Source: Lacibacter sp. H375
GTDB lineage: Bacteria > Bacteroidota > Bacteroidia > Chitinophagales > Chitinophagaceae
Assembly (NCBI RefSeq): GCF_037892425.1
Contig: NZ_JBBKTT010000001.1
Location: 3,472,001-3,536,000 of the forward strand
Direction: 5' to 3'
Length of the DNA stretch: 64,000 nucleotides
Shown: positions 1-64,000 of the stretch, one piece after another
How positions within the stretch are numbered: position 1 is the stretch's first letter
Layout of the letters: each line of letters opens with the position of its first letter
Position numbers and translations under genes: made by a program
Notes under the pieces: model-generated
Databases searched by the model: none
Seen by the model: only the letters and a program-made list of their open reading frames with translations
Told to the model about the DNA's origin: nothing

Positions 1-128
1 TGTTATATAGATATGCTGCTATCATTCTCAAGGTATATACAAACACTAGCAATTAATATAGCAACATCATCTTTTCATGAGTTTCTTTGAACTGAAGTTT
101 GTAAATTACCACTACTAATTTCTGTTTA

Positions 129-1592
129 ATGTTGCGATTATTCACCTTGTGTTTTTTTGTTAGTTCACTGCTGGCGGCATGTCGTGGAATAAGAACCTTG
201 CCATTTGATCATTCTTCCAGGCAGGTGACGAACCGGCCGCACATGATCGCTGTTTTTATGGATGGTACGAGAGGCAAAATTCATCAGGATGCCCGCAGGA
301 ATACAAATGTGTTGAAAGCTTTTTACCTGGCCGACACTACTGTTAAGAAACTTTACATTGAAGGCGTGGGTGCAGGCAACAGGGTGAAGGATGGAATGTA
401 TGCCCTCACCACAAATGAACGGGTGATGAGAGCTTATCGTTTCCTTACTGAAAATTACAGGCAAGGTGATTCAATCTGTTTGGTTGGTTTCAGCAGGGGT
501 GCTAACCAATGCCGCATACTATCGGGCCTCATTTATACCATTGGCCTTATTGATCTCAGGCAAATAAAAGAAGAAAAGGAAAAGCAAACATTACTGCTGC
601 AACTTTATGAGCTGTATTGTTCCACAACGACAGCTGTTAAGAAGCAAACATTGGCAAGCCATATGAACCAGTGGGAAGTCGATCACCCCGGGCAATCGAT
701 TGCTTATGATACCAGCGGAAAAACGATGATAGATGTAATGGGCTTATGGGATACCGTAGAAGCTTTTGCCATTAACGACGAATTTGAAACCTGCACACCT
801 ATTCCACACCACCTGAATCAAGTGTACAATGTGAAAAAAATTTTTCACGCATTATCGCTTGACGATAACCGTGCATTTAATTACACACCCATTTTAGCTA
901 CACATAAGGAAGTTGAATTGGGGCCTCATCAGCATCTTGATTCAATAGTGGAAGAAGTTTGGTTTAATGGAAGCCATAAAGATGTAGGTGGCGGTATTAA
1001 AAATAAGAGAAGAGACCAGTTAAGTGGCATTTCTTTAAAATGGATGTTGGCTGCATTTAAACCCTATAATATTTTTAGAGACACTGTTTTTCAGACAAAT
1101 ATTTATGGCGAGGTGAATGACATGCGTAGAAAATGGCATCTCCGTAAAACCTCTCCCGGTGACACGTTACGGGCCATAGATAAATATTGGAAACAGATGA
1201 ATACGAGCTGGAATAATCACCGCCTGATGCTGCATCGATCGGTAATAGACCGGTTGGATTCGGGAACAATACAGTATTTTAAATTTAAAAGTAGAAAAGA
1301 CGGTTCGAAACGAGCGGATTGGTACGAATGGGAACCATTTAAAAATTGCTTTAAAAAAGATACAGTTAACGGAAAGGAAAGAATCAGGTTTCGTACCGAT
1401 ATAATTTGCCCTTGTATTAAAATAGTAGATGATAAAAGCGCAAAAAACCAAGCAGTAGAAAATTCTGTGCAAACGACGGCTGGGCTAAAAGCACATATGG
1501 GCAATGGTGAAAAAATTGAAAGCTTTCTCGGTGTTGCCCATAGAATTGGAAGAAGGTGTAAACAAACGCATGCAAAAGGCTGGTATGTTTAA
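129..1592 (+). CDS. DUF2235 (Tle1-like) alpha/beta hydrolase lipoprotein
   Basis: The 487-residue protein begins with a lipoprotein signal: a hydrophobic stretch followed by the lipobox LAAC near residue 18, so it is probably anchored in an envelope membrane. The mature part starts with a DUF2235 domain: an IAVFMDGT strand followed by the nucleophile elbow GFSRGA with Ser122. This domain is the catalytic core of Tle1-type phospholipase effectors and related hydrolases. The sequence GLWDTVEAF and the segment GSHKDVGGG are also typical of the family and probably contribute acid and histidine residues. The region after about residue 330 has no match I recognise. No type VI secretion genes are nearby, so an effector role is not supported; a resident envelope lipase or esterase is more likely. 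The family is clear, the substrate is unknown. Confidence 0.8.
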   Translation: MLRLFTLCFFVSSLLAACRGIRTLPFDHSSRQVTNRPHMIAVFMDGTRGKIHQDARRNTNVLKAFYLADTTVKKLYIEGVGAGNRVKDGMYALTTNERVMRAYRFLTENYRQGDSICLVGFSRGANQCRILSGLIYTIGLIDLRQIKEEKEKQTLLLQLYELYCSTTTAVKKQTLASHMNQWEVDHPGQSIAYDTSGKTMIDVMGLWDTVEAFAINDEFETCTPIPHHLNQVYNVKKIFHALSLDDNRAFNYTPILATHKEVELGPHQHLDSIVEEVWFNGSHKDVGGGIKNKRRDQLSGISLKWMLAAFKPYNIFRDTVFQTNIYGEVNDMRRKWHLRKTSPGDTLRAIDKYWKQMNTSWNNHRLMLHRSVIDRLDSGTIQYFKFKSRKDGSKRADWYEWEPFKNCFKKDTVNGKERIRFRTDIICPCIKIVDDKSAKNQAVENSVQTTAGLKAHMGNGEKIESFLGVAHRIGRRCKQTHAKGWYV

Positions 1593-1597
1593 AACAA

Positions 1598-2314
1598 ATG
1601 CATATGAAAACTTTTGCTGATAAAATAATCGCATTCAATAGACAACTTAATTTTTCAGAAATCTTACCAAAGGGAATCAGTATCATGAATCCTTTCAAAG
1701 AGAATAAAAATGCCTTTTCTGTTTCTTCTGAATTTTATAAGAAATATTATAGCGATTATAATTCTAGACATTTGATTTTAGGCATTAACCCCGGGAGATT
1801 CGGTGCCGGTATTACCGGTATACCGTTTACAGATCCCAAACGGGCTGTTGACAAATGCGGATTATCATTTAAGGGTGAATTAAAACACGAACCTTCTTCT
1901 GTATTTGTTTATGAAGTAATAGAGGCCTTTGGTGGTGCTGATTCTTTTTACAAACGTTTTTATATTAACTCGGTTTGCCCGCTGGGTTTCACCGCCACAA
2001 CTGAAAGGGGGACGGTAGTTAATTACAATTATTACGACAGTAAAGAATTGTTAACCACAATGCATGATTTTATTATCAAAAGTATTGAACAGCAAATTTC
2101 GCTGGGAGTTAATACCGATCTGGTGTTTTGTTTTGGAACGGGGAAGAATGAAAAGTTTTTAAGGAAACTGAATGGTGAGAAAAAATTTTTCAGAAAAATA
2201 ATATCATTAGAGCATCCAAGATACATAATGCAATACCAGTCAAAAAATAAACAGTTTTATATCAATAATTATATTTCAACATTTAAGCAACTAAAAGGGT
2301 TGTTCCCAGATTGA
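1598..2314 (+). CDS. SMUG2-type uracil-DNA glycosylase family protein
   Basis: The 238-residue cytosolic protein carries the signature of the SMUG2/DUF4918 branch of the uracil-DNA glycosylase superfamily. The motif GINPGRFGAG followed by GIPFTDP (around residues 60-80) forms the first catalytic loop, and EHPRYIMQY near residue 207 supplies the second loop with its histidine. Family members remove uracil or related damaged bases from DNA in base excision repair. The gene starts 5 bases after the stop of the upstream lipoprotein gene, so the two may be co-transcribed, although no functional link is evident. A second ATG lies two codons inside, at 1604, and is an equally good start. The exact lesion specificity is not readable from the sequence. 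Confidence 0.8.
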   Translation: MHMKTFADKIIAFNRQLNFSEILPKGISIMNPFKENKNAFSVSSEFYKKYYSDYNSRHLILGINPGRFGAGITGIPFTDPKRAVDKCGLSFKGELKHEPSSVFVYEVIEAFGGADSFYKRFYINSVCPLGFTATTERGTVVNYNYYDSKELLTTMHDFIIKSIEQQISLGVNTDLVFCFGTGKNEKFLRKLNGEKKFFRKIISLEHPRYIMQYQSKNKQFYINNYISTFKQLKGLFPD

Positions 2315-2642
2315 AAAAACGCTCCTCTATCAAACCTTCTTCAGCAAAACTCATGAGCAGTACTTTGTTAATCCGGAGACTGCTTCTGCATGGATAAAAA
2401 AATCTGAGCCTGAATTAATATCAGTTTGCAGCTGAGAAATAAACGAGCAGATATCCCTTGCAATAGAAATTCATGATATCAGAATGTGGTTTATACCTGT
2501 TACCATTCCTGAAAATTGAGCTGATTCAGTAAGCACAAATTATATACAATCCACTCTGTTTAGTATAACAGTGAAGCCTTCGCATGAATTTATTTTCGTA
2601 CTCAAATAAATTTTTATGCAAACAACATTAAACATTTCAACA
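2315..2642. other. Intergenic stretch, possible gene relic
   Basis: No gene is annotated here. The plus-strand frame starting at 2313 is open for 37 codons, then has a single TGA at about 2434, then continues for another 26 codons to the TGA ending at about 2518. Its composition looks protein-like (aromatic and charged residues alternate), but there is no start codon and I recognise no family. The last 100 bases probably hold the promoter of the exporter gene. No terminator hairpin was seen. Confidence 0.3.
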
Positions 2643-4031
2643 ATGAAACATGAAAAGAGATGGACAGCACTTGCCTTGTTATGTGCTGCACAATTCATGG
2701 TAATCATGGATACATCGATCATTGGCGTAGCATTACCTGCTATTAAAACGGAACTGGGTTACACACAAAGTGGCTTACAATGGATCTTTAATGCGTATGT
2801 AATTCTCTTCGGCGGTATTTTATTATTAGGCGGTCGTCTTTCCGATTTATTTGGTGCACGTAAAATTTTTATGTGGGGATTTGCAATTCTTGCTGCAGCT
2901 TCATTCTTTGCAGGTGCAGCCTGGTCACCTGAAGTATTAAACACTAGTCGTGCACTACAGGGCTTAGGTTCTGCCTTAATTGCTCCTGCTGCAATGACTT
3001 TATTAATGTCAACCTTTACCGATCCGCAAGAGTTGGGTAAAGCATTTGGTTTCTGGGGAGCATCGGCAGCAGCAGGTGGTTCAGCCGGGGTTTTTCTGGG
3101 CGGGGTTATTACAGAGTGGCTCGATTGGCGTTGGGTGTTTTACATCAACATACCTATTGCACTCATCGTACTTGCATTCAGCAAACAATATCTTGTTGCA
3201 GGACGTAAATCAATTGGCAAAGTCGATTGGGCCGGTGCAATACTTGCTACAGTTTCATTAATTCTGTTGGTTTATACAATTGTTACTGCAGAATCGGCCG
3301 GTTGGTTTTCAATTCAAACAATTGGCTTGCTGGCGGTAGCCGTTATGCTGTTTGTTGTATTTATTAGTTTACAAAAACGTAAACAGGATCCTTTACTTCC
3401 GCTACAGATTTTCAAGGTGCCTAATCTTGCAGCAGGTAATATTGTAATGGCGTTAATGGCAGCCGCCTGGATACCGCTTTGGTTCTTTCTGAATCTTTAT
3501 TTACAACAGATACTTAAGTTAAATGCATTTAACAGCGGACTGGCTTTGTTACCTATGACTATTGTGATCATGATTGTAATGGTTGGGCTTACAGGTAAGC
3601 TTGTTGCTAAGTTTGGATTTAAACGAAATCTCGTTGCGGGTTTAATTTCATTAACGGCTTCACTAGTTCTCTTTGCGTTGGTACCAACCAATGGCACTTA
3701 TTGGGTGAATGTGTTGCCTGCTTCATTATTGGGTGCATTAGGTATGTCACTTGCATATATACCCGGTACAATGGCTTCAATGTCGGGCGCTAAACCGGAA
3801 GAAACAGGTCTTGCTTCAGGTATTGTTAATACCAGTTACCAGATTGGTTCAGCAATTGGACTTGCTGTTATTGCAGTAATTGCTGCAGCTGTAACAAAAT
3901 CAGGAATTACTGCCGGAGTAACTGACACAGAAGCATTAAACAATGGATTTCAAATTGCATTTATCAGTGCTGCTGTAATAGGAGCTGTTAGTGTATTGAT
4001 TGCTGTGTTTAAAATCAAACATTCAAAATAA
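2643..4031 (+). CDS. MFS transporter, DHA2 drug:H+ antiporter type
   Basis: An integral membrane protein of the major facilitator superfamily. The N-terminal pattern, with AQFMVIMDTSIIGVALPAI in helix 1 and the loop GGRLSDLFGARK between helices 2 and 3, is that of the 14-helix DHA2 (EmrB/QacA) drug:proton antiporters. The length, about 462 residues from this start, fits the family. The segment FIALIVLAF-like in helix 6 and the long hydrophobic runs to the C-terminus fit 13-14 membrane helices. I chose the ATG at 2643 because MKHEKRW directly precedes helix 1; an upstream in-frame ATG at 2616 would add nine residues. A strong terminator follows, so the gene is likely monocistronic. The substrate is unknown. 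Confidence 0.85.
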   Translation: MKHEKRWTALALLCAAQFMVIMDTSIIGVALPAIKTELGYTQSGLQWIFNAYVILFGGILLLGGRLSDLFGARKIFMWGFAILAAASFFAGAAWSPEVLNTSRALQGLGSALIAPAAMTLLMSTFTDPQELGKAFGFWGASAAAGGSAGVFLGGVITEWLDWRWVFYINIPIALIVLAFSKQYLVAGRKSIGKVDWAGAILATVSLILLVYTIVTAESAGWFSIQTIGLLAVAVMLFVVFISLQKRKQDPLLPLQIFKVPNLAAGNIVMALMAAAWIPLWFFLNLYLQQILKLNAFNSGLALLPMTIVIMIVMVGLTGKLVAKFGFKRNLVAGLISLTASLVLFALVPTNGTYWVNVLPASLLGALGMSLAYIPGTMASMSGAKPEETGLASGIVNTSYQIGSAIGLAVIAVIAAAVTKSGITAGVTDTEALNNGFQIAFISAAVIGAVSVLIAVFKIKHSK

Positions 4032-4050
4032 TTGTTACAAGTCTTATTTC

Positions 4051-4083
4051 AAAGCCCTGCATTTCAAAGCAGGGCTTTTCTAT
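4051..4083 (+). terminator. Rho-independent terminator after MFS gene
   Basis: A perfect 10-bp stem, AAAGCCCTGC (4051-4060) with GCAGGGCTTT (4069-4078), encloses an 8-base loop and is followed by a T-rich tail. Confidence 0.85.
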
Positions 4084-4277
4084 TTTATGGCATGTATAAA
4101 ATATACAACTCATAGTTTATAGTATAACAACACCCGGTAAAGGCGATGGTATTTTTATGTTATGAATGAAACGATGCTTATCCGCTAAAAACTTAATCAG
4201 GATTAAGAAGAAAACTTAAGATAGTTTATTGCTCATCGCTTCTAATGAATTCAATTTTGACTTGCAATTTCACCATT

Positions 4278-4511
4278 ATGGAACTCATTACATATAAAAC
4301 TGAAATTAAAAATGAATCAGCCGCAGGAAAAGTTTCTTTGCTTTTAAATCAACTTATTGGTTCTTCTAACTGGCAATTGGATTTGGAAAGCGATGATGGT
4401 CTTTTAACTGTTTTTTCGCCCGGAGCTTTGAATGAGCCTGAGATAAGAGCTGCTATACAGAAGGCAGGGTTTGAAGCTAAAAGTATTGAAAGAATTTATT
4501 CAATCTATTAA
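4278..4511 (+). CDS. Small HMA-fold-like protein without CxxC
   Basis: A 77-residue protein whose alternation of predicted strands and helices (LITYKTEI, then a helix ending in LNQL, then strands, then a helix containing IRAAIQKAGFE) resembles the ferredoxin-like fold of heavy-metal-associated (HMA) domains. The GMxCxxC metal site of true HMA domains is absent; where it would fall there is only a polar segment. An in-frame ATG at 4245 would add eleven residues with no family support, so I prefer 4278. The gene ends one base before the start of the downstream EamA transporter, which suggests translational coupling. A copper-chaperone role is therefore unlikely; a structural or binding-partner role is possible. 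Function unknown. Confidence 0.55.
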   Translation: MELITYKTEIKNESAAGKVSLLLNQLIGSSNWQLDLESDDGLLTVFSPGALNEPEIRAAIQKAGFEAKSIERIYSIY

Positions 4512-4512
4512 T

Positions 4513-5466
4513 ATGAAACTGAGAGACATTTTCAATATGCTGCTTTTAGCTGCTATCTGGGGCAGTTCGTACCTTTTTATCAGAATAGTAGCGCCGGTTA
4601 TCGGTGTATCGTTAACAATGGGTACAAGGGTGCTTATTGCTGCCTTATTCCTTTCTGTTCTGTCATTGGTTTACGGACAATTTCCTTCTTTTAAAAAGTA
4701 TTGGTGGCAATACTTATTATTAGGCGCTTTAAATATGGTGTTGCCCAATCTGCTGGTCGTATTTTCTGTCATGCAGTTAAATGCTTCAATGGGTTCTGTT
4801 TTAAATGCAACCACACCTTTGTTTACATTACTGATTGCAAGAATATGGCTGAAAGAAAAACTTAGTGTTGCAAAAATTACCGGTCTGCTGTTGGGTATTG
4901 CCGGAATTGTAATACTGGTGGGATGGAATCCTGTTGTTGTTAATGGCAAAGCAATGATTGCTGTATTAGCTTCTATTCTTGCATCAGTAAGCTATGGCGT
5001 TGCTAATGTATTTACACGCATAAAATTTACAGGAAGCAAGCCGATGCAAACTGCCTCCGGTCAAATGATGGGTGCTGCTGCTTTAGTACTGCCTTTTATG
5101 TTTGCCGGAACAAACGCACAAACATTCTCTTTACCTGTATTTACTCCGCTTCTTATTCTGGGTATTGTTTGCACAGCACTGGCCTTTATCATTTACTTTA
5201 AACTCGTGAGCAGTATGGGATCTGTAAATACTTCAATGGTAACAATACTGGTTCCTTTTTTTGGAATTCTATGGTCGGCTGTTTTCTTGAAGGAGCCGGT
5301 TACAATCGGATTGTTGATAGGATTGATTTTTATAATCACCGGACTCACATTGGTAATCCGTTCGGCTAATCACTCAGCACGTACTGTAGTAAAAGTACCA
5401 GTGATTGTTTCAAAGACGAATGATGTTTCGCCGTTATTAACTGTAATCACTAAGAAAATATTATAG
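4513..5466 (+). CDS. EamA/DMT-family transporter
   Basis: A 317-residue inner-membrane protein with ten predicted helices arranged as two EamA repeats, typical of drug/metabolite transporters. The first repeat starts with LLLAAIWGSSYLFIRI, the usual family opening, and a helix pair containing NASMGSVLNATTPLFTLLIA; the second repeat contains the matching GSVNTSMVTILVPFFGILWSA. The ATG at 4513 places MKLRDIF just before helix 1; an in-frame ATG at 4471 would overlap the upstream gene and is not preferred. The gene lies one base after the small HMA-like gene and 31 bases before doxX, so a small operon is likely. Substrates of such proteins are often amino acids or metabolites; none can be named here. 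Confidence 0.85.
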   Translation: MKLRDIFNMLLLAAIWGSSYLFIRIVAPVIGVSLTMGTRVLIAALFLSVLSLVYGQFPSFKKYWWQYLLLGALNMVLPNLLVVFSVMQLNASMGSVLNATTPLFTLLIARIWLKEKLSVAKITGLLLGIAGIVILVGWNPVVVNGKAMIAVLASILASVSYGVANVFTRIKFTGSKPMQTASGQMMGAAALVLPFMFAGTNAQTFSLPVFTPLLILGIVCTALAFIIYFKLVSSMGSVNTSMVTILVPFFGILWSAVFLKEPVTIGLLIGLIFIITGLTLVIRSANHSARTVVKVPVIVSKTNDVSPLLTVITKKIL

Positions 5467-5497
5467 CGAAATAACTTATAATAAAAAAAGTAAAATA

Positions 5498-5941
5498 ATG
5501 AAACAACAATTTTTTTACACAGGCAATCACTGGACTGGTTTTATAACAAGAGTGGCGTTGGGTTTACTCATACTGCCACACGGTTTGCAAAAAGCTTTTG
5601 GCTTACTTGGTGGATATGGATTTAAAGGCACTATGGGATGGTTTACTGAAACCATGCATATACCCTGGCTGCTTGGAGCCTTTATCATTATTACAGAATT
5701 TATTGGCGCCATTTCTTTAATCGCCGGATTTGCTACAAGGTTTTGGTCGATTATGATGATTCCATTAATGATTGGCGCTATACTAAAAGTTCATTTGCCC
5801 CACGGCTGGTTTATGAATTGGGATGGTATTTTAAAAGGAGAGGGATTTGAATTTCATATTGCCATAATTACTTTATCTGTAATAACCTTATTAAACGGGG
5901 CTGGGCGTTTTTCATTTGACAGAAAAATTGCTGCCGCTTAA
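5498..5941 (+). CDS. DoxX family membrane protein
   Basis: A 147-residue protein with four predicted membrane helices and the DoxX-family opening, in which helix 1 (VALGLLILPHGLQKAFG) carries a conserved His-Gly pair. The middle segments, with an acidic residue in ITEFIGAISLIAGFATRFW, also follow the family. DoxX proteins are poorly characterised membrane proteins, some linked to oxidoreductase or thiosulfate:quinone activity and to redox stress. The gene sits between an EamA transporter and an AhpD-like gene, which fits a small redox-stress operon. The specific role is unknown. Confidence 0.85.
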   Translation: MKQQFFYTGNHWTGFITRVALGLLILPHGLQKAFGLLGGYGFKGTMGWFTETMHIPWLLGAFIIITEFIGAISLIAGFATRFWSIMMIPLMIGAILKVHLPHGWFMNWDGILKGEGFEFHIAIITLSVITLLNGAGRFSFDRKIAAA

Positions 5942-5951
5942 ATTAAATTTT

Positions 5952-6380
5952 ATGAGCGAAAAAATAAAACTGAATAAAGCAGAACCCGCAGCCATCAAAG
6001 CAATGCTGAGTCTTGAAGAATATGTGGCGGCAACAACTGTATCTCTTGTTCATAAGGAACTGATAAAAGTCAGAGCCTCGCAAATAAACGGTTGTGCTTT
6101 TTGCCTGGATATGCATATTAAGGAAGCAAAAAAAATAGGTGAAGATGAACAAAGGCTCCACATGCTGGCAGTGGGGCGGGATTCAGATTTATTTTCGGGC
6201 GAGGAGAAAGTAATTCTTGCACTTACAGAAATCATTACGCTCATTCACAAGAAGCGAATACCGGCAAAGTTGCTTGCCAGAGCAAAAGAATTATTTGGAG
6301 AAAATTACCTGGCACAATTGATTATGACAATCATAACCATTAATGCCTGGAACAGGATAGCAATATCTACAGATTTATAA
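5952..6380 (+). CDS. AhpD-like/carboxymuconolactone decarboxylase family protein
   Basis: A 142-residue cytosolic protein of the CMD/AhpD family. The redox-active motif is visible as Cys48-Ala-Phe-Cys51 followed by Leu-Asp-Met-His55, matching the CxxC...H arrangement of AhpD-like alkylhydroperoxidases. The upstream residues VRASQINGC are the usual lead into this motif. Such proteins reduce peroxides or peroxiredoxin partners by disulfide exchange. I chose the ATG at 5952 because MSEKIKLN begins the conserved region and lies 10 bases after the doxX stop; an in-frame ATG at 5916 lies inside doxX. Its partner is not identifiable. Confidence 0.88.
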   Translation: MSEKIKLNKAEPAAIKAMLSLEEYVAATTVSLVHKELIKVRASQINGCAFCLDMHIKEAKKIGEDEQRLHMLAVGRDSDLFSGEEKVILALTEIITLIHKKRIPAKLLARAKELFGENYLAQLIMTIITINAWNRIAISTDL

Positions 6381-6495
6381 TGCCTTTTTACCCTGCTTTC
6401 TTAAGCTGTGTTACAAAAGGGTTATCAGAAATATTTAAAAAATGTACAAAACAGATGAACTTCAAATTATGAGTAACATTTAAAAATTAAGAACA

Positions 6496-7050
6496 ATGAA
6501 ACAATTATTTACGATTACAACAGCAATTGCAATTATTATTTTTAGTGCCAGCGTAAACGCACAGTCAAAAAAAACAAGTGCCAAAGGTGTTCGCTGGAGT
6601 ATTGGTGCTGAGGCAGGAGTTCCTGTGGGTAAGTTTAATACCCCTGTACAATGGAACCTGGGTGGTTCTATTCAGGCTGATTTTAATGTAGCCAAAAGAG
6701 TGTTGTTTATTACAGCTAATACAGGATTCAATAATTTCTTTACTGAGAGTGGTGTTAAAGGTGATGTACAGATGATTCCTGTAAAAGCAGGTTTAAAGTA
6801 TTTCCCTGCTAAGAATTTTTATATTCAGGGTGAAGCAGGTGTATCTTTTCTTACCAGCAAGGACAAGAACCAGGCTGATAGATCTGCTTCTTTCGTATAT
6901 GCTCCTCAATTAGGTTATCTCATTCCTTTAGGTAAAAGAAATTACCTGGATGCAGGCATCCGTTTTGAAAGCAATTCCAAATTCTATGATAATGGCAGCC
7001 AGGCCAACTTCTTTGGTTTGCGTGTTGCCTATGCCTTTAATTCAAAATAA
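6496..7050 (+). CDS. Outer-membrane beta-barrel family protein
   Basis: A 184-residue exported protein. It has a signal peptide of about 22 residues ending in VNA-QS. The mature part is a run of short amphipathic strands with regularly spaced aromatic residues and ends in GLRVAYAFNSK, the aromatic-rich closing strand of small outer-membrane barrels of the OmpW/OprF-like type. Nothing indicates a ligand. It is flanked by 115 bases upstream and by a terminator downstream, so it is probably transcribed alone. Confidence 0.75.
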   Translation: MKQLFTITTAIAIIIFSASVNAQSKKTSAKGVRWSIGAEAGVPVGKFNTPVQWNLGGSIQADFNVAKRVLFITANTGFNNFFTESGVKGDVQMIPVKAGLKYFPAKNFYIQGEAGVSFLTSKDKNQADRSASFVYAPQLGYLIPLGKRNYLDAGIRFESNSKFYDNGSQANFFGLRVAYAFNSK

Positions 7051-7076
7051 ATATTCCAACCTCATAATTTGATAAA

Positions 7077-7103
7077 ATAGCCTCTTCGGAGGCTATCTGT
7101 TTT
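7077..7103 (+). terminator. Rho-independent terminator
   Basis: A perfect 8-bp stem, ATAGCCTC/GAGGCTAT, is closed by a stable TTCG tetraloop and followed by CTGTTTT. It lies 26 bases after the barrel gene. Confidence 0.8.
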
Positions 7104-7116
7104 AGAAGCTTGCTGA

Positions 7117-7124
7117 TAATTTTG
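7117..7124 (+). promoter_or_regulatory. Candidate -7 box for the Crp/Fnr gene
   Basis: TAATTTTG matches the Bacteroidota -7 consensus TAnnTTTG exactly and lies 48 bases before the start codon. No clear -33 TTTG was found at the usual distance. Confidence 0.45.
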
Positions 7125-7172
7125 TAATTTACCAATACTGTTGTTGCCCAATATTTAAATCACGATTCGTTT

Positions 7173-7751
7173 ATGAGTGAGTTATATTCAAATATTTTCC
7201 GCCACATATCTGCTTATGTTCCGCTGCAGGAAGAAGATGAGCAACTTATTGCAGGATATTTAACTACAAGAAAAATCAGGAAACGTCATTTTCTTGTATC
7301 AGAAGGAGAGCACTGCCGCAGTGAAAACTTTGTGGTGAAAGGATGTTTCCGTGCATATTATGTAGATGACAAAGGCAAGGAGTACCTGTTACGTTTTGCT
7401 ATGGAAGATTACTGGATTACTGATCTGAATAGTTTTACAAACAACGTTCCTTCCCGTCAGTTTATAGAAGCACTGGAAGATAGTGAAGTAATATGCATTA
7501 CCCGCCAGGCATTAGATGCACTGTTGATGGATTTACCAAAACTGCATAAATATTTTATGCTTATTTACCGTAATGCCATCATTAATAATTACGACCGTAT
7601 TCAGCAGAATTTTTCTTTACCGGCATTGGACCGGTATCGCAATTTTCAAAAGCGATATCCTCAACTGGAACAACGGGTACCCCGTTATATGATTGCCTCT
7701 TATCTTGGAATTACTCCTGAGTTTCTCAGCAAAGTAAGCGCACATAAATAA
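7173..7751 (+). CDS. Crp/Fnr family transcriptional regulator
   Basis: A 192-residue cytosolic protein with an N-terminal cyclic-nucleotide-binding-type beta-barrel (about residues 25-120), visible in segments such as FLVSEGEHCRSENFVVKGCFRAYY. A dimerisation helix follows, and a C-terminal winged-helix region contains YLGITPEFLSKVSAHK, the recognition-helix pattern of the Bacteroidota branch of the family. The protein ends shortly after the recognition helix, which is common in this branch. No Fnr-type cysteine cluster is present, so an iron-sulfur sensor is unlikely. Ligand and targets are unknown; the next gene downstream, an isochorismatase-like hydrolase on the same strand, is a possible target. 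Confidence 0.85.
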   Translation: MSELYSNIFRHISAYVPLQEEDEQLIAGYLTTRKIRKRHFLVSEGEHCRSENFVVKGCFRAYYVDDKGKEYLLRFAMEDYWITDLNSFTNNVPSRQFIEALEDSEVICITRQALDALLMDLPKLHKYFMLIYRNAIINNYDRIQQNFSLPALDRYRNFQKRYPQLEQRVPRYMIASYLGITPEFLSKVSAHK

Positions 7752-7909
7752 TACATTGGTATTTTGTTTTCTTAAACTTGGTTAAGTAAAAATCTTAAAC
7801 TGTTTCATTGTACAAGTTTTTGTTTCTGAGCAATTTTACATCGTCAAATAAAACAGATTGCAATCTTTAAAGTGTTGACGGTTTAATTAAAGTTTAAAAA
7901 ATAAAAAGA

Positions 7910-8536
7910 ATGGAACAGAAGTCAATTTTTCAAAAAGTAGCAGATCCTGTTACACCGGAAAATTCCGTATTGTTATTGGTAGATCATCAGTCAGGTTTAA
8001 TGGCTGGTGTTGGTACTACTGACCCGCATTTGTTAAGAGATAGTCTTGTGGGTGCTGTAAAGGCAGCTAAAGTATTAGGCATACCGGTTATTTTAACGGA
8101 GGTAACACCCAATATCTGGGGTCCTTTTATTCCCGATGTTACCGCCATTGTACCTGACGTAAAAGTTATCAGCCGCAGTATCATTAATGCATGGGATGAT
8201 CCCGAAGTAAGAAAGGCGATTGAAGCAACAGGGCGTAAAAAAATCCTGATCGGTGCTGTAACTACCAATGTATGTCTTGCATTTCCGGCGGTATCCTTAA
8301 CTGCTGAAGGTTATGATGTACATGCCCTGATGGATCTTGCCGGCACGTATAACGACTTGCTGGATCGTTCTGCATGGGAATATCTGAAGCAGGGCGGTGT
8401 GGTTATCAGCTCGTCTTACACAGCATTTTGTCAAATGATTTATGATAATGCAAGACCTGTGGCAAATGAAGTTTATGCTGCATTGGATGGTTCTCCCTGG
8501 AGATATACATTCCATGCTTTACTCAATAAAAAGTAA
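7910..8536 (+). CDS. Isochorismatase-family cysteine hydrolase (YcaC-like)
   Basis: A 208-residue cytosolic hydrolase of the isochorismatase superfamily. The catalytic Asp25 lies in LLLVDHQSG and the nucleophile Cys122 in GAVTTNVCLAFPA; the third member of the triad is probably the lysine in the preceding conserved segment. The pattern is closest to the YcaC-like subgroup, whose physiological substrates are mostly unknown. The gene is preceded by a 158-base intergenic region and followed by a strong terminator, so it is probably transcribed alone. Family assignment is firm and substrate is not. Confidence 0.85.
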   Translation: MEQKSIFQKVADPVTPENSVLLLVDHQSGLMAGVGTTDPHLLRDSLVGAVKAAKVLGIPVILTEVTPNIWGPFIPDVTAIVPDVKVISRSIINAWDDPEVRKAIEATGRKKILIGAVTTNVCLAFPAVSLTAEGYDVHALMDLAGTYNDLLDRSAWEYLKQGGVVISSSYTAFCQMIYDNARPVANEVYAALDGSPWRYTFHALLNKK

Positions 8537-8577
8537 AGACGTAGTTGTTTAGTTTTCATGAGTGGTTTTGGTTGATG

Positions 8578-8606
8578 AAAAGCCGGGGTTCTTCCCGGCT
8601 TTTTTA
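8578..8606 (+). terminator. Rho-independent terminator
   Basis: A perfect 10-bp stem, AAAAGCCGGG/CCCGGCTTTT, with a 6-base loop runs into a T tract, 41 bases after the isochorismatase-like gene. Confidence 0.85.
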
Positions 8607-8819
8607 TTAGGTTAAATTTGAATTTGCTTAACTGTGAACAAGATAATAATACTGTTAAACTGAAAAACGGGATTAATATCCTTACATCAAAATAGTTGCT
8701 ATTGCAGTTGTGGAGAAGAGTTATATCGGTAGTGTAATTGAAATTTATATTGCTGATGAATTAAGAAAGGCTTAATGAATCTTTACGGCTATTACCAACT
8801 AATGATTTTTTTTTAAAAA

Positions 8820-9707
8820 CTATAGTTCATTTATTTTATTGTCAATAAATCCCGGGCATAAACTTTCAAACACCAAGGTAGGAGAAGTAACTGCCATAGC
8901 TCCGCACACCGCTCCATATTGCAAACATTTTTGTAGTGAGAAGTTTTGGAGATAGGCATACAGGAAACCGGAAAAAAAACTATCACCGGCGCCATTACTA
9001 TCTGTTATCGGAACGTTTTGTAAAGCAGGCTGCTCCAGCCATTCGCCATTTTTGGTGAGCAGGCTGGCGCCTTGCTTTCCGTGGGTGCAAATCACTAATT
9101 CTTTACCCCTGTTCATCAATTGCTGCATAGTGTTTTTATAGTCAGGCAAATTATCAGAACTTAAGTGGATGAATTGAGCTGCATCAATAAAGTCTTCATG
9201 ATACATATTTTTTCCATCGTAATCATGCAAGTCTGTCCACACCGGTTTGTTATGTTTTTTTATTAGTGGAATCAAATGCCGGCAATAAGAAATAATATTC
9301 AGTACAATCAAGGTGGAACGTTCGAGCAATTTCTCAATAACAGTTGTATTGTGCTCAATAATTTCTGACGATTGTTTAATGAACATGGATATCCTTCCGC
9401 CGTTTGCATCCATAATATTAATATGACGTTCAGTTCCTGCCGGGTCTGTATCAAAAAAGGTTTCTACTCCTTGTTCTTTCAGGAAGAGTTTGATTTTTGC
9501 CCCATACTCATCATTTCCAACAACAGAATACAACGTGTTGGATAAACCCAGTTTGGTTAACGCCAGTGCTTTGCCGCTCCCCGTAGATCCTACACCTTCG
9601 TTGAAGGGTGCTTTGTGTATGGTTTGCGGAATTGGTTGTGGAAAGTTGGACAAGTACACAACATGATCAAACGTTGTACCTCCCAAAACAGCTACATGTT
9701 GATTCAT
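8820..9707 (-). CDS. PfkB-family carbohydrate kinase
   Basis: A 295-residue cytosolic kinase of the ribokinase/PfkB superfamily. The N-terminal strand VAVLGGTTFDHVV and the glycine pair in EGVGSTGSGKALALTKLG form the sugar-binding lid and first signature. The C-terminal signature DSNGAGDSFFSGF contains the catalytic Asp and the anion hole. The family phosphorylates sugars, nucleosides or related alcohols with ATP; the specificity is not readable here. It is transcribed away from the adjacent reductase gene, with a 117-base shared upstream region. No clear terminator was seen beyond its 3' end. Confidence 0.88.
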   Translation of the reverse strand: MNQHVAVLGGTTFDHVVYLSNFPQPIPQTIHKAPFNEGVGSTGSGKALALTKLGLSNTLYSVVGNDEYGAKIKLFLKEQGVETFFDTDPAGTERHINIMDANGGRISMFIKQSSEIIEHNTTVIEKLLERSTLIVLNIISYCRHLIPLIKKHNKPVWTDLHDYDGKNMYHEDFIDAAQFIHLSSDNLPDYKNTMQQLMNRGKELVICTHGKQGASLLTKNGEWLEQPALQNVPITDSNGAGDSFFSGFLYAYLQNFSLQKCLQYGAVCGAMAVTSPTLVFESLCPGFIDNKINEL

Positions 9708-9824
9708 TAATCAAATTTTAGTATAAAAATTGCAAATATCTTTTATTTCTGATTCTTCACTGCTGCTGTTTAAATAATTACAGGCAGTCACCATTGACTC
9801 AATTGAGCGGAAATTTTATACAAA

Positions 9825-10946
9825 ATGGCCGTGATAGTGCAAAGGGACAGTCTCCTTAGACTAATAGATTTGTTTAAAAAAGTGAAGCAACATTATTCCT
9901 GGAAAACAGCTGGTATTATCAGGGAAACATCACAGTCGGTTACCATATTTTTCGACACCCAAGGCATTGATTTCTCTTTCAAGGCAGGGCAATTTATAAA
10001 TCTTACGTTATCGATTAATGGAGAAAGCTTTACCCGCTCATATTCATTAAGCAGTGCTCCCGGCGAGGAAAAATATCCGGCAATAACTGTAAAAGCTGTG
10101 GCAGGAGGAATAATGAGTAATTATATTGTAGGGTATGCCGAGGAGATCACAGAATGGGGAATCGACGGGCCGCATGGTTTATTTCATGTTACAAACGAAG
10201 ATAAAAACAGCAGGTGGATTGTATTGATAGCAGGTGGTAGTGGCATTTCTCCGCTTTATTCAATTTTAAAATATCTATTGATATCATCTGCAACCAATAT
10301 TTTACTGATCTACTCCAACAAAAACGAAGAAGATGTAATTTTTGCAGATGCATTAACTTATATGCAGCGATCATTTTCTCATCGTCTGAGAATTGTAAAG
10401 GTTTTTACAGATCGTACCGGAATCAGTAATTCAAGGTGGACTGAAATTATTGAAGGCCGTCTCACTCGCATCCGTTTAAAAAAGATCATCAAACAATACT
10501 TAGGTGAGCAGTACCTGTCTGCTCAATATTTTGTTTGTGGTCCGGAAGGGTTACAAAATTTGGCATCAGAAGTAGCTGACGGTCTTGGTATTCCTGTTAA
10601 TCAATTTCATAAGGAAAGCTTTTTTCCTAAATCTGAAAAAATTTCAATTAGTCTGCCACAAATAATGCAGGAAGTGTTACTTCATCACTATGAGCGAACC
10701 AATTTACTGGAGATAGCACCAGAGAAAACAATTCTTGACGCAGCCTTGGAAGATCATGTCCCTGTGCAATATTCCTGCAAAAACGGAACCTGTGGAATGT
10801 GTATTGCGAAACTCACTTCCGGTAATGTGCATATGAAACAGAATTATGCATTACAAGCCGACCAAATAGCCAAAGGCTACATTTTGCTTTGCCAGAGTCA
10901 TCCATTGGATAGCAATGTTACAGTTGAAGTAAATGAATCTATCTGA
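9825..10946 (+). CDS. Ferredoxin-reductase-like oxidoreductase with C-terminal 2Fe-2S domain
   Basis: A 373-residue cytosolic flavoprotein. The FAD-binding motif RSYSLSSAPG lies near residue 68, and the NAD(P)-binding domain follows with IAGGSGISPLYSIL. The C-terminal plant-type ferredoxin domain carries Cys318, Cys323 and Cys326 (SCKNGTCGMC) and Cys356 in LLCQSH, the complete four-cysteine set. The domain order FAD-NAD-2Fe-2S matches reductase components of ring hydroxylases and phenylacetyl-CoA epoxidase and also Hcr-type reductases. No oxygenase gene is adjacent, so its electron acceptor is unknown. Confidence 0.87.
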   Translation: MAVIVQRDSLLRLIDLFKKVKQHYSWKTAGIIRETSQSVTIFFDTQGIDFSFKAGQFINLTLSINGESFTRSYSLSSAPGEEKYPAITVKAVAGGIMSNYIVGYAEEITEWGIDGPHGLFHVTNEDKNSRWIVLIAGGSGISPLYSILKYLLISSATNILLIYSNKNEEDVIFADALTYMQRSFSHRLRIVKVFTDRTGISNSRWTEIIEGRLTRIRLKKIIKQYLGEQYLSAQYFVCGPEGLQNLASEVADGLGIPVNQFHKESFFPKSEKISISLPQIMQEVLLHHYERTNLLEIAPEKTILDAALEDHVPVQYSCKNGTCGMCIAKLTSGNVHMKQNYALQADQIAKGYILLCQSHPLDSNVTVEVNESI

Positions 10947-11051
10947 AAAATATAAACTTTATGGGCTATAGTATAATAACAACAGTATCTGTATAGAATA
11001 ATTTTGAATCAGAATAATTGATAGAATTTGTAAATATTAAAACGTAAAAAA

Positions 11052-11371
11052 ATGAACGAAGAAACACGCACAAATCAAACAGGCAGGGCATTTTGCCTCT
11101 TTGATAACATTGACATTGCAGATTACTCAAAACTGGAAGAATATAAAGAGAAAGTTTTTCCGGTTGTAAGTGCATTTGGAGGTAAATATTCAGTTGCCAG
11201 TGAACGTATAAGAGTGGTTGAAGGGAATTGGCGGCCTCGTTTTTAGTAATGATTGAGTTTCCGAGCTTTGAGGAAGCCAATCGATGGTATGATTCGGAAG
11301 AGTATAAAGAGTTGAAAAATTTGCGACAGTCTTCGGGAAAGTTCGACGGGATTATAGTAGAAGGACTCTGA
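11052..11371 (+). pseudogene. DUF1330 family protein, frameshifted
   Basis: The first 64 codons (11052-11246) encode the N-terminal half of a DUF1330-type ferredoxin-fold protein and stop at a TAG just after a run of five T (11240-11244). From about 11248 another frame continues the same family with MIEFPSFEEANRWYDSEEY and runs to the stop at 11371. Adding one T to the run restores a single 106-codon frame, about the usual size for the family. DUF1330 proteins are small cytosolic proteins of unknown function. The break may be a real mutation or a homopolymer sequencing error. Confidence 0.75.
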
Positions 11372-11479
11372 AATTAGTGGAGGAACTGATATTTGAATCC
11401 AGGGTCTGAATCCAAAATCTTAAATCTTCGAAAGTAAACAGTTAAAAGGATTGCATAAGCGAGCAATAAAAATAGTGGT

Positions 11480-11683
11480 ATGAAAAAGTATACACATATT
11501 ATCAATGGAATGCATGGTGAACACTGTGTAAATGTTATTAAAACTGTTCTCTCAAAACAGCAAGGAGTTACAATCCATGATGTGGAGCCGGGCAAAGCAA
11601 TAATTAGTCTTGATGAATCTTTAAATTCAAACGATAGCATTATATCAGCTATCGAAAAAATGGGTTATAAAGTAGTTAGGTGA
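11480..11683 (+). CDS. Degenerate heavy-metal-associated (HMA) domain protein
   Basis: A 67-residue protein of the exact size and fold pattern of copper chaperones (strand-helix-strand-strand-helix-strand), ending with IEKMGYKVVR as HMA domains do. The metal site GMxCxxC is altered to GMHGEHC: the first cysteine is replaced by glycine while the second is kept. One cysteine and two histidines could still bind a metal, but classical Cu(I) transfer is doubtful. No copper ATPase or other metal gene is nearby. It stands alone, 108 bases after the DUF1330 gene. Confidence 0.7.
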   Translation: MKKYTHIINGMHGEHCVNVIKTVLSKQQGVTIHDVEPGKAIISLDESLNSNDSIISAIEKMGYKVVR

Positions 11684-11839
11684 TAGTACTGTTACCAATT
11701 GTATCAGACGATCGACAGGGGTACAGTCGCTGGTAAGAGGGAATATTGAAATACGCAGGATGCCGGCAAATTTTCAGCAAGTTTCGGGTTTGATGATGCC
11801 AAACTTCTCTCGACATTTACAGTAAGAAATTACAGTGAA

Positions 11840-12685
11840 ATGAAGGAGCAACAACCGGTGACATACAAACGAATTGCAGAAGCAATTGAGTACATCAAGG
11901 CAAATTTCAGGGAGCAGCCCAATCTTGATGAAGTTGCAAAGAAGGTGCATTTAAGCCCGTTTCATTTTCAAAGGCTGTTCAGCGAGTGGGCCGGCACAAG
12001 TCCTAAGAAATTTTTGCAGTACACAACATTAGAATATGCAAAGGAACTATTAAAAGAGAACCAGGCCACGTTGTTTGATGCGGCTTACGAAACAGGTCTT
12101 TCAGGCACAGGAAGATTGCATGATCTGTTTATAAATATAGAAGGGATGACTCCGGCCGAGTATAAAAATGGAGGTAAAAATCTTGATATCAACTACAGTT
12201 TTGCAGAAAGTCCTTTCGGAAATATCATCGTAGCATCAACACAGAAAGGCATTTGTTATATGGCTTTTGCCGACGATGAACATCTTGCATTTGATGCACT
12301 GCGAAATCATTTCCCGAATGCCCGTTTGAGACAAATGGTTGATCTCATTCAGCAAAACGCTTTATACATCTTCACGCAGGATTGGACAAAACTCAATCAA
12401 ATAAAACTGCACTTAAAAGCAACCGACTTTCAACTAAAAGTTTGGCAAACATTGTTGAAAGTTCCAATGGGAAAGCTTACGACCTATGGAGCAATTGCTG
12501 ATATAATAGAAAACCCAAATGCTTCAAGGGCTGTAGGTACTGCAATTGGCAGTAACCCTGTAGCATTTTTAATTCCCTGTCATCGTGTTATTCAATCTTC
12601 CGGTGTAACAGGAGGATATATGTGGGGTACAACAAGAAAAACGGCCATCATTGGTTGGGAAGGAGCGAAAACACATCCACAGTAA
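11840..12685 (+). CDS. AraC-type HTH fused to methylated-DNA-protein-cysteine methyltransferase (Ada-like)
   Basis: A 281-residue bifunctional protein. Residues 1-105 form an AraC-type double HTH, with YIKANFREQPNLDEVAKKVHLS and the second helix pair ending in MTPAEYKNGG. Residues from about 115 to the end form an O6-alkylguanine-DNA alkyltransferase: LKVWQTLLKVPMGKLTTYG is the DNA-binding helix-turn-helix and PCHRV contains the acceptor Cys247. It removes O6-methylguanine by suicidal alkyl transfer and may also regulate genes. Compared with enteric Ada it lacks the N-terminal zinc domain that repairs phosphotriesters and senses methylation, so self-activation by the Ada mechanism is unlikely. 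Confidence 0.88.
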   Translation: MKEQQPVTYKRIAEAIEYIKANFREQPNLDEVAKKVHLSPFHFQRLFSEWAGTSPKKFLQYTTLEYAKELLKENQATLFDAAYETGLSGTGRLHDLFINIEGMTPAEYKNGGKNLDINYSFAESPFGNIIVASTQKGICYMAFADDEHLAFDALRNHFPNARLRQMVDLIQQNALYIFTQDWTKLNQIKLHLKATDFQLKVWQTLLKVPMGKLTTYGAIADIIENPNASRAVGTAIGSNPVAFLIPCHRVIQSSGVTGGYMWGTTRKTAIIGWEGAKTHPQ

Positions 12686-12757
12686 TTGCGCAAGTTTCGG
12701 GTTTTCTGTTTTTTACAGATTATTCAACTTTGTGTTGAATAAGACAAGAATAAAAAA

Positions 12758-13480
12758 ATGAAAACATTTATCTTAATACACGGCTCATGGCATAGCTCGT
12801 GGAACTGGCACAAAGTAATTCCCATTTTGGAAAAGCTGGGGCATAAAGTATATGCAATTGATTTGCCGGGTATGGGTAGAGATAAAACGCCCATCAGCAA
12901 GGTGAAGCTTCACTCAACTGTACAAGGTGTTTGCGATTTAATAGACAGTATTGAAGGAAAAGTTATTCTTGTTGGTCATAGTAAAAACGGAATTGTTATT
13001 TCGCAGGCTGCAGAATATCGTCCTCAAAAAATTGAAAAATTGATTTACCTCGCAGCGTATTTAATACCAAACGGGAAAACACAGGCAGAGTATTCTGCAT
13101 TAGATGTAAATGGTGTATTGAAGCCATACGTTACCAGGCATCCGGAATTGAATGCGCACACATTGCAAACGGAAATTTATAAAGAAGGTCTTTACCACGA
13201 TTGTGATGATTCTATTACAGAGTTGGCTAAACTCTTGTTAAGTCACGAGCCGGTAGAATCAGGCATCACGCCTTTGCAATTAACTGAAGCAAATTTCGGT
13301 TCAGTACGCAGATTTTATATTGAATGTACCGACGACCGGGCTGTTACGCCATTTATTCAACAGAAAATGTACAATGAAACTGTTTGCGAAAAAGTTTACC
13401 GGATGCATACCAGCCACTCCCCATTTTTTAGTAGGCCGAAAGAGCTTTGTGATTTGTTTATGGAGATAGCTTCGTTTTAA
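12758..13480 (+). CDS. Alpha/beta hydrolase, hydroxynitrile-lyase/MES-like
   Basis: A 240-residue cytosolic alpha/beta hydrolase. The opening ILIHGSWHSSWNWHKVIP carries the HG oxyanion segment, and the nucleophile elbow is GHSKNG, with Asn where most members have Gly. The acid is in the segment ECTDDRAVTP and the base in HTSHSPFF, both in the expected order. The closest recognisable pattern is the hydroxynitrile lyase/methylesterase group (PF12697). The natural substrate is unknown. It starts 72 bases after the AraC-MGMT gene. Confidence 0.85.
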   Translation: MKTFILIHGSWHSSWNWHKVIPILEKLGHKVYAIDLPGMGRDKTPISKVKLHSTVQGVCDLIDSIEGKVILVGHSKNGIVISQAAEYRPQKIEKLIYLAAYLIPNGKTQAEYSALDVNGVLKPYVTRHPELNAHTLQTEIYKEGLYHDCDDSITELAKLLLSHEPVESGITPLQLTEANFGSVRRFYIECTDDRAVTPFIQQKMYNETVCEKVYRMHTSHSPFFSRPKELCDLFMEIASF

Positions 13481-13580
13481 CAGTCAATGCTCAAAAATGG
13501 AATAAACAGCAAAAAGAAAGCGGATCAAATGAATGACTTTCTATTTACTGTCCCTTTTGCATGCGAATATTTATTACGAT

Positions 13581-13616
13581 AAAAAGCAGAGTTCCCACCT
13601 TAAGGCAGGAACTCTG
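13581..13616 (-). terminator. Terminator of the GH128-like giant gene
   Basis: The 9-bp arms CAGAGTTCC (13587-13595) and GGAACTCTG (13608-13616) form a hairpin; on the minus strand it is followed by a run of five T (13581-13585). It lies just beyond the 3' end of the minus-strand gene and can also act on the convergent hydrolase transcript. Confidence 0.75.
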
Positions 13617-13642
13617 TTCGATTAACATAGGAACGGTATAAA

Positions 13643-16600
13643 CTAATCCGATTGTTTAATCAGCATTGTTGTCATTTTCCTTTCGCCTTGTATTACTTCT
13701 AAGACATACATTCCAGGGGAATACCTGTTGCCAATTTGTATCGTTTGTCCCGCTGTTATGTTTCTTATCAACTCCATTTCCTTGCCAGTGATACTAAGCA
13801 CCCTTACATTAATCGGCGTTTTTGTATCCATGCTTTCGATGTTGAGCATAAAATACGAAGTACTTGGATTGGGATATGCTTTGATGCCAAATTTCAGAAC
13901 CGACAGTAAATCGATCTGCTCAACATTGTTGTTACTTCTTGTTGTTATTGCAGAACAAATTCCTCCACCCGAAACAGCCGCTTCGCCGCCATTTAAACTT
14001 TGTTGAATTGTTGCTGTTCCATTCCAATTGCTCGAATACCAAATACCACCTGCTTTCCGGTAAAGTGTAACGGCTACTTTCTGATTACATTGGTTTTGAT
14101 AAATAACCATTTCAAATGTTGATCCACCTTCGATTTGAACAAGGCTCAGATCCGGCATCTGTTCGTATAGATTGGCTTTTGCACTGAATGTAGCAGTGGC
14201 AGTTGGTGTGCCTACATTTAAGGATGAAATGGCACTGGTAGCAATAATGTAGGTATGCAGTTCTGTATCTAACATTCCATCAGGTTTATAATAACTGCGT
14301 ATTAGTAAATTGGCTTTACCTTTTGGATTTGTTCCGGACTTGGTATAAGAGATGTCGGCCTGGAAATCTGTATTCAATCCTGACTTGCCCCTGATATAAC
14401 CGGAAGAACTGATATTTTCTATTCTTCCGCCACCTACCATGTATCCACCTGGTACCGGTTTAGAAACCGTAACGATTGTTTGAGCCGATGACAGGTTCGG
14501 GTTATTCGTATATGCTCCGGAAACACCAACTGCTATCTGGAAGTTTTGTGCATTATTCGATCCAATATTAAAGTTCACAATAGCACTTGCTGTACCAATT
14601 GAACCATCATTGATATCGATTAAACCTACAGGAAGATTTTGTGCCCCGTTGATTGGCGTTAATGTATTGCCATTCACAATGTAGAAGGTAACTTTTGCAC
14701 CTCTCATATCACCTCTTGGTGCATTATTATCTCTGATAGTAGTTGACAATGTAACTGAAGCAGAATTTGAATTTGGTCCTGAAGTCCATGCAAACAAAGT
14801 ACCTGTGTAGAAACCAACAAAGTCGTTATAAGGACTTGCATTGCGAGCCAATACTGTTAGCGGTTTCGCTTGCGAACTTCCTTCATAATTATTATTTGTA
14901 CTGCTGAATAATGCAGTAACTATATAAGGATTTGCTGCAGGAAGATTCGATACCTGTGGTGCCATAGTTGCTTGAACCATACCTTCCTGATCACCAGGGA
15001 TTGGTACTACTGCAACAGGTGAACCATATGCTATACCTCCAATAGAGAATTGCACAGTTCCTGTTAAAGCACCTGCTGTGTTTGCCGGTTTTATTTTTGC
15101 AGTCATTGTTAAAGGATCCATATAACGAACCGTTGCGGCGCTTGTAATCAGCGTAGTTGTTGTGCCTGCCTTGTTAATTTTTGCATCCGTTGTTGCTGCG
15201 TTATTCAACAATGTATAATTGCCTGCATCATTTCCGGAAATGTTGATGCCTGATACAGCAACATCCCATGTTCCGGCATTAAAATCGGCAAAGTTCGCTG
15301 TAGTGAATGATGCGGATAAATCATCTCCGGCAACTTTATCTGTGGAAAGTATAACGTCAGCTACTGTGTTTCCATCATACACTTTATCAACACCGGTAGC
15401 TGTAACCGTTAAGTCTTTAGCTGTTATAACAGCATTGTTACTTGTAGTAGCATCGGTTTGTGAAAGCTCGTAGTTACCTGCAGCAGCTCCTGTTAGTTCA
15501 AGACCCGAAACAGTTATTACGTGATTTGTACTTACAATTTTAGAATCAAAATTGGCACTTGTATGAGTAATATTGAAGACATCATTATTTATTCTGTCAT
15601 CAGATAACTTCACATTTGCTGTTGTGTTTAAAGGATCGGTCGTAACACTTGCATCTGTATTACCATCATATACTTTAGAAAAACCTGTTGTGGCTGTTAC
15701 AGTAAGTGTTCTTTTTTCAATTTGAAGATTACCATTATCAATATCAATATTGTAGTTAGGATTTGAACCTAGGGCAATAGTAATTGGGTAGATACCTGCT
15801 GATGAAAACTTCTCAGCACTGGTTGAAAGGGTATAGTTTAAAACATCGCCATTGATCGTACCAGCAACAGTTGCATCAAGAGCTGGGTTATCATCACCAT
15901 ACGTTTTTGTTTTATCATTTGCTGCAATGGTTGCTGTAATCGGATGAACAGTAAGGCTGACTACATTGGCAGAAATAGTTCCGCAACTGTTTGTTACAAC
16001 ACATTTGTATTGGTAACCGCTCATTGAAACTGTTAATGAACTGATATCAAGTTGCGCAGAATTATATCCTGTGTAGATACTTCCCGGATTATTTTCAGAA
16101 GCAGTAATGTTTGCAAACCCACTGCCTGTATTGATTTGCCATTGGTAAATGATAGCTGTACCTTCTCCAACAAATGAGAAACGTGCTGTATCACCATAGC
16201 TTTTCTCCCTGTCAACCGGCTCTGTTGTAACAGACGGTACAACACAAGTTAAGTCATAAGCACCTGTTATAGTACGAGGCTGCGTTGGAGTGAATTGATT
16301 GTTATATCCCCGTTGAGAAGAAGCTGCAATAGTTCCACCGCTTGAACTCACACCTGAAAGTGAATACACATTTCCGCCCGGAACAGTAACTGTTGCAGGG
16401 TAAGAGAAATAGATCTCTTTATTGGTAGCCACAGGTGCTGTGAAATCTGTTGCTGCAGTTAATGGCGCACTCAGTGTAGTAGGGTTAGTGTAAAATTTGT
16501 AATTCACACTTGCAGCGGTTGCACCTACAGGTAAACCATTTGTTGTGAATGTAACATCGCTTATTGGTTGTTCTTTTATTACTATTTTATCAAGAAAAGG

Positions 16601-19600
16601 AGCATCAGTACCTGTTGCTCGCATTTCAATGCTGTTGATACCTTGTATTAATGCAAGCGGAATCGTTTTTATACCTGGCGAGCCGCCTTCAAAACACCAG
16701 TTACCGGTTGGGCCAAAAGCGTAAGTAACAAACGCCGCTCCGTTTACGGAGATTCTTAAATTACGAACTGTCTTAGAAATATAGGAAACGTCAACATCAT
16801 AAGTCTTTGCTTCGGCACATAAAATATTATTGTAACGGATACCATTTGCAGAAGGTAAGCCAGGGTTTGCCAACGAACCGTTTGAAGATGTAGTGCAGGC
16901 AACAATAGTTGTTGTGCCCACCATTTCTGCCAACTCTGCTTCAAGATCAACATTTGTTAAAGGTGCTTTTTCCAGTTTTATTTTGTCCATTGCAGGAGCA
17001 TCTGTGCCTGCAGGTGTAAGTTCAATTGTATTCAAACCTCTTCTCAATATCACTACAACTTCATGTATTGCCGGAGAACCTAGGGTAGGATTTGAAGCGT
17101 CAATAAAACACCAGTTGCCTGAAGGCACTACGGTCTGTCTGTTCATGAGTGTTCCATTCACTCTCACTCTGAAATTCCTGGCAACTTTGCTCATGTAAGA
17201 CACTTTTAATTTATAAGCCCCTGCATCTTCCGCAACAATTTGAGTAAAACGAATACCATTAGAGGTTGAAAGACCCATAGAAACCTGTTGTCCGTTCGAT
17301 GAATTAACGCAAGATTGAATTGTTGTTGTACCAAACCTTTCTGCAAGCTCTGCTTCAAATTCTAATTGTGCAGAGAGCAGTAATACATTCGGGTCAGTTG
17401 CTTCAGGATTTTTTCCCTTTGTTGATACAGCAAGACGATCAACCTGTACATTACCACCGGCAATTGCAATTTTTACGATGTGCTGACCAGCAGTCAAAAA
17501 ATAACTGAAACTTCTGTCTGCCGTTCCGTAACTGTAATGAAATTTCTTCCAATACCATTCATAAACTGCACTTCCCAAACGATCCCATTTACGATAGGGC
17601 TCATCATCAACAGCGATCCATAAACTGTTCTCGCCTGCATTGATAGCTTTTATTTTTGCCCACAGTTCATATTCATCAGCCTGTGCAATATTGATGGTGA
17701 ATGTAATTTGATTATCAGTGCCTGCGGGAGGTTGAGGTGAAGTGATGTTGTTTGCACTCTTGAGATATGCGCCTGCAACTGCACTGGTAGATGTTTCAAT
17801 GTTCCAGTTTGCACCACGTGGCGCATTTTCTGCTTCATGGAAAGTGAGGATGTCAGTTACATCCAAACCAAACTTCACATTAGAAGGAGTACAGTAACCG
17901 GTATTTTTTATCAACGCTTCCAGATTCTCTTGACCGTTAGTAATCACAATCTGATCAAGCTTAATATTGGCGTTGGGGAATTCAACCGTTAAGCGATGCA
18001 ACCCGGTTCCGAGGTCATAAAATCTTGGCATCTGGAACCATGTAAAGGTTGCACTTGTAAACGGTGACAACTGTTCCGTTGCAGCACCGTCCATTCCTAT
18101 TTTGATTGCTCCCGTTCCGTTTGAAGCTGAGCGGATATAAATACGATAAGTACCTGCAACTGATGTTTCAAATTCAAAATGTATTTGTTTGGCCAGTGCT
18201 GTTGCACCTGCAAGACTTGCATCGCCTTTCAAGTATAAACCATTTGATGCGTTTGCATCAGGTAATACCGTCCATTGATTACCGATATATTTTCCACACT
18301 CTGCTTCAAAAACAGTTGTGTTTAAAACTGGAGTGACATAAGTTTGATCTAATCCATCAAGATTGTTTGCACATTTAACTGTTGCTGCAGGTATTGAAGG
18401 CGATGATATATGATTCATATATAATTCGCCGATGTTGGTTAATACACCATTCTCATAATAATTCGCCGGCGTTTGCGGAACAGTAGCATATTGAGGATTG
18501 GGTTGGAAGTATGCATACCGCTCTACATAATCTAAACTTTCAAGATAGGGAAGAGCCAGTTCAAGAAACGCCTGCTGAATTGGATTGCCACGATTTGGAT
18601 TGGCATTAAATTCTGTGATCCAGATCGGTAATTTGTAAATATTGTAAACGCTTGCGAGATAGGATTTGAACCGATTGAAAATTTGTTGTGGATCAGCATT
18701 CGGGCTGTTGGCAGGATTGCTTCCCCAATCGTACCAATGCACAGCAACAAAATCAAAACGCACATCTTTTGCTTTTGCAAGAGTTGCAAAATCTTTTAAC
18801 CAGCCGGTTGGTCCGTTTTCTCTTGGTGCCGGTGTTCCTAACCTTACACCAAGACTCATTAGATTTTCGTAATAGGCAACTGCTACTGCAGGCTCACATA
18901 GATTATTAAACTGACCTGATTGATCTTCGCAGTTATCAGATTCATTGAAACCTAAAACATGCGTTGTTTTTTTCTTGCCGGTGATCAGGTTAAGTGCAGT
19001 TGGGAATGTTCCGCTTGCTCCCCATGCCATCGGTACATATTCGTAATTAGGTAATGAATTATTATTATTGTTCCAGTTATAAAACCAACCGGTATTCAAT
19101 TGATCATAAAAACCACCTGTACCTTTTTTGATCACCCAGTTCCATGGTACAACCCTAATGAAACTTACATTTCCCTGTAATGCTGCATCAAGCGTATTCA
19201 CTGTAAGGTCTGCCTCTGATGCAATGTAAACCCTGCTTTTTCCTGTGCCGTTATCGTTTACAGCCAGTGTGGCCATAAAACCTCTCTTAAGTTTGAATGA
19301 ACGGATGTTGTTATTCATTCCATTGGGTACGGATGCGCCTTTGTAAATAATATCTTCATTTACATCGGCAGAAGAACCTTGCAAATTTGAACTGCTGTAA
19401 ATCTTTGCAGGAGCAAATGAACCTGAAAGCGGCCTTACAACCGAGCCGCTTTGATAATATTGATTGATGCGGAAATTATTATCTAAAGTACCTGTAACAT
19501 CATTTATAAAAATATTACTCAATTTTGCTTGAAGGCTTACTGGATTATCCTGCTTGAAGTAAACCCATGATGCAGCATCGAGAAAATTCAATGAAAGAGA

Positions 19601-20095
19601 AGCTGACATTGTTCCCTGTTGCAGATAAACGGTACTCTCATTATTTAATGATAACACGCCTTGTGTTACTGAACCGTTTGTTACAGTAATAGTAGAACTT
19701 ACCAAAGTGAGCCCAAGTTGGGTACAACCAAAAAATATATTTCCACTCGCTGTTACACTTGCCGATGAAATATATAGATTGAAATTAATTGCTGCACCAG
19801 GCTCTAATGTATTAGCATCGGGATGAGGATTGTTTACAAGATCAGGTACAGAAGGACAAATCTGATATAAATAGGGGCTTGAAGCATTGCAGGATTGTCC
19901 TGTGTTATCTTCAGTTGCCATTCGCCAGTTACCTTCATTAAAGAAATCATTGTCTGTTTCACCTGTCCAGTACAAGTAACTTGTTGATGGATCACAAGGG
20001 TTTGCAGCTTCCCGAGCAGAAGCAGAAAGCGAAACAAAGCATAATAAAATGAGTGAAAATAGAAATGCCTGAAGCTGGCTACTAATTTTAAACAT
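13643..20095 (-). CDS. Secreted multidomain GH128-like glycosidase with T9SS sorting domain
   Basis: A 2150-residue exported protein with a signal peptide of about 27 residues. After a strand-rich N-terminal region, residues 310-565 form a GH128-like (Asl1, PF11790) catalytic domain: Glu385 in LGFNES is the likely acid/base and Glu495 in WITEFN the likely nucleophile. Four carbohydrate-binding-like modules follow, each starting with an AE pair (FEAEC, HEAEN, FEAEL, LEAEL), between about 595 and 1180. Next come an Ig-like domain, one MBG repeat (TYGDDNPAL), two YDG repeats (KVYDGNT) and another Ig-like domain. A type A sorting domain (AYPNPSTSYF to the C-terminus) directs type IX secretion. 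GH128 enzymes cut beta-1,3-glucans, but the precise linkage here is inferred. The gene faces away from the rest of the PUL and shares its promoter element. Confidence 0.82.
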   Translation of the reverse strand: MFKISSQLQAFLFSLILLCFVSLSASAREAANPCDPSTSYLYWTGETDNDFFNEGNWRMATEDNTGQSCNASSPYLYQICPSVPDLVNNPHPDANTLEPGAAINFNLYISSASVTASGNIFFGCTQLGLTLVSSTITVTNGSVTQGVLSLNNESTVYLQQGTMSASLSLNFLDAASWVYFKQDNPVSLQAKLSNIFINDVTGTLDNNFRINQYYQSGSVVRPLSGSFAPAKIYSSSNLQGSSADVNEDIIYKGASVPNGMNNNIRSFKLKRGFMATLAVNDNGTGKSRVYIASEADLTVNTLDAALQGNVSFIRVVPWNWVIKKGTGGFYDQLNTGWFYNWNNNNNSLPNYEYVPMAWGASGTFPTALNLITGKKKTTHVLGFNESDNCEDQSGQFNNLCEPAVAVAYYENLMSLGVRLGTPAPRENGPTGWLKDFATLAKAKDVRFDFVAVHWYDWGSNPANSPNADPQQIFNRFKSYLASVYNIYKLPIWITEFNANPNRGNPIQQAFLELALPYLESLDYVERYAYFQPNPQYATVPQTPANYYENGVLTNIGELYMNHISSPSIPAATVKCANNLDGLDQTYVTPVLNTTVFEAECGKYIGNQWTVLPDANASNGLYLKGDASLAGATALAKQIHFEFETSVAGTYRIYIRSASNGTGAIKIGMDGAATEQLSPFTSATFTWFQMPRFYDLGTGLHRLTVEFPNANIKLDQIVITNGQENLEALIKNTGYCTPSNVKFGLDVTDILTFHEAENAPRGANWNIETSTSAVAGAYLKSANNITSPQPPAGTDNQITFTINIAQADEYELWAKIKAINAGENSLWIAVDDEPYRKWDRLGSAVYEWYWKKFHYSYGTADRSFSYFLTAGQHIVKIAIAGGNVQVDRLAVSTKGKNPEATDPNVLLLSAQLEFEAELAERFGTTTIQSCVNSSNGQQVSMGLSTSNGIRFTQIVAEDAGAYKLKVSYMSKVARNFRVRVNGTLMNRQTVVPSGNWCFIDASNPTLGSPAIHEVVVILRRGLNTIELTPAGTDAPAMDKIKLEKAPLTNVDLEAELAEMVGTTTIVACTTSSNGSLANPGLPSANGIRYNNILCAEAKTYDVDVSYISKTVRNLRISVNGAAFVTYAFGPTGNWCFEGGSPGIKTIPLALIQGINSIEMRATGTDAPFLDKIVIKEQPISDVTFTTNGLPVGATAASVNYKFYTNPTTLSAPLTAATDFTAPVATNKEIYFSYPATVTVPGGNVYSLSGVSSSGGTIAASSQRGYNNQFTPTQPRTITGAYDLTCVVPSVTTEPVDREKSYGDTARFSFVGEGTAIIYQWQINTGSGFANITASENNPGSIYTGYNSAQLDISSLTVSMSGYQYKCVVTNSCGTISANVVSLTVHPITATIAANDKTKTYGDDNPALDATVAGTINGDVLNYTLSTSAEKFSSAGIYPITIALGSNPNYNIDIDNGNLQIEKRTLTVTATTGFSKVYDGNTDASVTTDPLNTTANVKLSDDRINNDVFNITHTSANFDSKIVSTNHVITVSGLELTGAAAGNYELSQTDATTSNNAVITAKDLTVTATGVDKVYDGNTVADVILSTDKVAGDDLSASFTTANFADFNAGTWDVAVSGINISGNDAGNYTLLNNAATTDAKINKAGTTTTLITSAATVRYMDPLTMTAKIKPANTAGALTGTVQFSIGGIAYGSPVAVVPIPGDQEGMVQATMAPQVSNLPAANPYIVTALFSSTNNNYEGSSQAKPLTVLARNASPYNDFVGFYTGTLFAWTSGPNSNSASVTLSTTIRDNNAPRGDMRGAKVTFYIVNGNTLTPINGAQNLPVGLIDINDGSIGTASAIVNFNIGSNNAQNFQIAVGVSGAYTNNPNLSSAQTIVTVSKPVPGGYMVGGGRIENISSSGYIRGKSGLNTDFQADISYTKSGTNPKGKANLLIRSYYKPDGMLDTELHTYIIATSAISSLNVGTPTATATFSAKANLYEQMPDLSLVQIEGGSTFEMVIYQNQCNQKVAVTLYRKAGGIWYSSNWNGTATIQQSLNGGEAAVSGGGICSAITTRSNNNVEQIDLLSVLKFGIKAYPNPSTSYFMLNIESMDTKTPINVRVLSITGKEMELIRNITAGQTIQIGNRYSPGMYVLEVIQGERKMTTMLIKQSD

Positions 20096-20127
20096 GGCAA
20101 ATTAAGTTTTGATTATTTCTAATAATC

Positions 20128-20182
20128 CAAAACTATTTTCTTACGATTATAATCACGGCGACAATCAATTCATTAAAGGGGT
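20128..20182 (-). promoter_or_regulatory. PUL regulatory element and -7 box of the GH128-like gene
   Basis: On the minus strand ACCCCTTTAATGAA (20182 to 20169) is followed, after 33 bases, by TAGTTTTG (20135 to 20128), a perfect TAnnTTTG box. The element ends 73 bases before the start codon. Confidence 0.6.
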
Positions 20183-20352
20183 CGTTTTGTCTTAATTTGA
20201 ATTCGCTAAATGATGAATGATCGAGATGGTTAAGCACTTGTAGAATCATTCCGTACTTTTTCTTTTTTAATGATTGCCTTAGCTATGTTTTATCTTTTAA
20301 TTCAATCTGCTGTTGATTATTCGACAGTAGATTATGGCTTTGACACATTACT

Positions 20353-20407
20353 ACCTCTTTCATGAACTAACTGTTTCTTCAACCGATTGAATTCGGCTCT
20401 ATTTTTA
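20353..20407 (+). promoter_or_regulatory. PUL regulatory element and -7-like box of the acetylesterase gene
   Basis: ACCTCTTTCATGAA (20353-20366) is followed after 33 bases by TATTTTTA (20400-20407). The element ends 69 bases before the ATG at 20436. Confidence 0.55.
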
Positions 20408-20435
20408 GTTTTTAATGACGTTATCTTTAGTACAC

Positions 20436-21833
20436 ATGTCAAAATATTTCTTACTAGCGGCTTCTATTTTCATTGCGAGTCTTTCGTTTTCTCAAACCCG
20501 CCTGCCTGCAATGTTTAGTGATAACATGGTATTGCAGCAGCAGCAATTGGTTTCCGTTTGGGGAATCGACAAACCCAATACAAAAATATCTGTGAAGGGA
20601 AGTTGGGGAAATAATTCAACAGCAACAACCGATGCCACCGGTCATTGGAAACTAAAATTACAAACGCCAAAAGCGGGTGGCCCTTATACGTTAGAGGTTA
20701 AAGGAAGTAAAACAGTAACCTTGAAAAATGTATTGATCGGTGAAGTGTGGTTCTGCTCAGGCCAATCAAATATGGAGATGCCCTTAAAAGGTTATATGAA
20801 TCAGCCTGTCATTGGCAGCAATGAAACTATCTTGAATTCAGCCAACGATAAAATACATTTTATCAATACGCCCCATGGTTCCAGTTTAACAGCGCTGTAC
20901 GATTTAAAGACGGAGTGGAATGTTGCCTCACCAGCTACTGCAGGCAGCAGCAGTGCCGCTGCATATTTTTTTGCTAAAAAATTGCATGCTGTTTTGGGTG
21001 TACCTATTGGCGTGATTCACTGCTCATGGGGTGGTTCTAAAATTGAAAGCTGGATGGATGAAGAAAGCTTAGCCGGATTTAAAAATAATAAAGTGCCTGA
21101 TACATTGCCAGCAAGAGAGCCGCAAATTATACCTACGCTTATGTATAATTCATTATTGCATCCATATATTGGCTATACCATTAAGGGTGTTATATGGTAT
21201 CAGGGTGAATCAAACAGAGTGAATGCTGATGAATATCTTGGATTATTTACTTCAATGATCAAGCTATGGCGCACTAAATGGCAACAAGGTGATTTTCCTT
21301 TTTATTATGTGCAAATAGCGCCACATGAAACAAGAAATCTGAATGCTGCTTATTTGCGTGAAGCACAGTTTCAAACAATGCTCTCGGTACCAAATACAGG
21401 TATGGCTGTTACAATGGATATTGGAGAACCCAACTTAATACATCCGTCACAAAAAGAACAGGTTGGCAACAGGCTCGCTTACTGGGCACTTGTAAAAGAT
21501 TATCATATTGCCGGTATTTCATGCAGCGGGCCGGTATTTAAAAAAGCAGAAAAAACAGAAGATAGTAAGATGATACTCGCTTTTGACTATGCTGAAATGG
21601 GTTTAACAGGTTTTGGAAAACCTCTTACTGATTTTGAGATAGCAGGCGAAGACAAAATATTTTTTCCTGCACAGGTAAAAATTGTAAATGATAAAAGAGG
21701 TAACTTATTGGTATGGAATGATGACATTAAAAAACCCGTAGCAGTTCGCTATGCATTTAAAAGCTGGGTACAGGGCAGCTTGTTTAATACCCAGGGATTG
21801 CCTGCATCTTCTTTCAGAACAGATAATTGGTGA
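20436..21833 (+). CDS. Sialate O-acetylesterase-type (SASA) carbohydrate esterase
   Basis: A 465-residue exported protein with a signal peptide of about 20 residues ending FSQT. The catalytic core is an SGNH/SASA (PF03629) hydrolase: block I is GEVWFCSGQSNMEMPL with the nucleophile serine in GQSNM, the oxyanion segment is GVIWYQGESN, and the catalytic histidine is in the segment LIHPSQKEQVGNRLA. An N-terminal beta domain (LPAMFSDNMVLQQ) is typical. The family removes acetyl groups from sialic acids or, in PULs, from polysaccharides such as xylan, pectin and sulfated glycans. The ATG at 20436 gives MSKYFLL; an in-frame ATG at 20415 is less likely. It carries the shared PUL element upstream, so deacetylation of the PUL substrate is the likely job. 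Confidence 0.85.
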   Translation: MSKYFLLAASIFIASLSFSQTRLPAMFSDNMVLQQQQLVSVWGIDKPNTKISVKGSWGNNSTATTDATGHWKLKLQTPKAGGPYTLEVKGSKTVTLKNVLIGEVWFCSGQSNMEMPLKGYMNQPVIGSNETILNSANDKIHFINTPHGSSLTALYDLKTEWNVASPATAGSSSAAAYFFAKKLHAVLGVPIGVIHCSWGGSKIESWMDEESLAGFKNNKVPDTLPAREPQIIPTLMYNSLLHPYIGYTIKGVIWYQGESNRVNADEYLGLFTSMIKLWRTKWQQGDFPFYYVQIAPHETRNLNAAYLREAQFQTMLSVPNTGMAVTMDIGEPNLIHPSQKEQVGNRLAYWALVKDYHIAGISCSGPVFKKAEKTEDSKMILAFDYAEMGLTGFGKPLTDFEIAGEDKIFFPAQVKIVNDKRGNLLVWNDDIKKPVAVRYAFKSWVQGSLFNTQGLPASSFRTDNW

Positions 21834-21868
21834 TTATTATCCTCTTCTTGTTAGTTATTGAATAGAAT

Positions 21869-21925
21869 ACCCCCCTTTTTTGAAGGTATGCTTTCGGCTT
21901 TTTTAAGCAGTTACGATTAGCTTTA
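21869..21925 (+). promoter_or_regulatory. PUL regulatory element and -7-like box of the beta-helix/sulfatase operon
   Basis: ACCCCCCTTTTTTGAA (21869-21884) is the element with two extra C. TAGCTTTA (21918-21925) starts after exactly 33 bases. The ATG at 22006 is 121 bases beyond the element, farther than in the other units. A second TAGCTTTT lies at 21941-21948. Confidence 0.5.
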
Positions 21926-22005
21926 AGTAGTTAACGCAATTAGCTTTTAGAGATCTAAGCAAGCATCTTATCAATGTTGCCTTATAAGTTTTAATCATCA
22001 GTTCA

Positions 22006-23655
22006 ATGAAAATCAAAAAGATATTATCCTTAACATTTCTTGTCTGTTTTAGTTTTTCTTTAAAAGCTACAAATTATTATATCAACTCAGTAGTTGGAAA
22101 TGATGCAAATAAAGGAACAAGCTCAACTCATTCCTGGAAAACCGTTTCGCCGGTAAAGTTGATTCAATTAACCGCCGGCGATTCTATTCTTTTTGCGACA
22201 GGGCAAAAATTCACAGGGATGTTGGCGCTCATCAATATTAAAGGTGATGCGCAACATCCTGTGGTGGTAACAAGCTACCTGTATAAAGGAAATAAATCAA
22301 AACCTGTTTTAGATGCAGGTGAAGAATTAAATGCATTGTTGATCCAGAATTCTTCATTCATACATGTAAGTGGAATTGAATTTACAGGCATATTACCTTA
22401 TCAAAAAAGTACCACAGCTAACAAAACTGAAATGCGTTGCGGCATTCTTGTTGAAGTAACGAAAGATGAAGCATTTGAAAATATTAAGTTGAGCGGGGTA
22501 ATAGTTCATGATGTGTATTACAATCCTAAAGGGTTTACACGTTCAGCTGCTGAAATTAAAACAGCAAATGGTACGCAGAGTTATGGTTGGGGAATCCGTG
22601 TCATTAATAATACAAAGGCAGGGCGATTAATGAATATGAAGATTTTAAAATCTGAAGTATTCAACGTCAGTCATACAGGAGTGAAAGCTACCGGCAACAT
22701 TAACAGCATTCAACAATTGGAAATTGCTGAATGTAACGTTCACCAAACTGGTGGTCCGGGTATGCAGTTTTCGGGAGTTACAGACGGACATATTCATCAT
22801 AACAAAATTGATCATTCAGGTTCAACGGCAGATAGCAGAAACTGGGGTCGTGGCAGTGGTTTGTGGACATGGAGTTGCAGCAACATCCTCATTGAACACA
22901 ATCGCTTTGAAAATGCAAACGGCCCCGGCGATTCTGCAGGTGTACATATTGATTACAATTGCAGTGATGTAATAGTTCAGTATAATGTAAGTGCAAATAA
23001 TGCCGGCGGTTTCTGCGAAATTTTAGGTAACAACTACAATTGTGCATACCGTTATAACATCAGCGTCAATGATGGTTATAGAGTAAAAGGAATGAATGGT
23101 GCTTTTCAGGAAGGGAAAATTTTCTGGCTAAGCGGTTACCAGGGCGATCAAAAGAAAAATGCAGGCCCGTACAACAGCTACTTTTACAACAATACCATTT
23201 ATGTTGCAGCCAATATTATTCCAAAGATAGCAGTGAGCAGCAGTGCTGATGGAGTACTTATTGCAAACAACATCTTTTACTTTGAAACGGCTGCTCAAAT
23301 GGTGGCAGGTGATCAGAAGAAAAAAGAAGTGGATGTTGACGGTGTACCGAATGTTGTATTTACCAATAATCTTTTTTTACGTCCCGATAATTGGCCTTCG
23401 GAAATTCCATTACAAGATGCAACACCAATCATTGGCGATCCTTTGTTTAAAAACAAAGGTGGGGTATTAGTAAATGATTATTTGCCTGGAAATAAGAATC
23501 TGATTTTGAACAAGAGTATCACCGTTCAACCAATTCCAAAAGATACAATTGGTATTCGAATAGGGTTGCAAGTTGAGCATGATATTTTAGGTAATCCTAT
23601 TCAGGGAAAACCAGACATAGGCGCAATTGAATTGAGTGAGAATAAAAAGAAATAA
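22006..23655 (+). CDS. Right-handed parallel beta-helix protein, putative polysaccharide lyase or hydrolase
   Basis: A 549-residue exported protein with a signal peptide of about 22 residues. The mature part opens with YYINSVVGNDANKGTSSTHSWKTVSPV, the usual start of secreted pectate-lyase-like proteins, and continues as short repeated strands rich in Asn, Gly and His (for example HNRFENANGPGDSAG-like rungs). Such beta-helix proteins include pectate, alginate and other polysaccharide lyases and some hydrolases. I see no residues that fix the family. The stop overlaps the start region of the next gene by 20 bases, which indicates a shared transcript with the sulfatase. It is probably an accessory or backbone-cutting enzyme of the PUL. 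Confidence 0.75.
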   Translation: MKIKKILSLTFLVCFSFSLKATNYYINSVVGNDANKGTSSTHSWKTVSPVKLIQLTAGDSILFATGQKFTGMLALINIKGDAQHPVVVTSYLYKGNKSKPVLDAGEELNALLIQNSSFIHVSGIEFTGILPYQKSTTANKTEMRCGILVEVTKDEAFENIKLSGVIVHDVYYNPKGFTRSAAEIKTANGTQSYGWGIRVINNTKAGRLMNMKILKSEVFNVSHTGVKATGNINSIQQLEIAECNVHQTGGPGMQFSGVTDGHIHHNKIDHSGSTADSRNWGRGSGLWTWSCSNILIEHNRFENANGPGDSAGVHIDYNCSDVIVQYNVSANNAGGFCEILGNNYNCAYRYNISVNDGYRVKGMNGAFQEGKIFWLSGYQGDQKKNAGPYNSYFYNNTIYVAANIIPKIAVSSSADGVLIANNIFYFETAAQMVAGDQKKKEVDVDGVPNVVFTNNLFLRPDNWPSEIPLQDATPIIGDPLFKNKGGVLVNDYLPGNKNLILNKSITVQPIPKDTIGIRIGLQVEHDILGNPIQGKPDIGAIELSENKKK

Positions 23656-25111
23656 TTCTAAACAACATCCATTGAACAAAAGAAGAATTCAAACCGGAGT
23701 TATTGGTCTGTCCGCATGCATGCTGATTGTAACTGCATGGGCGTTTACAAAAAAATCAAAACAGGAAATTACAATCAACCAGGACAGGCCCAATGTCATT
23801 ATCATTCTTACCGATGATCAGGGTTATGCTGATGTTGGTTTTAATGGTTGTAAAGATATTCCAACACCAAACATCGATCGTATTGCAAAAAACGGTGTTG
23901 TGTTTACAAATGGTTATGTAAGTTATGCAGTATGTGCGCCAAGCCGTGCAGGTTTAATTACAGGCCGCTACCAGGATCGTTTTGGTTACAGCCGTAATCC
24001 GTTGTATAAACCATTTGATCCAACTATTGGTCTTCCTTTAACTGAACAAACATTACCGGAGCTGTTAAAGCAAAACGGTTACAATACAATGGGTATTGGT
24101 AAATGGCATTTAGGTGTGCATGAGAAATTCCGTCCATGGAACAGAGGCTTCAATGAGTTTTTTGGATTTCTTGGAGGAGGGCATCGTTATTTCCCGGAAG
24201 AATATAATATCACAAATCAGGATAGTGCAAAAAACGAAGGAGAAAGTTATCGCACCAAACTCATCCGTAAAGAAACCGTGATAGAAGAGAAAGAATATTT
24301 AACAGATGCACTGTCAAGAGAAGCTGTTTCATTTATTGAACGAAACAAGCAGCAACCATTCTTCCTCTACCTCGCTTATAATGCACCGCATTCGCCTTTG
24401 CAGGCCACTCCAAAATATTTGAGTCGCTTTGATCATATAAAAAATCCGAAGCGTAAAACCTATGCAGCAATGGTAAGTGCAGTAGATGATGGTGTTGGTG
24501 CAGTGTTGGACAAGTTGCAACAATTGAATCTTAGTGAAAATACCATTGTTATTTTTCTTTCAGACAATGGCGGACCTGAAACAGATAATGGCAGCGATAA
24601 TGGCCCGTTACGTGCAGGTAAGAGTTCTCTGTTTGAGGGCGGGATACGGGTTCCGTTTGCCATGCAATGGCCCAAACAGATAAAAGCAAACACGAAATAT
24701 GAGCAACCGGTTATTTCGTTAGACATTTTTGCTACAGTAGCAGCCAATATTGGCAAAATATCTGCACCGAAAAATGAATTGGATGGTGCAAACCTCTTGC
24801 CTTATATCAAAGGAGCAACAAAAGGTTCACCACATGAGTATCTGTTTTGGCGACAATTTGATCAAAAGAGCTATGCGGTACTTCATCAATCCGGGTTCAA
24901 ACAGGTAATTCTGAAAGATTCCAGTTTCAATTTGTATAATCTGAAAACTGACATTGAAGAAAAAGTCAATATCGACGATAAGAAAATGATGAGTGTCTTC
25001 GATCAGCAGCGAAAAAAATGGGAAGCCAATACCATTGCACCACTTTTTTATGGCTTGAACCAGGAACAGCTTTACGAACGGCAAAAGAAATCACAAGAGA
25101 AAAAGAATTAA
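23636..25111 (+). CDS. S1-type sulfatase
   Basis: A 491-residue sulfatase. A membrane-anchor-like signal near residues 20-35 suggests export. The metal ligands open as IILTDDQGY, and the formylglycine precursor is Cys100 in the motif CAPSRAGLITGRY, the CxPxR signature of type I sulfatases. DNGGPETDNG near residue 310 supplies further metal ligands. The C-terminal domain resembles N-acetylgalactosamine/iduronate-type sulfatases, but the substrate cannot be read. The frame starts with GTG at 23636, overlapping the beta-helix gene; a TTG at 23672 (NKRRIQTG) is an alternative start with a neater signal peptide. The Cys must be converted to formylglycine, presumably by the FGE encoded at 42522. 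Confidence 0.86.
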   Translation: MRIKRNNSKQHPLNKRRIQTGVIGLSACMLIVTAWAFTKKSKQEITINQDRPNVIIILTDDQGYADVGFNGCKDIPTPNIDRIAKNGVVFTNGYVSYAVCAPSRAGLITGRYQDRFGYSRNPLYKPFDPTIGLPLTEQTLPELLKQNGYNTMGIGKWHLGVHEKFRPWNRGFNEFFGFLGGGHRYFPEEYNITNQDSAKNEGESYRTKLIRKETVIEEKEYLTDALSREAVSFIERNKQQPFFLYLAYNAPHSPLQATPKYLSRFDHIKNPKRKTYAAMVSAVDDGVGAVLDKLQQLNLSENTIVIFLSDNGGPETDNGSDNGPLRAGKSSLFEGGIRVPFAMQWPKQIKANTKYEQPVISLDIFATVAANIGKISAPKNELDGANLLPYIKGATKGSPHEYLFWRQFDQKSYAVLHQSGFKQVILKDSSFNLYNLKTDIEEKVNIDDKKMMSVFDQQRKKWEANTIAPLFYGLNQEQLYERQKKSQEKKN

Positions 25112-25264
25112 CTTAATTGGATAGTGGTGCAGTTTAGGATATGATCCATTCATTATTCAAGAAAATTTGATAAGCAATTGAAAATGCGGGTACAAAACCC
25201 ATAGAAATTGGAAACTTTCGTGTAAGAAAACAGCCATTTCTAACCTGATAAATAGCACAATCGT

Positions 25265-25384
25265 ATGGTGACAAAACAAAAAAGTACAAATATTGAAAAG
25301 AATAATCATCGGATAAACATAAAACTTGCCGTAATCTATTTTCTGTTAGTGCTGCTGTTTATTTCACTGCTTGTATTTTTGTAG
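25265..25384 (+). CDS. Possible 39-residue single-pass membrane protein
   Basis: An ATG-started frame of 39 codons encodes a polar N-terminal part of 20 residues followed by a hydrophobic helix (LAVIYFLLVLLFISLLVFL) that ends at the stop. This layout is typical of small membrane proteins. It lies in the 361-base gap between a sulfatase and the hybrid sensor gene. No family is recognised and expression is unproven. It is too small to exclude chance. Confidence 0.35.
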   Translation: MVTKQKSTNIEKNNHRINIKLAVIYFLLVLLFISLLVFL

Positions 25385-25472
25385 CACTAAAGCAGTATGG
25401 GTTCAAATAACTTCAATAATCGTTGAATTCATCTAAATTGTAAGTTCGTATAACGATTAATTTAGAAACGCT

Positions 25473-28400
25473 TTGCCTTCCTCCACTAATAAATACGCTT
25501 GCCTGCTGCTTTTCATTGCTGTAACGTTTGCCGGTTACACGCAACAAGCCAATTCCTTTATCAGTATTACAGATGAACTGGTGAACAATGAAGTTACCTC
25601 CATCATTCAGGATAAAAATGGGTTTATCTGGCTTGGTACAAGAGGCGGATTGCAACGTTTTGATGGTTATGAAATGAAATTGCTCAAGAATGATTTCGGG
25701 AAAGGTGGTAACCTGTTAAGTCAATCAATTGAAGTATTGCAGAGTGGAAAGCAGAATAATATCTGGATCGGCACAAAGTCGGGCGGACTGAGTGAGTACA
25801 ATCTCAACAGCGGAAAAATAGCAAACTATCCAAACAACAATGCTAACAGCGCAGGATTTAATGCCGATTACATTCTTTCCATATTAGATACAGATAGTGA
25901 AAAGTTATTGATCGGCACCTGGAAAGGTTTTCAATACCTCAACAAGAAAACCGGTGAATTCAAAATTGTTAATAGTGTTTGGAAGACATTCGATATTCAG
26001 CCGGATGGTAATGCAGGTTACTGGCTGGCCACCAACAGCGGGCTGAAGCATATTAATCAGAATCTGGTCAACGATGTCTCTTACAACTTCGGAATTAACG
26101 GCGTTAACATTACGTCAATCGTAAACGATAAATCCAATAGTTGTCTGTGGCTTGGTAGCTGGAACGAAGGCTTGTTTCAATTTAATCTCACAACAAAAGA
26201 GTTTAAGAATTACCGGCATCAACAAAATAACGCCGCTTCAATAAGTTCAAACAACACCTATCGTATTTTGCTCGATTCGAAAGGTACATTATGGGTTGGA
26301 ACATGGGGTGGGGGCTTAAACCGCTTTGACCGCAACACAAACAGCTTTGAAAAAATCAGCTTAAATGTTCCGGGTATTTATACCAACGACAACCAGATTA
26401 TTTTAACCATGCAGGAAGATCCATCCGGTTTGTTATGGATTGGAACTGACGGTACCGGTGTTTTTAAATTTGATCTGAAACAAAAAAAGTTTTCGAACAT
26501 TGGCTATGAAAATAAATTGAATTCATTATTGGGAAGTACGCATGTGCTTTCGGTGTATGTAGATCCGTTCAATAAACTTTGGTTGGGAACAAAAGGTGGT
26601 GGTATACAATATTCAACAGATTGGAAGACATTTACTCAATTTAATATTGAAGACTCTGAAACAGGTAACCCTTCGGGGCTGCCCTATGTCAGCCGTTCTT
26701 TTTTGCAGGAGGGTGATTACTTGTGGGTTGGTACAAATAAAGGATTGATACGTATCCTGAATAAAGGACAAAAGCCATCAGCATATGATGTTTTTGAACC
26801 AGGGTTTGGGGGGGATGCCGGTTTCATCAGCGCAAGAAAGGCAACTCAAATTATAAAAGATTCTTCTGGTAGAATTTGGATTGGAACTCAGGAAAACGGG
26901 CTCAGCTATATTGCCGGTTTCGATAAAAAAAATCAACCAATATTTAAAAACTATATGCCGGCATATGGAGTAAAGGGCGCTTTGCAAAATGAACGGGTAA
27001 GTTGTTTATTGGTTGATTCGAAAAAACGATTATGGATAGGAACATATAAGGGACTCCATTTGTATCAACCATTAACGGATCAGTTCCAGGTATTTACTCA
27101 AACAGATGAATATGAAAACTCCATCAGCAACAATACTATTCTTTGTTTGGCCGAAGATAAATTTGGAAACATCTGGGCGGGCACGCAATATGGCTTGAAC
27201 AAAATTTCCGGTTATGATGGCAGTAAATTAAATGTAACGGGTTTTACAACCAAGGAAGGACTTCCCAGCGATTATATACATGCTGTTATTCCGGATAAAG
27301 AAGGAAACATTTGGGCAAGCACAAACAAAGGCATCGTTCGATTTAATCAATCAACAAAATCATTTGCTGTTTTTGACAAGCGTGATGGTGTTCAGTCAAT
27401 CGTTTTTTCTGAAAACGCATCCTGTAAAGATGCAAGCGGTCGTCTCTTCTTTGGTGGGTTGGAAGGCCTGACTTATTTTTTTCCTGACAGTATCAAGATC
27501 AATCAATTTTATCCGCCGATTTATTTTACCAACTTAACGGTGAATAATATTCCGTACGAATTTGGTACTGGAAAAGGAGATAGCTCTATTCTGAATAAAC
27601 CATTCTACAAAACAGAAACCATAACACTCAATCATAAAGAAAACATCTTCTCTATTGAATTTGCTGCGCTGGATTACCATGCACCGGATAAAAACGAGTA
27701 CATGTATAAGCTGGAAGGCTTTAATGAAGATTGGGTATATGCCGGCAATAAGCGCCTTGTTTCATTTACGAATTTGAAGCCAGGTACTTACCAGTTAAAA
27801 GTAAAAGCAACAAACAGTGATAAAACATGGAACCCGACTCCGCATGAATTAACGATAAAAATTCTGCCTCCACCATGGAAAACATGGTGGGCATACAGCA
27901 TCTATGTAACTGTTTTTATTTTTCTTCTTTGGTTAACACGGTATCTCGGGTTGCGACAGGTTGCACTAAAGAACCAATTAACACTCAGTAAGCTTGAACG
28001 GCAGCAGGAAAATAAACTAGCCGATTTTAAAGAGCGGTTATTTACAAATATCTCGCATGAGTTTCGAACACCGCTAACGCTCATCCTTGGCCCTCTCGAT
28101 GATCTGTTGCAACGGAAAAAGTTTGAAACGCAAGTTGAAAAGAGCCTGCGTCTGATTCAGAAGCAATCGAAGAGAATGTTGCGTATGGTTAATCAGTTGT
28201 TAGATTTTCAAAAAGCTGAAGCAGGAAGTTTAAAACTTTCACTGCAGCCGGGAGAGATTGTTTCATTTTGTCATGACATCTTTATTCTTTTTAATGATGA
28301 AGCAAGCAGAAGAAACATTGATTATACGTTTCACTCACAGGAAAAATATCTCTCATTTACATTCGATCACAATAAACTTGAGATCATCATATTTAATATT

Positions 28401-29573
28401 TTATCGAATGCATTTAAATTCACGCCTGTTGGGGGGCAGATTATATTCTACGTAAAGAAAAATGCAGATAAATCCTGTGAAATAAGCATTCGTGATAATG
28501 GAAGGGGAATTCCTGCCAATGAAATTGAAAAAATATTTGATCGCTTTTACAGGGGAAGGTCAGAAGATGCTACAACCATCTCCGGTACAGGAATCGGTCT
28601 TTCGTTTGTAAAAGAATTAACTGAACTGCACGGCGGAACGATCGTTGCTGAAAGTGATGGAACTCATGGAAGTTTGTTTACAGTAAAGTTGCCGCAGTCA
28701 AACGTTACTGAGTCGTTGTTGAATATTTCTGCAGAACCTTTGAATCATACCAGTCAAAACATTGAAACAACTTTAAATTCAGTTATTATGCCTGAAGAAA
28801 ATGATCAGATCAGTCAGGAACATGATCTTCCAATTATCCTTGTGGTGGAAGATGAATCTGATATGCTGCAGTACATCTACGAGATTTTATCTCCGTCGTT
28901 TAAGGTAGTAACAGCAACAAACGGCAGAGAGGGTATTGAAAAAGCATTTGAAACCATTCCTGATTTGATTGTAAGTGATGTAATGATGCCCGAAGTAGAT
29001 GGTATTGAGTTGTGTAAGAAGTTGAAGTCTGATAAAGACACATCGCATATTCCGATTATTCTGCTTACTGCATTGTCGGATTTGGCGCATCATGTACAAG
29101 GTATTCGTGAAGGAGCCGATGTGTATTTGCCCAAGCCGTTCAACTCACAGTTATTGCTGGTACATATTCATAACCTCATTAACTCAAGAAATACGCTGAA
29201 AGAATTTTATGCCAAACGCATTTTTCTCGGTACCGGAAATTTTGAAATAAAAACCTTTGAAGAGGAGTTTTTGGTAAAGCTGATGAAGCTGGTGGAAGAA
29301 AATATTTCGAACAGTAATTTTAATAACGATGATCTGGCTACGCTCATGTTTATGAGCCGATCAACGTTTTACCGGAAATTAAAAGCAGTAACTGGTATGT
29401 CGGGTAATGAGTTCATCCGAACCGCTCGGTTAAATTACGCAGCCAAACTATTAGAAAGCGGTAACTATTCAGTAACTGAGGCTGCATATGAAGCAGGGTT
29501 TAACGATATCAAGTATTTCAGAAAGCGTTTCCAGGAACAGTTTACCGTTTCTCCATCGGAATACAAAAAATAA
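25473..29573 (+). CDS. Hybrid two-component system sensor/regulator (HTCS) of the PUL
   Basis: A 1366-residue one-protein two-component system. A signal peptide of about 22 residues is followed by periplasmic beta-propeller repeats (repeated WLGTRGGLQRF-like and IWIGT units, to about residue 680), a Y_Y_Y domain and a membrane helix near 805-825. The cytoplasmic part has HisKA with the phosphorylated His862 in SHEFRTP, an HATPase with GRGIPA and GTGIGLSF, a receiver with Asp1169 in VSDVMMPEVDG, and an AraC-type HTH (about 1265-1366) ending SPSEYKK. It senses released oligosaccharide and activates PUL genes. The only start that keeps the signal peptide is TTG at 25473, because an in-frame stop lies 12 bases upstream. 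It probably binds the shared element described in this window. Confidence 0.93.
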   Translation: MPSSTNKYACLLLFIAVTFAGYTQQANSFISITDELVNNEVTSIIQDKNGFIWLGTRGGLQRFDGYEMKLLKNDFGKGGNLLSQSIEVLQSGKQNNIWIGTKSGGLSEYNLNSGKIANYPNNNANSAGFNADYILSILDTDSEKLLIGTWKGFQYLNKKTGEFKIVNSVWKTFDIQPDGNAGYWLATNSGLKHINQNLVNDVSYNFGINGVNITSIVNDKSNSCLWLGSWNEGLFQFNLTTKEFKNYRHQQNNAASISSNNTYRILLDSKGTLWVGTWGGGLNRFDRNTNSFEKISLNVPGIYTNDNQIILTMQEDPSGLLWIGTDGTGVFKFDLKQKKFSNIGYENKLNSLLGSTHVLSVYVDPFNKLWLGTKGGGIQYSTDWKTFTQFNIEDSETGNPSGLPYVSRSFLQEGDYLWVGTNKGLIRILNKGQKPSAYDVFEPGFGGDAGFISARKATQIIKDSSGRIWIGTQENGLSYIAGFDKKNQPIFKNYMPAYGVKGALQNERVSCLLVDSKKRLWIGTYKGLHLYQPLTDQFQVFTQTDEYENSISNNTILCLAEDKFGNIWAGTQYGLNKISGYDGSKLNVTGFTTKEGLPSDYIHAVIPDKEGNIWASTNKGIVRFNQSTKSFAVFDKRDGVQSIVFSENASCKDASGRLFFGGLEGLTYFFPDSIKINQFYPPIYFTNLTVNNIPYEFGTGKGDSSILNKPFYKTETITLNHKENIFSIEFAALDYHAPDKNEYMYKLEGFNEDWVYAGNKRLVSFTNLKPGTYQLKVKATNSDKTWNPTPHELTIKILPPPWKTWWAYSIYVTVFIFLLWLTRYLGLRQVALKNQLTLSKLERQQENKLADFKERLFTNISHEFRTPLTLILGPLDDLLQRKKFETQVEKSLRLIQKQSKRMLRMVNQLLDFQKAEAGSLKLSLQPGEIVSFCHDIFILFNDEASRRNIDYTFHSQEKYLSFTFDHNKLEIIIFNILSNAFKFTPVGGQIIFYVKKNADKSCEISIRDNGRGIPANEIEKIFDRFYRGRSEDATTISGTGIGLSFVKELTELHGGTIVAESDGTHGSLFTVKLPQSNVTESLLNISAEPLNHTSQNIETTLNSVIMPEENDQISQEHDLPIILVVEDESDMLQYIYEILSPSFKVVTATNGREGIEKAFETIPDLIVSDVMMPEVDGIELCKKLKSDKDTSHIPIILLTALSDLAHHVQGIREGADVYLPKPFNSQLLLVHIHNLINSRNTLKEFYAKRIFLGTGNFEIKTFEEEFLVKLMKLVEENISNSNFNNDDLATLMFMSRSTFYRKLKAVTGMSGNEFIRTARLNYAAKLLESGNYSVTEAAYEAGFNDIKYFRKRFQEQFTVSPSEYKK

Positions 29574-29608
29574 ACTGCCGGTTGTGTTTGCTGAAGTTGA
29601 TAAAAACT

Positions 29609-30511
29609 CTATTGATTCCTGCTTTTGTACACCCTTATATAATCGATATACGCTTTGTCTGTATTTCCATTTTGAATAAACTCATTTTTTCGTATGTCTC
29701 CATCTACCCAGTTATTTGCACCAAAACAACTTCCCGATACATAAATGAACTCAGCTACATGCGGAATCAGTTTGGCGTCAGTCATGGTTGCTACTACTTC
29801 ACCGTCAAAATAGAATTTCAAGTATGAAGGTGTCCATTCAAAACCATACACATGAAATTCCGTATCATGCATGTTTGGCGCCTTGATCAGTCTTCCGTTA
29901 GATTTATGTGCAGGCTTTTCATAACCATCCCAGTGCAGGCCTAACGAAAATGCATGTTCTTTCGTTGCCTCCACAATATCAATTTCAGCGCCATCATTTG
30001 CTGTGCCATCAACTCCTTCTTTTGAACTCATTCCTTTTCTTAAAGAAGGCATCATCCAAAATGCTGTTTGATGACCATTGGGTTTTACTACATGCATGCG
30101 GCATTCAAAAAAACCATAGGTAGGGGTGTATTTGTTTTGTGATGTAAATCTACCGGCGTTGTAGGCAGTGTCATTGATACCCGATTTCCGGTAATAGATA
30201 TAGATGTTTCCGTTTTTTTCCTCCAGTTGATCTTTATCTGCAAAGAGTGTAATATCAATTCTCTTTTTGATGGAAGTTTCAATATTCCATTTCGTTGTAT
30301 CAATTTCAGTGTCATTAAATTCATCCGAAAAATCAAGCTTCCATGCTTTTTGCAAATCCCTGCCAGAAATGGAATCATTCTTTATAAAAGGGATTACCTT
30401 TTTCGGTGTTTGTTTATCAACCAGTTTATTTCGTCGTGATTGAGCCGCACAAATTTGCGCCTGCAGGCAAAGAGCAATCAGGAACAGGAACAGGCGTGAA
30501 AGTGGTTTCAT
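29609..30511 (-). CDS. GH16 family glycoside hydrolase
   Basis: A 300-residue exported endo-glycanase with a signal peptide of about 23 residues ending ICAAQ. The GH16 catalytic motif is EIDIVE: Glu176 is the likely nucleophile, Asp178 assists and Glu181 is the acid/base. The fold markers LDFSDEFND at the start of the domain and WTPSYLKFYFDGE near its end are also typical. GH16 enzymes cut beta-1,3- or beta-1,4-linked glucans and galactans, including laminarin, agar, porphyran and carrageenan; subfamily cannot be decided here. The gene converges on the HTCS gene with 35 bases between stops and is divergent from the FAD oxidoreductase gene. It may be an endo-acting partner of the GH128 enzymes. 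Confidence 0.85.
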   Translation of the reverse strand: MKPLSRLFLFLIALCLQAQICAAQSRRNKLVDKQTPKKVIPFIKNDSISGRDLQKAWKLDFSDEFNDTEIDTTKWNIETSIKKRIDITLFADKDQLEEKNGNIYIYYRKSGINDTAYNAGRFTSQNKYTPTYGFFECRMHVVKPNGHQTAFWMMPSLRKGMSSKEGVDGTANDGAEIDIVEATKEHAFSLGLHWDGYEKPAHKSNGRLIKAPNMHDTEFHVYGFEWTPSYLKFYFDGEVVATMTDAKLIPHVAEFIYVSGSCFGANNWVDGDIRKNEFIQNGNTDKAYIDYIRVYKSRNQ

Positions 30512-30715
30512 TTTTCATTTATTCAGTGAAGCCCTAAAATAGCGAACTTCTGTATGTGGTGTTCAATGCTTTCAGGCTTGGTACAAATAACACCCATTTT
30601 AGACGCATATGTTGCCTTCAAAAGAAAACATTCAGAATAAGTTTACCGACGTAAAGCTTCTTCAAAAAAAGAAGCCCCATTATTCAAATTACAAGATTAA
30701 TCATCAGTAGTTAAC

Positions 30716-32992
30716 ATGCTTATCGAATCTCCATCTGTAAAACGGGAATTGAAGTCTGAAGAAATTGAGGCCGATATGATCATTATTGGCGGTGGCCTTG
30801 CAGGAACTTGTTGTGCTATTACTGCTGCAAGAGCAAATATAAAAGTAGTGTTGGTTCAGGACAGACCGGTGCTGGGTGGTAATTCATCAAGCGAAGTTCG
30901 TTTGTGGGTATTGGGTGCTACTTCGCACATGGGAAATAACAACCGCTGGGCAAGAGAAGGAGGCGTCATCAACGAAATTTTATTGGAAAACGGATACAGA
31001 AATCCTGATGGCAATGCATTGATGTTTGATATCATACTGCTTGAAAAAGTTGTAATGGAAAAAAATATCACCTTGTTGTTGAATACTGCTGTATATGATA
31101 TTGAAAAGAAAGATGCTGATACAATTCAATCAGTAAAAGCATTTTGTCCGCAAAACTCTGTTTCCTATATTTTAAAAGCTCCGTTGTTTTGTGATGCGTC
31201 GGGTGATGGTATTGTTGGCTTTCTTGCAGGTGCTGCTTTCAGAATGGGTGCAGAATCAAAAGATGAATTCGGAGAAAAGTTTGCACCATCGGAAGAGTAT
31301 GGTGAGTTGCTGGGTCATTCCATTTATTTCTATTCAAAAGATACGGGCAGAAAAGTAAAATATGTTCCCCCATCTTTTGCAATTGATGTTACAAAAGAAA
31401 TTCCCCGTTATAAAAGTTTTAATACAAAAGATATTGGTTGCCGTTTGTGGTGGATTGAATATGGTGGCAGACTGGACACTGTACACGAAACAGAAACAAT
31501 CAAATGGCAATTATGGAAAGTAGTATATGGTGTTTGGGATTATATCAAAAATTCAGGCAAATTTCCTGAAGCAGAAAATCTCACTCTTGAATGGGTGGGT
31601 CATGTGCCGGGCAAACGGGAGAGCAGAAGATTTGAAGGCGATTACATATTAAAACAACAGGACGTTATAGAGCAAACTGAATTTGAAGATGCAGTAGCCT
31701 TCGGCGGATGGAGTGTTGATCTTCACCCGGCAGATGGTGTTTTTAGTGAATTGAAAGGATGTAATCAATGGCATTCAAAAGGTGTTTACGGAATTCCTTA
31801 TCGTTGTTACTACAGCCGCAATATCAGCAACCTGTTTTTAGCCGGCCGTATCATCAGTGCATCGCATGTGGCGTTTGGTTCTACAAGAGTTATGGCAACC
31901 TGTGCACACGGCGGTCAGGCCATTGCATTAGCAGCGGCTTTATGTAAAAAATACAATGCATTACCAAAAACGATTGGAAAGAACAGAATAAAAGAATTGC
32001 AGACAGAGCTGATGAAAACAGGTCAGCATATTCCGGGTTTTCAATTGCATGATGACAATGATCTTGTACAAAAAGCAAGTAGTATAGAAGCAAGTTCTAC
32101 ATTATCGCTGTCTGAAATTCCTCAATCGGGAGATTGGCAGCAACTCCAATATTCAACAGCACAAATGCTGCCTGTTGGTAAACAGAAGATGCCGGCTATT
32201 ACATTTTGGGCAAGAGCAAAACAACCAACTTTACTTAAAGTACAACTTCGTGTAAGTAGCAAATCTTTCAACCACACACCCGATGTTATTGTTGCAATAA
32301 AAGAATTACAAATACAGCAAGGTGAAAATGAATATCAAATTGAATTTGATCATGCATTTGAAGAAAATCAATATGCTTTTGTTTGTTTTATGAGTAACAG
32401 CGAAGTAGAGTTGGCATCAAGTGATAAAAGAATTACCGGCTTGTTATCTGTTTACAATGCTGTTAATCCTGCAGTGTCGAACTATGGAAAACAGGAACCA
32501 ACTGGCGATATTGGTGTGGAAGGATTTGAATTCTGGTGTCCGCAGCGAAGACCCGCCGGTAAAAACATTGCGATGAAAATAACACCTGCGTTGCAAGCTT
32601 TTTCTCCTGAACACTTAAGAAACGGATTGCAGCGGCCTGTTAACAGCACGAATGCATGGGTTGCTGATTACGGTACAAATGAAGCGGAAATAAAAATTGT
32701 TTGGGATGAATCGCAAACCATTAATAAGGTGGAATTATTTTTTGATGCAGATTATGATCATCCGCTTGAATCGGTATTGCTGCTGAATCCTGAAGACAAG
32801 ATGCCTTTCTGTGCTGATGAAGTAAAAGTGTTCAATTGCAATAATGAGTTAGTTGGTGAAATTTCAGGAAACTATTTAGCACACCGCACCATCCAATTTG
32901 ATGAACCGGTAACAGCAACGGAATTAAAAATAAAAATTGCTAACTCAGATAGTACAGCACCTGTATCTCTGTTCGAGGTAAGGTGTTATTAA
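30716..32992 (+). CDS. FAD-dependent oxidoreductase with C-terminal beta-sandwich region
   Basis: A 758-residue cytosolic protein. Residues 20-430 form an FAD_oxidored (PF12831) domain: the dinucleotide motif GGGLAG spans residues 25-30 and is followed by VLGGNSSSEVRLW and, near residue 375, LFLAGRIISASHVAFGSTRVMAT. The C-terminal 320 residues are strand-rich and look like two beta-sandwich domains, with no family that I can name. Related proteins occur in many Bacteroidota PULs beside sulfatases and glycosidases, but their reaction is not established. It is followed by GH2 (9 bases) and the MFS transporter, so it probably acts on an imported sugar or sugar acid. The lack of a signal peptide supports a cytosolic site. 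Confidence 0.8.
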   Translation: MLIESPSVKRELKSEEIEADMIIIGGGLAGTCCAITAARANIKVVLVQDRPVLGGNSSSEVRLWVLGATSHMGNNNRWAREGGVINEILLENGYRNPDGNALMFDIILLEKVVMEKNITLLLNTAVYDIEKKDADTIQSVKAFCPQNSVSYILKAPLFCDASGDGIVGFLAGAAFRMGAESKDEFGEKFAPSEEYGELLGHSIYFYSKDTGRKVKYVPPSFAIDVTKEIPRYKSFNTKDIGCRLWWIEYGGRLDTVHETETIKWQLWKVVYGVWDYIKNSGKFPEAENLTLEWVGHVPGKRESRRFEGDYILKQQDVIEQTEFEDAVAFGGWSVDLHPADGVFSELKGCNQWHSKGVYGIPYRCYYSRNISNLFLAGRIISASHVAFGSTRVMATCAHGGQAIALAAALCKKYNALPKTIGKNRIKELQTELMKTGQHIPGFQLHDDNDLVQKASSIEASSTLSLSEIPQSGDWQQLQYSTAQMLPVGKQKMPAITFWARAKQPTLLKVQLRVSSKSFNHTPDVIVAIKELQIQQGENEYQIEFDHAFEENQYAFVCFMSNSEVELASSDKRITGLLSVYNAVNPAVSNYGKQEPTGDIGVEGFEFWCPQRRPAGKNIAMKITPALQAFSPEHLRNGLQRPVNSTNAWVADYGTNEAEIKIVWDESQTINKVELFFDADYDHPLESVLLLNPEDKMPFCADEVKVFNCNNELVGEISGNYLAHRTIQFDEPVTATELKIKIANSDSTAPVSLFEVRCY

Positions 32993-33001
32993 GCGTTCAA
33001 C

Positions 33002-35044
33002 ATGAAATGCCATAAACTAATATTACTGTTCATAGCTTTTATAACAACTGTTGCTGCAAAGTCGCAGGAAATATCTTTGAACGGCCAGTGGAGTTTTGCA
33101 TTAGATCCTTTAGCAAGAGGAGAAGTAATGGGATGGAATCAACCCTGGAAAATCAATGAAAAAGACAGCAGCAATGGTTATGCGGCAGATCGTTTTGATA
33201 AAGTAATTGTTCCGCATTGCTGGAGTACTGATATACGTTACAACTTTGTTGGCAAAGCATGGTACAGGAAAGCTTTCAAACTTCCTGCAGATGCAAAAGA
33301 TCAATTGATCAGGATTCGGTTTGAAGCTGTGTTTTATAAATGCCGCATTTTTATCAATGGTGAATTGGCAGCATATCACGCAGGTGGTTACACTCCGTTT
33401 ACGGTAAACATCACCAAATTTATTAAATACAGCGAATTGAATTTTATTGCTGTGGAAGTAGATAATTCATGGACGGAATTAACAGTTCCGGGTGCAAGAA
33501 TGGGAGATCATCCTTCAGCACAATTTTTTCCATGGTATGAGTATGGTGGTATTACAAGAGATGTGAGCTTATTAATCACGGATAAAATTTATATAAAAAA
33601 TCAAAAGATCGAATCCATTCCTGATTTGAAAACTGGAAAAGCACAGGTAAAGATCATCACATGGGTTGAAAACAGATCGTTGTCAGATGCGGCCATTACA
33701 ATAAAACCAACTATCAGCAACAGAACTTCTGGATCAAAAATTGAGAGTGGAAATGCGTTGGTGAAATCCATCAACATAAAGGCCTTTACTACAGAAAAAA
33801 TTATTCAGCAATATGAATTGTTATCAGCTGAAGTGCTACTGTGGGATTTTGATAATCCTAATTTGTACGATGTTACGACTGCAATTGAATCAGGTAATAA
33901 ACGCATCAATCAATACGAAACTTATTTTGGTATTCGTGAATTCAAAGTGGCTGGCACTCAACTATTGCTTAATGGAAACCCTGTTCGTTTAGCAGGCAGT
34001 AACCGCCACTCAGATCATCCCGTATATGGCTCTACTGAACCTGCTGAGCTTGCAAAGATCGATATGGAATTGCAACGCAATGGTCATATGATTTTTGCAA
34101 GAATGAATCACACACCGGTAAGTAAACATTTTTATCGCTGGGCCGATGAGCATGGTTATTTATTGGTTGCTGAAACCCCCAACTGGCAAATAAGTCCTGT
34201 ATTAATGGCTACCCAAAATGTGAAGGATGATTTTGAATCTCAGTTGAAGGAGATGGTGGAAGCTTGCTGGAACAGTCCTTCTGTTGTGGCATACAGTACA
34301 GGTAATGAGTATGCCAGCTGGACACCTGAAGGTGATGAATGGACAAGAGAGCAATTTGAACAATACCGCTTATTGGATACAACAAGGCTTTTAACGTTTG
34401 TTGCTATTGGTACTGCAGTGAATCCTGTCAACCTGAAATTACCGCATGATGCATTCAGGTATTGTGATTTTTTAAATTTTAATAATTACTCAGCTATTGA
34501 AGGGTTGGAAAGAAACATCAACTACCTGCATGAGAAATATCCCAACAAACCCATTTTCATCAGTGAAACGGGAATGCGTTCAGATGAAGTAAAGAATGAG
34601 CAGGTACGGATCGATCATTTAAAAGGATTGATTGATGTGATCAACAGGCATCCCTATGTCGTTGGTTTTTCTTATTGGAGTTATAATGATTATCTCAGTC
34701 GCTTTGCGGGTACCAATAAAGATGGGTACAGACCTTGGGGAATTGTAGATGCCAATAGAAAGCCAAGAGCATTGTATAAAGCGTTTCAAAAAGAATTATC
34801 GCCGGTAACAATAACTGTTCAAAAAAATAAAATTTTAATTACAGCAAAAGCAGGATTCCCTTCTTATACCATCAGCAATCATGTTTTAAAATTGATGGAA
34901 GGTGAAAAGTTGAACAGCAGTTACACTGTACCCGAAATAAAACCAGGAAGCACAGTTGAAATAATTCTAAAGAAAGCAATTTCTAATAGCCGCATTGTGA
35001 TCGAAAACAAAGGTGGCATTGTCATATTCGACAGTTCGCTATAA
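33002..35044 (+). CDS. GH2 family glycoside hydrolase (beta-galactosidase/glucuronidase-like)
   Basis: A 680-residue exported exo-glycosidase with a signal peptide of about 22 residues. An N-terminal sugar-binding domain (LNGQWSFALDP) and an Ig-like domain precede the (beta/alpha)8 barrel. Glu436 in STGNEY is the likely acid/base and Glu522 in ISETGMRSD the likely nucleophile. The barrel segment YWSYNDYLSRFAGT continues the family pattern. Clan members are beta-galactosidases, beta-glucuronidases and beta-mannosidases; specificity is not readable. It lies 9 bases after the FAD oxidoreductase and 47 bases before the ACS-type transporter, so these genes are probably one operon. Confidence 0.87.
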   Translation: MKCHKLILLFIAFITTVAAKSQEISLNGQWSFALDPLARGEVMGWNQPWKINEKDSSNGYAADRFDKVIVPHCWSTDIRYNFVGKAWYRKAFKLPADAKDQLIRIRFEAVFYKCRIFINGELAAYHAGGYTPFTVNITKFIKYSELNFIAVEVDNSWTELTVPGARMGDHPSAQFFPWYEYGGITRDVSLLITDKIYIKNQKIESIPDLKTGKAQVKIITWVENRSLSDAAITIKPTISNRTSGSKIESGNALVKSINIKAFTTEKIIQQYELLSAEVLLWDFDNPNLYDVTTAIESGNKRINQYETYFGIREFKVAGTQLLLNGNPVRLAGSNRHSDHPVYGSTEPAELAKIDMELQRNGHMIFARMNHTPVSKHFYRWADEHGYLLVAETPNWQISPVLMATQNVKDDFESQLKEMVEACWNSPSVVAYSTGNEYASWTPEGDEWTREQFEQYRLLDTTRLLTFVAIGTAVNPVNLKLPHDAFRYCDFLNFNNYSAIEGLERNINYLHEKYPNKPIFISETGMRSDEVKNEQVRIDHLKGLIDVINRHPYVVGFSYWSYNDYLSRFAGTNKDGYRPWGIVDANRKPRALYKAFQKELSPVTITVQKNKILITAKAGFPSYTISNHVLKLMEGEKLNSSYTVPEIKPGSTVEIILKKAISNSRIVIENKGGIVIFDSSL

Positions 35045-35091
35045 ATGCTAACGAAGTCAGTTAATGGGTTTAAAAACAGTAGTTGTTAAAA

Positions 35092-36501
35092 ATGATTAGG
35101 AAAATAAAAGGAATGCGCTGGTGGATTGTGGGATTGCTGTTTACAGCAGCCGTACTTAATTATATCGACCGGCAAACTCTTTCTGCATTAGCACCTACTA
35201 TTCAAAACGACTTAGGCATGACGGATGTTGACTATGCCAACATCGTTAATATTTTTCTTATTGCTTATACCATTGCTTATATCATATCCGGACGAATTGT
35301 AGATAAAGTTGGAACGAGGGCTGGTACATTGTTTTTTGTAATCTGGTGGTCTGTTTCAAATATGCTTACTGCAGCAGCAAGAGGAATTACCTCCTTGGGT
35401 GTGTATCGTTTTATGTTGGGCTTAGGCGAAGCCGGTATATGGCCTGCTGCATCTAAAGCAGTATCAGAATGGTTTCCTGCAAAGCAAAGAGCATTTGCCA
35501 TAGGATTATATACCATGGGCGCAACCATTGGCGCAACAATAGCACCTTATGTGGTGATACCTTTAGCCACTTATGCATATGCGGATAAGATGCCTTCCAT
35601 TGCAAATTGGTTGGGCCAGGGCACCGGGTGGCGATTGGCATTTATCATCACCGGTTTTGTAGGATTACTCTGGATTGTTCCGTGGCTTTTAATTTACAGA
35701 ACACCACAAAAAAGTAAACACATAACCAAAGAAGAGCTGGATTATATTGAACAGGATAATACATCAGATAAAACTGAAATTGATAAACCCAATGAAACAT
35801 GGTCGTGGAAAAAAGTATTAACGTTTAGGGGTACCTGGCTGTTATTGCTGGCCCGTTTAATTACTGATCCTGTTTGGTATTTCTTTCAATTCTGGTTTCC
35901 GAAATATTTATCAGCAGAACGGGATTTATCACAAAACGATTTAAAGATCACATGGGTAATTTATGCCGCAGCCGGAGTAGGTAGTTTATTCGGCGGTTGG
36001 CTTTCAGGTAGATTCATTAAAAATGGTAAACAGGCAGTTTCAAGCAGAATGAAAGTGATGCTGCTTTGTGCTTGTGTCATGCCATTAGCTCCACTCATCA
36101 GTTATGTAACAGGTATAAATAGTTCAATCATTCTTTCTGCAGCTGTTGTATTAGCTTCATTGGCATGGCTGATCAATCTCAGTTCAATTATTGTTGATAT
36201 TGTTCCAAGCCATTCATTGGGAACAGTGTTTAGTATTGTAGCTGCAGGAAGCACACTCGGCGGTATTATGATGAACATGATTGTTGCGGCAATGGTATCA
36301 GGCCCATCAGTAAAAGCATCCGGTTTTTTAGACCAGGGCTTGCATGCTATATTATCACCAATATTAGAACTTGTTCAGGGTAAAGGTTATGGATTATGGT
36401 TTTTGATCATCGCTTTTTTGCACCCGGTTGGGTGGTTCTTATTAAAACTTGGCGGTATAGCAAAATTGCAACCGAAAGTAAAAAGTAATTTAGCTGAATA
36501 G
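35092..36501 (+). CDS. MFS transporter, ACS family (hexuronate-transporter-like)
   Basis: A 469-residue inner-membrane transporter with 12 predicted helices. The opening VLNYIDRQTLSALAPTIQNDL and the loop SGRIVDKVGTRAG are typical of the anion:cation symporter (ACS) branch, which includes hexuronate (ExuT) and other sugar-acid carriers. The segment GLGEAGIWPAASKAVSEWFP is also characteristic. It probably brings a monosaccharide or sugar acid released by the PUL enzymes into the cytosol. The start at 35092 gives MIRKIKG; an in-frame TTG at 35083 is less likely. It closes the operon that starts with the FAD oxidoreductase. Confidence 0.85.
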   Translation: MIRKIKGMRWWIVGLLFTAAVLNYIDRQTLSALAPTIQNDLGMTDVDYANIVNIFLIAYTIAYIISGRIVDKVGTRAGTLFFVIWWSVSNMLTAAARGITSLGVYRFMLGLGEAGIWPAASKAVSEWFPAKQRAFAIGLYTMGATIGATIAPYVVIPLATYAYADKMPSIANWLGQGTGWRLAFIITGFVGLLWIVPWLLIYRTPQKSKHITKEELDYIEQDNTSDKTEIDKPNETWSWKKVLTFRGTWLLLLARLITDPVWYFFQFWFPKYLSAERDLSQNDLKITWVIYAAAGVGSLFGGWLSGRFIKNGKQAVSSRMKVMLLCACVMPLAPLISYVTGINSSIILSAAVVLASLAWLINLSSIIVDIVPSHSLGTVFSIVAAGSTLGGIMMNMIVAAMVSGPSVKASGFLDQGLHAILSPILELVQGKGYGLWFLIIAFLHPVGWFLLKLGGIAKLQPKVKSNLAE

Positions 36502-36827
36502 GTAGATAAGTACAGCGCCGAATAATTGAATCAGGTAGAATCGAAATATTTATTTTATGATTGGAGTTGAATGTACTTCTACACATTTGTAATACATGAT
36601 GATACATTTTTAGCCCGCTAACCAGATCTTACAAAAGGGTAATGAAAGCCCACCAATAGAGGTTTTCAGACTTGGTTTAATATTTTTTGAATAGCAACAA
36701 TAAAAACTTTTATCGTTGTTAAATGCTACATCAGCACCCCTTTTTTGAATGAAAAGGTTAATTTGCTTGCGATAATTTAGCTTTCATGTAGAGGTGAGCC
36801 TGCCTCAAAATAATTTAAATAGAAAAA
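36502..36827. other. Intergenic promoter region of the sulfatase operon
   Basis: This 326-base gap contains no coding sequence or hairpin that I recognise. It carries the shared PUL element at 36736-36749 and two imperfect -7-like boxes: TAATTTAG (36773-36780) and TAGCTTTC (36778-36785). Confidence 0.5.
36736..36785 (+). promoter_or_regulatory. PUL regulatory element of the sulfatase/GH2/FGE/GH29 operon
   Basis: ACCCCTTTTTTGAA (36736-36749) matches the shared element and ends 78 bases before the ATG at 36828. Candidate -7 boxes are TAATTTAG after 23 bases and TAGCTTTC after 28 bases, so the 33-base spacing of the other units is not kept here. Confidence 0.5.
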
Positions 36828-38360
36828 ATGATCAAACGATTCTTGCTTGGACTACTTGTCCTGTCAGTTAGCATTTCTTTGCATGGCCAAATAACAAAAA
36901 ATAAAAAGCCAAATATCATTTTAATTTATACCGATGATCTTGGTTATGGAGATCTTGGTTGTTACGGTGCCACAGCTATTGCAACACCTAATATGGATGC
37001 ACTTGCAAAAAGCGGGGCAAGATTTACCAATGCACATGCAACGTCTGCTACCTGCACACCATCACGTTTTTCATTGCTTACAGGAAAGTATGCATGGCGC
37101 AAAGAAGGTACAGGTATTGCTCCCGGTGATGCATCGTTGATCATTCCTGTTACAGGAACAACATTGCCTGGTATGTTACAAAAAGCAGGATACAATACAG
37201 CAGTGATTGGTAAGTGGCATCTTGGATTGGGTGATGGAAAAGGTATTGACTGGAACGACAAAATAAAACCCGGCCCTGCAGAGATTGGATTTAATTATTC
37301 ATTCCTGATTCCTGCAACCGGCGACAGAGTTCCCTGTGTATTTGTAGAAAATCAACAGGTAGTTAATCTCGATAAAAATGATCCGATAAAAGTTAGTTAC
37401 ACAGGGCCAGTTGATCCAAATGCACCTACCGGCAAAAAGAACCCGGAGCTGTTGAAAATGCAACCGTCGCACGGGCATGATATGACGATTGTAAATGGTG
37501 TGAGCCGTATTGGATATATGACTGGTGGTACATCAGCTCTTTGGAAAGATGAAGATTTTGCCGATGTGCTGGTGCAAAAAGCAAATGCTTATATCAGCAA
37601 TCAAAAAAACAATCCTTTCTTTTTATATTTTGCTACGCATGATATTCATGTGCCACGTCTTGCGCATTCACGGTTTGCTGGAAAGAGTGGCATGGGGCCG
37701 AGAGGCGATGTGTTACTGCAATTAGACTGGACAGTTGGTGAAATTATTTCTATTCTTAAAAAGAATAACCTCCTTGAAAATACACTCATCATTTTTTCAA
37801 GCGATAACGGGCATGTGGTTGATGATGGTTATAAAGATGACGCTGTTGAAAAATTAGGCAATCACAAACCAGGCGGAATTTATCGTGGCGGAAAGTACAG
37901 TGCGTTTGAAGCAGGTACAAGAGTGCCGTTTATTGTTAGCTGGAAAGGAAAAGTAAAACCGGGCACAACCAATAACGCATTGTTCAGCCAGATAGATCTT
38001 TATGCTTCGCTGGCAAAACTTGCAGGAGCAAAAGTTGAAGCAGGGCAGGCGCCTGATAGTAAAAACTATTTACCTGTATTGCTCAATCAAACAAATAAGC
38101 CCCGTGAGTTTTTGGTAGAGCAATCAATTAACTCAACACTATCATTGCTGGTTGGCAACTGGAAATATATTGAACCTTCAAAAGGTCCAAAGGTGAATAA
38201 GGATACCAATACCGAACTGGGCAATTTGCCTGAGCCGCAACTATACAATTTGGCTAATGACCCAAGTGAAACAAAAAATCTTGCTGCTGTTCATCCCGAT
38301 AAAGTGAAAGAAATGCAGGCATTGCTGATGAAAATTAAACAAGGCAGTACTGTAAAATAA
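36828..38360 (+). CDS. S1-type sulfatase (arylsulfatase-like)
   Basis: A 510-residue sulfatase with an N-terminal signal peptide of about 20 residues ending LHGQ. The metal ligands open as IYTDDLGYGDLGCYGA, and the formylglycine precursor is Cys76 in CTPSRFSLLTGKY, a full CxPxR signature. Further metal ligands are in the segment SDNGHVVDDG. The pattern is closest to arylsulfatase A-like enzymes, whose bacterial members remove 4-O- or 6-O-sulfate from galactose or N-acetylgalactosamine units; this remains an inference. It is the first gene of a unit of two sulfatases, GH2, FGE and GH29, with the shared element 78 bases upstream. Confidence 0.88.
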   Translation: MIKRFLLGLLVLSVSISLHGQITKNKKPNIILIYTDDLGYGDLGCYGATAIATPNMDALAKSGARFTNAHATSATCTPSRFSLLTGKYAWRKEGTGIAPGDASLIIPVTGTTLPGMLQKAGYNTAVIGKWHLGLGDGKGIDWNDKIKPGPAEIGFNYSFLIPATGDRVPCVFVENQQVVNLDKNDPIKVSYTGPVDPNAPTGKKNPELLKMQPSHGHDMTIVNGVSRIGYMTGGTSALWKDEDFADVLVQKANAYISNQKNNPFFLYFATHDIHVPRLAHSRFAGKSGMGPRGDVLLQLDWTVGEIISILKKNNLLENTLIIFSSDNGHVVDDGYKDDAVEKLGNHKPGGIYRGGKYSAFEAGTRVPFIVSWKGKVKPGTTNNALFSQIDLYASLAKLAGAKVEAGQAPDSKNYLPVLLNQTNKPREFLVEQSINSTLSLLVGNWKYIEPSKGPKVNKDTNTELGNLPEPQLYNLANDPSETKNLAAVHPDKVKEMQALLMKIKQGSTVK

Positions 38361-38402
38361 CAGTTTGGTTCTTCTGATAATTCAACTTCCAATCACAAAA
38401 TC

Positions 38403-39905
38403 ATGATAATACATACTTCACTAAAATATTTGTTTGTTACTGTTTGGAGTATGGCTATAATAGTGACTGCAGAAGCGCAACAGAATAAGAGCAAACCCAA
38501 CATCATTGTTATACTTGCTGATGATCTGGGCTGGAAAGATCTTTCATGTTATGGAAGTACGTTTTATGAAACGCCGAATCTTGATGCGTTGGCAGCAAAA
38601 GGTGCAAAGTTTACCAACAATTACACCACAAGTCCTGTTTGCAGTCCCACCCGTTCAAGCATCATGACAGGGAAAAATCCAATCAATACAAAAGTTACTG
38701 ACTGGATCAAAGGAAGGCAGGAAAACGGAAATGCAAAACCATTTGAAAAATTAATTACACCGGCTACGGCATTTGAATTATCCCTCAATGAAAATACAAT
38801 TGCAGAACATGCATTAAAAAACGGCTATCAAACATTCTTTGCCGGTAAATGGCATTTAGGTGAAGAAGAGAAACACTGGCCATTGAATCACGGTTTTCAA
38901 ACGAATAAGGGCGGATGGAGTAAAGGTGGCCCAACAGGAAAAATAAATGACAGCACCGGTGGTTATTTCACTCCTTACGGCAATCCAACATTAACTGATG
39001 GCCCGGCAGGAGAATATATTACTGACCGGCTTGCAAACGAGTGCATCAGTTTTATTCAAAAAGAAAAGCAATCGCCTTTTTTCCTGATGTATTCTTTATA
39101 CGCCGTGCACAATCCTTTGCAGGCGCCTGCAGCATTGATTAAAAAGTATAAAGAAAAACAGCAACGGCTTGGTTATACTGACAAAGACCGATTCATTAAA
39201 AATGAAGAATGGATGAAGAATCAAACTGATTGGAAACAGCGTTTGGTTCAGGACCATGCCGTTTATGCTGCAATGATTGAAAACATGGATTGGAACATTG
39301 GTCGCATTATTCAATCGTTGAAAGAAAAAGGATTGCTTGAAAATACATTGATCATTTTTACATCAGACAATGGTGGATTGAGTACGGCAGAAGGAAGTCC
39401 CACCACCAATATTCCGTTGAGAGCAGGTAAAGGCTGGTTGTATGAAGGCGGAATAAGAGTGCCGATGGTTATGTATTGGAAAAATAAACTGCAGCAAGGC
39501 ATTGTTTCAGATTTACCCGTTAACACATCTGATATTTTTTCTACTGTTGTAACAGCCATCAACAAAACCTACAAGAAAGAAACTGCTGTTGAAGGAGAAG
39601 ATATTTTAAAGCTCTTATCAAATCAAAAGAAAACAGCAGACAGAGCATTGTACTGGTATTATCCGCATTACAGTAACCAGGGCGGTAAACCAGGTGCGGC
39701 TATCAGAAAAGGAAAATATAAACTCATCTATAATTACGAAGATGACAGTATTGAATTGTACGATCTTTCAGTTGATGTGAGTGAAAAGAAAAACCTGGCT
39801 ACTCAAAATGTTCAGGTAGCAAAGCAATTGAAGAAACAACTCGATTTATGGCTTGCAAACAATAAGGCCGGTGGCTTTAAGCCCAATCCGGGATATAAGC
39901 AATAA
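38403..39905 (+). CDS. S1-type sulfatase
   Basis: A 500-residue sulfatase with a signal peptide of about 22 residues ending TAEAQ. Metal ligands appear in VILADDLGWKDLSCYG and SDNGGLSTAEG. The formylglycine precursor is Cys80 in CSPTRSSIMTGKNP, a CxPTR variant of the CxPSR signature that remains compatible with conversion. FAGKWHLGEEEKHWP is the usual lysine/histidine substrate-site stretch. The sequence differs clearly from the two other sulfatases, so the three probably act on different sulfate positions or sugars. It starts 42 bases after the preceding sulfatase gene and 15 bases before the GH2 gene. Confidence 0.88.
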   Translation: MIIHTSLKYLFVTVWSMAIIVTAEAQQNKSKPNIIVILADDLGWKDLSCYGSTFYETPNLDALAAKGAKFTNNYTTSPVCSPTRSSIMTGKNPINTKVTDWIKGRQENGNAKPFEKLITPATAFELSLNENTIAEHALKNGYQTFFAGKWHLGEEEKHWPLNHGFQTNKGGWSKGGPTGKINDSTGGYFTPYGNPTLTDGPAGEYITDRLANECISFIQKEKQSPFFLMYSLYAVHNPLQAPAALIKKYKEKQQRLGYTDKDRFIKNEEWMKNQTDWKQRLVQDHAVYAAMIENMDWNIGRIIQSLKEKGLLENTLIIFTSDNGGLSTAEGSPTTNIPLRAGKGWLYEGGIRVPMVMYWKNKLQQGIVSDLPVNTSDIFSTVVTAINKTYKKETAVEGEDILKLLSNQKKTADRALYWYYPHYSNQGGKPGAAIRKGKYKLIYNYEDDSIELYDLSVDVSEKKNLATQNVQVAKQLKKQLDLWLANNKAGGFKPNPGYKQ

Positions 39906-39920
39906 TCAAAAAATAAAATT

Positions 39921-42410
39921 ATGTTCAGCAACAGATTCATATATAAAAGCTCACTTCTTTTCGCAAGTTTACTATTTGTGAGTGTTTCTCTTATGGCTCA
40001 AAGTTCATTGAGAAAACGGCTTTCGTTTAATGAAGGATGGCTCTTTAAGAAAACAACAGATTCTGCTGCAGCTCAAACTCAATACAAAGATTCAGACTGG
40101 AGAAAGTTATCGTTGCCACACGACTGGGCCATTGAAGGGCCATTCAAACCAGAATATAATCCACGTACAGGCGGACTTCCCATTTTTGATAAAGCATGGT
40201 ATCGTAAGCGTTTCAAAATAGATGCATCAGCAAAAGGAAAAATTGTTACACTTGAGTTTGATGGTATTATGTATAACTCATCTGTTTACGTTAATGGTCA
40301 GAAAGTATATGATCGACCTTATGGCTACAGCAGTTTTGAAATTGATATAACACCCTACATTCAATACGGCAGTGAAAATGTGATTGCCGTAAAACTAAGT
40401 CCACAGGAATTATCTGCAAGGTGGTACTCCGGTGCAGGCATCTACAGAAATGTATGGATGGAAATAAAAAATCCTGTGCATGTAAAACATTGGGGAAATC
40501 ATATCACTACACCTGTTGTTACAAAAGATAATGCAAAGGTGAAAGTGGAAACAATGATTTCCAGCAAGCAAAAAACTCATGCTGGGAACTATCAGATCAA
40601 AACAATTATTGTAGATGCAAATGGGTCAGAAGTTGCAACTGCAATGAATAAATTCAACTTTACTGCAAGTGAAGCAACAACTTTTCAGGAGCTGGAAGTA
40701 AATAATCCGAAGTTGTGGGATATGGAAACGCCGCATCTCTACAAAACAATTTCAACTATTTATAAAAACAATATTGCTGTTGATACTTATGTTGAAACAT
40801 TCGGCATACGTACCATTCAATACACAAGAGAAGGATTCTTTTTAAACGGAAGAAAGGTAAAAATGAAAGGTGTTTGTTTGCATAATGACCTGGGTGCATT
40901 GGGTGCAGCTGTTAACTACAGAGCTACAGAACGTCAGTTGCAAATCATGAAAGAAATGGGTGTGAATGCGATCCGTACATCACACAATCCTGCATCGCCT
41001 GAGCAATTGGATCTATGTGATAAGATGGGACTTTTAGTACAGGAAGAAGCATTTGATTGTTGGGAAATGCCTAAAGTTGAAAATGATTACAGTAAGTATT
41101 GGGCGCAATGGCATGAACAGGATCTGCGTGATATGATTCGTCGTGACAGAAACAGGCCATCGATTGTTATGTGGAGTATTGGTAACGAAATAAGAGAACA
41201 AAATAAAGAAGATGGTTATCTCATTGCCCGATCACTTGCAAAGATTTGTAAAGAAGAAGATCCCAACAGACCAACGACTGCAGGGTTCAACAATTTTGCT
41301 GCAGCCATTAAAAACGGACTTGCTGCTGAAATAGATTTAGTGGGCGCCAACTATAAACCGACAGACTATGCACCAACGATGAAACAATACCAGGATTGGA
41401 TCGTTTACGGATCGGAAACAGCATCATGCGTATCATCAAGAGGTGTTTATCATTTACCATTGGAAAAATATGATAAGCATCCATCATTGCAGGTAAGCAG
41501 TTATGATAATCAAAGTCCAAGCTGGGCTTATCCACCCGATGTTGAATTTCATTTCCAGGATTCTTTGCCTAATGTGATTGGTGAGTTTGTATGGACTGGT
41601 TTTGATTATTTAGGTGAGCCAACGCCTTATGGTGGAAAAGATAATCTTACACATGGTAATTGGGATGTTGATTGGCCATCGAGAAGTTCTTATTTCGGTG
41701 CAGTGGATCTGGCAGGTTTTCCGAAAGATCGCTTTTATTTATACCAAAGCCGCTGGACAACTGAACCAATGGTTCATCTCTTACCACATTGGAATTGGGA
41801 AGGAAGCGACATCACAGAAATTCCTGTTTACTGTTATACTAATTGTGATGAAGCGGAATTATTTGTAAATGGTAAATCGTATGGAAGAAAAAAAATTGGA
41901 GTAGACAAAACCAGTATTCCTGTTTCCTTTTTTGCATGGAAAAACAGACCAAAATATTTCGAATCGCCCTACCGACTTAACTGGAATGTACCATTTGAAA
42001 AAGGGGAAATAAAAGTGGTCGCCTACAAGAATGGAAAACAAGCGGCTACAAAAACTATCAAGACAGCAAAGAATCCAAACCAAATTAAGTTAATACCCGA
42101 TAGGAAAGTGATTTATGCAGATGGAGATGATTTATCATTTGTAACTGTTAGAATTGAAGATGAGAATGGCAACTTCTGTCCACTTGCAGATAATAGAGTT
42201 GACTTTAAGATATCAGGACCTGCAACGATAGCTGCAGTTGATAATGGAAACGCTGCTTCTACCGAACCATTCCAGGCTAATTACCGCAAAGCGTTTAACG
42301 GCTTATGTTTATTGGTAATTAAAAGTAAAAAGGGAGCAGCAGGAGTTGTTAAAATTGAAGCTTCATCACCGGGATTAAAAACTTCAGTTATTACCGTTGT
42401 TACAAAATAG
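39921..42410 (+). CDS. GH2 beta-galactosidase-like protein with DUF4982 domain
   Basis: An 829-residue exported exo-glycosidase with a signal peptide of about 26 residues. The N-terminal jelly roll and Ig-like domain (LPHDWAIEGPFKPE, ARWYSGAGIYRNVW) are followed by the GH2 barrel. Glu423 in WSIGNEIRE is the likely acid/base and Glu499 in YGSETASC the likely nucleophile. A DUF4982-type domain (EAELFVNGKSYGRKK) and another Ig-like domain close the protein, as in Bacteroidota beta-galactosidases. It belongs to the sulfatase operon and is a candidate for releasing galactose after desulfation. It shares little with the GH2 enzyme at 33002. Confidence 0.88.
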   Translation: MFSNRFIYKSSLLFASLLFVSVSLMAQSSLRKRLSFNEGWLFKKTTDSAAAQTQYKDSDWRKLSLPHDWAIEGPFKPEYNPRTGGLPIFDKAWYRKRFKIDASAKGKIVTLEFDGIMYNSSVYVNGQKVYDRPYGYSSFEIDITPYIQYGSENVIAVKLSPQELSARWYSGAGIYRNVWMEIKNPVHVKHWGNHITTPVVTKDNAKVKVETMISSKQKTHAGNYQIKTIIVDANGSEVATAMNKFNFTASEATTFQELEVNNPKLWDMETPHLYKTISTIYKNNIAVDTYVETFGIRTIQYTREGFFLNGRKVKMKGVCLHNDLGALGAAVNYRATERQLQIMKEMGVNAIRTSHNPASPEQLDLCDKMGLLVQEEAFDCWEMPKVENDYSKYWAQWHEQDLRDMIRRDRNRPSIVMWSIGNEIREQNKEDGYLIARSLAKICKEEDPNRPTTAGFNNFAAAIKNGLAAEIDLVGANYKPTDYAPTMKQYQDWIVYGSETASCVSSRGVYHLPLEKYDKHPSLQVSSYDNQSPSWAYPPDVEFHFQDSLPNVIGEFVWTGFDYLGEPTPYGGKDNLTHGNWDVDWPSRSSYFGAVDLAGFPKDRFYLYQSRWTTEPMVHLLPHWNWEGSDITEIPVYCYTNCDEAELFVNGKSYGRKKIGVDKTSIPVSFFAWKNRPKYFESPYRLNWNVPFEKGEIKVVAYKNGKQAATKTIKTAKNPNQIKLIPDRKVIYADGDDLSFVTVRIEDENGNFCPLADNRVDFKISGPATIAAVDNGNAASTEPFQANYRKAFNGLCLLVIKSKKGAAGVVKIEASSPGLKTSVITVVTK

Positions 42411-42521
42411 CAAGAGCATCACCCATTAAGTATATCAGCTAAATAAAAATTACTGACTTAAGAAATTCAAAATTGCTCAGGTTGTACGACCTTAGTGCTT
42501 ATTCGGAAAAAAACAATTGAT

Positions 42522-43679
42522 ATGCTGTTGTCATTTTTAGTGAGGAGATGTAAAATTTGTTTCTATTCAAAAAGAAGCCTGCCTTTTGCGATAATATTGT
42601 TTTTGGGTTCCTGTAATAATTCAAATGACTCAGCACAGAATCAAAAACAGGATTCAGCTCATACCTGTATGGCCGTTCCATCAAGGTTTGGTGCAGACAC
42701 CTCTTCATCATCTATTGGTTTTAATGGCGATACCACTACTGCAGGAATGGTATTTATCCCCGGAGGAAGTTTTGAAATGGGAGCTGATAATGAACAGGCA
42801 TCAGAAGATGAGTATCCAAAACACAAAGTAACGGTTGATGCATTTTACATGGATGTTACAGAAGTTACCAATGCCCAGTTCCAAAAATTTGTTGATGCTA
42901 CTGGATATATTACCACTGCAGAACGTAAACCCGATTGGGAAGAATTAAAAAAGACAGTGCCACCCGGTACAGCAAAACCAGCCGATAGTTTATTGGTAGC
43001 AGCATCGTTGGTATTTAAGCCGAGTAATGGGCCAGTTGATCTCAATAATTATTCGCAATGGTGGAGTTGGGTGGCAGGTGCAGATTGGAAACATCCTGAA
43101 GGACCTAACAGCAGTATTAAAGGAAAAGAAAATTTTCCTGTTGTGCACGTTAGTTGGGACGATGCAATGGCTTACTGCAAGTGGGCAGGTAAACGTTTGC
43201 CAACAGAAGCAGAGTGGGAGTATGCTGCAAGAGGTGGTTTGAACAATAATATTTATCCGTGGGGAAATGAACATGTAAACATTGGTGCAGCAAAAACAAA
43301 TAGTTGGGAAGGAAAGTTTCCTTACTCAAATGAACAACGTGATGGATTTATAAAGTACGCTCCGGTAAAAACATACAACTGTAACAAGTATGGTTTGTTT
43401 GATGTGGCAGGAAATGTGTGGGAGTGGTGCAGTGATTGGTATGATCATAACTATTACAAATCAGTAGCTAGCAATACTGTTGTAAATCCAAACGGTCCGC
43501 AAAAAAGTTTCGATCCGCAAGATCCTTATACACCAAAACGTGTATTACGTGGCGGAAGTTTTCTCTGCAACGACAGTTACTGCAGCGGTTACCGTGTTGC
43601 AAGAAGAATGAAAAGCAGTCCTGATACTGGATTGGAACATACAGGTTTCAGGTGTGTGAAGGATGTTGCTAAAAAATAA
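42522..43679 (+). CDS. Formylglycine-generating enzyme (FGE/SUMF1 family), lipoprotein
   Basis: A 385-residue protein that converts the sulfatase CxPxR cysteine to formylglycine using oxygen. The FGE domain runs from about residue 75 (MVFIPGGSFEMGADN) to the end. Both active-site cysteines of true FGEs are present: Cys349 and Cys354 in GGSFLCNDSYC, five residues apart, as in human SUMF1 (CHRSYC). The N-terminus holds a hydrophobic segment ending in the lipobox LGSC, so the enzyme is probably a periplasm-facing lipoprotein, unusual because bacterial FGEs normally act in the cytosol. I chose the ATG at 42522; a GTG at 42495 would extend it by nine residues. It lies between GH2 and GH29 in the sulfatase operon and probably serves all three sulfatases here. 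Confidence 0.87.
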   Translation: MLLSFLVRRCKICFYSKRSLPFAIILFLGSCNNSNDSAQNQKQDSAHTCMAVPSRFGADTSSSSIGFNGDTTTAGMVFIPGGSFEMGADNEQASEDEYPKHKVTVDAFYMDVTEVTNAQFQKFVDATGYITTAERKPDWEELKKTVPPGTAKPADSLLVAASLVFKPSNGPVDLNNYSQWWSWVAGADWKHPEGPNSSIKGKENFPVVHVSWDDAMAYCKWAGKRLPTEAEWEYAARGGLNNNIYPWGNEHVNIGAAKTNSWEGKFPYSNEQRDGFIKYAPVKTYNCNKYGLFDVAGNVWEWCSDWYDHNYYKSVASNTVVNPNGPQKSFDPQDPYTPKRVLRGGSFLCNDSYCSGYRVARRMKSSPDTGLEHTGFRCVKDVAKK

Positions 43680-43762
43680 GAGATACATTACTATATTTTC
43701 ATAGTGCCATAAGAACTAAAATATTTCTTAGTAGACCTAAACGGGTTCTCAATAACTATTTC

Positions 43763-45265
43763 ATGAGTTTAAAAATAAAGTATCAACGTGCAATTGTCTT
43801 TTTTGCATTTGCAATAGCCTGTATTCATTCCACAGCACAAATACTACAACCGTCCACTAAACCAAACGCTGCACAAAAGGAATTGATCAAACGTGGCTAT
43901 GGTATGTTCATTCATTTTGGCGTTAATACATTTACTGACCTTGAATGGTCAGATGGTACTACACCTGCAACTGCATACAATCCAACTAACCTTGATCCTG
44001 ATCAATGGGTGCGTACTGCAAAAGAAGCGGGCTTCCGTTATGTGTTGCTGATTACAAAACACCACGATGGTTTTTGTTTATGGGATAGCAAGTACACTGA
44101 ATATGATGTGGCTTCTTCTCCGGTTAAAACAGATGTAGTGAAAGCAGTTGCGGATGCCTGCAAAAAATACGGTTTGCAGTTTGCAATTTATTATTCGCTC
44201 TGGGACAGACATGAAGCTTCTTTTAATGACAAAAACCCGCAAGTATATATCGACTATATGCTCAATCAATTGAAAGAACTGTTCACCAACTATGGTTCTA
44301 TTTGTGAGTTGTGGCTCGATGGCGGTTGGAAAAGAAGCCCTTCTGATTGGGGCATAGATCAGGTATATAAATTAGTGAAACAGTATAACCCCAAGTGTGC
44401 CGTAAGCGTTAATCATACGATCGTAAATGAAGAAGGCAAACGGAAATTTACATTGCCATCTTTAATGACAGAAGACAATAAATATTTCTTTCATTATTTC
44501 CCAAGCGATTTCAGATTATGGGATCCGAAGATCATTACCAAATTTGACAAAAAGCAATATCTGCACGAAGGGAAATCGTATTACCTTCCTTATGAACATA
44601 CCATTTGTCTCAGCAGTCGCTGGAACTGGTTCCAAAAATCAGCACAGCTTCCGGTAAGAGAGTTAGATGAACTGCAGGAATTATTTTACTGGTGTACTGA
44701 TAATGATAATTCACTGGTGATAAATGTTCCTCCTGATAAAACCGGCAGGATACGGGAATACGAAGCACTTGCTGTCATTGAATTAGGAAAGCGATTAGGC
44801 TTATCTGCAAACAAACCATTGCCGAAGAATGGTAAATTTATTTCGTTGCTAAAACCAGCTGCTGCAACAAGCGAGTTTGTTGACAAAGACATTACCTACA
44901 AAGCAGCATTTGTAAACGACGGAAGTCTTGACAGCCGATGGCTTGCCATTGATACGTTGGCTGAATTGACAATTGATCTGAATCCTGCTGAAGCATTTAA
45001 TAAGATCAGTATTTTTGAATATCAAGACACCCGAAATTTACCCGATGGATTTTCACAACTAAGAACCGGTAGAATAAAAGAATATAGCATTGATATTTTA
45101 CAGAAAGGACAATGGCAAACAATTTACTTAGGTACTGAGCCCATGGGTGATTGTAAAGTGATCATGCTGCCACGAAACTGTAAGACAACTAAGTTGCGGT
45201 TGAAGATACTAAAAGCAACAGCGCCTCCTTCTTTGTATGAATTATCTGTGATAAACATGCAGTAA
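43763..45265 (+). CDS. GH29 alpha-L-fucosidase
   Basis: A 500-residue exported exo-fucosidase with a signal peptide of about 24 residues. The GH29 opening GMFIHFGVNTFTDLEWSDGT and LLITKHHDGFCLWDS form the substrate pocket, and Asp186 in ELWLDGGWKR is the nucleophile. The C-terminal 150 residues resemble a discoidin (F5/8 type C) carbohydrate-binding domain. GH29 enzymes release terminal alpha-L-fucose, so the PUL substrate probably carries fucose. It is the last gene of the sulfatase operon. A weak, long intergenic region then separates it from susC. Confidence 0.88.
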   Translation: MSLKIKYQRAIVFFAFAIACIHSTAQILQPSTKPNAAQKELIKRGYGMFIHFGVNTFTDLEWSDGTTPATAYNPTNLDPDQWVRTAKEAGFRYVLLITKHHDGFCLWDSKYTEYDVASSPVKTDVVKAVADACKKYGLQFAIYYSLWDRHEASFNDKNPQVYIDYMLNQLKELFTNYGSICELWLDGGWKRSPSDWGIDQVYKLVKQYNPKCAVSVNHTIVNEEGKRKFTLPSLMTEDNKYFFHYFPSDFRLWDPKIITKFDKKQYLHEGKSYYLPYEHTICLSSRWNWFQKSAQLPVRELDELQELFYWCTDNDNSLVINVPPDKTGRIREYEALAVIELGKRLGLSANKPLPKNGKFISLLKPAAATSEFVDKDITYKAAFVNDGSLDSRWLAIDTLAELTIDLNPAEAFNKISIFEYQDTRNLPDGFSQLRTGRIKEYSIDILQKGQWQTIYLGTEPMGDCKVIMLPRNCKTTKLRLKILKATAPPSLYELSVINMQ

Positions 45266-45565
45266 ATGATTCTGCTGTAATTAAAAAAACCAAGAACATG
45301 AATAGCTGTATCATTTCTTTATAGTATGATTGATTCTTATATAAAACTCTCCTGAACAATAACTGTTATTGTTTGTTTAATTTGTTCAAAGCAATTGATA
45401 ATAGAAAGTAGAACATTTTTACAAAACAAGCCTCCTGTTTCAAACACTGCCCGTTAACACTCATGAACTGAATGCACCTCTTTTTTGAAGCGCTTGGCCA
45501 CCAGGCAAGTGAAATATAGTTGCTTACTTAGTTGTGTAATTCTAAATCAAACTAAAACTGAAACG
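45266..45565. other. Upstream region of susC with PUL element
   Basis: The 300-base region between GH29 and susC has no convincing gene. An in-frame TTG-started extension of susC from 45485 runs through it, but I prefer the ATG at 45566. It contains the shared PUL element at 45476-45489 and a second copy of CATGAACT-like sequence at 45462-45469. Confidence 0.5.
45476..45522 (+). promoter_or_regulatory. PUL regulatory element of susC/susD/GH128
   Basis: ACCTCTTTTTTGAA (45476-45489) matches the shared element and ends 76 bases before the ATG at 45566. The nearest -7-like box is TATAGTTG (45515-45522), after 25 bases and with one mismatch to TAnnTTTG. The upstream CATGAACT resembles the core of the element at 20353. 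Confidence 0.5.
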
Positions 45566-48500
45566 ATGCTTGTGCTAAAAAGGAATTTACCCTCTCACAT
45601 TGGCTTATTCTGCTTCTTGCTATTAATGAGCCTTAAGTCATTTTCACAAACAACTACTGTTAGCGGCACTGTTACAAATGCAGGAGATAATACGCCAGTA
45701 GCAGGAGTGTCAGTTGTTCAACAAGGTTCAGAAAAGGGAACCACAACCAACCAAAAGGGTTTTTTCAGCTTAAGTGTATCGGGAAGCAAACCTGTCCTCG
45801 TTTTTAGTAGTGTCGGGTTTCAGACTTTTACACTCGCATGGGATGGTTCATCGGCCATTGCGGTAAAGCTTGAGCCCGAAGTTGCTGCGTTGCAGGATGT
45901 GGTAGTGGTTGGTTATGGTACACAGAAAAAAGTAAACCAAACCGGCGCAACACAAACGTTGAAGTTTAGCGATGCAGTTAACCAACCTGTCAGTAATTCA
46001 GGTCAGTTAATGTATGGAAAATTTTCCGGCGTGCAAATTACCCAAGGCGGCGGGTTGCCGGGTGCTGATGGTTCAAGTGTGTTAATAAGAGGTTTGGGAA
46101 CATTCGGTTCATCTACTCCGTTAGTGGTAATTGATAATATACAGTATTCAGGATTAAATGAATTTAATAATCTGTCGCCTGCAGATATCGAATCGATTTC
46201 AGTATTAAAGGATGCAGCGGCCGGCGCTATCTACGGTGCACGTGCAGCAAACGGAGTAATTATTGTTACCACCAAAAAAGGTAAAAGTGGTGCGGGCACA
46301 GTTGTATATAACAGTTATTATGGTATTCAGGAGGCAACAGTGGTACCTAAATATTTAAACGCACCTGATTATGCAACATTAATCAACGAGAGAGATATTA
46401 ATCAAACCGGCCCAACAACTTCGTTAAGATATACGCTTGATGAAATTCAGGCAATGCAGGATGGAAATAAGCCTGACCAGTTTAGTAATACCAATTGGGC
46501 AAAAGAAATATTGCGAAGGGCTCCTATGCAAAATCATTACCTGGCATTTTCCGGCGGTGGACAAAATACAACTTACCGTTTGTCTGTTGGTTATTTTAAC
46601 CAGGAAGCGATTGTACGAGGTAAGTTTAAAACCGAACGGTTTAATCTCAGCTTTAACCTCAATTCACAAGTAAAGCCCTGGCTAAACATCAGCAACGTTA
46701 CAAATTCGTATTGGGCAAAAGTAATTGGACCTACGGGAGGATCAGATGCCATTTTAGGCGAAACAGGTATCATCAATCAATTCCAACGTTCGCATCCTGT
46801 TGTACCTGCTTATTATTCAAACGGAGAATATGGTTTTGTGGATGGTTCCTATTTAAAAGTAAATGCAGGTCCGCCAATCACCAATCCACTCAGACGTGGT
46901 GTGTTAGGCGATTATAAAGACAATGAATTGAATATTGCCGACAGGATTGCTGTAAAAGCTGACATCTTTAAAGGTCTTTCATTTGAAACCAGTGGAAGTG
47001 CGAATGTGCTGTTTGGCTACACATCAAATTTCACACCCACCAGTGATGTGAAAGATTGGGCAGGTAATATTGTTTCACAAAACTTAGTAAACTCTTTACG
47101 TAAGAGCAACCGCTTTAATTACCGGCTGTTAAATGAAAATATATTACGCTATGCCAAAAAGTTTGGCACTAGCCATGATCTTTCTGTATTAGCAGGCCAT
47201 TCAGTTATTTATAACCGCAGCAATGGGTTTACAGGTAATTTGGAAGGATTCCCAACAAATAATTTACAGGAGTTCAATGGAGGAGGTAATTTAAATCCAA
47301 ATGTATCAGGCAGTGCAAGTGTAGAAAAGCTGCAGTCTTTTTTTGGAAGAGTGAATTATATACTCAACGGAAAATATTTGTTTGAAGCGAATGTAAGAAG
47401 GGACGGTTCTTCAAAATTCGGACCGAATAATAAGTATGGAACTTTCCCCTCTGCATCAGCAGGCTGGAGAATAAGCGAAGAAAAATTCATATCGAAAATA
47501 AAATGGATTTCTGATTTAAAATTAAGAGCCAGTTGGGGAATCACCGGTAATGATAACATTGATAACAATCTCTACTCTCAAAACTATTCCGTTTCAGGCG
47601 ACTACTTTATTGGTAACACAATTGTAAGTACAGTGGCTTTAACGTCACTTGCAAATGAGAATATCCGTTGGGAAACAGTGGAGCAATACAATATTGGGTT
47701 GGATGCCGGTTTCTTCAGCAACCGCTTACAATTCACCGCCGATCATTTCAAACGCATAAGCACTGATCTTTTATACAGTAACTATCCCATTCCTGCTACG
47801 ATAGGCATATCAAGTTTAGGCGCACAAAACGCTGCTGATATGGTAAATGAAGGCACAGAGTTGAGTTTGAACTATCGGAACAAAAGCAGAAAATTAAACT
47901 ACAGCTTCGGTGCCAGTTTGAGTTTATTTAAAGACAATAAAGTGACCGGCCTGGGACAAGGCGGCAGAGAAACGATTGGTGCTGAAACAATCATAAGAGT
48001 AGGTGTTCCTTTTAATGCTTTATTCGGCTACCAGGTAATTGGTATTTTCCAAACTGCTGCTGAGGTTGCAGCCGCTCCCCGACAATTTGCAAATACCCGA
48101 ACAGCTCCCGGAGATTTTCAATATGCTGATCTGAATAAAGACGGTGTTATTAATGAAAGCGACCGGACTATTATTGGTAATCCATTCCCAAGATCGGTAT
48201 ACAGTGTTAATGGAAACCTGGATTATATGGGAATTGATTTCACTTTTACTGTGGAAGGTGTGGGAAGAATTGAACGGGTGTTGAATGATAACGGGCAGCG
48301 TGTAATGGAAGACAGCAGGAATAATGTACTCTCTTATTTGATTGACCGCTGGACTCCGGCTAATCCGTCCACTAAATATCCACGTGCAGGCGGGCAGAAT
48401 AATGCAGTTGTTTCTACTTTTTTTGTGGAAGATGTATCCTATACACGTTTAAGAAATGTAGAACTTGGTTATACATTGCCTGTTAAGCTGAGTGGTAAAT

Positions 48501-48658
48501 TCGGAATTTCCAAGTTGCGGTTTTATGTAAGCGGACAGAATTTACTCACCGTAACAAAGTTTGAAAATTTTGATCCTGAAAGACAAAGAGGCGGAAGTAC
48601 AGATCAAAACGCTCCGCTGTACAAAGTGTATACGTTTGGTTTAAATGTTAAATTTTAA
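45566..48658 (+). CDS. susC-like: SusC-like TonB-dependent outer-membrane transporter
   Basis: A 1030-residue outer-membrane transporter with a signal peptide ending KSFSQ. A carboxypeptidase-like regulatory domain (TVSGTVTNAGDNTPVAGVSV) precedes the plug (VVVGYGTQKKVNQTGATQTL, VLIRGLGTFGS) and a 22-strand barrel that closes with an aromatic C-terminus, LYKVYTFGLNVKF. The plug motif SVLKDAAAGAIYGARAANGVIIVTTKKG is typical of SusC proteins. It imports oligosaccharides in the TonB/ExbBD-driven manner with the SusD partner. I prefer the ATG at 45566 because it gives a normal signal peptide; a TTG at 45485 would add 27 residues. The gene lies 29 bases before susD. Confidence 0.92.
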   Translation: MLVLKRNLPSHIGLFCFLLLMSLKSFSQTTTVSGTVTNAGDNTPVAGVSVVQQGSEKGTTTNQKGFFSLSVSGSKPVLVFSSVGFQTFTLAWDGSSAIAVKLEPEVAALQDVVVVGYGTQKKVNQTGATQTLKFSDAVNQPVSNSGQLMYGKFSGVQITQGGGLPGADGSSVLIRGLGTFGSSTPLVVIDNIQYSGLNEFNNLSPADIESISVLKDAAAGAIYGARAANGVIIVTTKKGKSGAGTVVYNSYYGIQEATVVPKYLNAPDYATLINERDINQTGPTTSLRYTLDEIQAMQDGNKPDQFSNTNWAKEILRRAPMQNHYLAFSGGGQNTTYRLSVGYFNQEAIVRGKFKTERFNLSFNLNSQVKPWLNISNVTNSYWAKVIGPTGGSDAILGETGIINQFQRSHPVVPAYYSNGEYGFVDGSYLKVNAGPPITNPLRRGVLGDYKDNELNIADRIAVKADIFKGLSFETSGSANVLFGYTSNFTPTSDVKDWAGNIVSQNLVNSLRKSNRFNYRLLNENILRYAKKFGTSHDLSVLAGHSVIYNRSNGFTGNLEGFPTNNLQEFNGGGNLNPNVSGSASVEKLQSFFGRVNYILNGKYLFEANVRRDGSSKFGPNNKYGTFPSASAGWRISEEKFISKIKWISDLKLRASWGITGNDNIDNNLYSQNYSVSGDYFIGNTIVSTVALTSLANENIRWETVEQYNIGLDAGFFSNRLQFTADHFKRISTDLLYSNYPIPATIGISSLGAQNAADMVNEGTELSLNYRNKSRKLNYSFGASLSLFKDNKVTGLGQGGRETIGAETIIRVGVPFNALFGYQVIGIFQTAAEVAAAPRQFANTRTAPGDFQYADLNKDGVINESDRTIIGNPFPRSVYSVNGNLDYMGIDFTFTVEGVGRIERVLNDNGQRVMEDSRNNVLSYLIDRWTPANPSTKYPRAGGQNNAVVSTFFVEDVSYTRLRNVELGYTLPVKLSGKFGISKLRFYVSGQNLLTVTKFENFDPERQRGGSTDQNAPLYKVYTFGLNVKF

Positions 48659-48687
48659 TTGTAAATAATTAATATAAAAAGACTCAC

Positions 48688-50235
48688 ATGAAAAAATTAC
48701 TATTTCTTATTTCAATTGTTGCTTTTACGTCGTGTAAAAAAAGTTATTTGGAGAGCCCATCTCTCGGTAGCCTGGCAGCAGAAAATTTCTGGAAAACGGA
48801 AAGTGATGCATTGTTGGGTATACATGCCATTTATGATGCTTTGCAGGATCGCATCCAGTATAGCGGTAACCTAAATGGTTTTGCAGCCGCAGGTTTCCCC
48901 ATGTATGATTGTTTTGGCGATAATGTTTTTAATGCTACGGGTTGGCTGTTTGTAGGACCGGGTAATTATATGTTGGGCAATGTTGATCCTAATTACCAGT
49001 TATTTCAAACGCTGTGGGGATCGCTGTACAGGGGTATTGGCAGGGCAAATCTTGCGATTGAAAACATCCAGAAGATGCCGGAAACTGCAATCACTGCTCA
49101 GAAAAAAAATCAACTGCTGGCACAGGCTTATTTTCTAAGAGGGTTGTTTTACTCTCATATAGCTGTGTATTATGTGGAGGCACCACTTGTTTTAAAAGTG
49201 CAGACATTAGAAGAGGCGCTTGTGCCAAAAAATTCGTATCAGGAAATTTCAGATCAGGTGGTTAAAGACTTGAAATTTGCTGCAGATAATTTGCCTGTTT
49301 CTTATCCTGCTGCACAGTATGGTTATGCTACTAAGGGTGCTGCCCTGGGTATTTTGGCAAGATTTTATTTATACAATAAAGATTACCAGGGTGTGCTGGA
49401 TGCTACTTCAACTCTTTTGACTTTGGGCTATAGTTTGAATGGAAATTATGCTCAACTGTTTACTGAAGCTGGAGAATCGTCTAAAGAAATAATATTTGCA
49501 GTTCGGTTCAACCAGGATGTATCTAGTAATAATGAATTGTTTTCAGCAACTTTTTTAACCATTCCAAGGGTTGAATCTGCGCCAATGAAAAATTTAGTGA
49601 ATGAATACTATTGTACAGATGGTAAACCCATCACAACTTCTCCTTTGTACAATCCGGTTAGTCCCGGTTTAAACAGAGACCCCCGTTGCGGCGCAACAAT
49701 CTATTTCCCCGGGGATATTTTTCTTACAGATTTAAACAGGGCCTTTACAGGAAATACTGCAACCAAATTTGGACAACGCAAATATGTTAGAAGAGCTGCT
49801 TCTTCCACAGGTATTGCAGTTTCATCACCCGGAGGTCAGGATTTTATTGTACTTCGCTATGCAGATGTTTTATTAATGCGTGCAGAAGCATTTCTTGAAA
49901 CAAACCAGTTGTTGAATGTATATCCATTAATAAACCAGGTGAGAGCAAGGGTGTCAATGCCTTCAATTGAATCAGTTGAAGGAAGCGGCTTATCGCAAAC
50001 AGCATTGAGAGCAATTGTAAGACGTGAACGACGTGTGGAATTAGCTATTGAGGGTTTACGGTTTTTTGATTTAAAGAGGTGGGGTACTATGCAGGCCGCT
50101 TTTCAGGCAGTAGTTGCAGATGCAGTCCCGGGTTATGCTCCTACTTATCGTGGATTAAAATCTGAAACGTTTCCAATTCCAGTTACTGAGTTGAACGTTA
50201 ATAATAAACTTGTGCAAAATACCCCGTGGCAATAA
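48688..50235 (+). CDS. susD-like: SusD/RagB-family glycan-binding lipoprotein
   Basis: A 515-residue surface lipoprotein. The signal ends in the lipobox FTSC, followed by KKSYLESPS. The body has the SusD pattern of TPR helices (LLAQAYFLRGLFYSHIAVYY) and the C-terminal part ends with RRERRVELAIEGLRFFDLKRWG, a family hallmark. It binds the incoming glycan at the cell surface above the SusC barrel. It shares one transcript with susC (upstream, 29 bases) and the GH128 lipoprotein (downstream, 33 bases). A fragment related to this gene occurs at 51655. Confidence 0.92.
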   Translation: MKKLLFLISIVAFTSCKKSYLESPSLGSLAAENFWKTESDALLGIHAIYDALQDRIQYSGNLNGFAAAGFPMYDCFGDNVFNATGWLFVGPGNYMLGNVDPNYQLFQTLWGSLYRGIGRANLAIENIQKMPETAITAQKKNQLLAQAYFLRGLFYSHIAVYYVEAPLVLKVQTLEEALVPKNSYQEISDQVVKDLKFAADNLPVSYPAAQYGYATKGAALGILARFYLYNKDYQGVLDATSTLLTLGYSLNGNYAQLFTEAGESSKEIIFAVRFNQDVSSNNELFSATFLTIPRVESAPMKNLVNEYYCTDGKPITTSPLYNPVSPGLNRDPRCGATIYFPGDIFLTDLNRAFTGNTATKFGQRKYVRRAASSTGIAVSSPGGQDFIVLRYADVLLMRAEAFLETNQLLNVYPLINQVRARVSMPSIESVEGSGLSQTALRAIVRRERRVELAIEGLRFFDLKRWGTMQAAFQAVVADAVPGYAPTYRGLKSETFPIPVTELNVNNKLVQNTPWQ

Positions 50236-50268
50236 ACCACCTTATTTTTTTACATCTATTTATTAAAA

Positions 50269-51417
50269 ATGAAAACAATAATTATAAATATTTTATTACT
50301 GTCAGTTGTTTTTACAGCCTGTAAAAAAACAGAAGGTGATAAATACAATGGATTTCAGTCAAGCAACAATTTAACGATTGCTTCGGGCTTAAATATGGGA
50401 GAACAAAGAGTTACGTTAAGCCCAGATTCTATTTATTCAGATATTAATTCCGGCCCTTTGTTTAAAGCATTGCCTGCCGGTTTTGACAATAACATTGCGT
50501 CTTTTGATCTGCCGAAAGGTTATATGGTGGTTTTTGCAGAAAATAATGATGGCTCCGGCGAATCGTCCTGTTATGTAGCATCGAAAGCGCCTATCCGGCT
50601 TAATTTCTCGCCAAGGCTGAGAGATAAGGTTTCATATATACGCTATATACCAATCGATAATCCTTCAAAGAAAGGTGTTGCGTTTACAGATAGCAATGTG
50701 GTGAAACAATTTAATACTTCATGGTATTATGGCTGGAGTATAAACAGACCATCATTTGGACCAATGAATTTTATACCAATGACATGGGGCAAAGGAACTG
50801 CTACGGTGGCTGATGTAAATTATTTGGTGGGTAGAAAAGATATCAATCATTTATTGTCTTTTAATGAACCGGATAATTCCGGCCAGTCAAATATTGCCAG
50901 CATCGACACTGCCATTGCCAGGTACAGAATAATGATGCAAACCGGATTGAGATTAGGTTCTCCGGCTGTTGAACAGAATAACGCATTTGTTGCAGGTAAA
51001 TGGTTGCCCATGTTTATGGATTCTGCAAAAGCTAAAAAACTAAGAATCGATTATGTTTGTTTGCATTGGTACGATTGGGGGAATGAAAACAGCAATACAG
51101 GCGGTGATACGCTCGTTGCAGAGCAAGTGTTCACAAGGTTTAAAGCGTATGTTGAAAGAGCCAGGTTAACTTACCCTGATCAAAAATTATGGTTAACAGA
51201 GTATAATTGTAATCCAAGCAGAAATGCCCGTCCTAATCTGATAAAATATTTTATGCAGTTATCGTCTGAATGGCTGAATACTGTTCCATACGTAGAGCGG
51301 TATGCATATTTTCAAACACGCACAGGTGCTGTAGATGCAAACGGCAACTTGAATGATCTGGCAAAATTCTGGAATAGTTTGCCTTCTCCGCCTGTTTTTC
51401 CGGTAAACATTGATTAA
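50269..51417 (+). CDS. GH128-like glycosidase lipoprotein
   Basis: A 382-residue lipoprotein with the lipobox FTAC, therefore probably exposed on the cell surface next to SusC/D. Its catalytic domain matches that of the 2150-residue protein at 13643: Glu200 in LLSFNEPDN is the likely acid/base and Glu311 in WLTEYNCNPS the likely nucleophile; the surrounding HWYDWG and VERYAYFQ blocks are also shared. The resemblance to GH128 suggests endo-beta-1,3-glucanase activity, though the PUL context fits other beta-1,3-linked glycans equally well. It has none of the large C-terminal modules of its relative. A terminator follows its stop. Confidence 0.85.
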   Translation: MKTIIINILLLSVVFTACKKTEGDKYNGFQSSNNLTIASGLNMGEQRVTLSPDSIYSDINSGPLFKALPAGFDNNIASFDLPKGYMVVFAENNDGSGESSCYVASKAPIRLNFSPRLRDKVSYIRYIPIDNPSKKGVAFTDSNVVKQFNTSWYYGWSINRPSFGPMNFIPMTWGKGTATVADVNYLVGRKDINHLLSFNEPDNSGQSNIASIDTAIARYRIMMQTGLRLGSPAVEQNNAFVAGKWLPMFMDSAKAKKLRIDYVCLHWYDWGNENSNTGGDTLVAEQVFTRFKAYVERARLTYPDQKLWLTEYNCNPSRNARPNLIKYFMQLSSEWLNTVPYVERYAYFQTRTGAVDANGNLNDLAKFWNSLPSPPVFPVNID

Positions 51418-51443
51418 TTAAATCTTATTTGCTTATTTAAAAT

Positions 51444-51477
51444 AACCCCATAATCTATTATATGGGGTTGCTTTTTT
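51444..51477 (+). terminator. Terminator of the susCD-GH128 unit
   Basis: A 9-bp stem, AACCCCATA/TATGGGGTT (51444-51452 and 51461-51469), is followed by GC and six T. It lies 27 bases after the GH128 lipoprotein gene. Confidence 0.85.
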
Positions 51478-51654
51478 GTTCAGCTTCTGTAAACTTGTAT
51501 TTTCTTAATAAAAAGGAAAGGAATTATGTGAACGTTGTGGAGTGATAACATTTTATACTTGTTATCTAAACGAAAACGAGTTGTAATTGATAAATAATTT
51601 TTCTGTTGGTATTACTAGTTAAGTATTGGGAAACCCTGTTAGCTTTAATGTTTA

Positions 51655-51912
51655 TATGCAACCAAGTGTGCTGCACTTGGATTATTGGCAAGGTTTCATG
51701 TTTATAATAAAAATTATCAGTGTGTGCTGTATGCAACATCAACTTTGCTCATGCCGGGTTATAATTTAAATACCAGTTACGCACAGTTGTTTACCGAGCA
51801 AGATTTGCTGGTCAAGGTTGTGCGATGCCAAATGGTGGCTGGCCTCTCACATTTTATGGTCGGATATTGTAGAACTGTAAAAAGGTTTTTTGGTATGGAA
51901 AGTAGACGATAA
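51655..51912 (+). pseudogene. Decayed susD fragment
   Basis: Codons from 51655 onward (TKCAALGLLARFHVYNKNY) match the internal SusD segment TKGAALGILARFYLYNKDY of the intact gene at 48688 and stay similar through ATSTLLMPGYNLNTSYAQLFTE. After about 51803 the frame shifts: another frame gives a short plausible continuation (GQGCAMPNGGWPLTFYG) that ends at a stop near 51869. There is no start codon, no signal and no 5' or 3' part of a SusD gene. It is best read as a remnant of an older or duplicated SusCD unit. It is followed by its own hairpin terminator at 51933-51971. Confidence 0.75.
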
Positions 51913-51932
51913 TTATGATTGGATATAACTTA

Positions 51933-51971
51933 CAAAAGGGTTTCAATGTTTTTTACATTGAAACCTTTTGC
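51933..51971 (+). terminator. Hairpin terminator behind the susD relic
   Basis: A long stem, CAAAAGGGTTTCAATGT with ACATTGAAACCTTTTG, has a single bulged G and a short T loop. It probably ended the transcript of the lost susD-containing unit. Confidence 0.6.
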
Positions 51972-52049
51972 ATATAAATCCATTCTCAGATTCCATTATT
52001 TATATAAATAATAAGATGCAATAATGCTAAAATATTTAGTAATTCTGAT

Positions 52050-52057
52050 TATCTTTG
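52050..52057 (+). promoter_or_regulatory. Candidate -7 box of the imuA-imuB-dnaE2 cassette
   Basis: TATCTTTG fits TAnnTTTG exactly and ends 6 bases before the ATG at 52064, so the transcript could be nearly leaderless. No known SOS (LexA) box was recognised nearby. Confidence 0.45.
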
Positions 52058-52063
52058 TTTCAA

Positions 52064-52792
52064 ATGTTGCCGACAAGAGCTCATATTATTGCCCAACTGC
52101 AAAGGGATTTGTTGAAGATTACAGGTATTAAACCTGCAGGCAATTTTGAATCATTGCCTGCAGGTTTGGGCTTTTTAAAGAAACATCTGCCACAGGCAAC
52201 TTTTCCCCTCGGTGCAGTCCATGAATTTGTGAGTAGCAGTAATGAGAGTAATGCTGCTACCGAAGGCTTTGTGTCGGCATTAATGGGTACAGTAATTAAA
52301 ACGAATGTGGCAACAGTTTGGATCAGTTCCAAAAAAACATTATTTCCACCCGCATTGAAATTGTTTGGTATTGATCCAGACCGAATCATTTTTATCCACT
52401 TGCATAAGGAAAAGGATTTGCTGTGGACAATGGAAGAAGCCTTAAAATGTAATGGACTATCTGCGGTTGTTTGTGAATTGCAGGAGCTGAGTTTTACATC
52501 ATCACGCAGGTTTCAGTTAGCTGTTGAACAAAGTTTGGTAACAGGATTTATTCTGCGTGTCAATCCACGCAAATTAACAGCAACAGCGTGTGTCAGCCGC
52601 TGGCAAATTTCTTCATTAGCAAGTGAAGCAAGTGGTATGCCTGGAGTTGGTTATCCAAGGTGGAATGTGGAGTTATTAAAAATGCGAAATGGGAAACCGG
52701 GTTCATGGCAGGTTGAATGGAATGCAGATGCGTTTCGTTTGCATGAGAATTTCGCAGCAATTGAGTTTGAGCAACAAAAGAAAACGGGATGA
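52064..52792 (+). CDS. imuA: ImuA-like protein of the mutagenic repair cassette
   Basis: A 242-residue RecA-like accessory protein. The sequence FPLGAVHEFVSSSNESNAATEGFVSALMG and the strand VATVWISSKKTLFPPALKLFGIDPDRIIFIH are those of ImuA-type proteins, which resemble a truncated RecA and help recruit the error-prone polymerase. Walker A is degenerate, as is usual in the family. I chose the ATG at 52064; a TTG at 52055 would add three residues. The gene ends 1 base before imuB begins, and dnaE2 follows, so this is the standard three-gene operon. Confidence 0.8.
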   Translation: MLPTRAHIIAQLQRDLLKITGIKPAGNFESLPAGLGFLKKHLPQATFPLGAVHEFVSSSNESNAATEGFVSALMGTVIKTNVATVWISSKKTLFPPALKLFGIDPDRIIFIHLHKEKDLLWTMEEALKCNGLSAVVCELQELSFTSSRRFQLAVEQSLVTGFILRVNPRKLTATACVSRWQISSLASEASGMPGVGYPRWNVELLKMRNGKPGSWQVEWNADAFRLHENFAAIEFEQQKKTG

Positions 52793-52793
52793 G

Positions 52794-54293
52794 ATGGCGA
52801 AGCGATTTGTGGCGATATGGTTCCGTTATTTAAAAACGGATTGGTTTGTGCGTCGGGAAAAAACATTAAGTACAATTCCATTTGTACTAACCATTCCGGA
52901 TCATGGACGTATGCTGATTACTGCAGCAAATCAATTAGCAGAACAGGATGGTATTTATAAAGGCATGGTAGTGGCAGATGCAAGAGTGATTATTCCTTCA
53001 TTAAAAGTGTTGGATGATCTGCCTGGCTTACCTGAAAAACTATTGAAAGGGTTAGGCGAATGGTGCATCCGGTTTACACCTGTAGTAGCTATTGATTTAC
53101 CAGACGGACTTTTGCTCGATGTTTCAGGTTGCGCACATCTTTGGGGAGGAGAAAAATTATACCTGCAACATATCATTGATCGCTTATGGAGTTTAGGCTA
53201 TCATGTTCGTGCTTCAATGGCTGATACAATTGGCGCTGCTTGGGCTTTTGCACGATATGGAAGTAGCCCAACTATTATTGAATCAAACAAACAGGCAATA
53301 GCTTTACTTGCATTGCCACCAGAGTCTCTTCGATTGGAATCTGAGACTTTTGAACGTTTGCATACTTTAGGACTTCGAAATATTCAGCACTTTATCAACA
53401 TTCCACGTTCTGTTCTTCGTAGAAGATTTGGGGAAGCATTTATTCAGCGATTAAACCAGGCTTTAGGTTTTGAAGAAGAAATGATCATACCTGTTCAACC
53501 CATTGCCGTTTACTGCGAACGGTTGACTTGTCTTGAACCGATCACCACCTTAACCGGAATTGAAATTGCATTGCAACAGTTATTAGAAACTTTGTGCAAT
53601 AAACTTAAGAAAGAACAAAAAGGGTTACGCACAGCTTGTTTTAAATGCTATCGCATAGATGGGAAAACTGAAACAGTTGAAATAGGAACTAACCGGGCAA
53701 CAACAAATACACAGCATTTATTCAAACTGTTTGAATTAAAACTATCAACCATTGAACCTGCATTCGGTATTGAATTGTTTACGCTTGAAGCAAAGAAGAC
53801 AGAAGATGTCTGTTCATCTCAAATAACATTATGGCAACATCCTGCAGGTTTGAAGGATGCAGGTATAGCAGAATTGATGGATCGCATTGCAGGGAAACTT
53901 GGTGCACATACCATTCAACGTTATTTACCTGCTGAACATTACTGGCCTGAACGATCATTCAAATCAGCACAACATTTATTAGAAGCAAACACAACAACAT
54001 GGAAAGTTGACAGGCCAAGGCCATTGCAATTATTACCCTCACCTTCACCAATAGAAGTAACAGCACCTGTTCCTGATTATCCGCCCATGATGTTTCGTTA
54101 TAAAGGCACATTACATAAAGTTATAAAAGCAGATGGCCCGGAACGTATTGAACAGGAGTGGTGGTTACAGCAAGGACAGCATCGTGATTATTATTATGTG
54201 GAAGATGAAACCGGTTGTCGTTATTGGATATTTCGTTCAGGACATTACACCGATGAGTCGTATCAATGGTTTCTTCATGGGTTCTTTGCTTAA
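52794..54293 (+). CDS. imuB: ImuB, Y-family polymerase-like protein
   Basis: A 499-residue Y-family DNA polymerase homologue. The opening KRFVAIWFRYLKTDW and the block LLLDVSGCAHLWGGEKLY replace the catalytic acidic residues of active polymerases, as is typical for ImuB, which acts as a clamp-binding adaptor rather than a polymerase. The C-terminal half contains a little-finger-like region and a polar tail. It starts 1 base after imuA and ends 12 bases before dnaE2. An upstream in-frame ATG at 52689 would overlap imuA and is not preferred. Confidence 0.87.
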   Translation: MAKRFVAIWFRYLKTDWFVRREKTLSTIPFVLTIPDHGRMLITAANQLAEQDGIYKGMVVADARVIIPSLKVLDDLPGLPEKLLKGLGEWCIRFTPVVAIDLPDGLLLDVSGCAHLWGGEKLYLQHIIDRLWSLGYHVRASMADTIGAAWAFARYGSSPTIIESNKQAIALLALPPESLRLESETFERLHTLGLRNIQHFINIPRSVLRRRFGEAFIQRLNQALGFEEEMIIPVQPIAVYCERLTCLEPITTLTGIEIALQQLLETLCNKLKKEQKGLRTACFKCYRIDGKTETVEIGTNRATTNTQHLFKLFELKLSTIEPAFGIELFTLEAKKTEDVCSSQITLWQHPAGLKDAGIAELMDRIAGKLGAHTIQRYLPAEHYWPERSFKSAQHLLEANTTTWKVDRPRPLQLLPSPSPIEVTAPVPDYPPMMFRYKGTLHKVIKADGPERIEQEWWLQQGQHRDYYYVEDETGCRYWIFRSGHYTDESYQWFLHGFFA

Positions 54294-54305
54294 AAATTTA
54301 GAAGT

Positions 54306-57300
54306 ATGCGTTATGTGGAATTACAGGTAACAAGCAATTTTAGTTTCTTACGGGGTGCTTCTCACCCGGAAGAGTTGGCTGAGCAGGCTGCAGCTTATGG
54401 CTATAAAGAGATCGCCATCACAGATCGAAACAGTTTAGCAGGAATTGTAAGGGCACATGCTTCAGCAAAAAAGTGTGGCATAAGGATTATACCAGGTTGC
54501 CGACTTGATTTAGCAGATGGTGCAAGTTTACTTGCTTATCCTACCAATAAAGCAGCATATTCCCGGTTGTGTAATCTTCTTTCAACAGGTAATCTCCGTG
54601 CTGAAAAAGGTGAATGTCATTTGTATAAGGCAGATGTGTATCTGTATGCAAAAGACATGCTGTTTGTTGTTTTGCCGCCAACAACATTGAATCATGAATT
54701 TGATATTGAAGAATCATTTAAACAGAACCTGCAGGAGTACAAACAAAAACTGGATGGCCAATTATACATGGCAGTTTGTCGTTATTATAATGGTGATGAT
54801 GCAAAATATTTATACAGAATCGCACAACAGTCTGTAAAATTCAATGTGCCGATGGTAGCAACCAATGATGTGCATTATCATAATGTAACAAGAAGAGAGT
54901 TGCATGATATTGTTACTTGCATTAGAGAAAAATGTACTATCTACAATGCAGGATTTCGTTTGCATCCCAATGCCGAACGCTATTTAAAACCGGAAGAGGA
55001 AATGTTTCGTTTGTTCCGGCATTATCCGGAAGCGATCAGGCATGCTGAAGAAATAGCAGAAGCTTGTCAGTTCTCTTTAGATGAATTGAAGTATGAATAT
55101 CCTGAAGAGATCATTACCGAAGGACGAACACCACAGGAAGAATTAACACATTTAGCCTGGTTGGGAGCAAAGCAACACTTTGGTGATAACGTACCAACAA
55201 AAACAATTGCAGCAATCAAACATGAATTAGCTTTCATTGAACAAATGAATTATGCTTCTTACTTCCTTACGGTGTACGATATTGTACGCTTTGCAAGAAG
55301 TCAGAACATTTTATGTCAAGGTCGGGGCTCAGCAGCCAATTCAACCGTTTGTTTTTGTTTGGGGATTACTTCTGTTAACCCCGAAAAATTTGATCTGTTA
55401 TTTGAGCGGTTTCTTTCAGCAGCACGCAACGAACCACCTGATATTGATGTTGACTTTGAACATGAACGAAGAGAAGAAGTAATTCAATACATCTATCAAA
55501 AATATGGCAGAGACAGAGCTGCTATTGTAGCAACTGTTACGCAGCAGCATCAGAAAGGGGCCATTAGAGATGTAGCAAAAGCAATGGGGCTTTCAGTTGA
55601 CATGATCAATCGTCTTTCACAAGCTGTTGGTTCAATGGGTGAATTTCCTGAAGAGAATTTTGCACAGACTCGTTTTACCGATCAAGGCTTTGATTTTAAT
55701 GATCAGCATTTGCGAAAAGTATTATCGCTTACCAAACAGTTTATCGGTTTTCCAAGACAGCTCGGTCAACATACAGGAGGCTTTGTCATCACCAGGGGAA
55801 AACTAACTGATCTCTGTCCGGTACTTAATGCACGAATGGAAAACCGAACCTGCATTGAATGGAACAAAGATGATATTGATGCACTCGGGTTTATGAAAAT
55901 TGATGTGCTGGCATTAGGCATGCTTACCTGTATACGTAAAGCATTTGATTTAGTAAAGAAACATTATGGTCCTGAGCTTACGCTTGCCAATATTCCACAA
56001 GATGATGCGGCTGTTTATGAAATGATCTGTCATGCAGATACAATTGGAGTGTTTCAAATTGAAAGCCGTGCACAACAATCGATGCTTCCACGATTAAAAC
56101 CCAGAACATTTTATGATTTGGTAATTGAAGTTGCCATAGTAAGACCAGGGCCCATACAAGGCGATATGGTGCATCCATATTTGCGCAGACGTAATGGAGA
56201 GGAACCTGTTGAATATCCTTCGAAAGAGTTGCAAGATATATTGGGACGTACACTAGGTGTTCCGTTATTCCAGGAGCAGGCAATGAAGATCGCTATTGTT
56301 GCTGCAGGGTTTACAGCAGCAGAAGCGGACGAATTACGAAGAAGTATGGCAACATTTAAAGCACAAGGGAAGGTTTCAAAGTTTGAAAGCAAACTGATTG
56401 ATGGAATGATGAAACGTGGATACCAACTGGAATATGCGCAACGTGTATTTCGTCAGCTGGAAGGTTTTGGTAGTTATGGTTTTCCTGAAAGTCATGCTGC
56501 AAGTTTTGCATTGCTAGTATATGTATCGTCATGGTTAAAACACTATTATCCCGATGTGTTTGCTTGTGCTTTACTAAACAGTATGCCGATGGGGTTTTAT
56601 CAACCTGCACAAATTGTGATCGATGCTCAGAAGCATAGAGTGGAAGTGAAGCCGGTTGATATTAATTATTCCACCTGGAATAATCTGCTTGAAGAAAAGT
56701 CAGGTAACTACTATATATTACGATTAGGTTTTCGCCAGGTAAAAGGGATGAGGGAAGATGATGTGAATGTGTTGTTGAATGCAAAAACAGGTTTTTATCA
56801 AAGTATTGATGAACTACGCATTATCGGTTTATCAGAAAATGTTTTAAAACAATTAGCAGATGCCGATGCATTTCGTTCAATAGGGCTTGATCGCAGACAA
56901 GCACTTTGGGAGATGTCAAAAAAAGATACTGCTATAGGAGTGTTTGAGGGGCAAGCAAATGATGATCCTGATGAAAAAGATGTTTCATTGCCTTTGATGA
57001 GAAAATCAGAACATGTTGTACATGATTATGCAACAACGGCTCTTTCATTAAAAGCACATCCGGTGAGTTTTGTTCGGGAAAAACTGGGGCAACTTCATGT
57101 CATCAACATCAGTGCACTGCCCAATTGCAAAGATGGACAAGTTGTAAAAGTTGCAGGGCTGGTATTGGTACGCCAACGACCGGGCACTGCAAAAGGAGTT
57201 TGCTTTATGACCATTGAAGATGAAACCGGTTTTGCAAATGTTGTATACTTTGAAAAATTGTTTGAGAAATTCAGGAAAGAAATATTACAGTCACGTTTAA

Positions 57301-57524
57301 TTATGGTAGAAGGGAAATTGCAGATTGAAGGTGAGGTAATTCATGTCATTGTAAGTAAGTGCTATAATATGACTAAACTTCTAAGACAGCTTACCTCAAA
57401 TCATGAGAACGAACTTGATAGTCCTACATTATTTGATCATTCGGTAGGTAAACAAAAAAATAAAGTTGCTTCTACTGTTATCAACGAGCAGAAAGTTTTT
57501 TCTGAAGGAAGGAATTTCAGATAA
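54306..57524 (+). CDS. dnaE2: Error-prone DNA polymerase III alpha subunit DnaE2
   Basis: A 1072-residue DNA polymerase of the C family. The N-terminal PHP domain begins YVELQVTSNFSFLRGASHPEEL, with the family metal ligands. The catalytic acidic cluster is visible as Asp379, Asp381 and Asp383 in PPDIDVDFEHERR. Later blocks include GFPESHAASFALLVY, and an OB-fold segment near residues 950-1010 ends with EGKLQIEGEVIHVIV. Length, PHP start and neighbours ImuA/ImuB identify it as DnaE2, which carries out mutagenic translesion synthesis after DNA damage. Its regulation is unclear, because no LexA site was identified. Confidence 0.92.
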   Translation: MRYVELQVTSNFSFLRGASHPEELAEQAAAYGYKEIAITDRNSLAGIVRAHASAKKCGIRIIPGCRLDLADGASLLAYPTNKAAYSRLCNLLSTGNLRAEKGECHLYKADVYLYAKDMLFVVLPPTTLNHEFDIEESFKQNLQEYKQKLDGQLYMAVCRYYNGDDAKYLYRIAQQSVKFNVPMVATNDVHYHNVTRRELHDIVTCIREKCTIYNAGFRLHPNAERYLKPEEEMFRLFRHYPEAIRHAEEIAEACQFSLDELKYEYPEEIITEGRTPQEELTHLAWLGAKQHFGDNVPTKTIAAIKHELAFIEQMNYASYFLTVYDIVRFARSQNILCQGRGSAANSTVCFCLGITSVNPEKFDLLFERFLSAARNEPPDIDVDFEHERREEVIQYIYQKYGRDRAAIVATVTQQHQKGAIRDVAKAMGLSVDMINRLSQAVGSMGEFPEENFAQTRFTDQGFDFNDQHLRKVLSLTKQFIGFPRQLGQHTGGFVITRGKLTDLCPVLNARMENRTCIEWNKDDIDALGFMKIDVLALGMLTCIRKAFDLVKKHYGPELTLANIPQDDAAVYEMICHADTIGVFQIESRAQQSMLPRLKPRTFYDLVIEVAIVRPGPIQGDMVHPYLRRRNGEEPVEYPSKELQDILGRTLGVPLFQEQAMKIAIVAAGFTAAEADELRRSMATFKAQGKVSKFESKLIDGMMKRGYQLEYAQRVFRQLEGFGSYGFPESHAASFALLVYVSSWLKHYYPDVFACALLNSMPMGFYQPAQIVIDAQKHRVEVKPVDINYSTWNNLLEEKSGNYYILRLGFRQVKGMREDDVNVLLNAKTGFYQSIDELRIIGLSENVLKQLADADAFRSIGLDRRQALWEMSKKDTAIGVFEGQANDDPDEKDVSLPLMRKSEHVVHDYATTALSLKAHPVSFVREKLGQLHVINISALPNCKDGQVVKVAGLVLVRQRPGTAKGVCFMTIEDETGFANVVYFEKLFEKFRKEILQSRLIMVEGKLQIEGEVIHVIVSKCYNMTKLLRQLTSNHENELDSPTLFDHSVGKQKNKVASTVINEQKVFSEGRNFR

Positions 57525-57577
57525 TAATTGAACAATTGTATTGTTTTTAATTAGCCGATCTTTTTATTTACAAAAAT

Positions 57578-57605
57578 AATGACCTGCCGAAGCAGGTCAT
57601 TTTGT
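57578..57605. terminator. Bidirectional terminator
   Basis: A perfect 10-bp stem, AATGACCTGC/GCAGGTCATT, closes on a CGAA tetraloop and has T/A tracts on both sides. It separates dnaE2 from the convergent CHRD gene. Confidence 0.85.
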
Positions 57606-57621
57606 GTGGAATAAGTACCTC

Positions 57622-58086
57622 TTAATCCTTTGTTGCAGTAATTTGTCCCCGTATTTCCCCACCCGCATGAAGAGTAGTATGCAGATTATAATACAACTTA
57701 CCGCTCAATAGGAACTGCTCGGTAGAATCAGGCAAACTAGCTGTGCCTTCAAGTTTTCCGGATGTACCATTAAGCATAATGGTCAATGGAATTAACACGC
57801 CTGCATTAGCACCTGCAAATGCTGGCCCATGTATATGCGCCTGTGTTACAGTACCAGAAAGATTTTTCCACTCAATTTTGTATTCCAGCTTATTATCATC
57901 GCCATCGTATTCGCCGGTAAGAGTTGCGGTGCCCGTTGTGGTAACTGCCGGTACTTCCTGCGCACCACTAGCTGAACCGCTTAAATTGTACTCCTGCTCA
58001 TCTTTGTCTTTTTTACAGGCTTCCATACTACCCAAGATGATCACTGCCATCAGGACTAACCAGCCTGTTTTTTTCCATCTTTTCAT
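57622..58086 (-). CDS. CHRD domain lipoprotein
   Basis: A 154-residue exported protein. A hydrophobic signal is followed by the lipobox-like MEAC and a KKDKDEQ linker. The rest is one CHRD domain: LSGSASGAQEVPAVTTTGTATLTGEYDGD opens it and VTQAHIHGPA and LHTTLHAGGEIRGQI continue it. CHRD domains, named from chordin, occur in many bacterial surface proteins but have no known activity. No neighbouring gene explains its role. It is read convergently to dnaE2. Confidence 0.85.
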   Translation of the reverse strand: MKRWKKTGWLVLMAVIILGSMEACKKDKDEQEYNLSGSASGAQEVPAVTTTGTATLTGEYDGDDNKLEYKIEWKNLSGTVTQAHIHGPAFAGANAGVLIPLTIMLNGTSGKLEGTASLPDSTEQFLLSGKLYYNLHTTLHAGGEIRGQITATKD

Positions 58087-58273
58087 ACTTGTTCATTTTT
58101 TTTGTTGATTCTGAAATAAAATTAACTATGAGATAATTCCAAAAATGCGACCAGAGCCTAAGTTTGTGGATAAAAAAATCTTGAAGAGCGATGTTTTGTT
58201 GAGAAAAAAAAAGATGATGTATAATATAAATTAGAAATAGTAATGTTGAAGATGCCAATGCAAACCGGCTGTC

Positions 58274-58831
58274 TCATCGCAAACTTAAACGTGCGCCAAT
58301 TCCAATATTGATTATTTCATGAAATTTTATTCCTTTAGAATTGCTTGCAAAACTTATAAGCTCCCGGTCGGTAATGCCCAGCTCATAATACAAACCGAAT
58401 TTGTTTCTTGTAATACCACCTCCTGCAAAAAATGCAATGTGTGCGGCCGTGGGAAAGCCGTAGTAATCAAATGATCCCAGGGAAAGATCATATTGCTTTC
58501 CAAATGCATAATTAACAAGCAGGCCGGTTGTAAGTAAATCAAATTTGTAGTTGTTCGACTGTATGGAAACAGGCATCCACGTTAGCTTGCCGGAGATGGA
58601 ATGAATATTGATGCCGCCAATTTTCTCAGGTACATAACCGTAAAAGAAATCTGCCTGTAATTTCTTCTTTGCAAATTCATAGCCTGTGCCAACTGAAATA
58701 AAACCTATTGTTCCTGCAAACTGTAATTTAACATGATGTGGTGCAATGCCTTTCTTTTTTTTTTCTGTTTGTGCCTTGGCGCAAACAGAAAAAATTGAAA
58801 TATAAACTATCGTGAGCCATGCTTTCATCAA
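58274..58831 (-). CDS. Exported strand-rich (outer-membrane-like) protein
   Basis: A 185-residue protein with a signal peptide of about 20 residues ending AKAQ. The mature part is built of alternating amphipathic strands (LQFAGTIGFISVGTGYEF, LQADFFYGYVP) and ends in IGIGARLSLR, so a small outer-membrane barrel is plausible, but no family is recognised. Its start overlaps the stop of the upstream metallophosphoesterase gene by 4 bases (ATGA), which indicates coupled translation. The pair is therefore probably a functional unit. Confidence 0.65.
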   Translation of the reverse strand: MMKAWLTIVYISIFSVCAKAQTEKKKKGIAPHHVKLQFAGTIGFISVGTGYEFAKKKLQADFFYGYVPEKIGGINIHSISGKLTWMPVSIQSNNYKFDLLTTGLLVNYAFGKQYDLSLGSFDYYGFPTAAHIAFFAGGGITRNKFGLYYELGITDRELISFASNSKGIKFHEIINIGIGARLSLR

Positions 58832-59616
58832 TAAAACTTTTCTGATACAGAAAATTCTTCTCCATTCACTGTTATCATTACATAGCTGCGTTTATGAGAT
58901 GCTGCTGCAACTACGTAAGTTGGCCCGCCCTCGTAAGGTTGTAGCTGTTTGAATTGATGTTCATGTCCATGTAATGACAATCTTGTTTTATGTTGGGCAG
59001 TCAATAGCTCTGCAAAATCAGACTCTAGTTTTTTATCGAAATCAACACTGAATGGCGGCACGTGAGAAACAATAAAAATATTGTCTGGCGCCTGGTCATT
59101 TAATTGTTGTGACAGCCAGTTAATATCGGGAATTTCTCCATTATAATTTACCTCTCTTGAATTACTGTTAATACATATGAATTTGTTTTTTCCGTAAGTG
59201 AAGGAGAAATTTTCAGGGCCAAACATTTCTGTAAAGATCTTTCGGCCATTAGCAAGCATATCATGATTTCCAATGACGGCTACATAAGGAGTTTTCAGTT
59301 TCCCAAATTTAGAAGCGATCCAGTTGAATTCTTTATTCAAACCAAAATCTACAAGGTCGCCCGCCACCAATATGAACGAAACATTGTTTAATGAATTAAC
59401 ATGACTAACAAAATCATCCACTTCATCATAAAACCGCTGTGTGTCACCTAATAAAATAAAGTTGAAGGCTGTTTTTGATTCCAGCTTTGCAATTTTTTCA
59501 ATGTTGCTGCTGTTCAGCGCTTTTTCCTGCGGGCGTATTTCATTTGGATGAAATACAAACCGTTTACACGACGACAGCACCAGTAAAGGCAACAAATAAT
59601 ATAGTAGTTTATTCAT
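58828..59616 (-). CDS. Metallophosphoesterase lipoprotein
   Basis: A 262-residue calcineurin-like phosphoesterase (PF00149). The signal ends in the lipobox LSSC, followed by KRF. The metal ligands appear in order: LLGDTQRF, AGDLVDFG, GNHDM, SHVPPF and HGHEH. The lipoprotein anchor places it in the periplasm or on the cell surface. The ATG at 59616 gives MNKLLYY; an in-frame start at 59667 would only add a non-signal segment. The gene lies downstream of a TPP riboswitch on the same strand (354 bases apart) and is coupled to the barrel-like gene after it. Release of phosphate from thiamine phosphates is a possible role, but it is an inference from position only. Confidence 0.8.
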   Translation of the reverse strand: MNKLLYYLLPLLVLSSCKRFVFHPNEIRPQEKALNSSNIEKIAKLESKTAFNFILLGDTQRFYDEVDDFVSHVNSLNNVSFILVAGDLVDFGLNKEFNWIASKFGKLKTPYVAVIGNHDMLANGRKIFTEMFGPENFSFTYGKNKFICINSNSREVNYNGEIPDINWLSQQLNDQAPDNIFIVSHVPPFSVDFDKKLESDFAELLTAQHKTRLSLHGHEHQFKQLQPYEGGPTYVVAAASHKRSYVMITVNGEEFSVSEKFY

Positions 59617-60397
59617 AGCTTGTTGCTTACAAAAAATGCAACATACATGCCATTTAAGTTCAATCATTATAATTGCACATAGTATAGATGTTTAGATTGA
59701 ACAGAGGAAGAACGGGGAAAATATTACCCTTTATCATCAGTTATTGAACTATCATTTCAGCATAAGCGGTAAATAAGATAAAAGACAACAAGAAGTATTG
59801 TTGCCTTTGTTATATAAATGTATTTTTAGCAGTCACCATATTTCACTGCAGTAAATTCAATATTCATTTCTTATTAAGAAGCTGTGTAGGAAAAATCCTG
59901 TACACCAATTCCTGCTTCGAGCAATATTCCTTTTTTCTTTTTAGCAAATACAAGTACCCGGAACTCACATTTCTATTTCCTACGCTGGCATTATCCAGAT
60001 CAGTTATAACGGTATATTCTCAGATCTGTATCCGATTCACCCATTAAAGAGACTCCAAAAAAAAACAGGCGTAAGAATCATGCCGGAACTAATACAAACA
60101 GCGATGAATTCGTGAGCATTTTTATAGGAAAGAAAATCCACAATTAAGCATTGCAGATGAGTGCTTAAAATAGACGCTGCTTGTGATTTTATTTTTTTTA
60201 TCACAACATTAAATAAGATGAAAAGCTGATTTGCCAGGCTGAATTGACCTGTTGAAGCGGATAGAAATTTATGCTGTTTAATTCAGTTTGAAACGATATG
60301 CCAAAAGCTCAACGATGCTGGTATGTTATTTGTTTCTGCCGCTTTTATAAGATATCAGAAGTGCTTTTTAATTACAGCTTTCTTTAATTACTACAAA
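59617..60397. other. Long intergenic region carrying an orphan TPP riboswitch
   Basis: This 781-base region has no convincing gene. It contains the minus-strand TPP riboswitch (59972-60052). On the minus strand between the riboswitch and the metallophosphoesterase gene only short frames are seen, with no thiamine gene. On the plus strand 60010-60150 is open for 47 codons without a start. The last 100 bases should hold the promoter of the FAD-Rieske gene. Confidence 0.6.
59972..60052 (-). promoter_or_regulatory. TPP (THI-element) riboswitch
   Basis: Read on the minus strand, the sequence shows the conserved THI-element parts in order: GGGTG, then CTGAGA (60023 to 60018), then ATACCGTTATAA, then CTGATCTGGATAATGCCAGC and GTAGGA (60003 to 59979). 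The long helix-sensor core CTGATCTGG...ATGCCAGCG is nearly identical to the consensus of RF00059. It binds thiamine pyrophosphate and normally turns off thiamine genes. Downstream on this strand only a metallophosphoesterase gene (start 59616) and a barrel-like gene are found. No clear expression platform was identified. Confidence 0.85.
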
Positions 60398-61984
60398 ATG
60401 TCTTCAATACAACATAGCAAGAGAACTTCCGGTGAACATTCAACTTATTGGATTCAATCGACCGCTACAATAGCGTATCCTTCACTTCAAAGCAATATTG
60501 AAACAGATGTTTTAGTGATAGGTGGTGGTATAGCTGGCTTAAGTACAGCTTACTGTCTTGCAGGAGCGGGCAAACAAGTAGTGTTGATCGAAGATGGACT
60601 CATTGGAAGCGGGGAAAGCGGCCGCACAACGGCACATTTAACGCATGCACTGGATGATCGCTACGATGAATTGCAAAAAATATTCGGCGAAGAGAAAGTA
60701 AAGATCATTGCTCAAAGTCATACCGCCGCCATTGACTGGATGGAGCAAGTGATCAACACCGAAAATATTCATTGCGATTTCATGCGGGTAGATGGTTATC
60801 TGTTTGTGCATGCCAATGATAAATTTGAAACACTGGAAAAAGAATTTGATGCTACCCGCAAAGCTGGTTTGCCAACCGAACTGTTAAACACTGTGCCCGG
60901 TATTTCAAATGTGAAACAGCCCTGTATCCGTTTCCCAAAGCAGGCACAATTTCACATCATGAAATATTTAAATGGTCTTGCACGTGCAATTGAAACGAAA
61001 GGGGGAATAATTTACACTGATACACATGCTACAAAGATCAACGAAGGTGAAGTAATTGCTAATGGGTATAAAATAACTGCAAAGCACATTGTAGTTGCAA
61101 CAAACACCCCTGTGAATGATCTTGTGGCCATTCATACAAAACAATTTCCTTACCGCACGTATGTAATTGCGGGGCTTGTTCCCAAAGGTTATTTAGAACC
61201 TGCGCTCTGGTGGGATACGGGTGATCATAATTCTAAATGGATCACACATCCATATCACTATGTAAGGTTGCAGCCGTTTACCAGCCAATATGATTTGTTA
61301 TTGTCCGGAGGTGAAGATCATAAAACGGGGCAGGCCGATGCAGAAGGTATCCCTGAAACAGAACGTTATGCCCGGTTAATAGAATGGACACGTGAGCATT
61401 TTCCAACAATGCAGGAGATCGCTTACCATTGGTCTGGTCAGGTAATGGAGCCATTAGATTCATTGGCATTCATTGGAAAAAATCCGGGCAGCGAAAACAT
61501 TTACATCATTACAGGTGATTCAGGAAATGGAATGACACATGCAACCATTGGCGGCTTATTGATCACCGATCTTATTAACGGAAAGGAAAATAATTGGGAG
61601 GATATCTACAAACCTACACGCATTCCATTGAAAGTTGCCGGAAGTTATATCAAGGAAGCATTAAGTATGGCAGGGCAGTATGTTGACTGGGTATCGAAAG
61701 GAGATATTAAATCATTTGATGAGCTTCAGAATGGCAGCGGCGCCATTGTAAGTGACGGGTTGAGAAAACTGGCAGCTTATAGAGATAGCAAAGGAGAGTT
61801 GCTTGTATATAATGCTTCCTGTCCTCATTTAGGTTGCGTTGTTCAATGGAATGCTGATGAAAAAACATTTGATTGCCCATGTCATGGTTCGAGATTTTCA
61901 AAAGAAGGAACGGTTGTTAACGGACCTGCTATTTCAAAGCTTAAACGTATTACTGTAAAAGAGCCGGAGAAGCACAATGCATAG
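60398..61984 (+). CDS. FAD-dependent oxidoreductase with C-terminal Rieske domain
   Basis: A 528-residue cytosolic protein. The N-terminal FAD domain (DAO type, PF01266) starts with [21 protein letters not shown], and the middle segment [19 protein letters not shown] is the second FAD site. Residues 440-528 form a Rieske domain: Cys475 and His477 in CPHLGC, and Cys493 and His496 in CPCHGS, ligate the 2Fe-2S cluster; Cys480 and Cys495 can form the disulfide typical of cytochrome bc1-type Rieske proteins. The start at 60398 is chosen because MSSIQ begins the normal FAD lead; an in-frame ATG at 60323 is less likely. The substrate is unknown. Confidence 0.87.
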
Positions 61985-62050
61985 AGCCGGTTGCTGTAAT
62001 TACCTCTTACATTATGGCACCACAAAAAAGTATAACACGCTTAATGATAG

Positions 62051-62236
62051 TTGAAAACAGGTATAAGAACAAGTATTCAGTTGCTGCTTGCGGGCTTGCT
62101 AATTGCTTTGGAAAAAAATAATCAAGTTCCGGAATCTGCAAATGCCGACAGAACAACTCTTGCAAAACGAAGCAATGCCACGGGAATCTTAAAACAAGGG
62201 TGTTATATGATCATTGAAGTAACAAAAGGAGATTAA
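62051..62236 (+). CDS. Doubtful 61-residue ORF
   Basis: A TTG-started frame of 61 codons with a weakly hydrophobic middle (IQLLLAGLLIALE) and no recognisable family. An overlapping ATG frame at 62045 competes with it. It could be real, but nothing besides its position before the DUF305 gene supports it. Confidence 0.2.
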   Translation: MKTGIRTSIQLLLAGLLIALEKNNQVPESANADRTTLAKRSNATGILKQGCYMIIEVTKGD

Positions 62237-62278
62237 GAAAGAAAATTTGTAAAATATAATCAACAAAAAAAACAGACC

Positions 62279-62953
62279 ATGAAACAAGTAAGAAAAGGTT
62301 TTATAACCGTGTGTATCTTTTTTTTAGCAGCATGTAACAACAGTGGTGAAAACGCTTCAGCAAATAGCGACACTGCCACAACACAAACCGATCACACAAC
62401 AACACATCAACCATCGTTATCACACGACAGTGCTGCAGCTCACGGCAACCTCATGAAATCAATGGATGATATGATGAGCAACATGAAGAAAATGCAAATG
62501 ACAGGCGACTTTGATATAGATTTTGCAAACATGATGATAGAACATCACCAGGGTGGAATAAACATGGCGCAAGTTGAAATTTCAAACGGTAAAGATGAGA
62601 AGATGAAAACAATGGCGCAGGAAATTACCAGGAAGCAAAAAGAAGAGCAGCAAAAGTTAAGAGAATTTATCGGCAGTTATAAACCATCCGGCATGAAACA
62701 TGGCGAAGGTGAACTGCAAAAATCGATGAGTGGTATGGATAGTAAATCGAAGGCCATGCAAACAAATGCTGATGTTGATAAAGATTTTGCAGTAATGATG
62801 ATCTCGCATCATGAGCATGCAGTTGAAATGGCAAAAATGCAACTTAAACATGGCATGTCGGCTGAATTAAAAAAGATGGCGCAGGACATGATCAATGATC
62901 AGAAAAAAGAAATAAGTGAATTTAAAACCTGGTTGAACGCAAGGGACAAATAA
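62279..62953 (+). CDS. DUF305 domain lipoprotein
   Basis: A 224-residue exported lipoprotein; the signal ends in the lipobox LAAC. It holds a duplicated DUF305 unit: FANMMIEHHQGGINMA near residue 84 and FAVMMISHHEHAVEMA near residue 170, each with the His-His pair that marks the family. DUF305 proteins are four-helix bundles often found near copper or redox genes; a metal-binding role is plausible through the histidines and the many methionines (MMSNMKKMQM). No partner gene is adjacent. A strong GC-rich hairpin lies 17 bases after the stop. Confidence 0.85.
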   Translation: MKQVRKGFITVCIFFLAACNNSGENASANSDTATTQTDHTTTHQPSLSHDSAAAHGNLMKSMDDMMSNMKKMQMTGDFDIDFANMMIEHHQGGINMAQVEISNGKDEKMKTMAQEITRKQKEEQQKLREFIGSYKPSGMKHGEGELQKSMSGMDSKSKAMQTNADVDKDFAVMMISHHEHAVEMAKMQLKHGMSAELKKMAQDMINDQKKEISEFKTWLNARDK

Positions 62954-63468
62954 TCCGCCCATCCGCCAGCCCGGGGTGTGGTGCAACCAGCCCCGGGATT
63001 CAGAAAAAATAATATCCCAGGTGCCTTTGGGTGAATGACCCGAGGCAAGTAAAACGTTCAGCAACAAACGGCTGATGCTGCGTTCAGATCCTGCTCCGGG
63101 CTCTATTCGTCATCTTCCTTTAATATGCAGTCGAGTGTAATGTAAATGAATCGATGCAATGGAACAAGCGAATAATATTCTACGAGTTCCTTACAATAAA
63201 CTCAACTGCGATACAAATTGTAAACCTGCAAAATGGGAACGTCTGTCCTCATCGTTAATTTTCTTTTTCCCTTCCAAATTAACTGCTACACATCATTGAG
63301 TATTCTGTAGTGGTATTTCTGTGCACAGCATGGGGTACTAATTACCCAATGAACCGGCCATTCGCTTATTCTCACCCTATGTGTTTTATGGCACGCTATT
63401 TAAAACTAATTCAGACATAACAACGGATGGCGGAGCCATTCAATTTCATAACAATAAAACTTTTAATC
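62954..63468. other. Intergenic region with a GC-rich hairpin
   Basis: The 515-base gap between the DUF305 gene and the last gene holds no convincing frame. Its first 60 bases are unusually GC-rich and contain the hairpin at 62970-62997. The direct repeat CGTTCAG occurs near 63055 and 63083. The remainder is ordinary AT-rich sequence. Confidence 0.4.
62970..62997 (+). other. Strong GC-rich hairpin after DUF305 gene
   Basis: CCCGGGG (62970-62976) pairs with CCCCGGG (62991-62997), and an inner TGGT/ACCA stem with a 3-base loop stacks on it. The downstream bases are ATTCAGAAAA rather than a T tract, so it does not fit a standard terminator. It could protect the mRNA 3' end or block readthrough. 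Confidence 0.5.
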
Positions 63469-63810
63469 ATGGCAGAAGAACGTAACAAACCATCTCAAGG
63501 CGCAGGTCGTGGTGGAAATCAGGGCGAGAGCGATGAGCAACGTTTAAAGAGGGAAGGTGAAGAACAAAGGACAGGAAATGAAAGAGGAGGGCAAGGTAAC
63601 GGCAACGACAGGAATCAAAGTGAAAGCGATGAGCAACGCCGAAACCGTGAAGGTAATGAACAACGTACCGGAACTGAAAGTGGCGGACAAGGTAACCGCA
63701 GCGACAGAAACGAAGATGAAGGACGAGGCATGGAAGGCGGACAACGCAGACAGGATTCCGGAAGAGAGGGTGATAACAAAAGCAGGGATTCCCGCTCTGG
63801 TGGAATGTAG
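63469..63810 (+). CDS. Low-complexity hydrophilic protein with a 32-residue tandem duplication
   Basis: A 113-residue protein rich in Gly, Arg, Glu and Gln, with almost no hydrophobic residues; it is probably disordered and cytosolic. Two 96-base units at 63526-63621 and 63622-63717 encode near-identical 32-residue repeats starting ESDEQR and ending GQGN(G/R)(N/S)DRN. I see no motif that fixes a function; stress-protein or hydrophilin-like behaviour is a possibility based on composition only. The start at 63469 is preferred over 63427 because MAEERNKPS is a clean polar start. A perfect 12-bp terminator follows. Confidence 0.6.
   Translation: MAEERNKPSQGAGRGGNQGESDEQRLKREGEEQRTGNERGGQGNGNDRNQSESDEQRRNREGNEQRTGTESGGQGNRSDRNEDEGRGMEGGQRRQDSGREGDNKSRDSRSGGM
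63526..63717 (+). repeat. Two tandem 96-bp repeats inside the hydrophilic gene
   Basis: Unit 1 (63526-63621) and unit 2 (63622-63717) start with GAGAGCGATGAGCAACG and GAAAGCGATGAGCAACG and stay alignable over 96 bases, so the protein repeat reflects a recent DNA duplication. Confidence 0.7.
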
Positions 63811-63828
63811 ATTTTAACGATTGCAAAA

Positions 63829-63866
63829 GAGGTCTTCTTCCAACGAAGAAGACCTCCCTTTTTTTT
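63829..63866 (+). terminator. Rho-independent terminator of the hydrophilic gene
   Basis: A perfect 12-bp stem, GAGGTCTTCTTC/GAAGAAGACCTC, has a 4-base loop and is followed by CC and eight T. Confidence 0.9.
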
Positions 63867-63926
63867 GACAGGTGAATGGGTGTGCAAACAGCTTGTCATA
63901 ATAGATGACGTCAGCAAAAAAAATGA

Positions 63927-63949
63927 CCATCCTTGTGGATGGCCTTTTT
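63927..63949. terminator. Second hairpin terminator
   Basis: CCATCC (63927-63932) pairs with GGATGG (63937-63942) around a TTGT loop; a T run follows and an A run precedes it, so it may serve a convergent gene beyond the window edge. Confidence 0.6.
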
Positions 63950-64000
63950 GCAAATTTGTTTACTTGTTGGCGAAGACATATACAGAATTACCAATACGGT

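Follow-up and report, generated by a model that had tools for sequence, protein, structure and literature searches.

This locus raises the question of whether a short element that recurs before the units of one gene cluster is a regulatory site and, if so, which regulator it serves. In Bacteroidota, many polysaccharide clusters are under HTCS control, and to our knowledge few HTCS operators are known. The window, by which we mean the whole stretch of 64,000 nucleotides analysed, belongs to a genome of 5.08 Mb (the home genome). It contains a cluster with susC/susD, three sulfatases, an FGE protein, two GH2, a GH16, two GH-cc, a fucosidase-like enzyme and one HTCS. The substrate of this cluster is likely a sulfated polysaccharide. 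The units and the proposed regulator are as follows:

13643-20095, minus strand: GH-cc gene, the unit behind operator 1
From 20436 (probable start ATG), plus strand: acetylesterase-like gene, the unit behind operator 2
22006-25111, plus strand: beta-helix and sulfatase genes, the unit behind operator 3
25473-29573, plus strand: HTCS of 1366 aa, the proposed binder, assigned by Pfam and the HEFRTPL and SHIP motifs
29181-29570, plus strand: DNA-binding region of the HTCS with helix SRSTFYRKLK
30716-36501, plus strand: FAD oxidoreductase-GH2-MFS unit, behind operator 6
36828-45265, plus strand: sulfatase-sulfatase-GH2-FGE-fucosidase unit, behind operator 4
From 45566 (start ATG), plus strand: susC, susD and GH-cc, the unit behind operator 5

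Results

The shared element and its occurrences

The initial annotation had placed a 14-base element before five PUL units, and all five coordinates proved to be correct. The sequence ACCYCTTTNWTGAA occurs exactly in four of them, and the fifth copy carries one mismatch (A to C). This fifth copy had been read at 21869-21884 with two extra C, which are unneeded; the copy at 21871-21884 fits with the single mismatch. The distances from the cores of operators 1 to 5 to the ATG were 73, 69 (to the ATG at 20436), 121, 78 and 76 bases, as had been claimed. The sites are listed here with their scores from the held-out profile described below:

20157-20195, minus strand: operator 1, core 20169-20182, exact 14-mer, 18.4 bits
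20340-20378, plus strand: operator 2, core 20353-20366, exact 14-mer, 18.6 bits
21858-21896, plus strand: operator 3, core 21871-21884, one mismatch, 25.6 bits
36723-36761, plus strand: operator 4, core 36736-36749, exact 14-mer, 23.3 bits
45463-45501, plus strand: operator 5, core 45476-45489, exact 14-mer, 27.2 bits

The exact 14-mer was found five times in the 5.08 Mb, four times in the cluster and once inside a cyclophilin-like ORF. When up to two mismatches were allowed, the window contained 11 copies against a chance mean of 10.3. With up to one mismatch, the genome count was 33+31 against 30+31 in the reversed control. Since the one-mismatch frequency is at the chance level, the 14-mer alone proves nothing. 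The exact class, not the bare pattern, is the unusual part of its distribution.

Held-out profiles recover the five sites

Because the consensus was derived from the sites themselves, a held-out profile was used as the fair test. The alignment comprised 28 sites of 11 genomes with weighting by unit, and the held-out profile was trained on the 23 sites from other genomes only. On the home genome, the five sites took ranks 1-5 among the 150 of 3154 first-look candidates that were scored, and the sixth match in this set reached 15.5 bits. Matches 6-9 lay in open frames and match 10 resembled a terminator hairpin. Many equal matches in unrelated intergenic regions had been named as a result that would count against the element; no comparable intergenic match was found among the 150 of 3154 candidates scored.

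In a leave-one-unit-out analysis, each home-genome site ranked fifth among 127,924 window positions, directly below the other four sites. The signal is therefore common to non-homologous promoters. When the whole home genome was excluded from training, the five sites scored 28.4-32.5, and the next place scored 11.6. One site before GH-cc in the related genome G012 had been excluded from the profile for poor alignment. It was recovered by a later profile search with 20.3 bits and has TAnnTT at 34 bases.

The predicted operator is a direct repeat

We then considered the 14-mer as the whole operator, and this was ruled out, as conservation extends beyond it on both sides. In the alignment, a conserved TTGA occupies the positions 13 to 10 bases upstream of the 14-mer, and a conserved CC follows downstream at positions 25-26. 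Self-similarity of the profile as a direct repeat was highest at a shift of 22 (score 3.35; next shift -5.2), and none of 5000 permutations reached this peak over the examined shifts of 15-32. The same type of test gave no signal for an inverted repeat. The predicted operator spans about 39 bases and is built from two directly repeated TTGA...CC half-sites at a distance of 22 bases. Because the direct repeat has a shift of 22, the 14-mer is composed of the tail of half-site 1 (ACC) and the head of half-site 2 (TTGAA). It makes up just the central part of a longer predicted operator.

The second half-site is weakly specified. The flanks outside the 14-mer gave a weak signal, and the flanks alone ranked the five sites 195 to 5733.

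Spacing to the -7-type box

The initial annotation had also described a TAnnTTTR box exactly 33 bases after the element at the first three sites and boxes after 23-28 bases in the other two units. The following elements were located downstream of the five cores:

20128-20135, minus strand: -7-type box TAGTTTTG, 33 bases past the operator 1 core
20400-20407, plus strand: -7-type box TATTTTTA, 33 bases past the operator 2 core
21918-21925, plus strand: -7-type box TAGCTTTA, 33 bases past the operator 3 core
36773-36780, plus strand: -7-type box TAATTTAG, 23 bases past the operator 4 core
45524-45531, plus strand: conserved block TTACTTAG, 34 bases past the operator 5 core

TAnnTTTR was indeed present after exactly 33 bases at these three of the five sites, and three such boxes at any one spacing occurred in 1 of 20,000 shuffle sets. 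The shorter distance held for the sulfatase unit (23) but not for susC. For susC, the block at 34 was preferred to a box at 23-28: KTAYTTAG is kept there in 8 of 11 susC sites; the other three, from a distant group, read GAANATTG at this position. The block TTACTTAG is likely a -7 box that departs from the consensus.

For the spacing count, 41 sites from 13 genomes were picked by hand. TAnnTT was found at 33 bases in 20 of the 41; leaving aside the susC and sulfatase units, these are 20 of 22 sites. At 23 bases, one helical turn less, it was found in 8 of 41, and these were all eight sulfatase-unit sites. The stricter TAnnTTTR stood at 33 in 18 of 41 sites, and the boxes of the susC and sulfatase units fit less closely (the consensus TAnnTTTG is that of the main Bacteroidota promoter). 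A threshold-based version of the count used the 18 matches of at least 15 bits outside the training set. Twelve of these had TAnnTT at 33 or 23, where about 0.3 were expected from other offsets, and six had no box at either distance. The accessible text of PMC9723704 places the -7 box at -12 to -5 relative to the start. On this placement, the near half-site would span about -50 to -34.

A sixth site before the FAD oxidoreductase unit

The units of FAD oxidoreductase, GH16 and the HTCS had been described as lacking a clear copy. This was confirmed for GH16 and the HTCS gene, before which no operator was found in the home genome. Before the FAD oxidoreductase unit, the site at 30591 is a probable further operator that had been overlooked:

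30578-30616, plus strand: operator 6 (weak, probable), core 30591-30604, found by the operator-plus-box score and its match in G012
30638-30645, plus strand: -7-type box TAAGTTTA, 33 bases past the operator 6 core

With the home genome outside training, the operator-plus-box score ranked 30591 on the plus strand sixth in the window, with 21.4 against 15.1 for the next position. The orthologous gene in G012 is preceded by a close match, which likewise has TAAGTTTA at a distance of 33. The two sites share 24 of 27 bases from the first TTG through the core, and 22 of 33 in the spacer. Scored without the box, operator 6 reached 11.3 and dropped to seventh place in the window, so that it is probable and not certain.

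Autoregulation of the HTCS was rejected, as no site lies upstream of its gene in the home genome. G012 has one site about 415 bases upstream of the HTCS start, which is perhaps the remnant of a unit lost there.

The predicted operator accompanies one HTCS

The predicted protein contains the Pfam domains Reg_prop, Y_Y_Y, HisKA, HATPase_c, Response_reg and HTH_18, so that the periplasmic sensor propeller, kinase, receiver and AraC-type domain of an HTCS are all found in one chain. The kinase histidine motif HEFRTPL is present, and the SHIP part of the S/CHIP-DK motif is at residue 1191. A solved HTCS chain, 12aw, is related to the DNA-binding part. Orthologs were found in G003 (91% identity), G013 (87%), G009 (84%), G012 (80%), G352 (79%), G260 (74%), G001 (73%), G017 (67%), G182 (64%), G058 (47%), G169 (47%) and G360 (46%), and a partial one in L083. 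All 13 orthologs aligned share the identical helix SRSTFYRKLK, which none of the 18 other aligned HTCSs has. The home genome contains 25 further matches to the DNA-binding region, and this helix was absent from the 20 of them that could be judged.

The operator was found upstream of orthologous genes in genomes with the same HTCS (46-91% identical). It was present before susC in all 12 ortholog genomes in which the susC region was examined, the home genome included, even where HTCS identity falls to 46%. The G012 cluster is split, and a profile match on another contig is the susC operator. Within the genus, all six genomes with an HTCS ortholog had matches at E <= 1e-4 (five of these genomes had themselves supplied profile sites), and none of the eight genomes without an ortholog had a match better than 0.0144.

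The family sample comprised 394 genomes, 12 with and 382 without an HTCS ortholog. A match at E <= 0.01 was found anywhere in 47 of the 394, and at the cluster in 9 of the 12 ortholog genomes. The three without a cluster match were G058, G360 and G260, and the one match in G260 lay inside an ORF. As matches occurred in 37 of the 382 genomes without an ortholog, exceeding the E-value expectation, the profile alone is too unspecific at E <= 0.01 in the family. Among 21 such loci (one of them from the ortholog-bearing G260), 12 had an open frame of at least 143 codons over the match and nine did not. Most matches in genomes without the ortholog are taken as chance.

Direct-repeat HTCS operators can be recognised by two similar half-sites about 21 bp apart, by their position before units of a PUL that contains an HTCS gene and by conservation before orthologous genes where an orthologous HTCS is present. 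All three features were found here. The element had been proposed as the site of the HTCS AraC domain, and this prediction is supported by the co-occurrence of operator, orthologous HTCS and identical helix across genera. It also agrees with PMC3878776, whose accessible text predicts the same layout, a direct repeat about two helical turns apart, for Bacteroides HTCSs.

Discussion

Our results suggest that each site very probably serves as an operator for the HTCS at 25473-29573. A different regulator, either global in sugar metabolism or another protein of AraC type, could in principle use the element as its activator site, since 25 further regions of the genome match the DNA-binding region and the HTCS is the predicted binder. 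A global regulator would be expected to have sites elsewhere, whereas none of comparable score was found among the 150 of 3154 candidates scored. The HTCS is the sole regulator within the cluster by Pfam, every genome with the operator cluster carries it, and its helix is missing from the 20 other judgeable home-genome domains. These observations make another regulator improbable.

The constant distance to the -7-type box could also mean that the element belongs to the promoter, as an extended element for an alternative sigma factor, with the HTCS uninvolved. We consider this very unlikely, as the conserved half-sites are located some 34 to 72 bases upstream of the start, which is distant for a sigma contact, a spacing of either 23 or 33 is possible, and the box retains the usual TAnnTT form. 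Finally, the 14-mer with one mismatch occurs at chance frequency, as would be expected of a T-rich pattern picked after the fact. The held-out ranking, the recovery of sites whose unit was left out and the box spacing of independent sites contradict this explanation, which retains hardly any probability.

If the sites are operators of the HTCS, an oligosaccharide would bind its sensor domain, and the HTCS would phosphorylate its own receiver domain. Phosphorylation would free two AraC-type DNA-binding domains, which would bind on the same DNA face, two turns apart. The near half-site, at about -50 to -34, would stand in for the weak -33 promoter element, and the HTCS bound there would touch RNA polymerase in a class II-like activation. 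Such an arrangement would account for the constant spacing and for the shift of one helical turn in the exceptional unit. GH16 and the HTCS gene would lie outside the regulon.

The case offers a small, near-complete predicted regulon, an exact predicted operator and a geometric prediction, namely one DNA face and activation beside the promoter. The approach could link other HTCSs to their targets. A general family rule for HTCS promoters may be tentatively formulated as a 22-base direct repeat whose near half-site replaces the -33 element and lies 33 bases, or one turn closer, before the -7 box; we regard it as rather doubtful. If it were true, sequence alone would suffice to read the regulons of HTCSs that have not been studied. 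We took 20 other HTCS regions and aligned four ortholog groups; a 22-base repeat was clear in one of them. No signal came from the E and F alignments, partly owing to badly placed start codons. In another HTCS cluster of the home genome, CACCC repeats 22 apart stand before susC in three genomes. Two of the three top-scoring matches in genomes without this HTCS lie inside other susC clusters, with ACCCC/TCCCC repeats 22 apart by eye.

Comparison with known systems

In the literature searched, no HTCS operator was found for Chitinophagaceae. Nor was a fixed distance between operator and -7 box found stated in the accessible text of these papers; a similar spacing may show in PMC5061871, whose Figure S3 has both the predicted HTCS sites and the -7 boxes marked. 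Predictions of direct-repeat HTCS operators already exist for Bacteroides, and the new elements are this predicted operator, its sharp spacing and a near-complete predicted regulon.

The accessible text of Ravcheev et al. 2013 (PMC3878776) predicts direct-repeat motifs with a mean distance of 21 bp for 16 B. thetaiotaomicron HTCSs, against 22 in this study. Those operators likewise lie before PUL units, where they were found by footprinting, and a dimer on one DNA face was proposed for them, as we do here. They differ in sequence and in bacterial family, ours being from Chitinophagaceae, and the fixed distance to a -7-type box measured here was not found stated in the available portion of that paper. 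SusR operators, according to the same text, are also direct repeats before PUL genes. Their tandem sites are 67 or 77 bp apart, in contrast to the period of 22 found here over the examined shifts of 15-32.

The S/CHIP-DK motif is associated in Bacteroides with inhibition that is relieved by phosphorylation, according to the accessible part of PMC11253607. HTCS fragments of B. thetaiotaomicron bind PUL promoters in gel shifts, as described in portions of PMC5061871 and PMC11253607. For the arabinan HTCS BT0366, the part of PMC5061871 available reports that a fragment of receiver and DNA-binding domain shifts PUL promoters. The evidence is experimental in that system and comes from sequence in ours.

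Operator-like repeats in other susC clusters

In another HTCS cluster (regions L273, L280, and L289), CACCC repeats spaced 22 bases apart were found upstream of susC. These repeats are a different operator with an unchanged period of 22. Strong matches to the operator profile were also found in two genomes without an ortholog of the HTCS at window 25473-29573, G410 (region L294) and G325 (region L295), where they are located in other susC clusters. As judged by eye, these matches show ACCCC/TCCCC repeats with a period of 22.

Weak operator-like sites in reverse orientation were observed upstream of GH-cc genes in G169 (position 16550 of its region, minus strand; 14.5 bits) and G058 (position 12374 of its region, plus strand; 12.8 bits).

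Operators and genes of the window

Operators 1 and 2 (window 20157-20378) are set back to back and flanked by divergent genes, with 170 bases from core to core.

The susC start in the ORF list, TTG 45485, falls within the operator (window 45485-45566). Both the position and the sequence of ATG 45566 are kept among relatives, and this ATG is likely the true start.

Two further gene groups of the window are:

30716-36501, FAD oxidoreductase-GH2-MFS module
52055-57524, three ORFs: one without a Pfam match, a Y-family polymerase-like ORF, and a DnaE-like ORF

The position of the module has shifted within the cluster between G003 and Lacibacter sp. H375: an operator 2-type site lies immediately upstream of it in G003 (region L061), and in Lacibacter sp. 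H375 it is found at a different place, downstream of the weak site 30591. In the three-ORF stretch, the Pfam search returned no match for the first ORF. The trio resembles an ImuA-ImuB-DnaE2 cassette.
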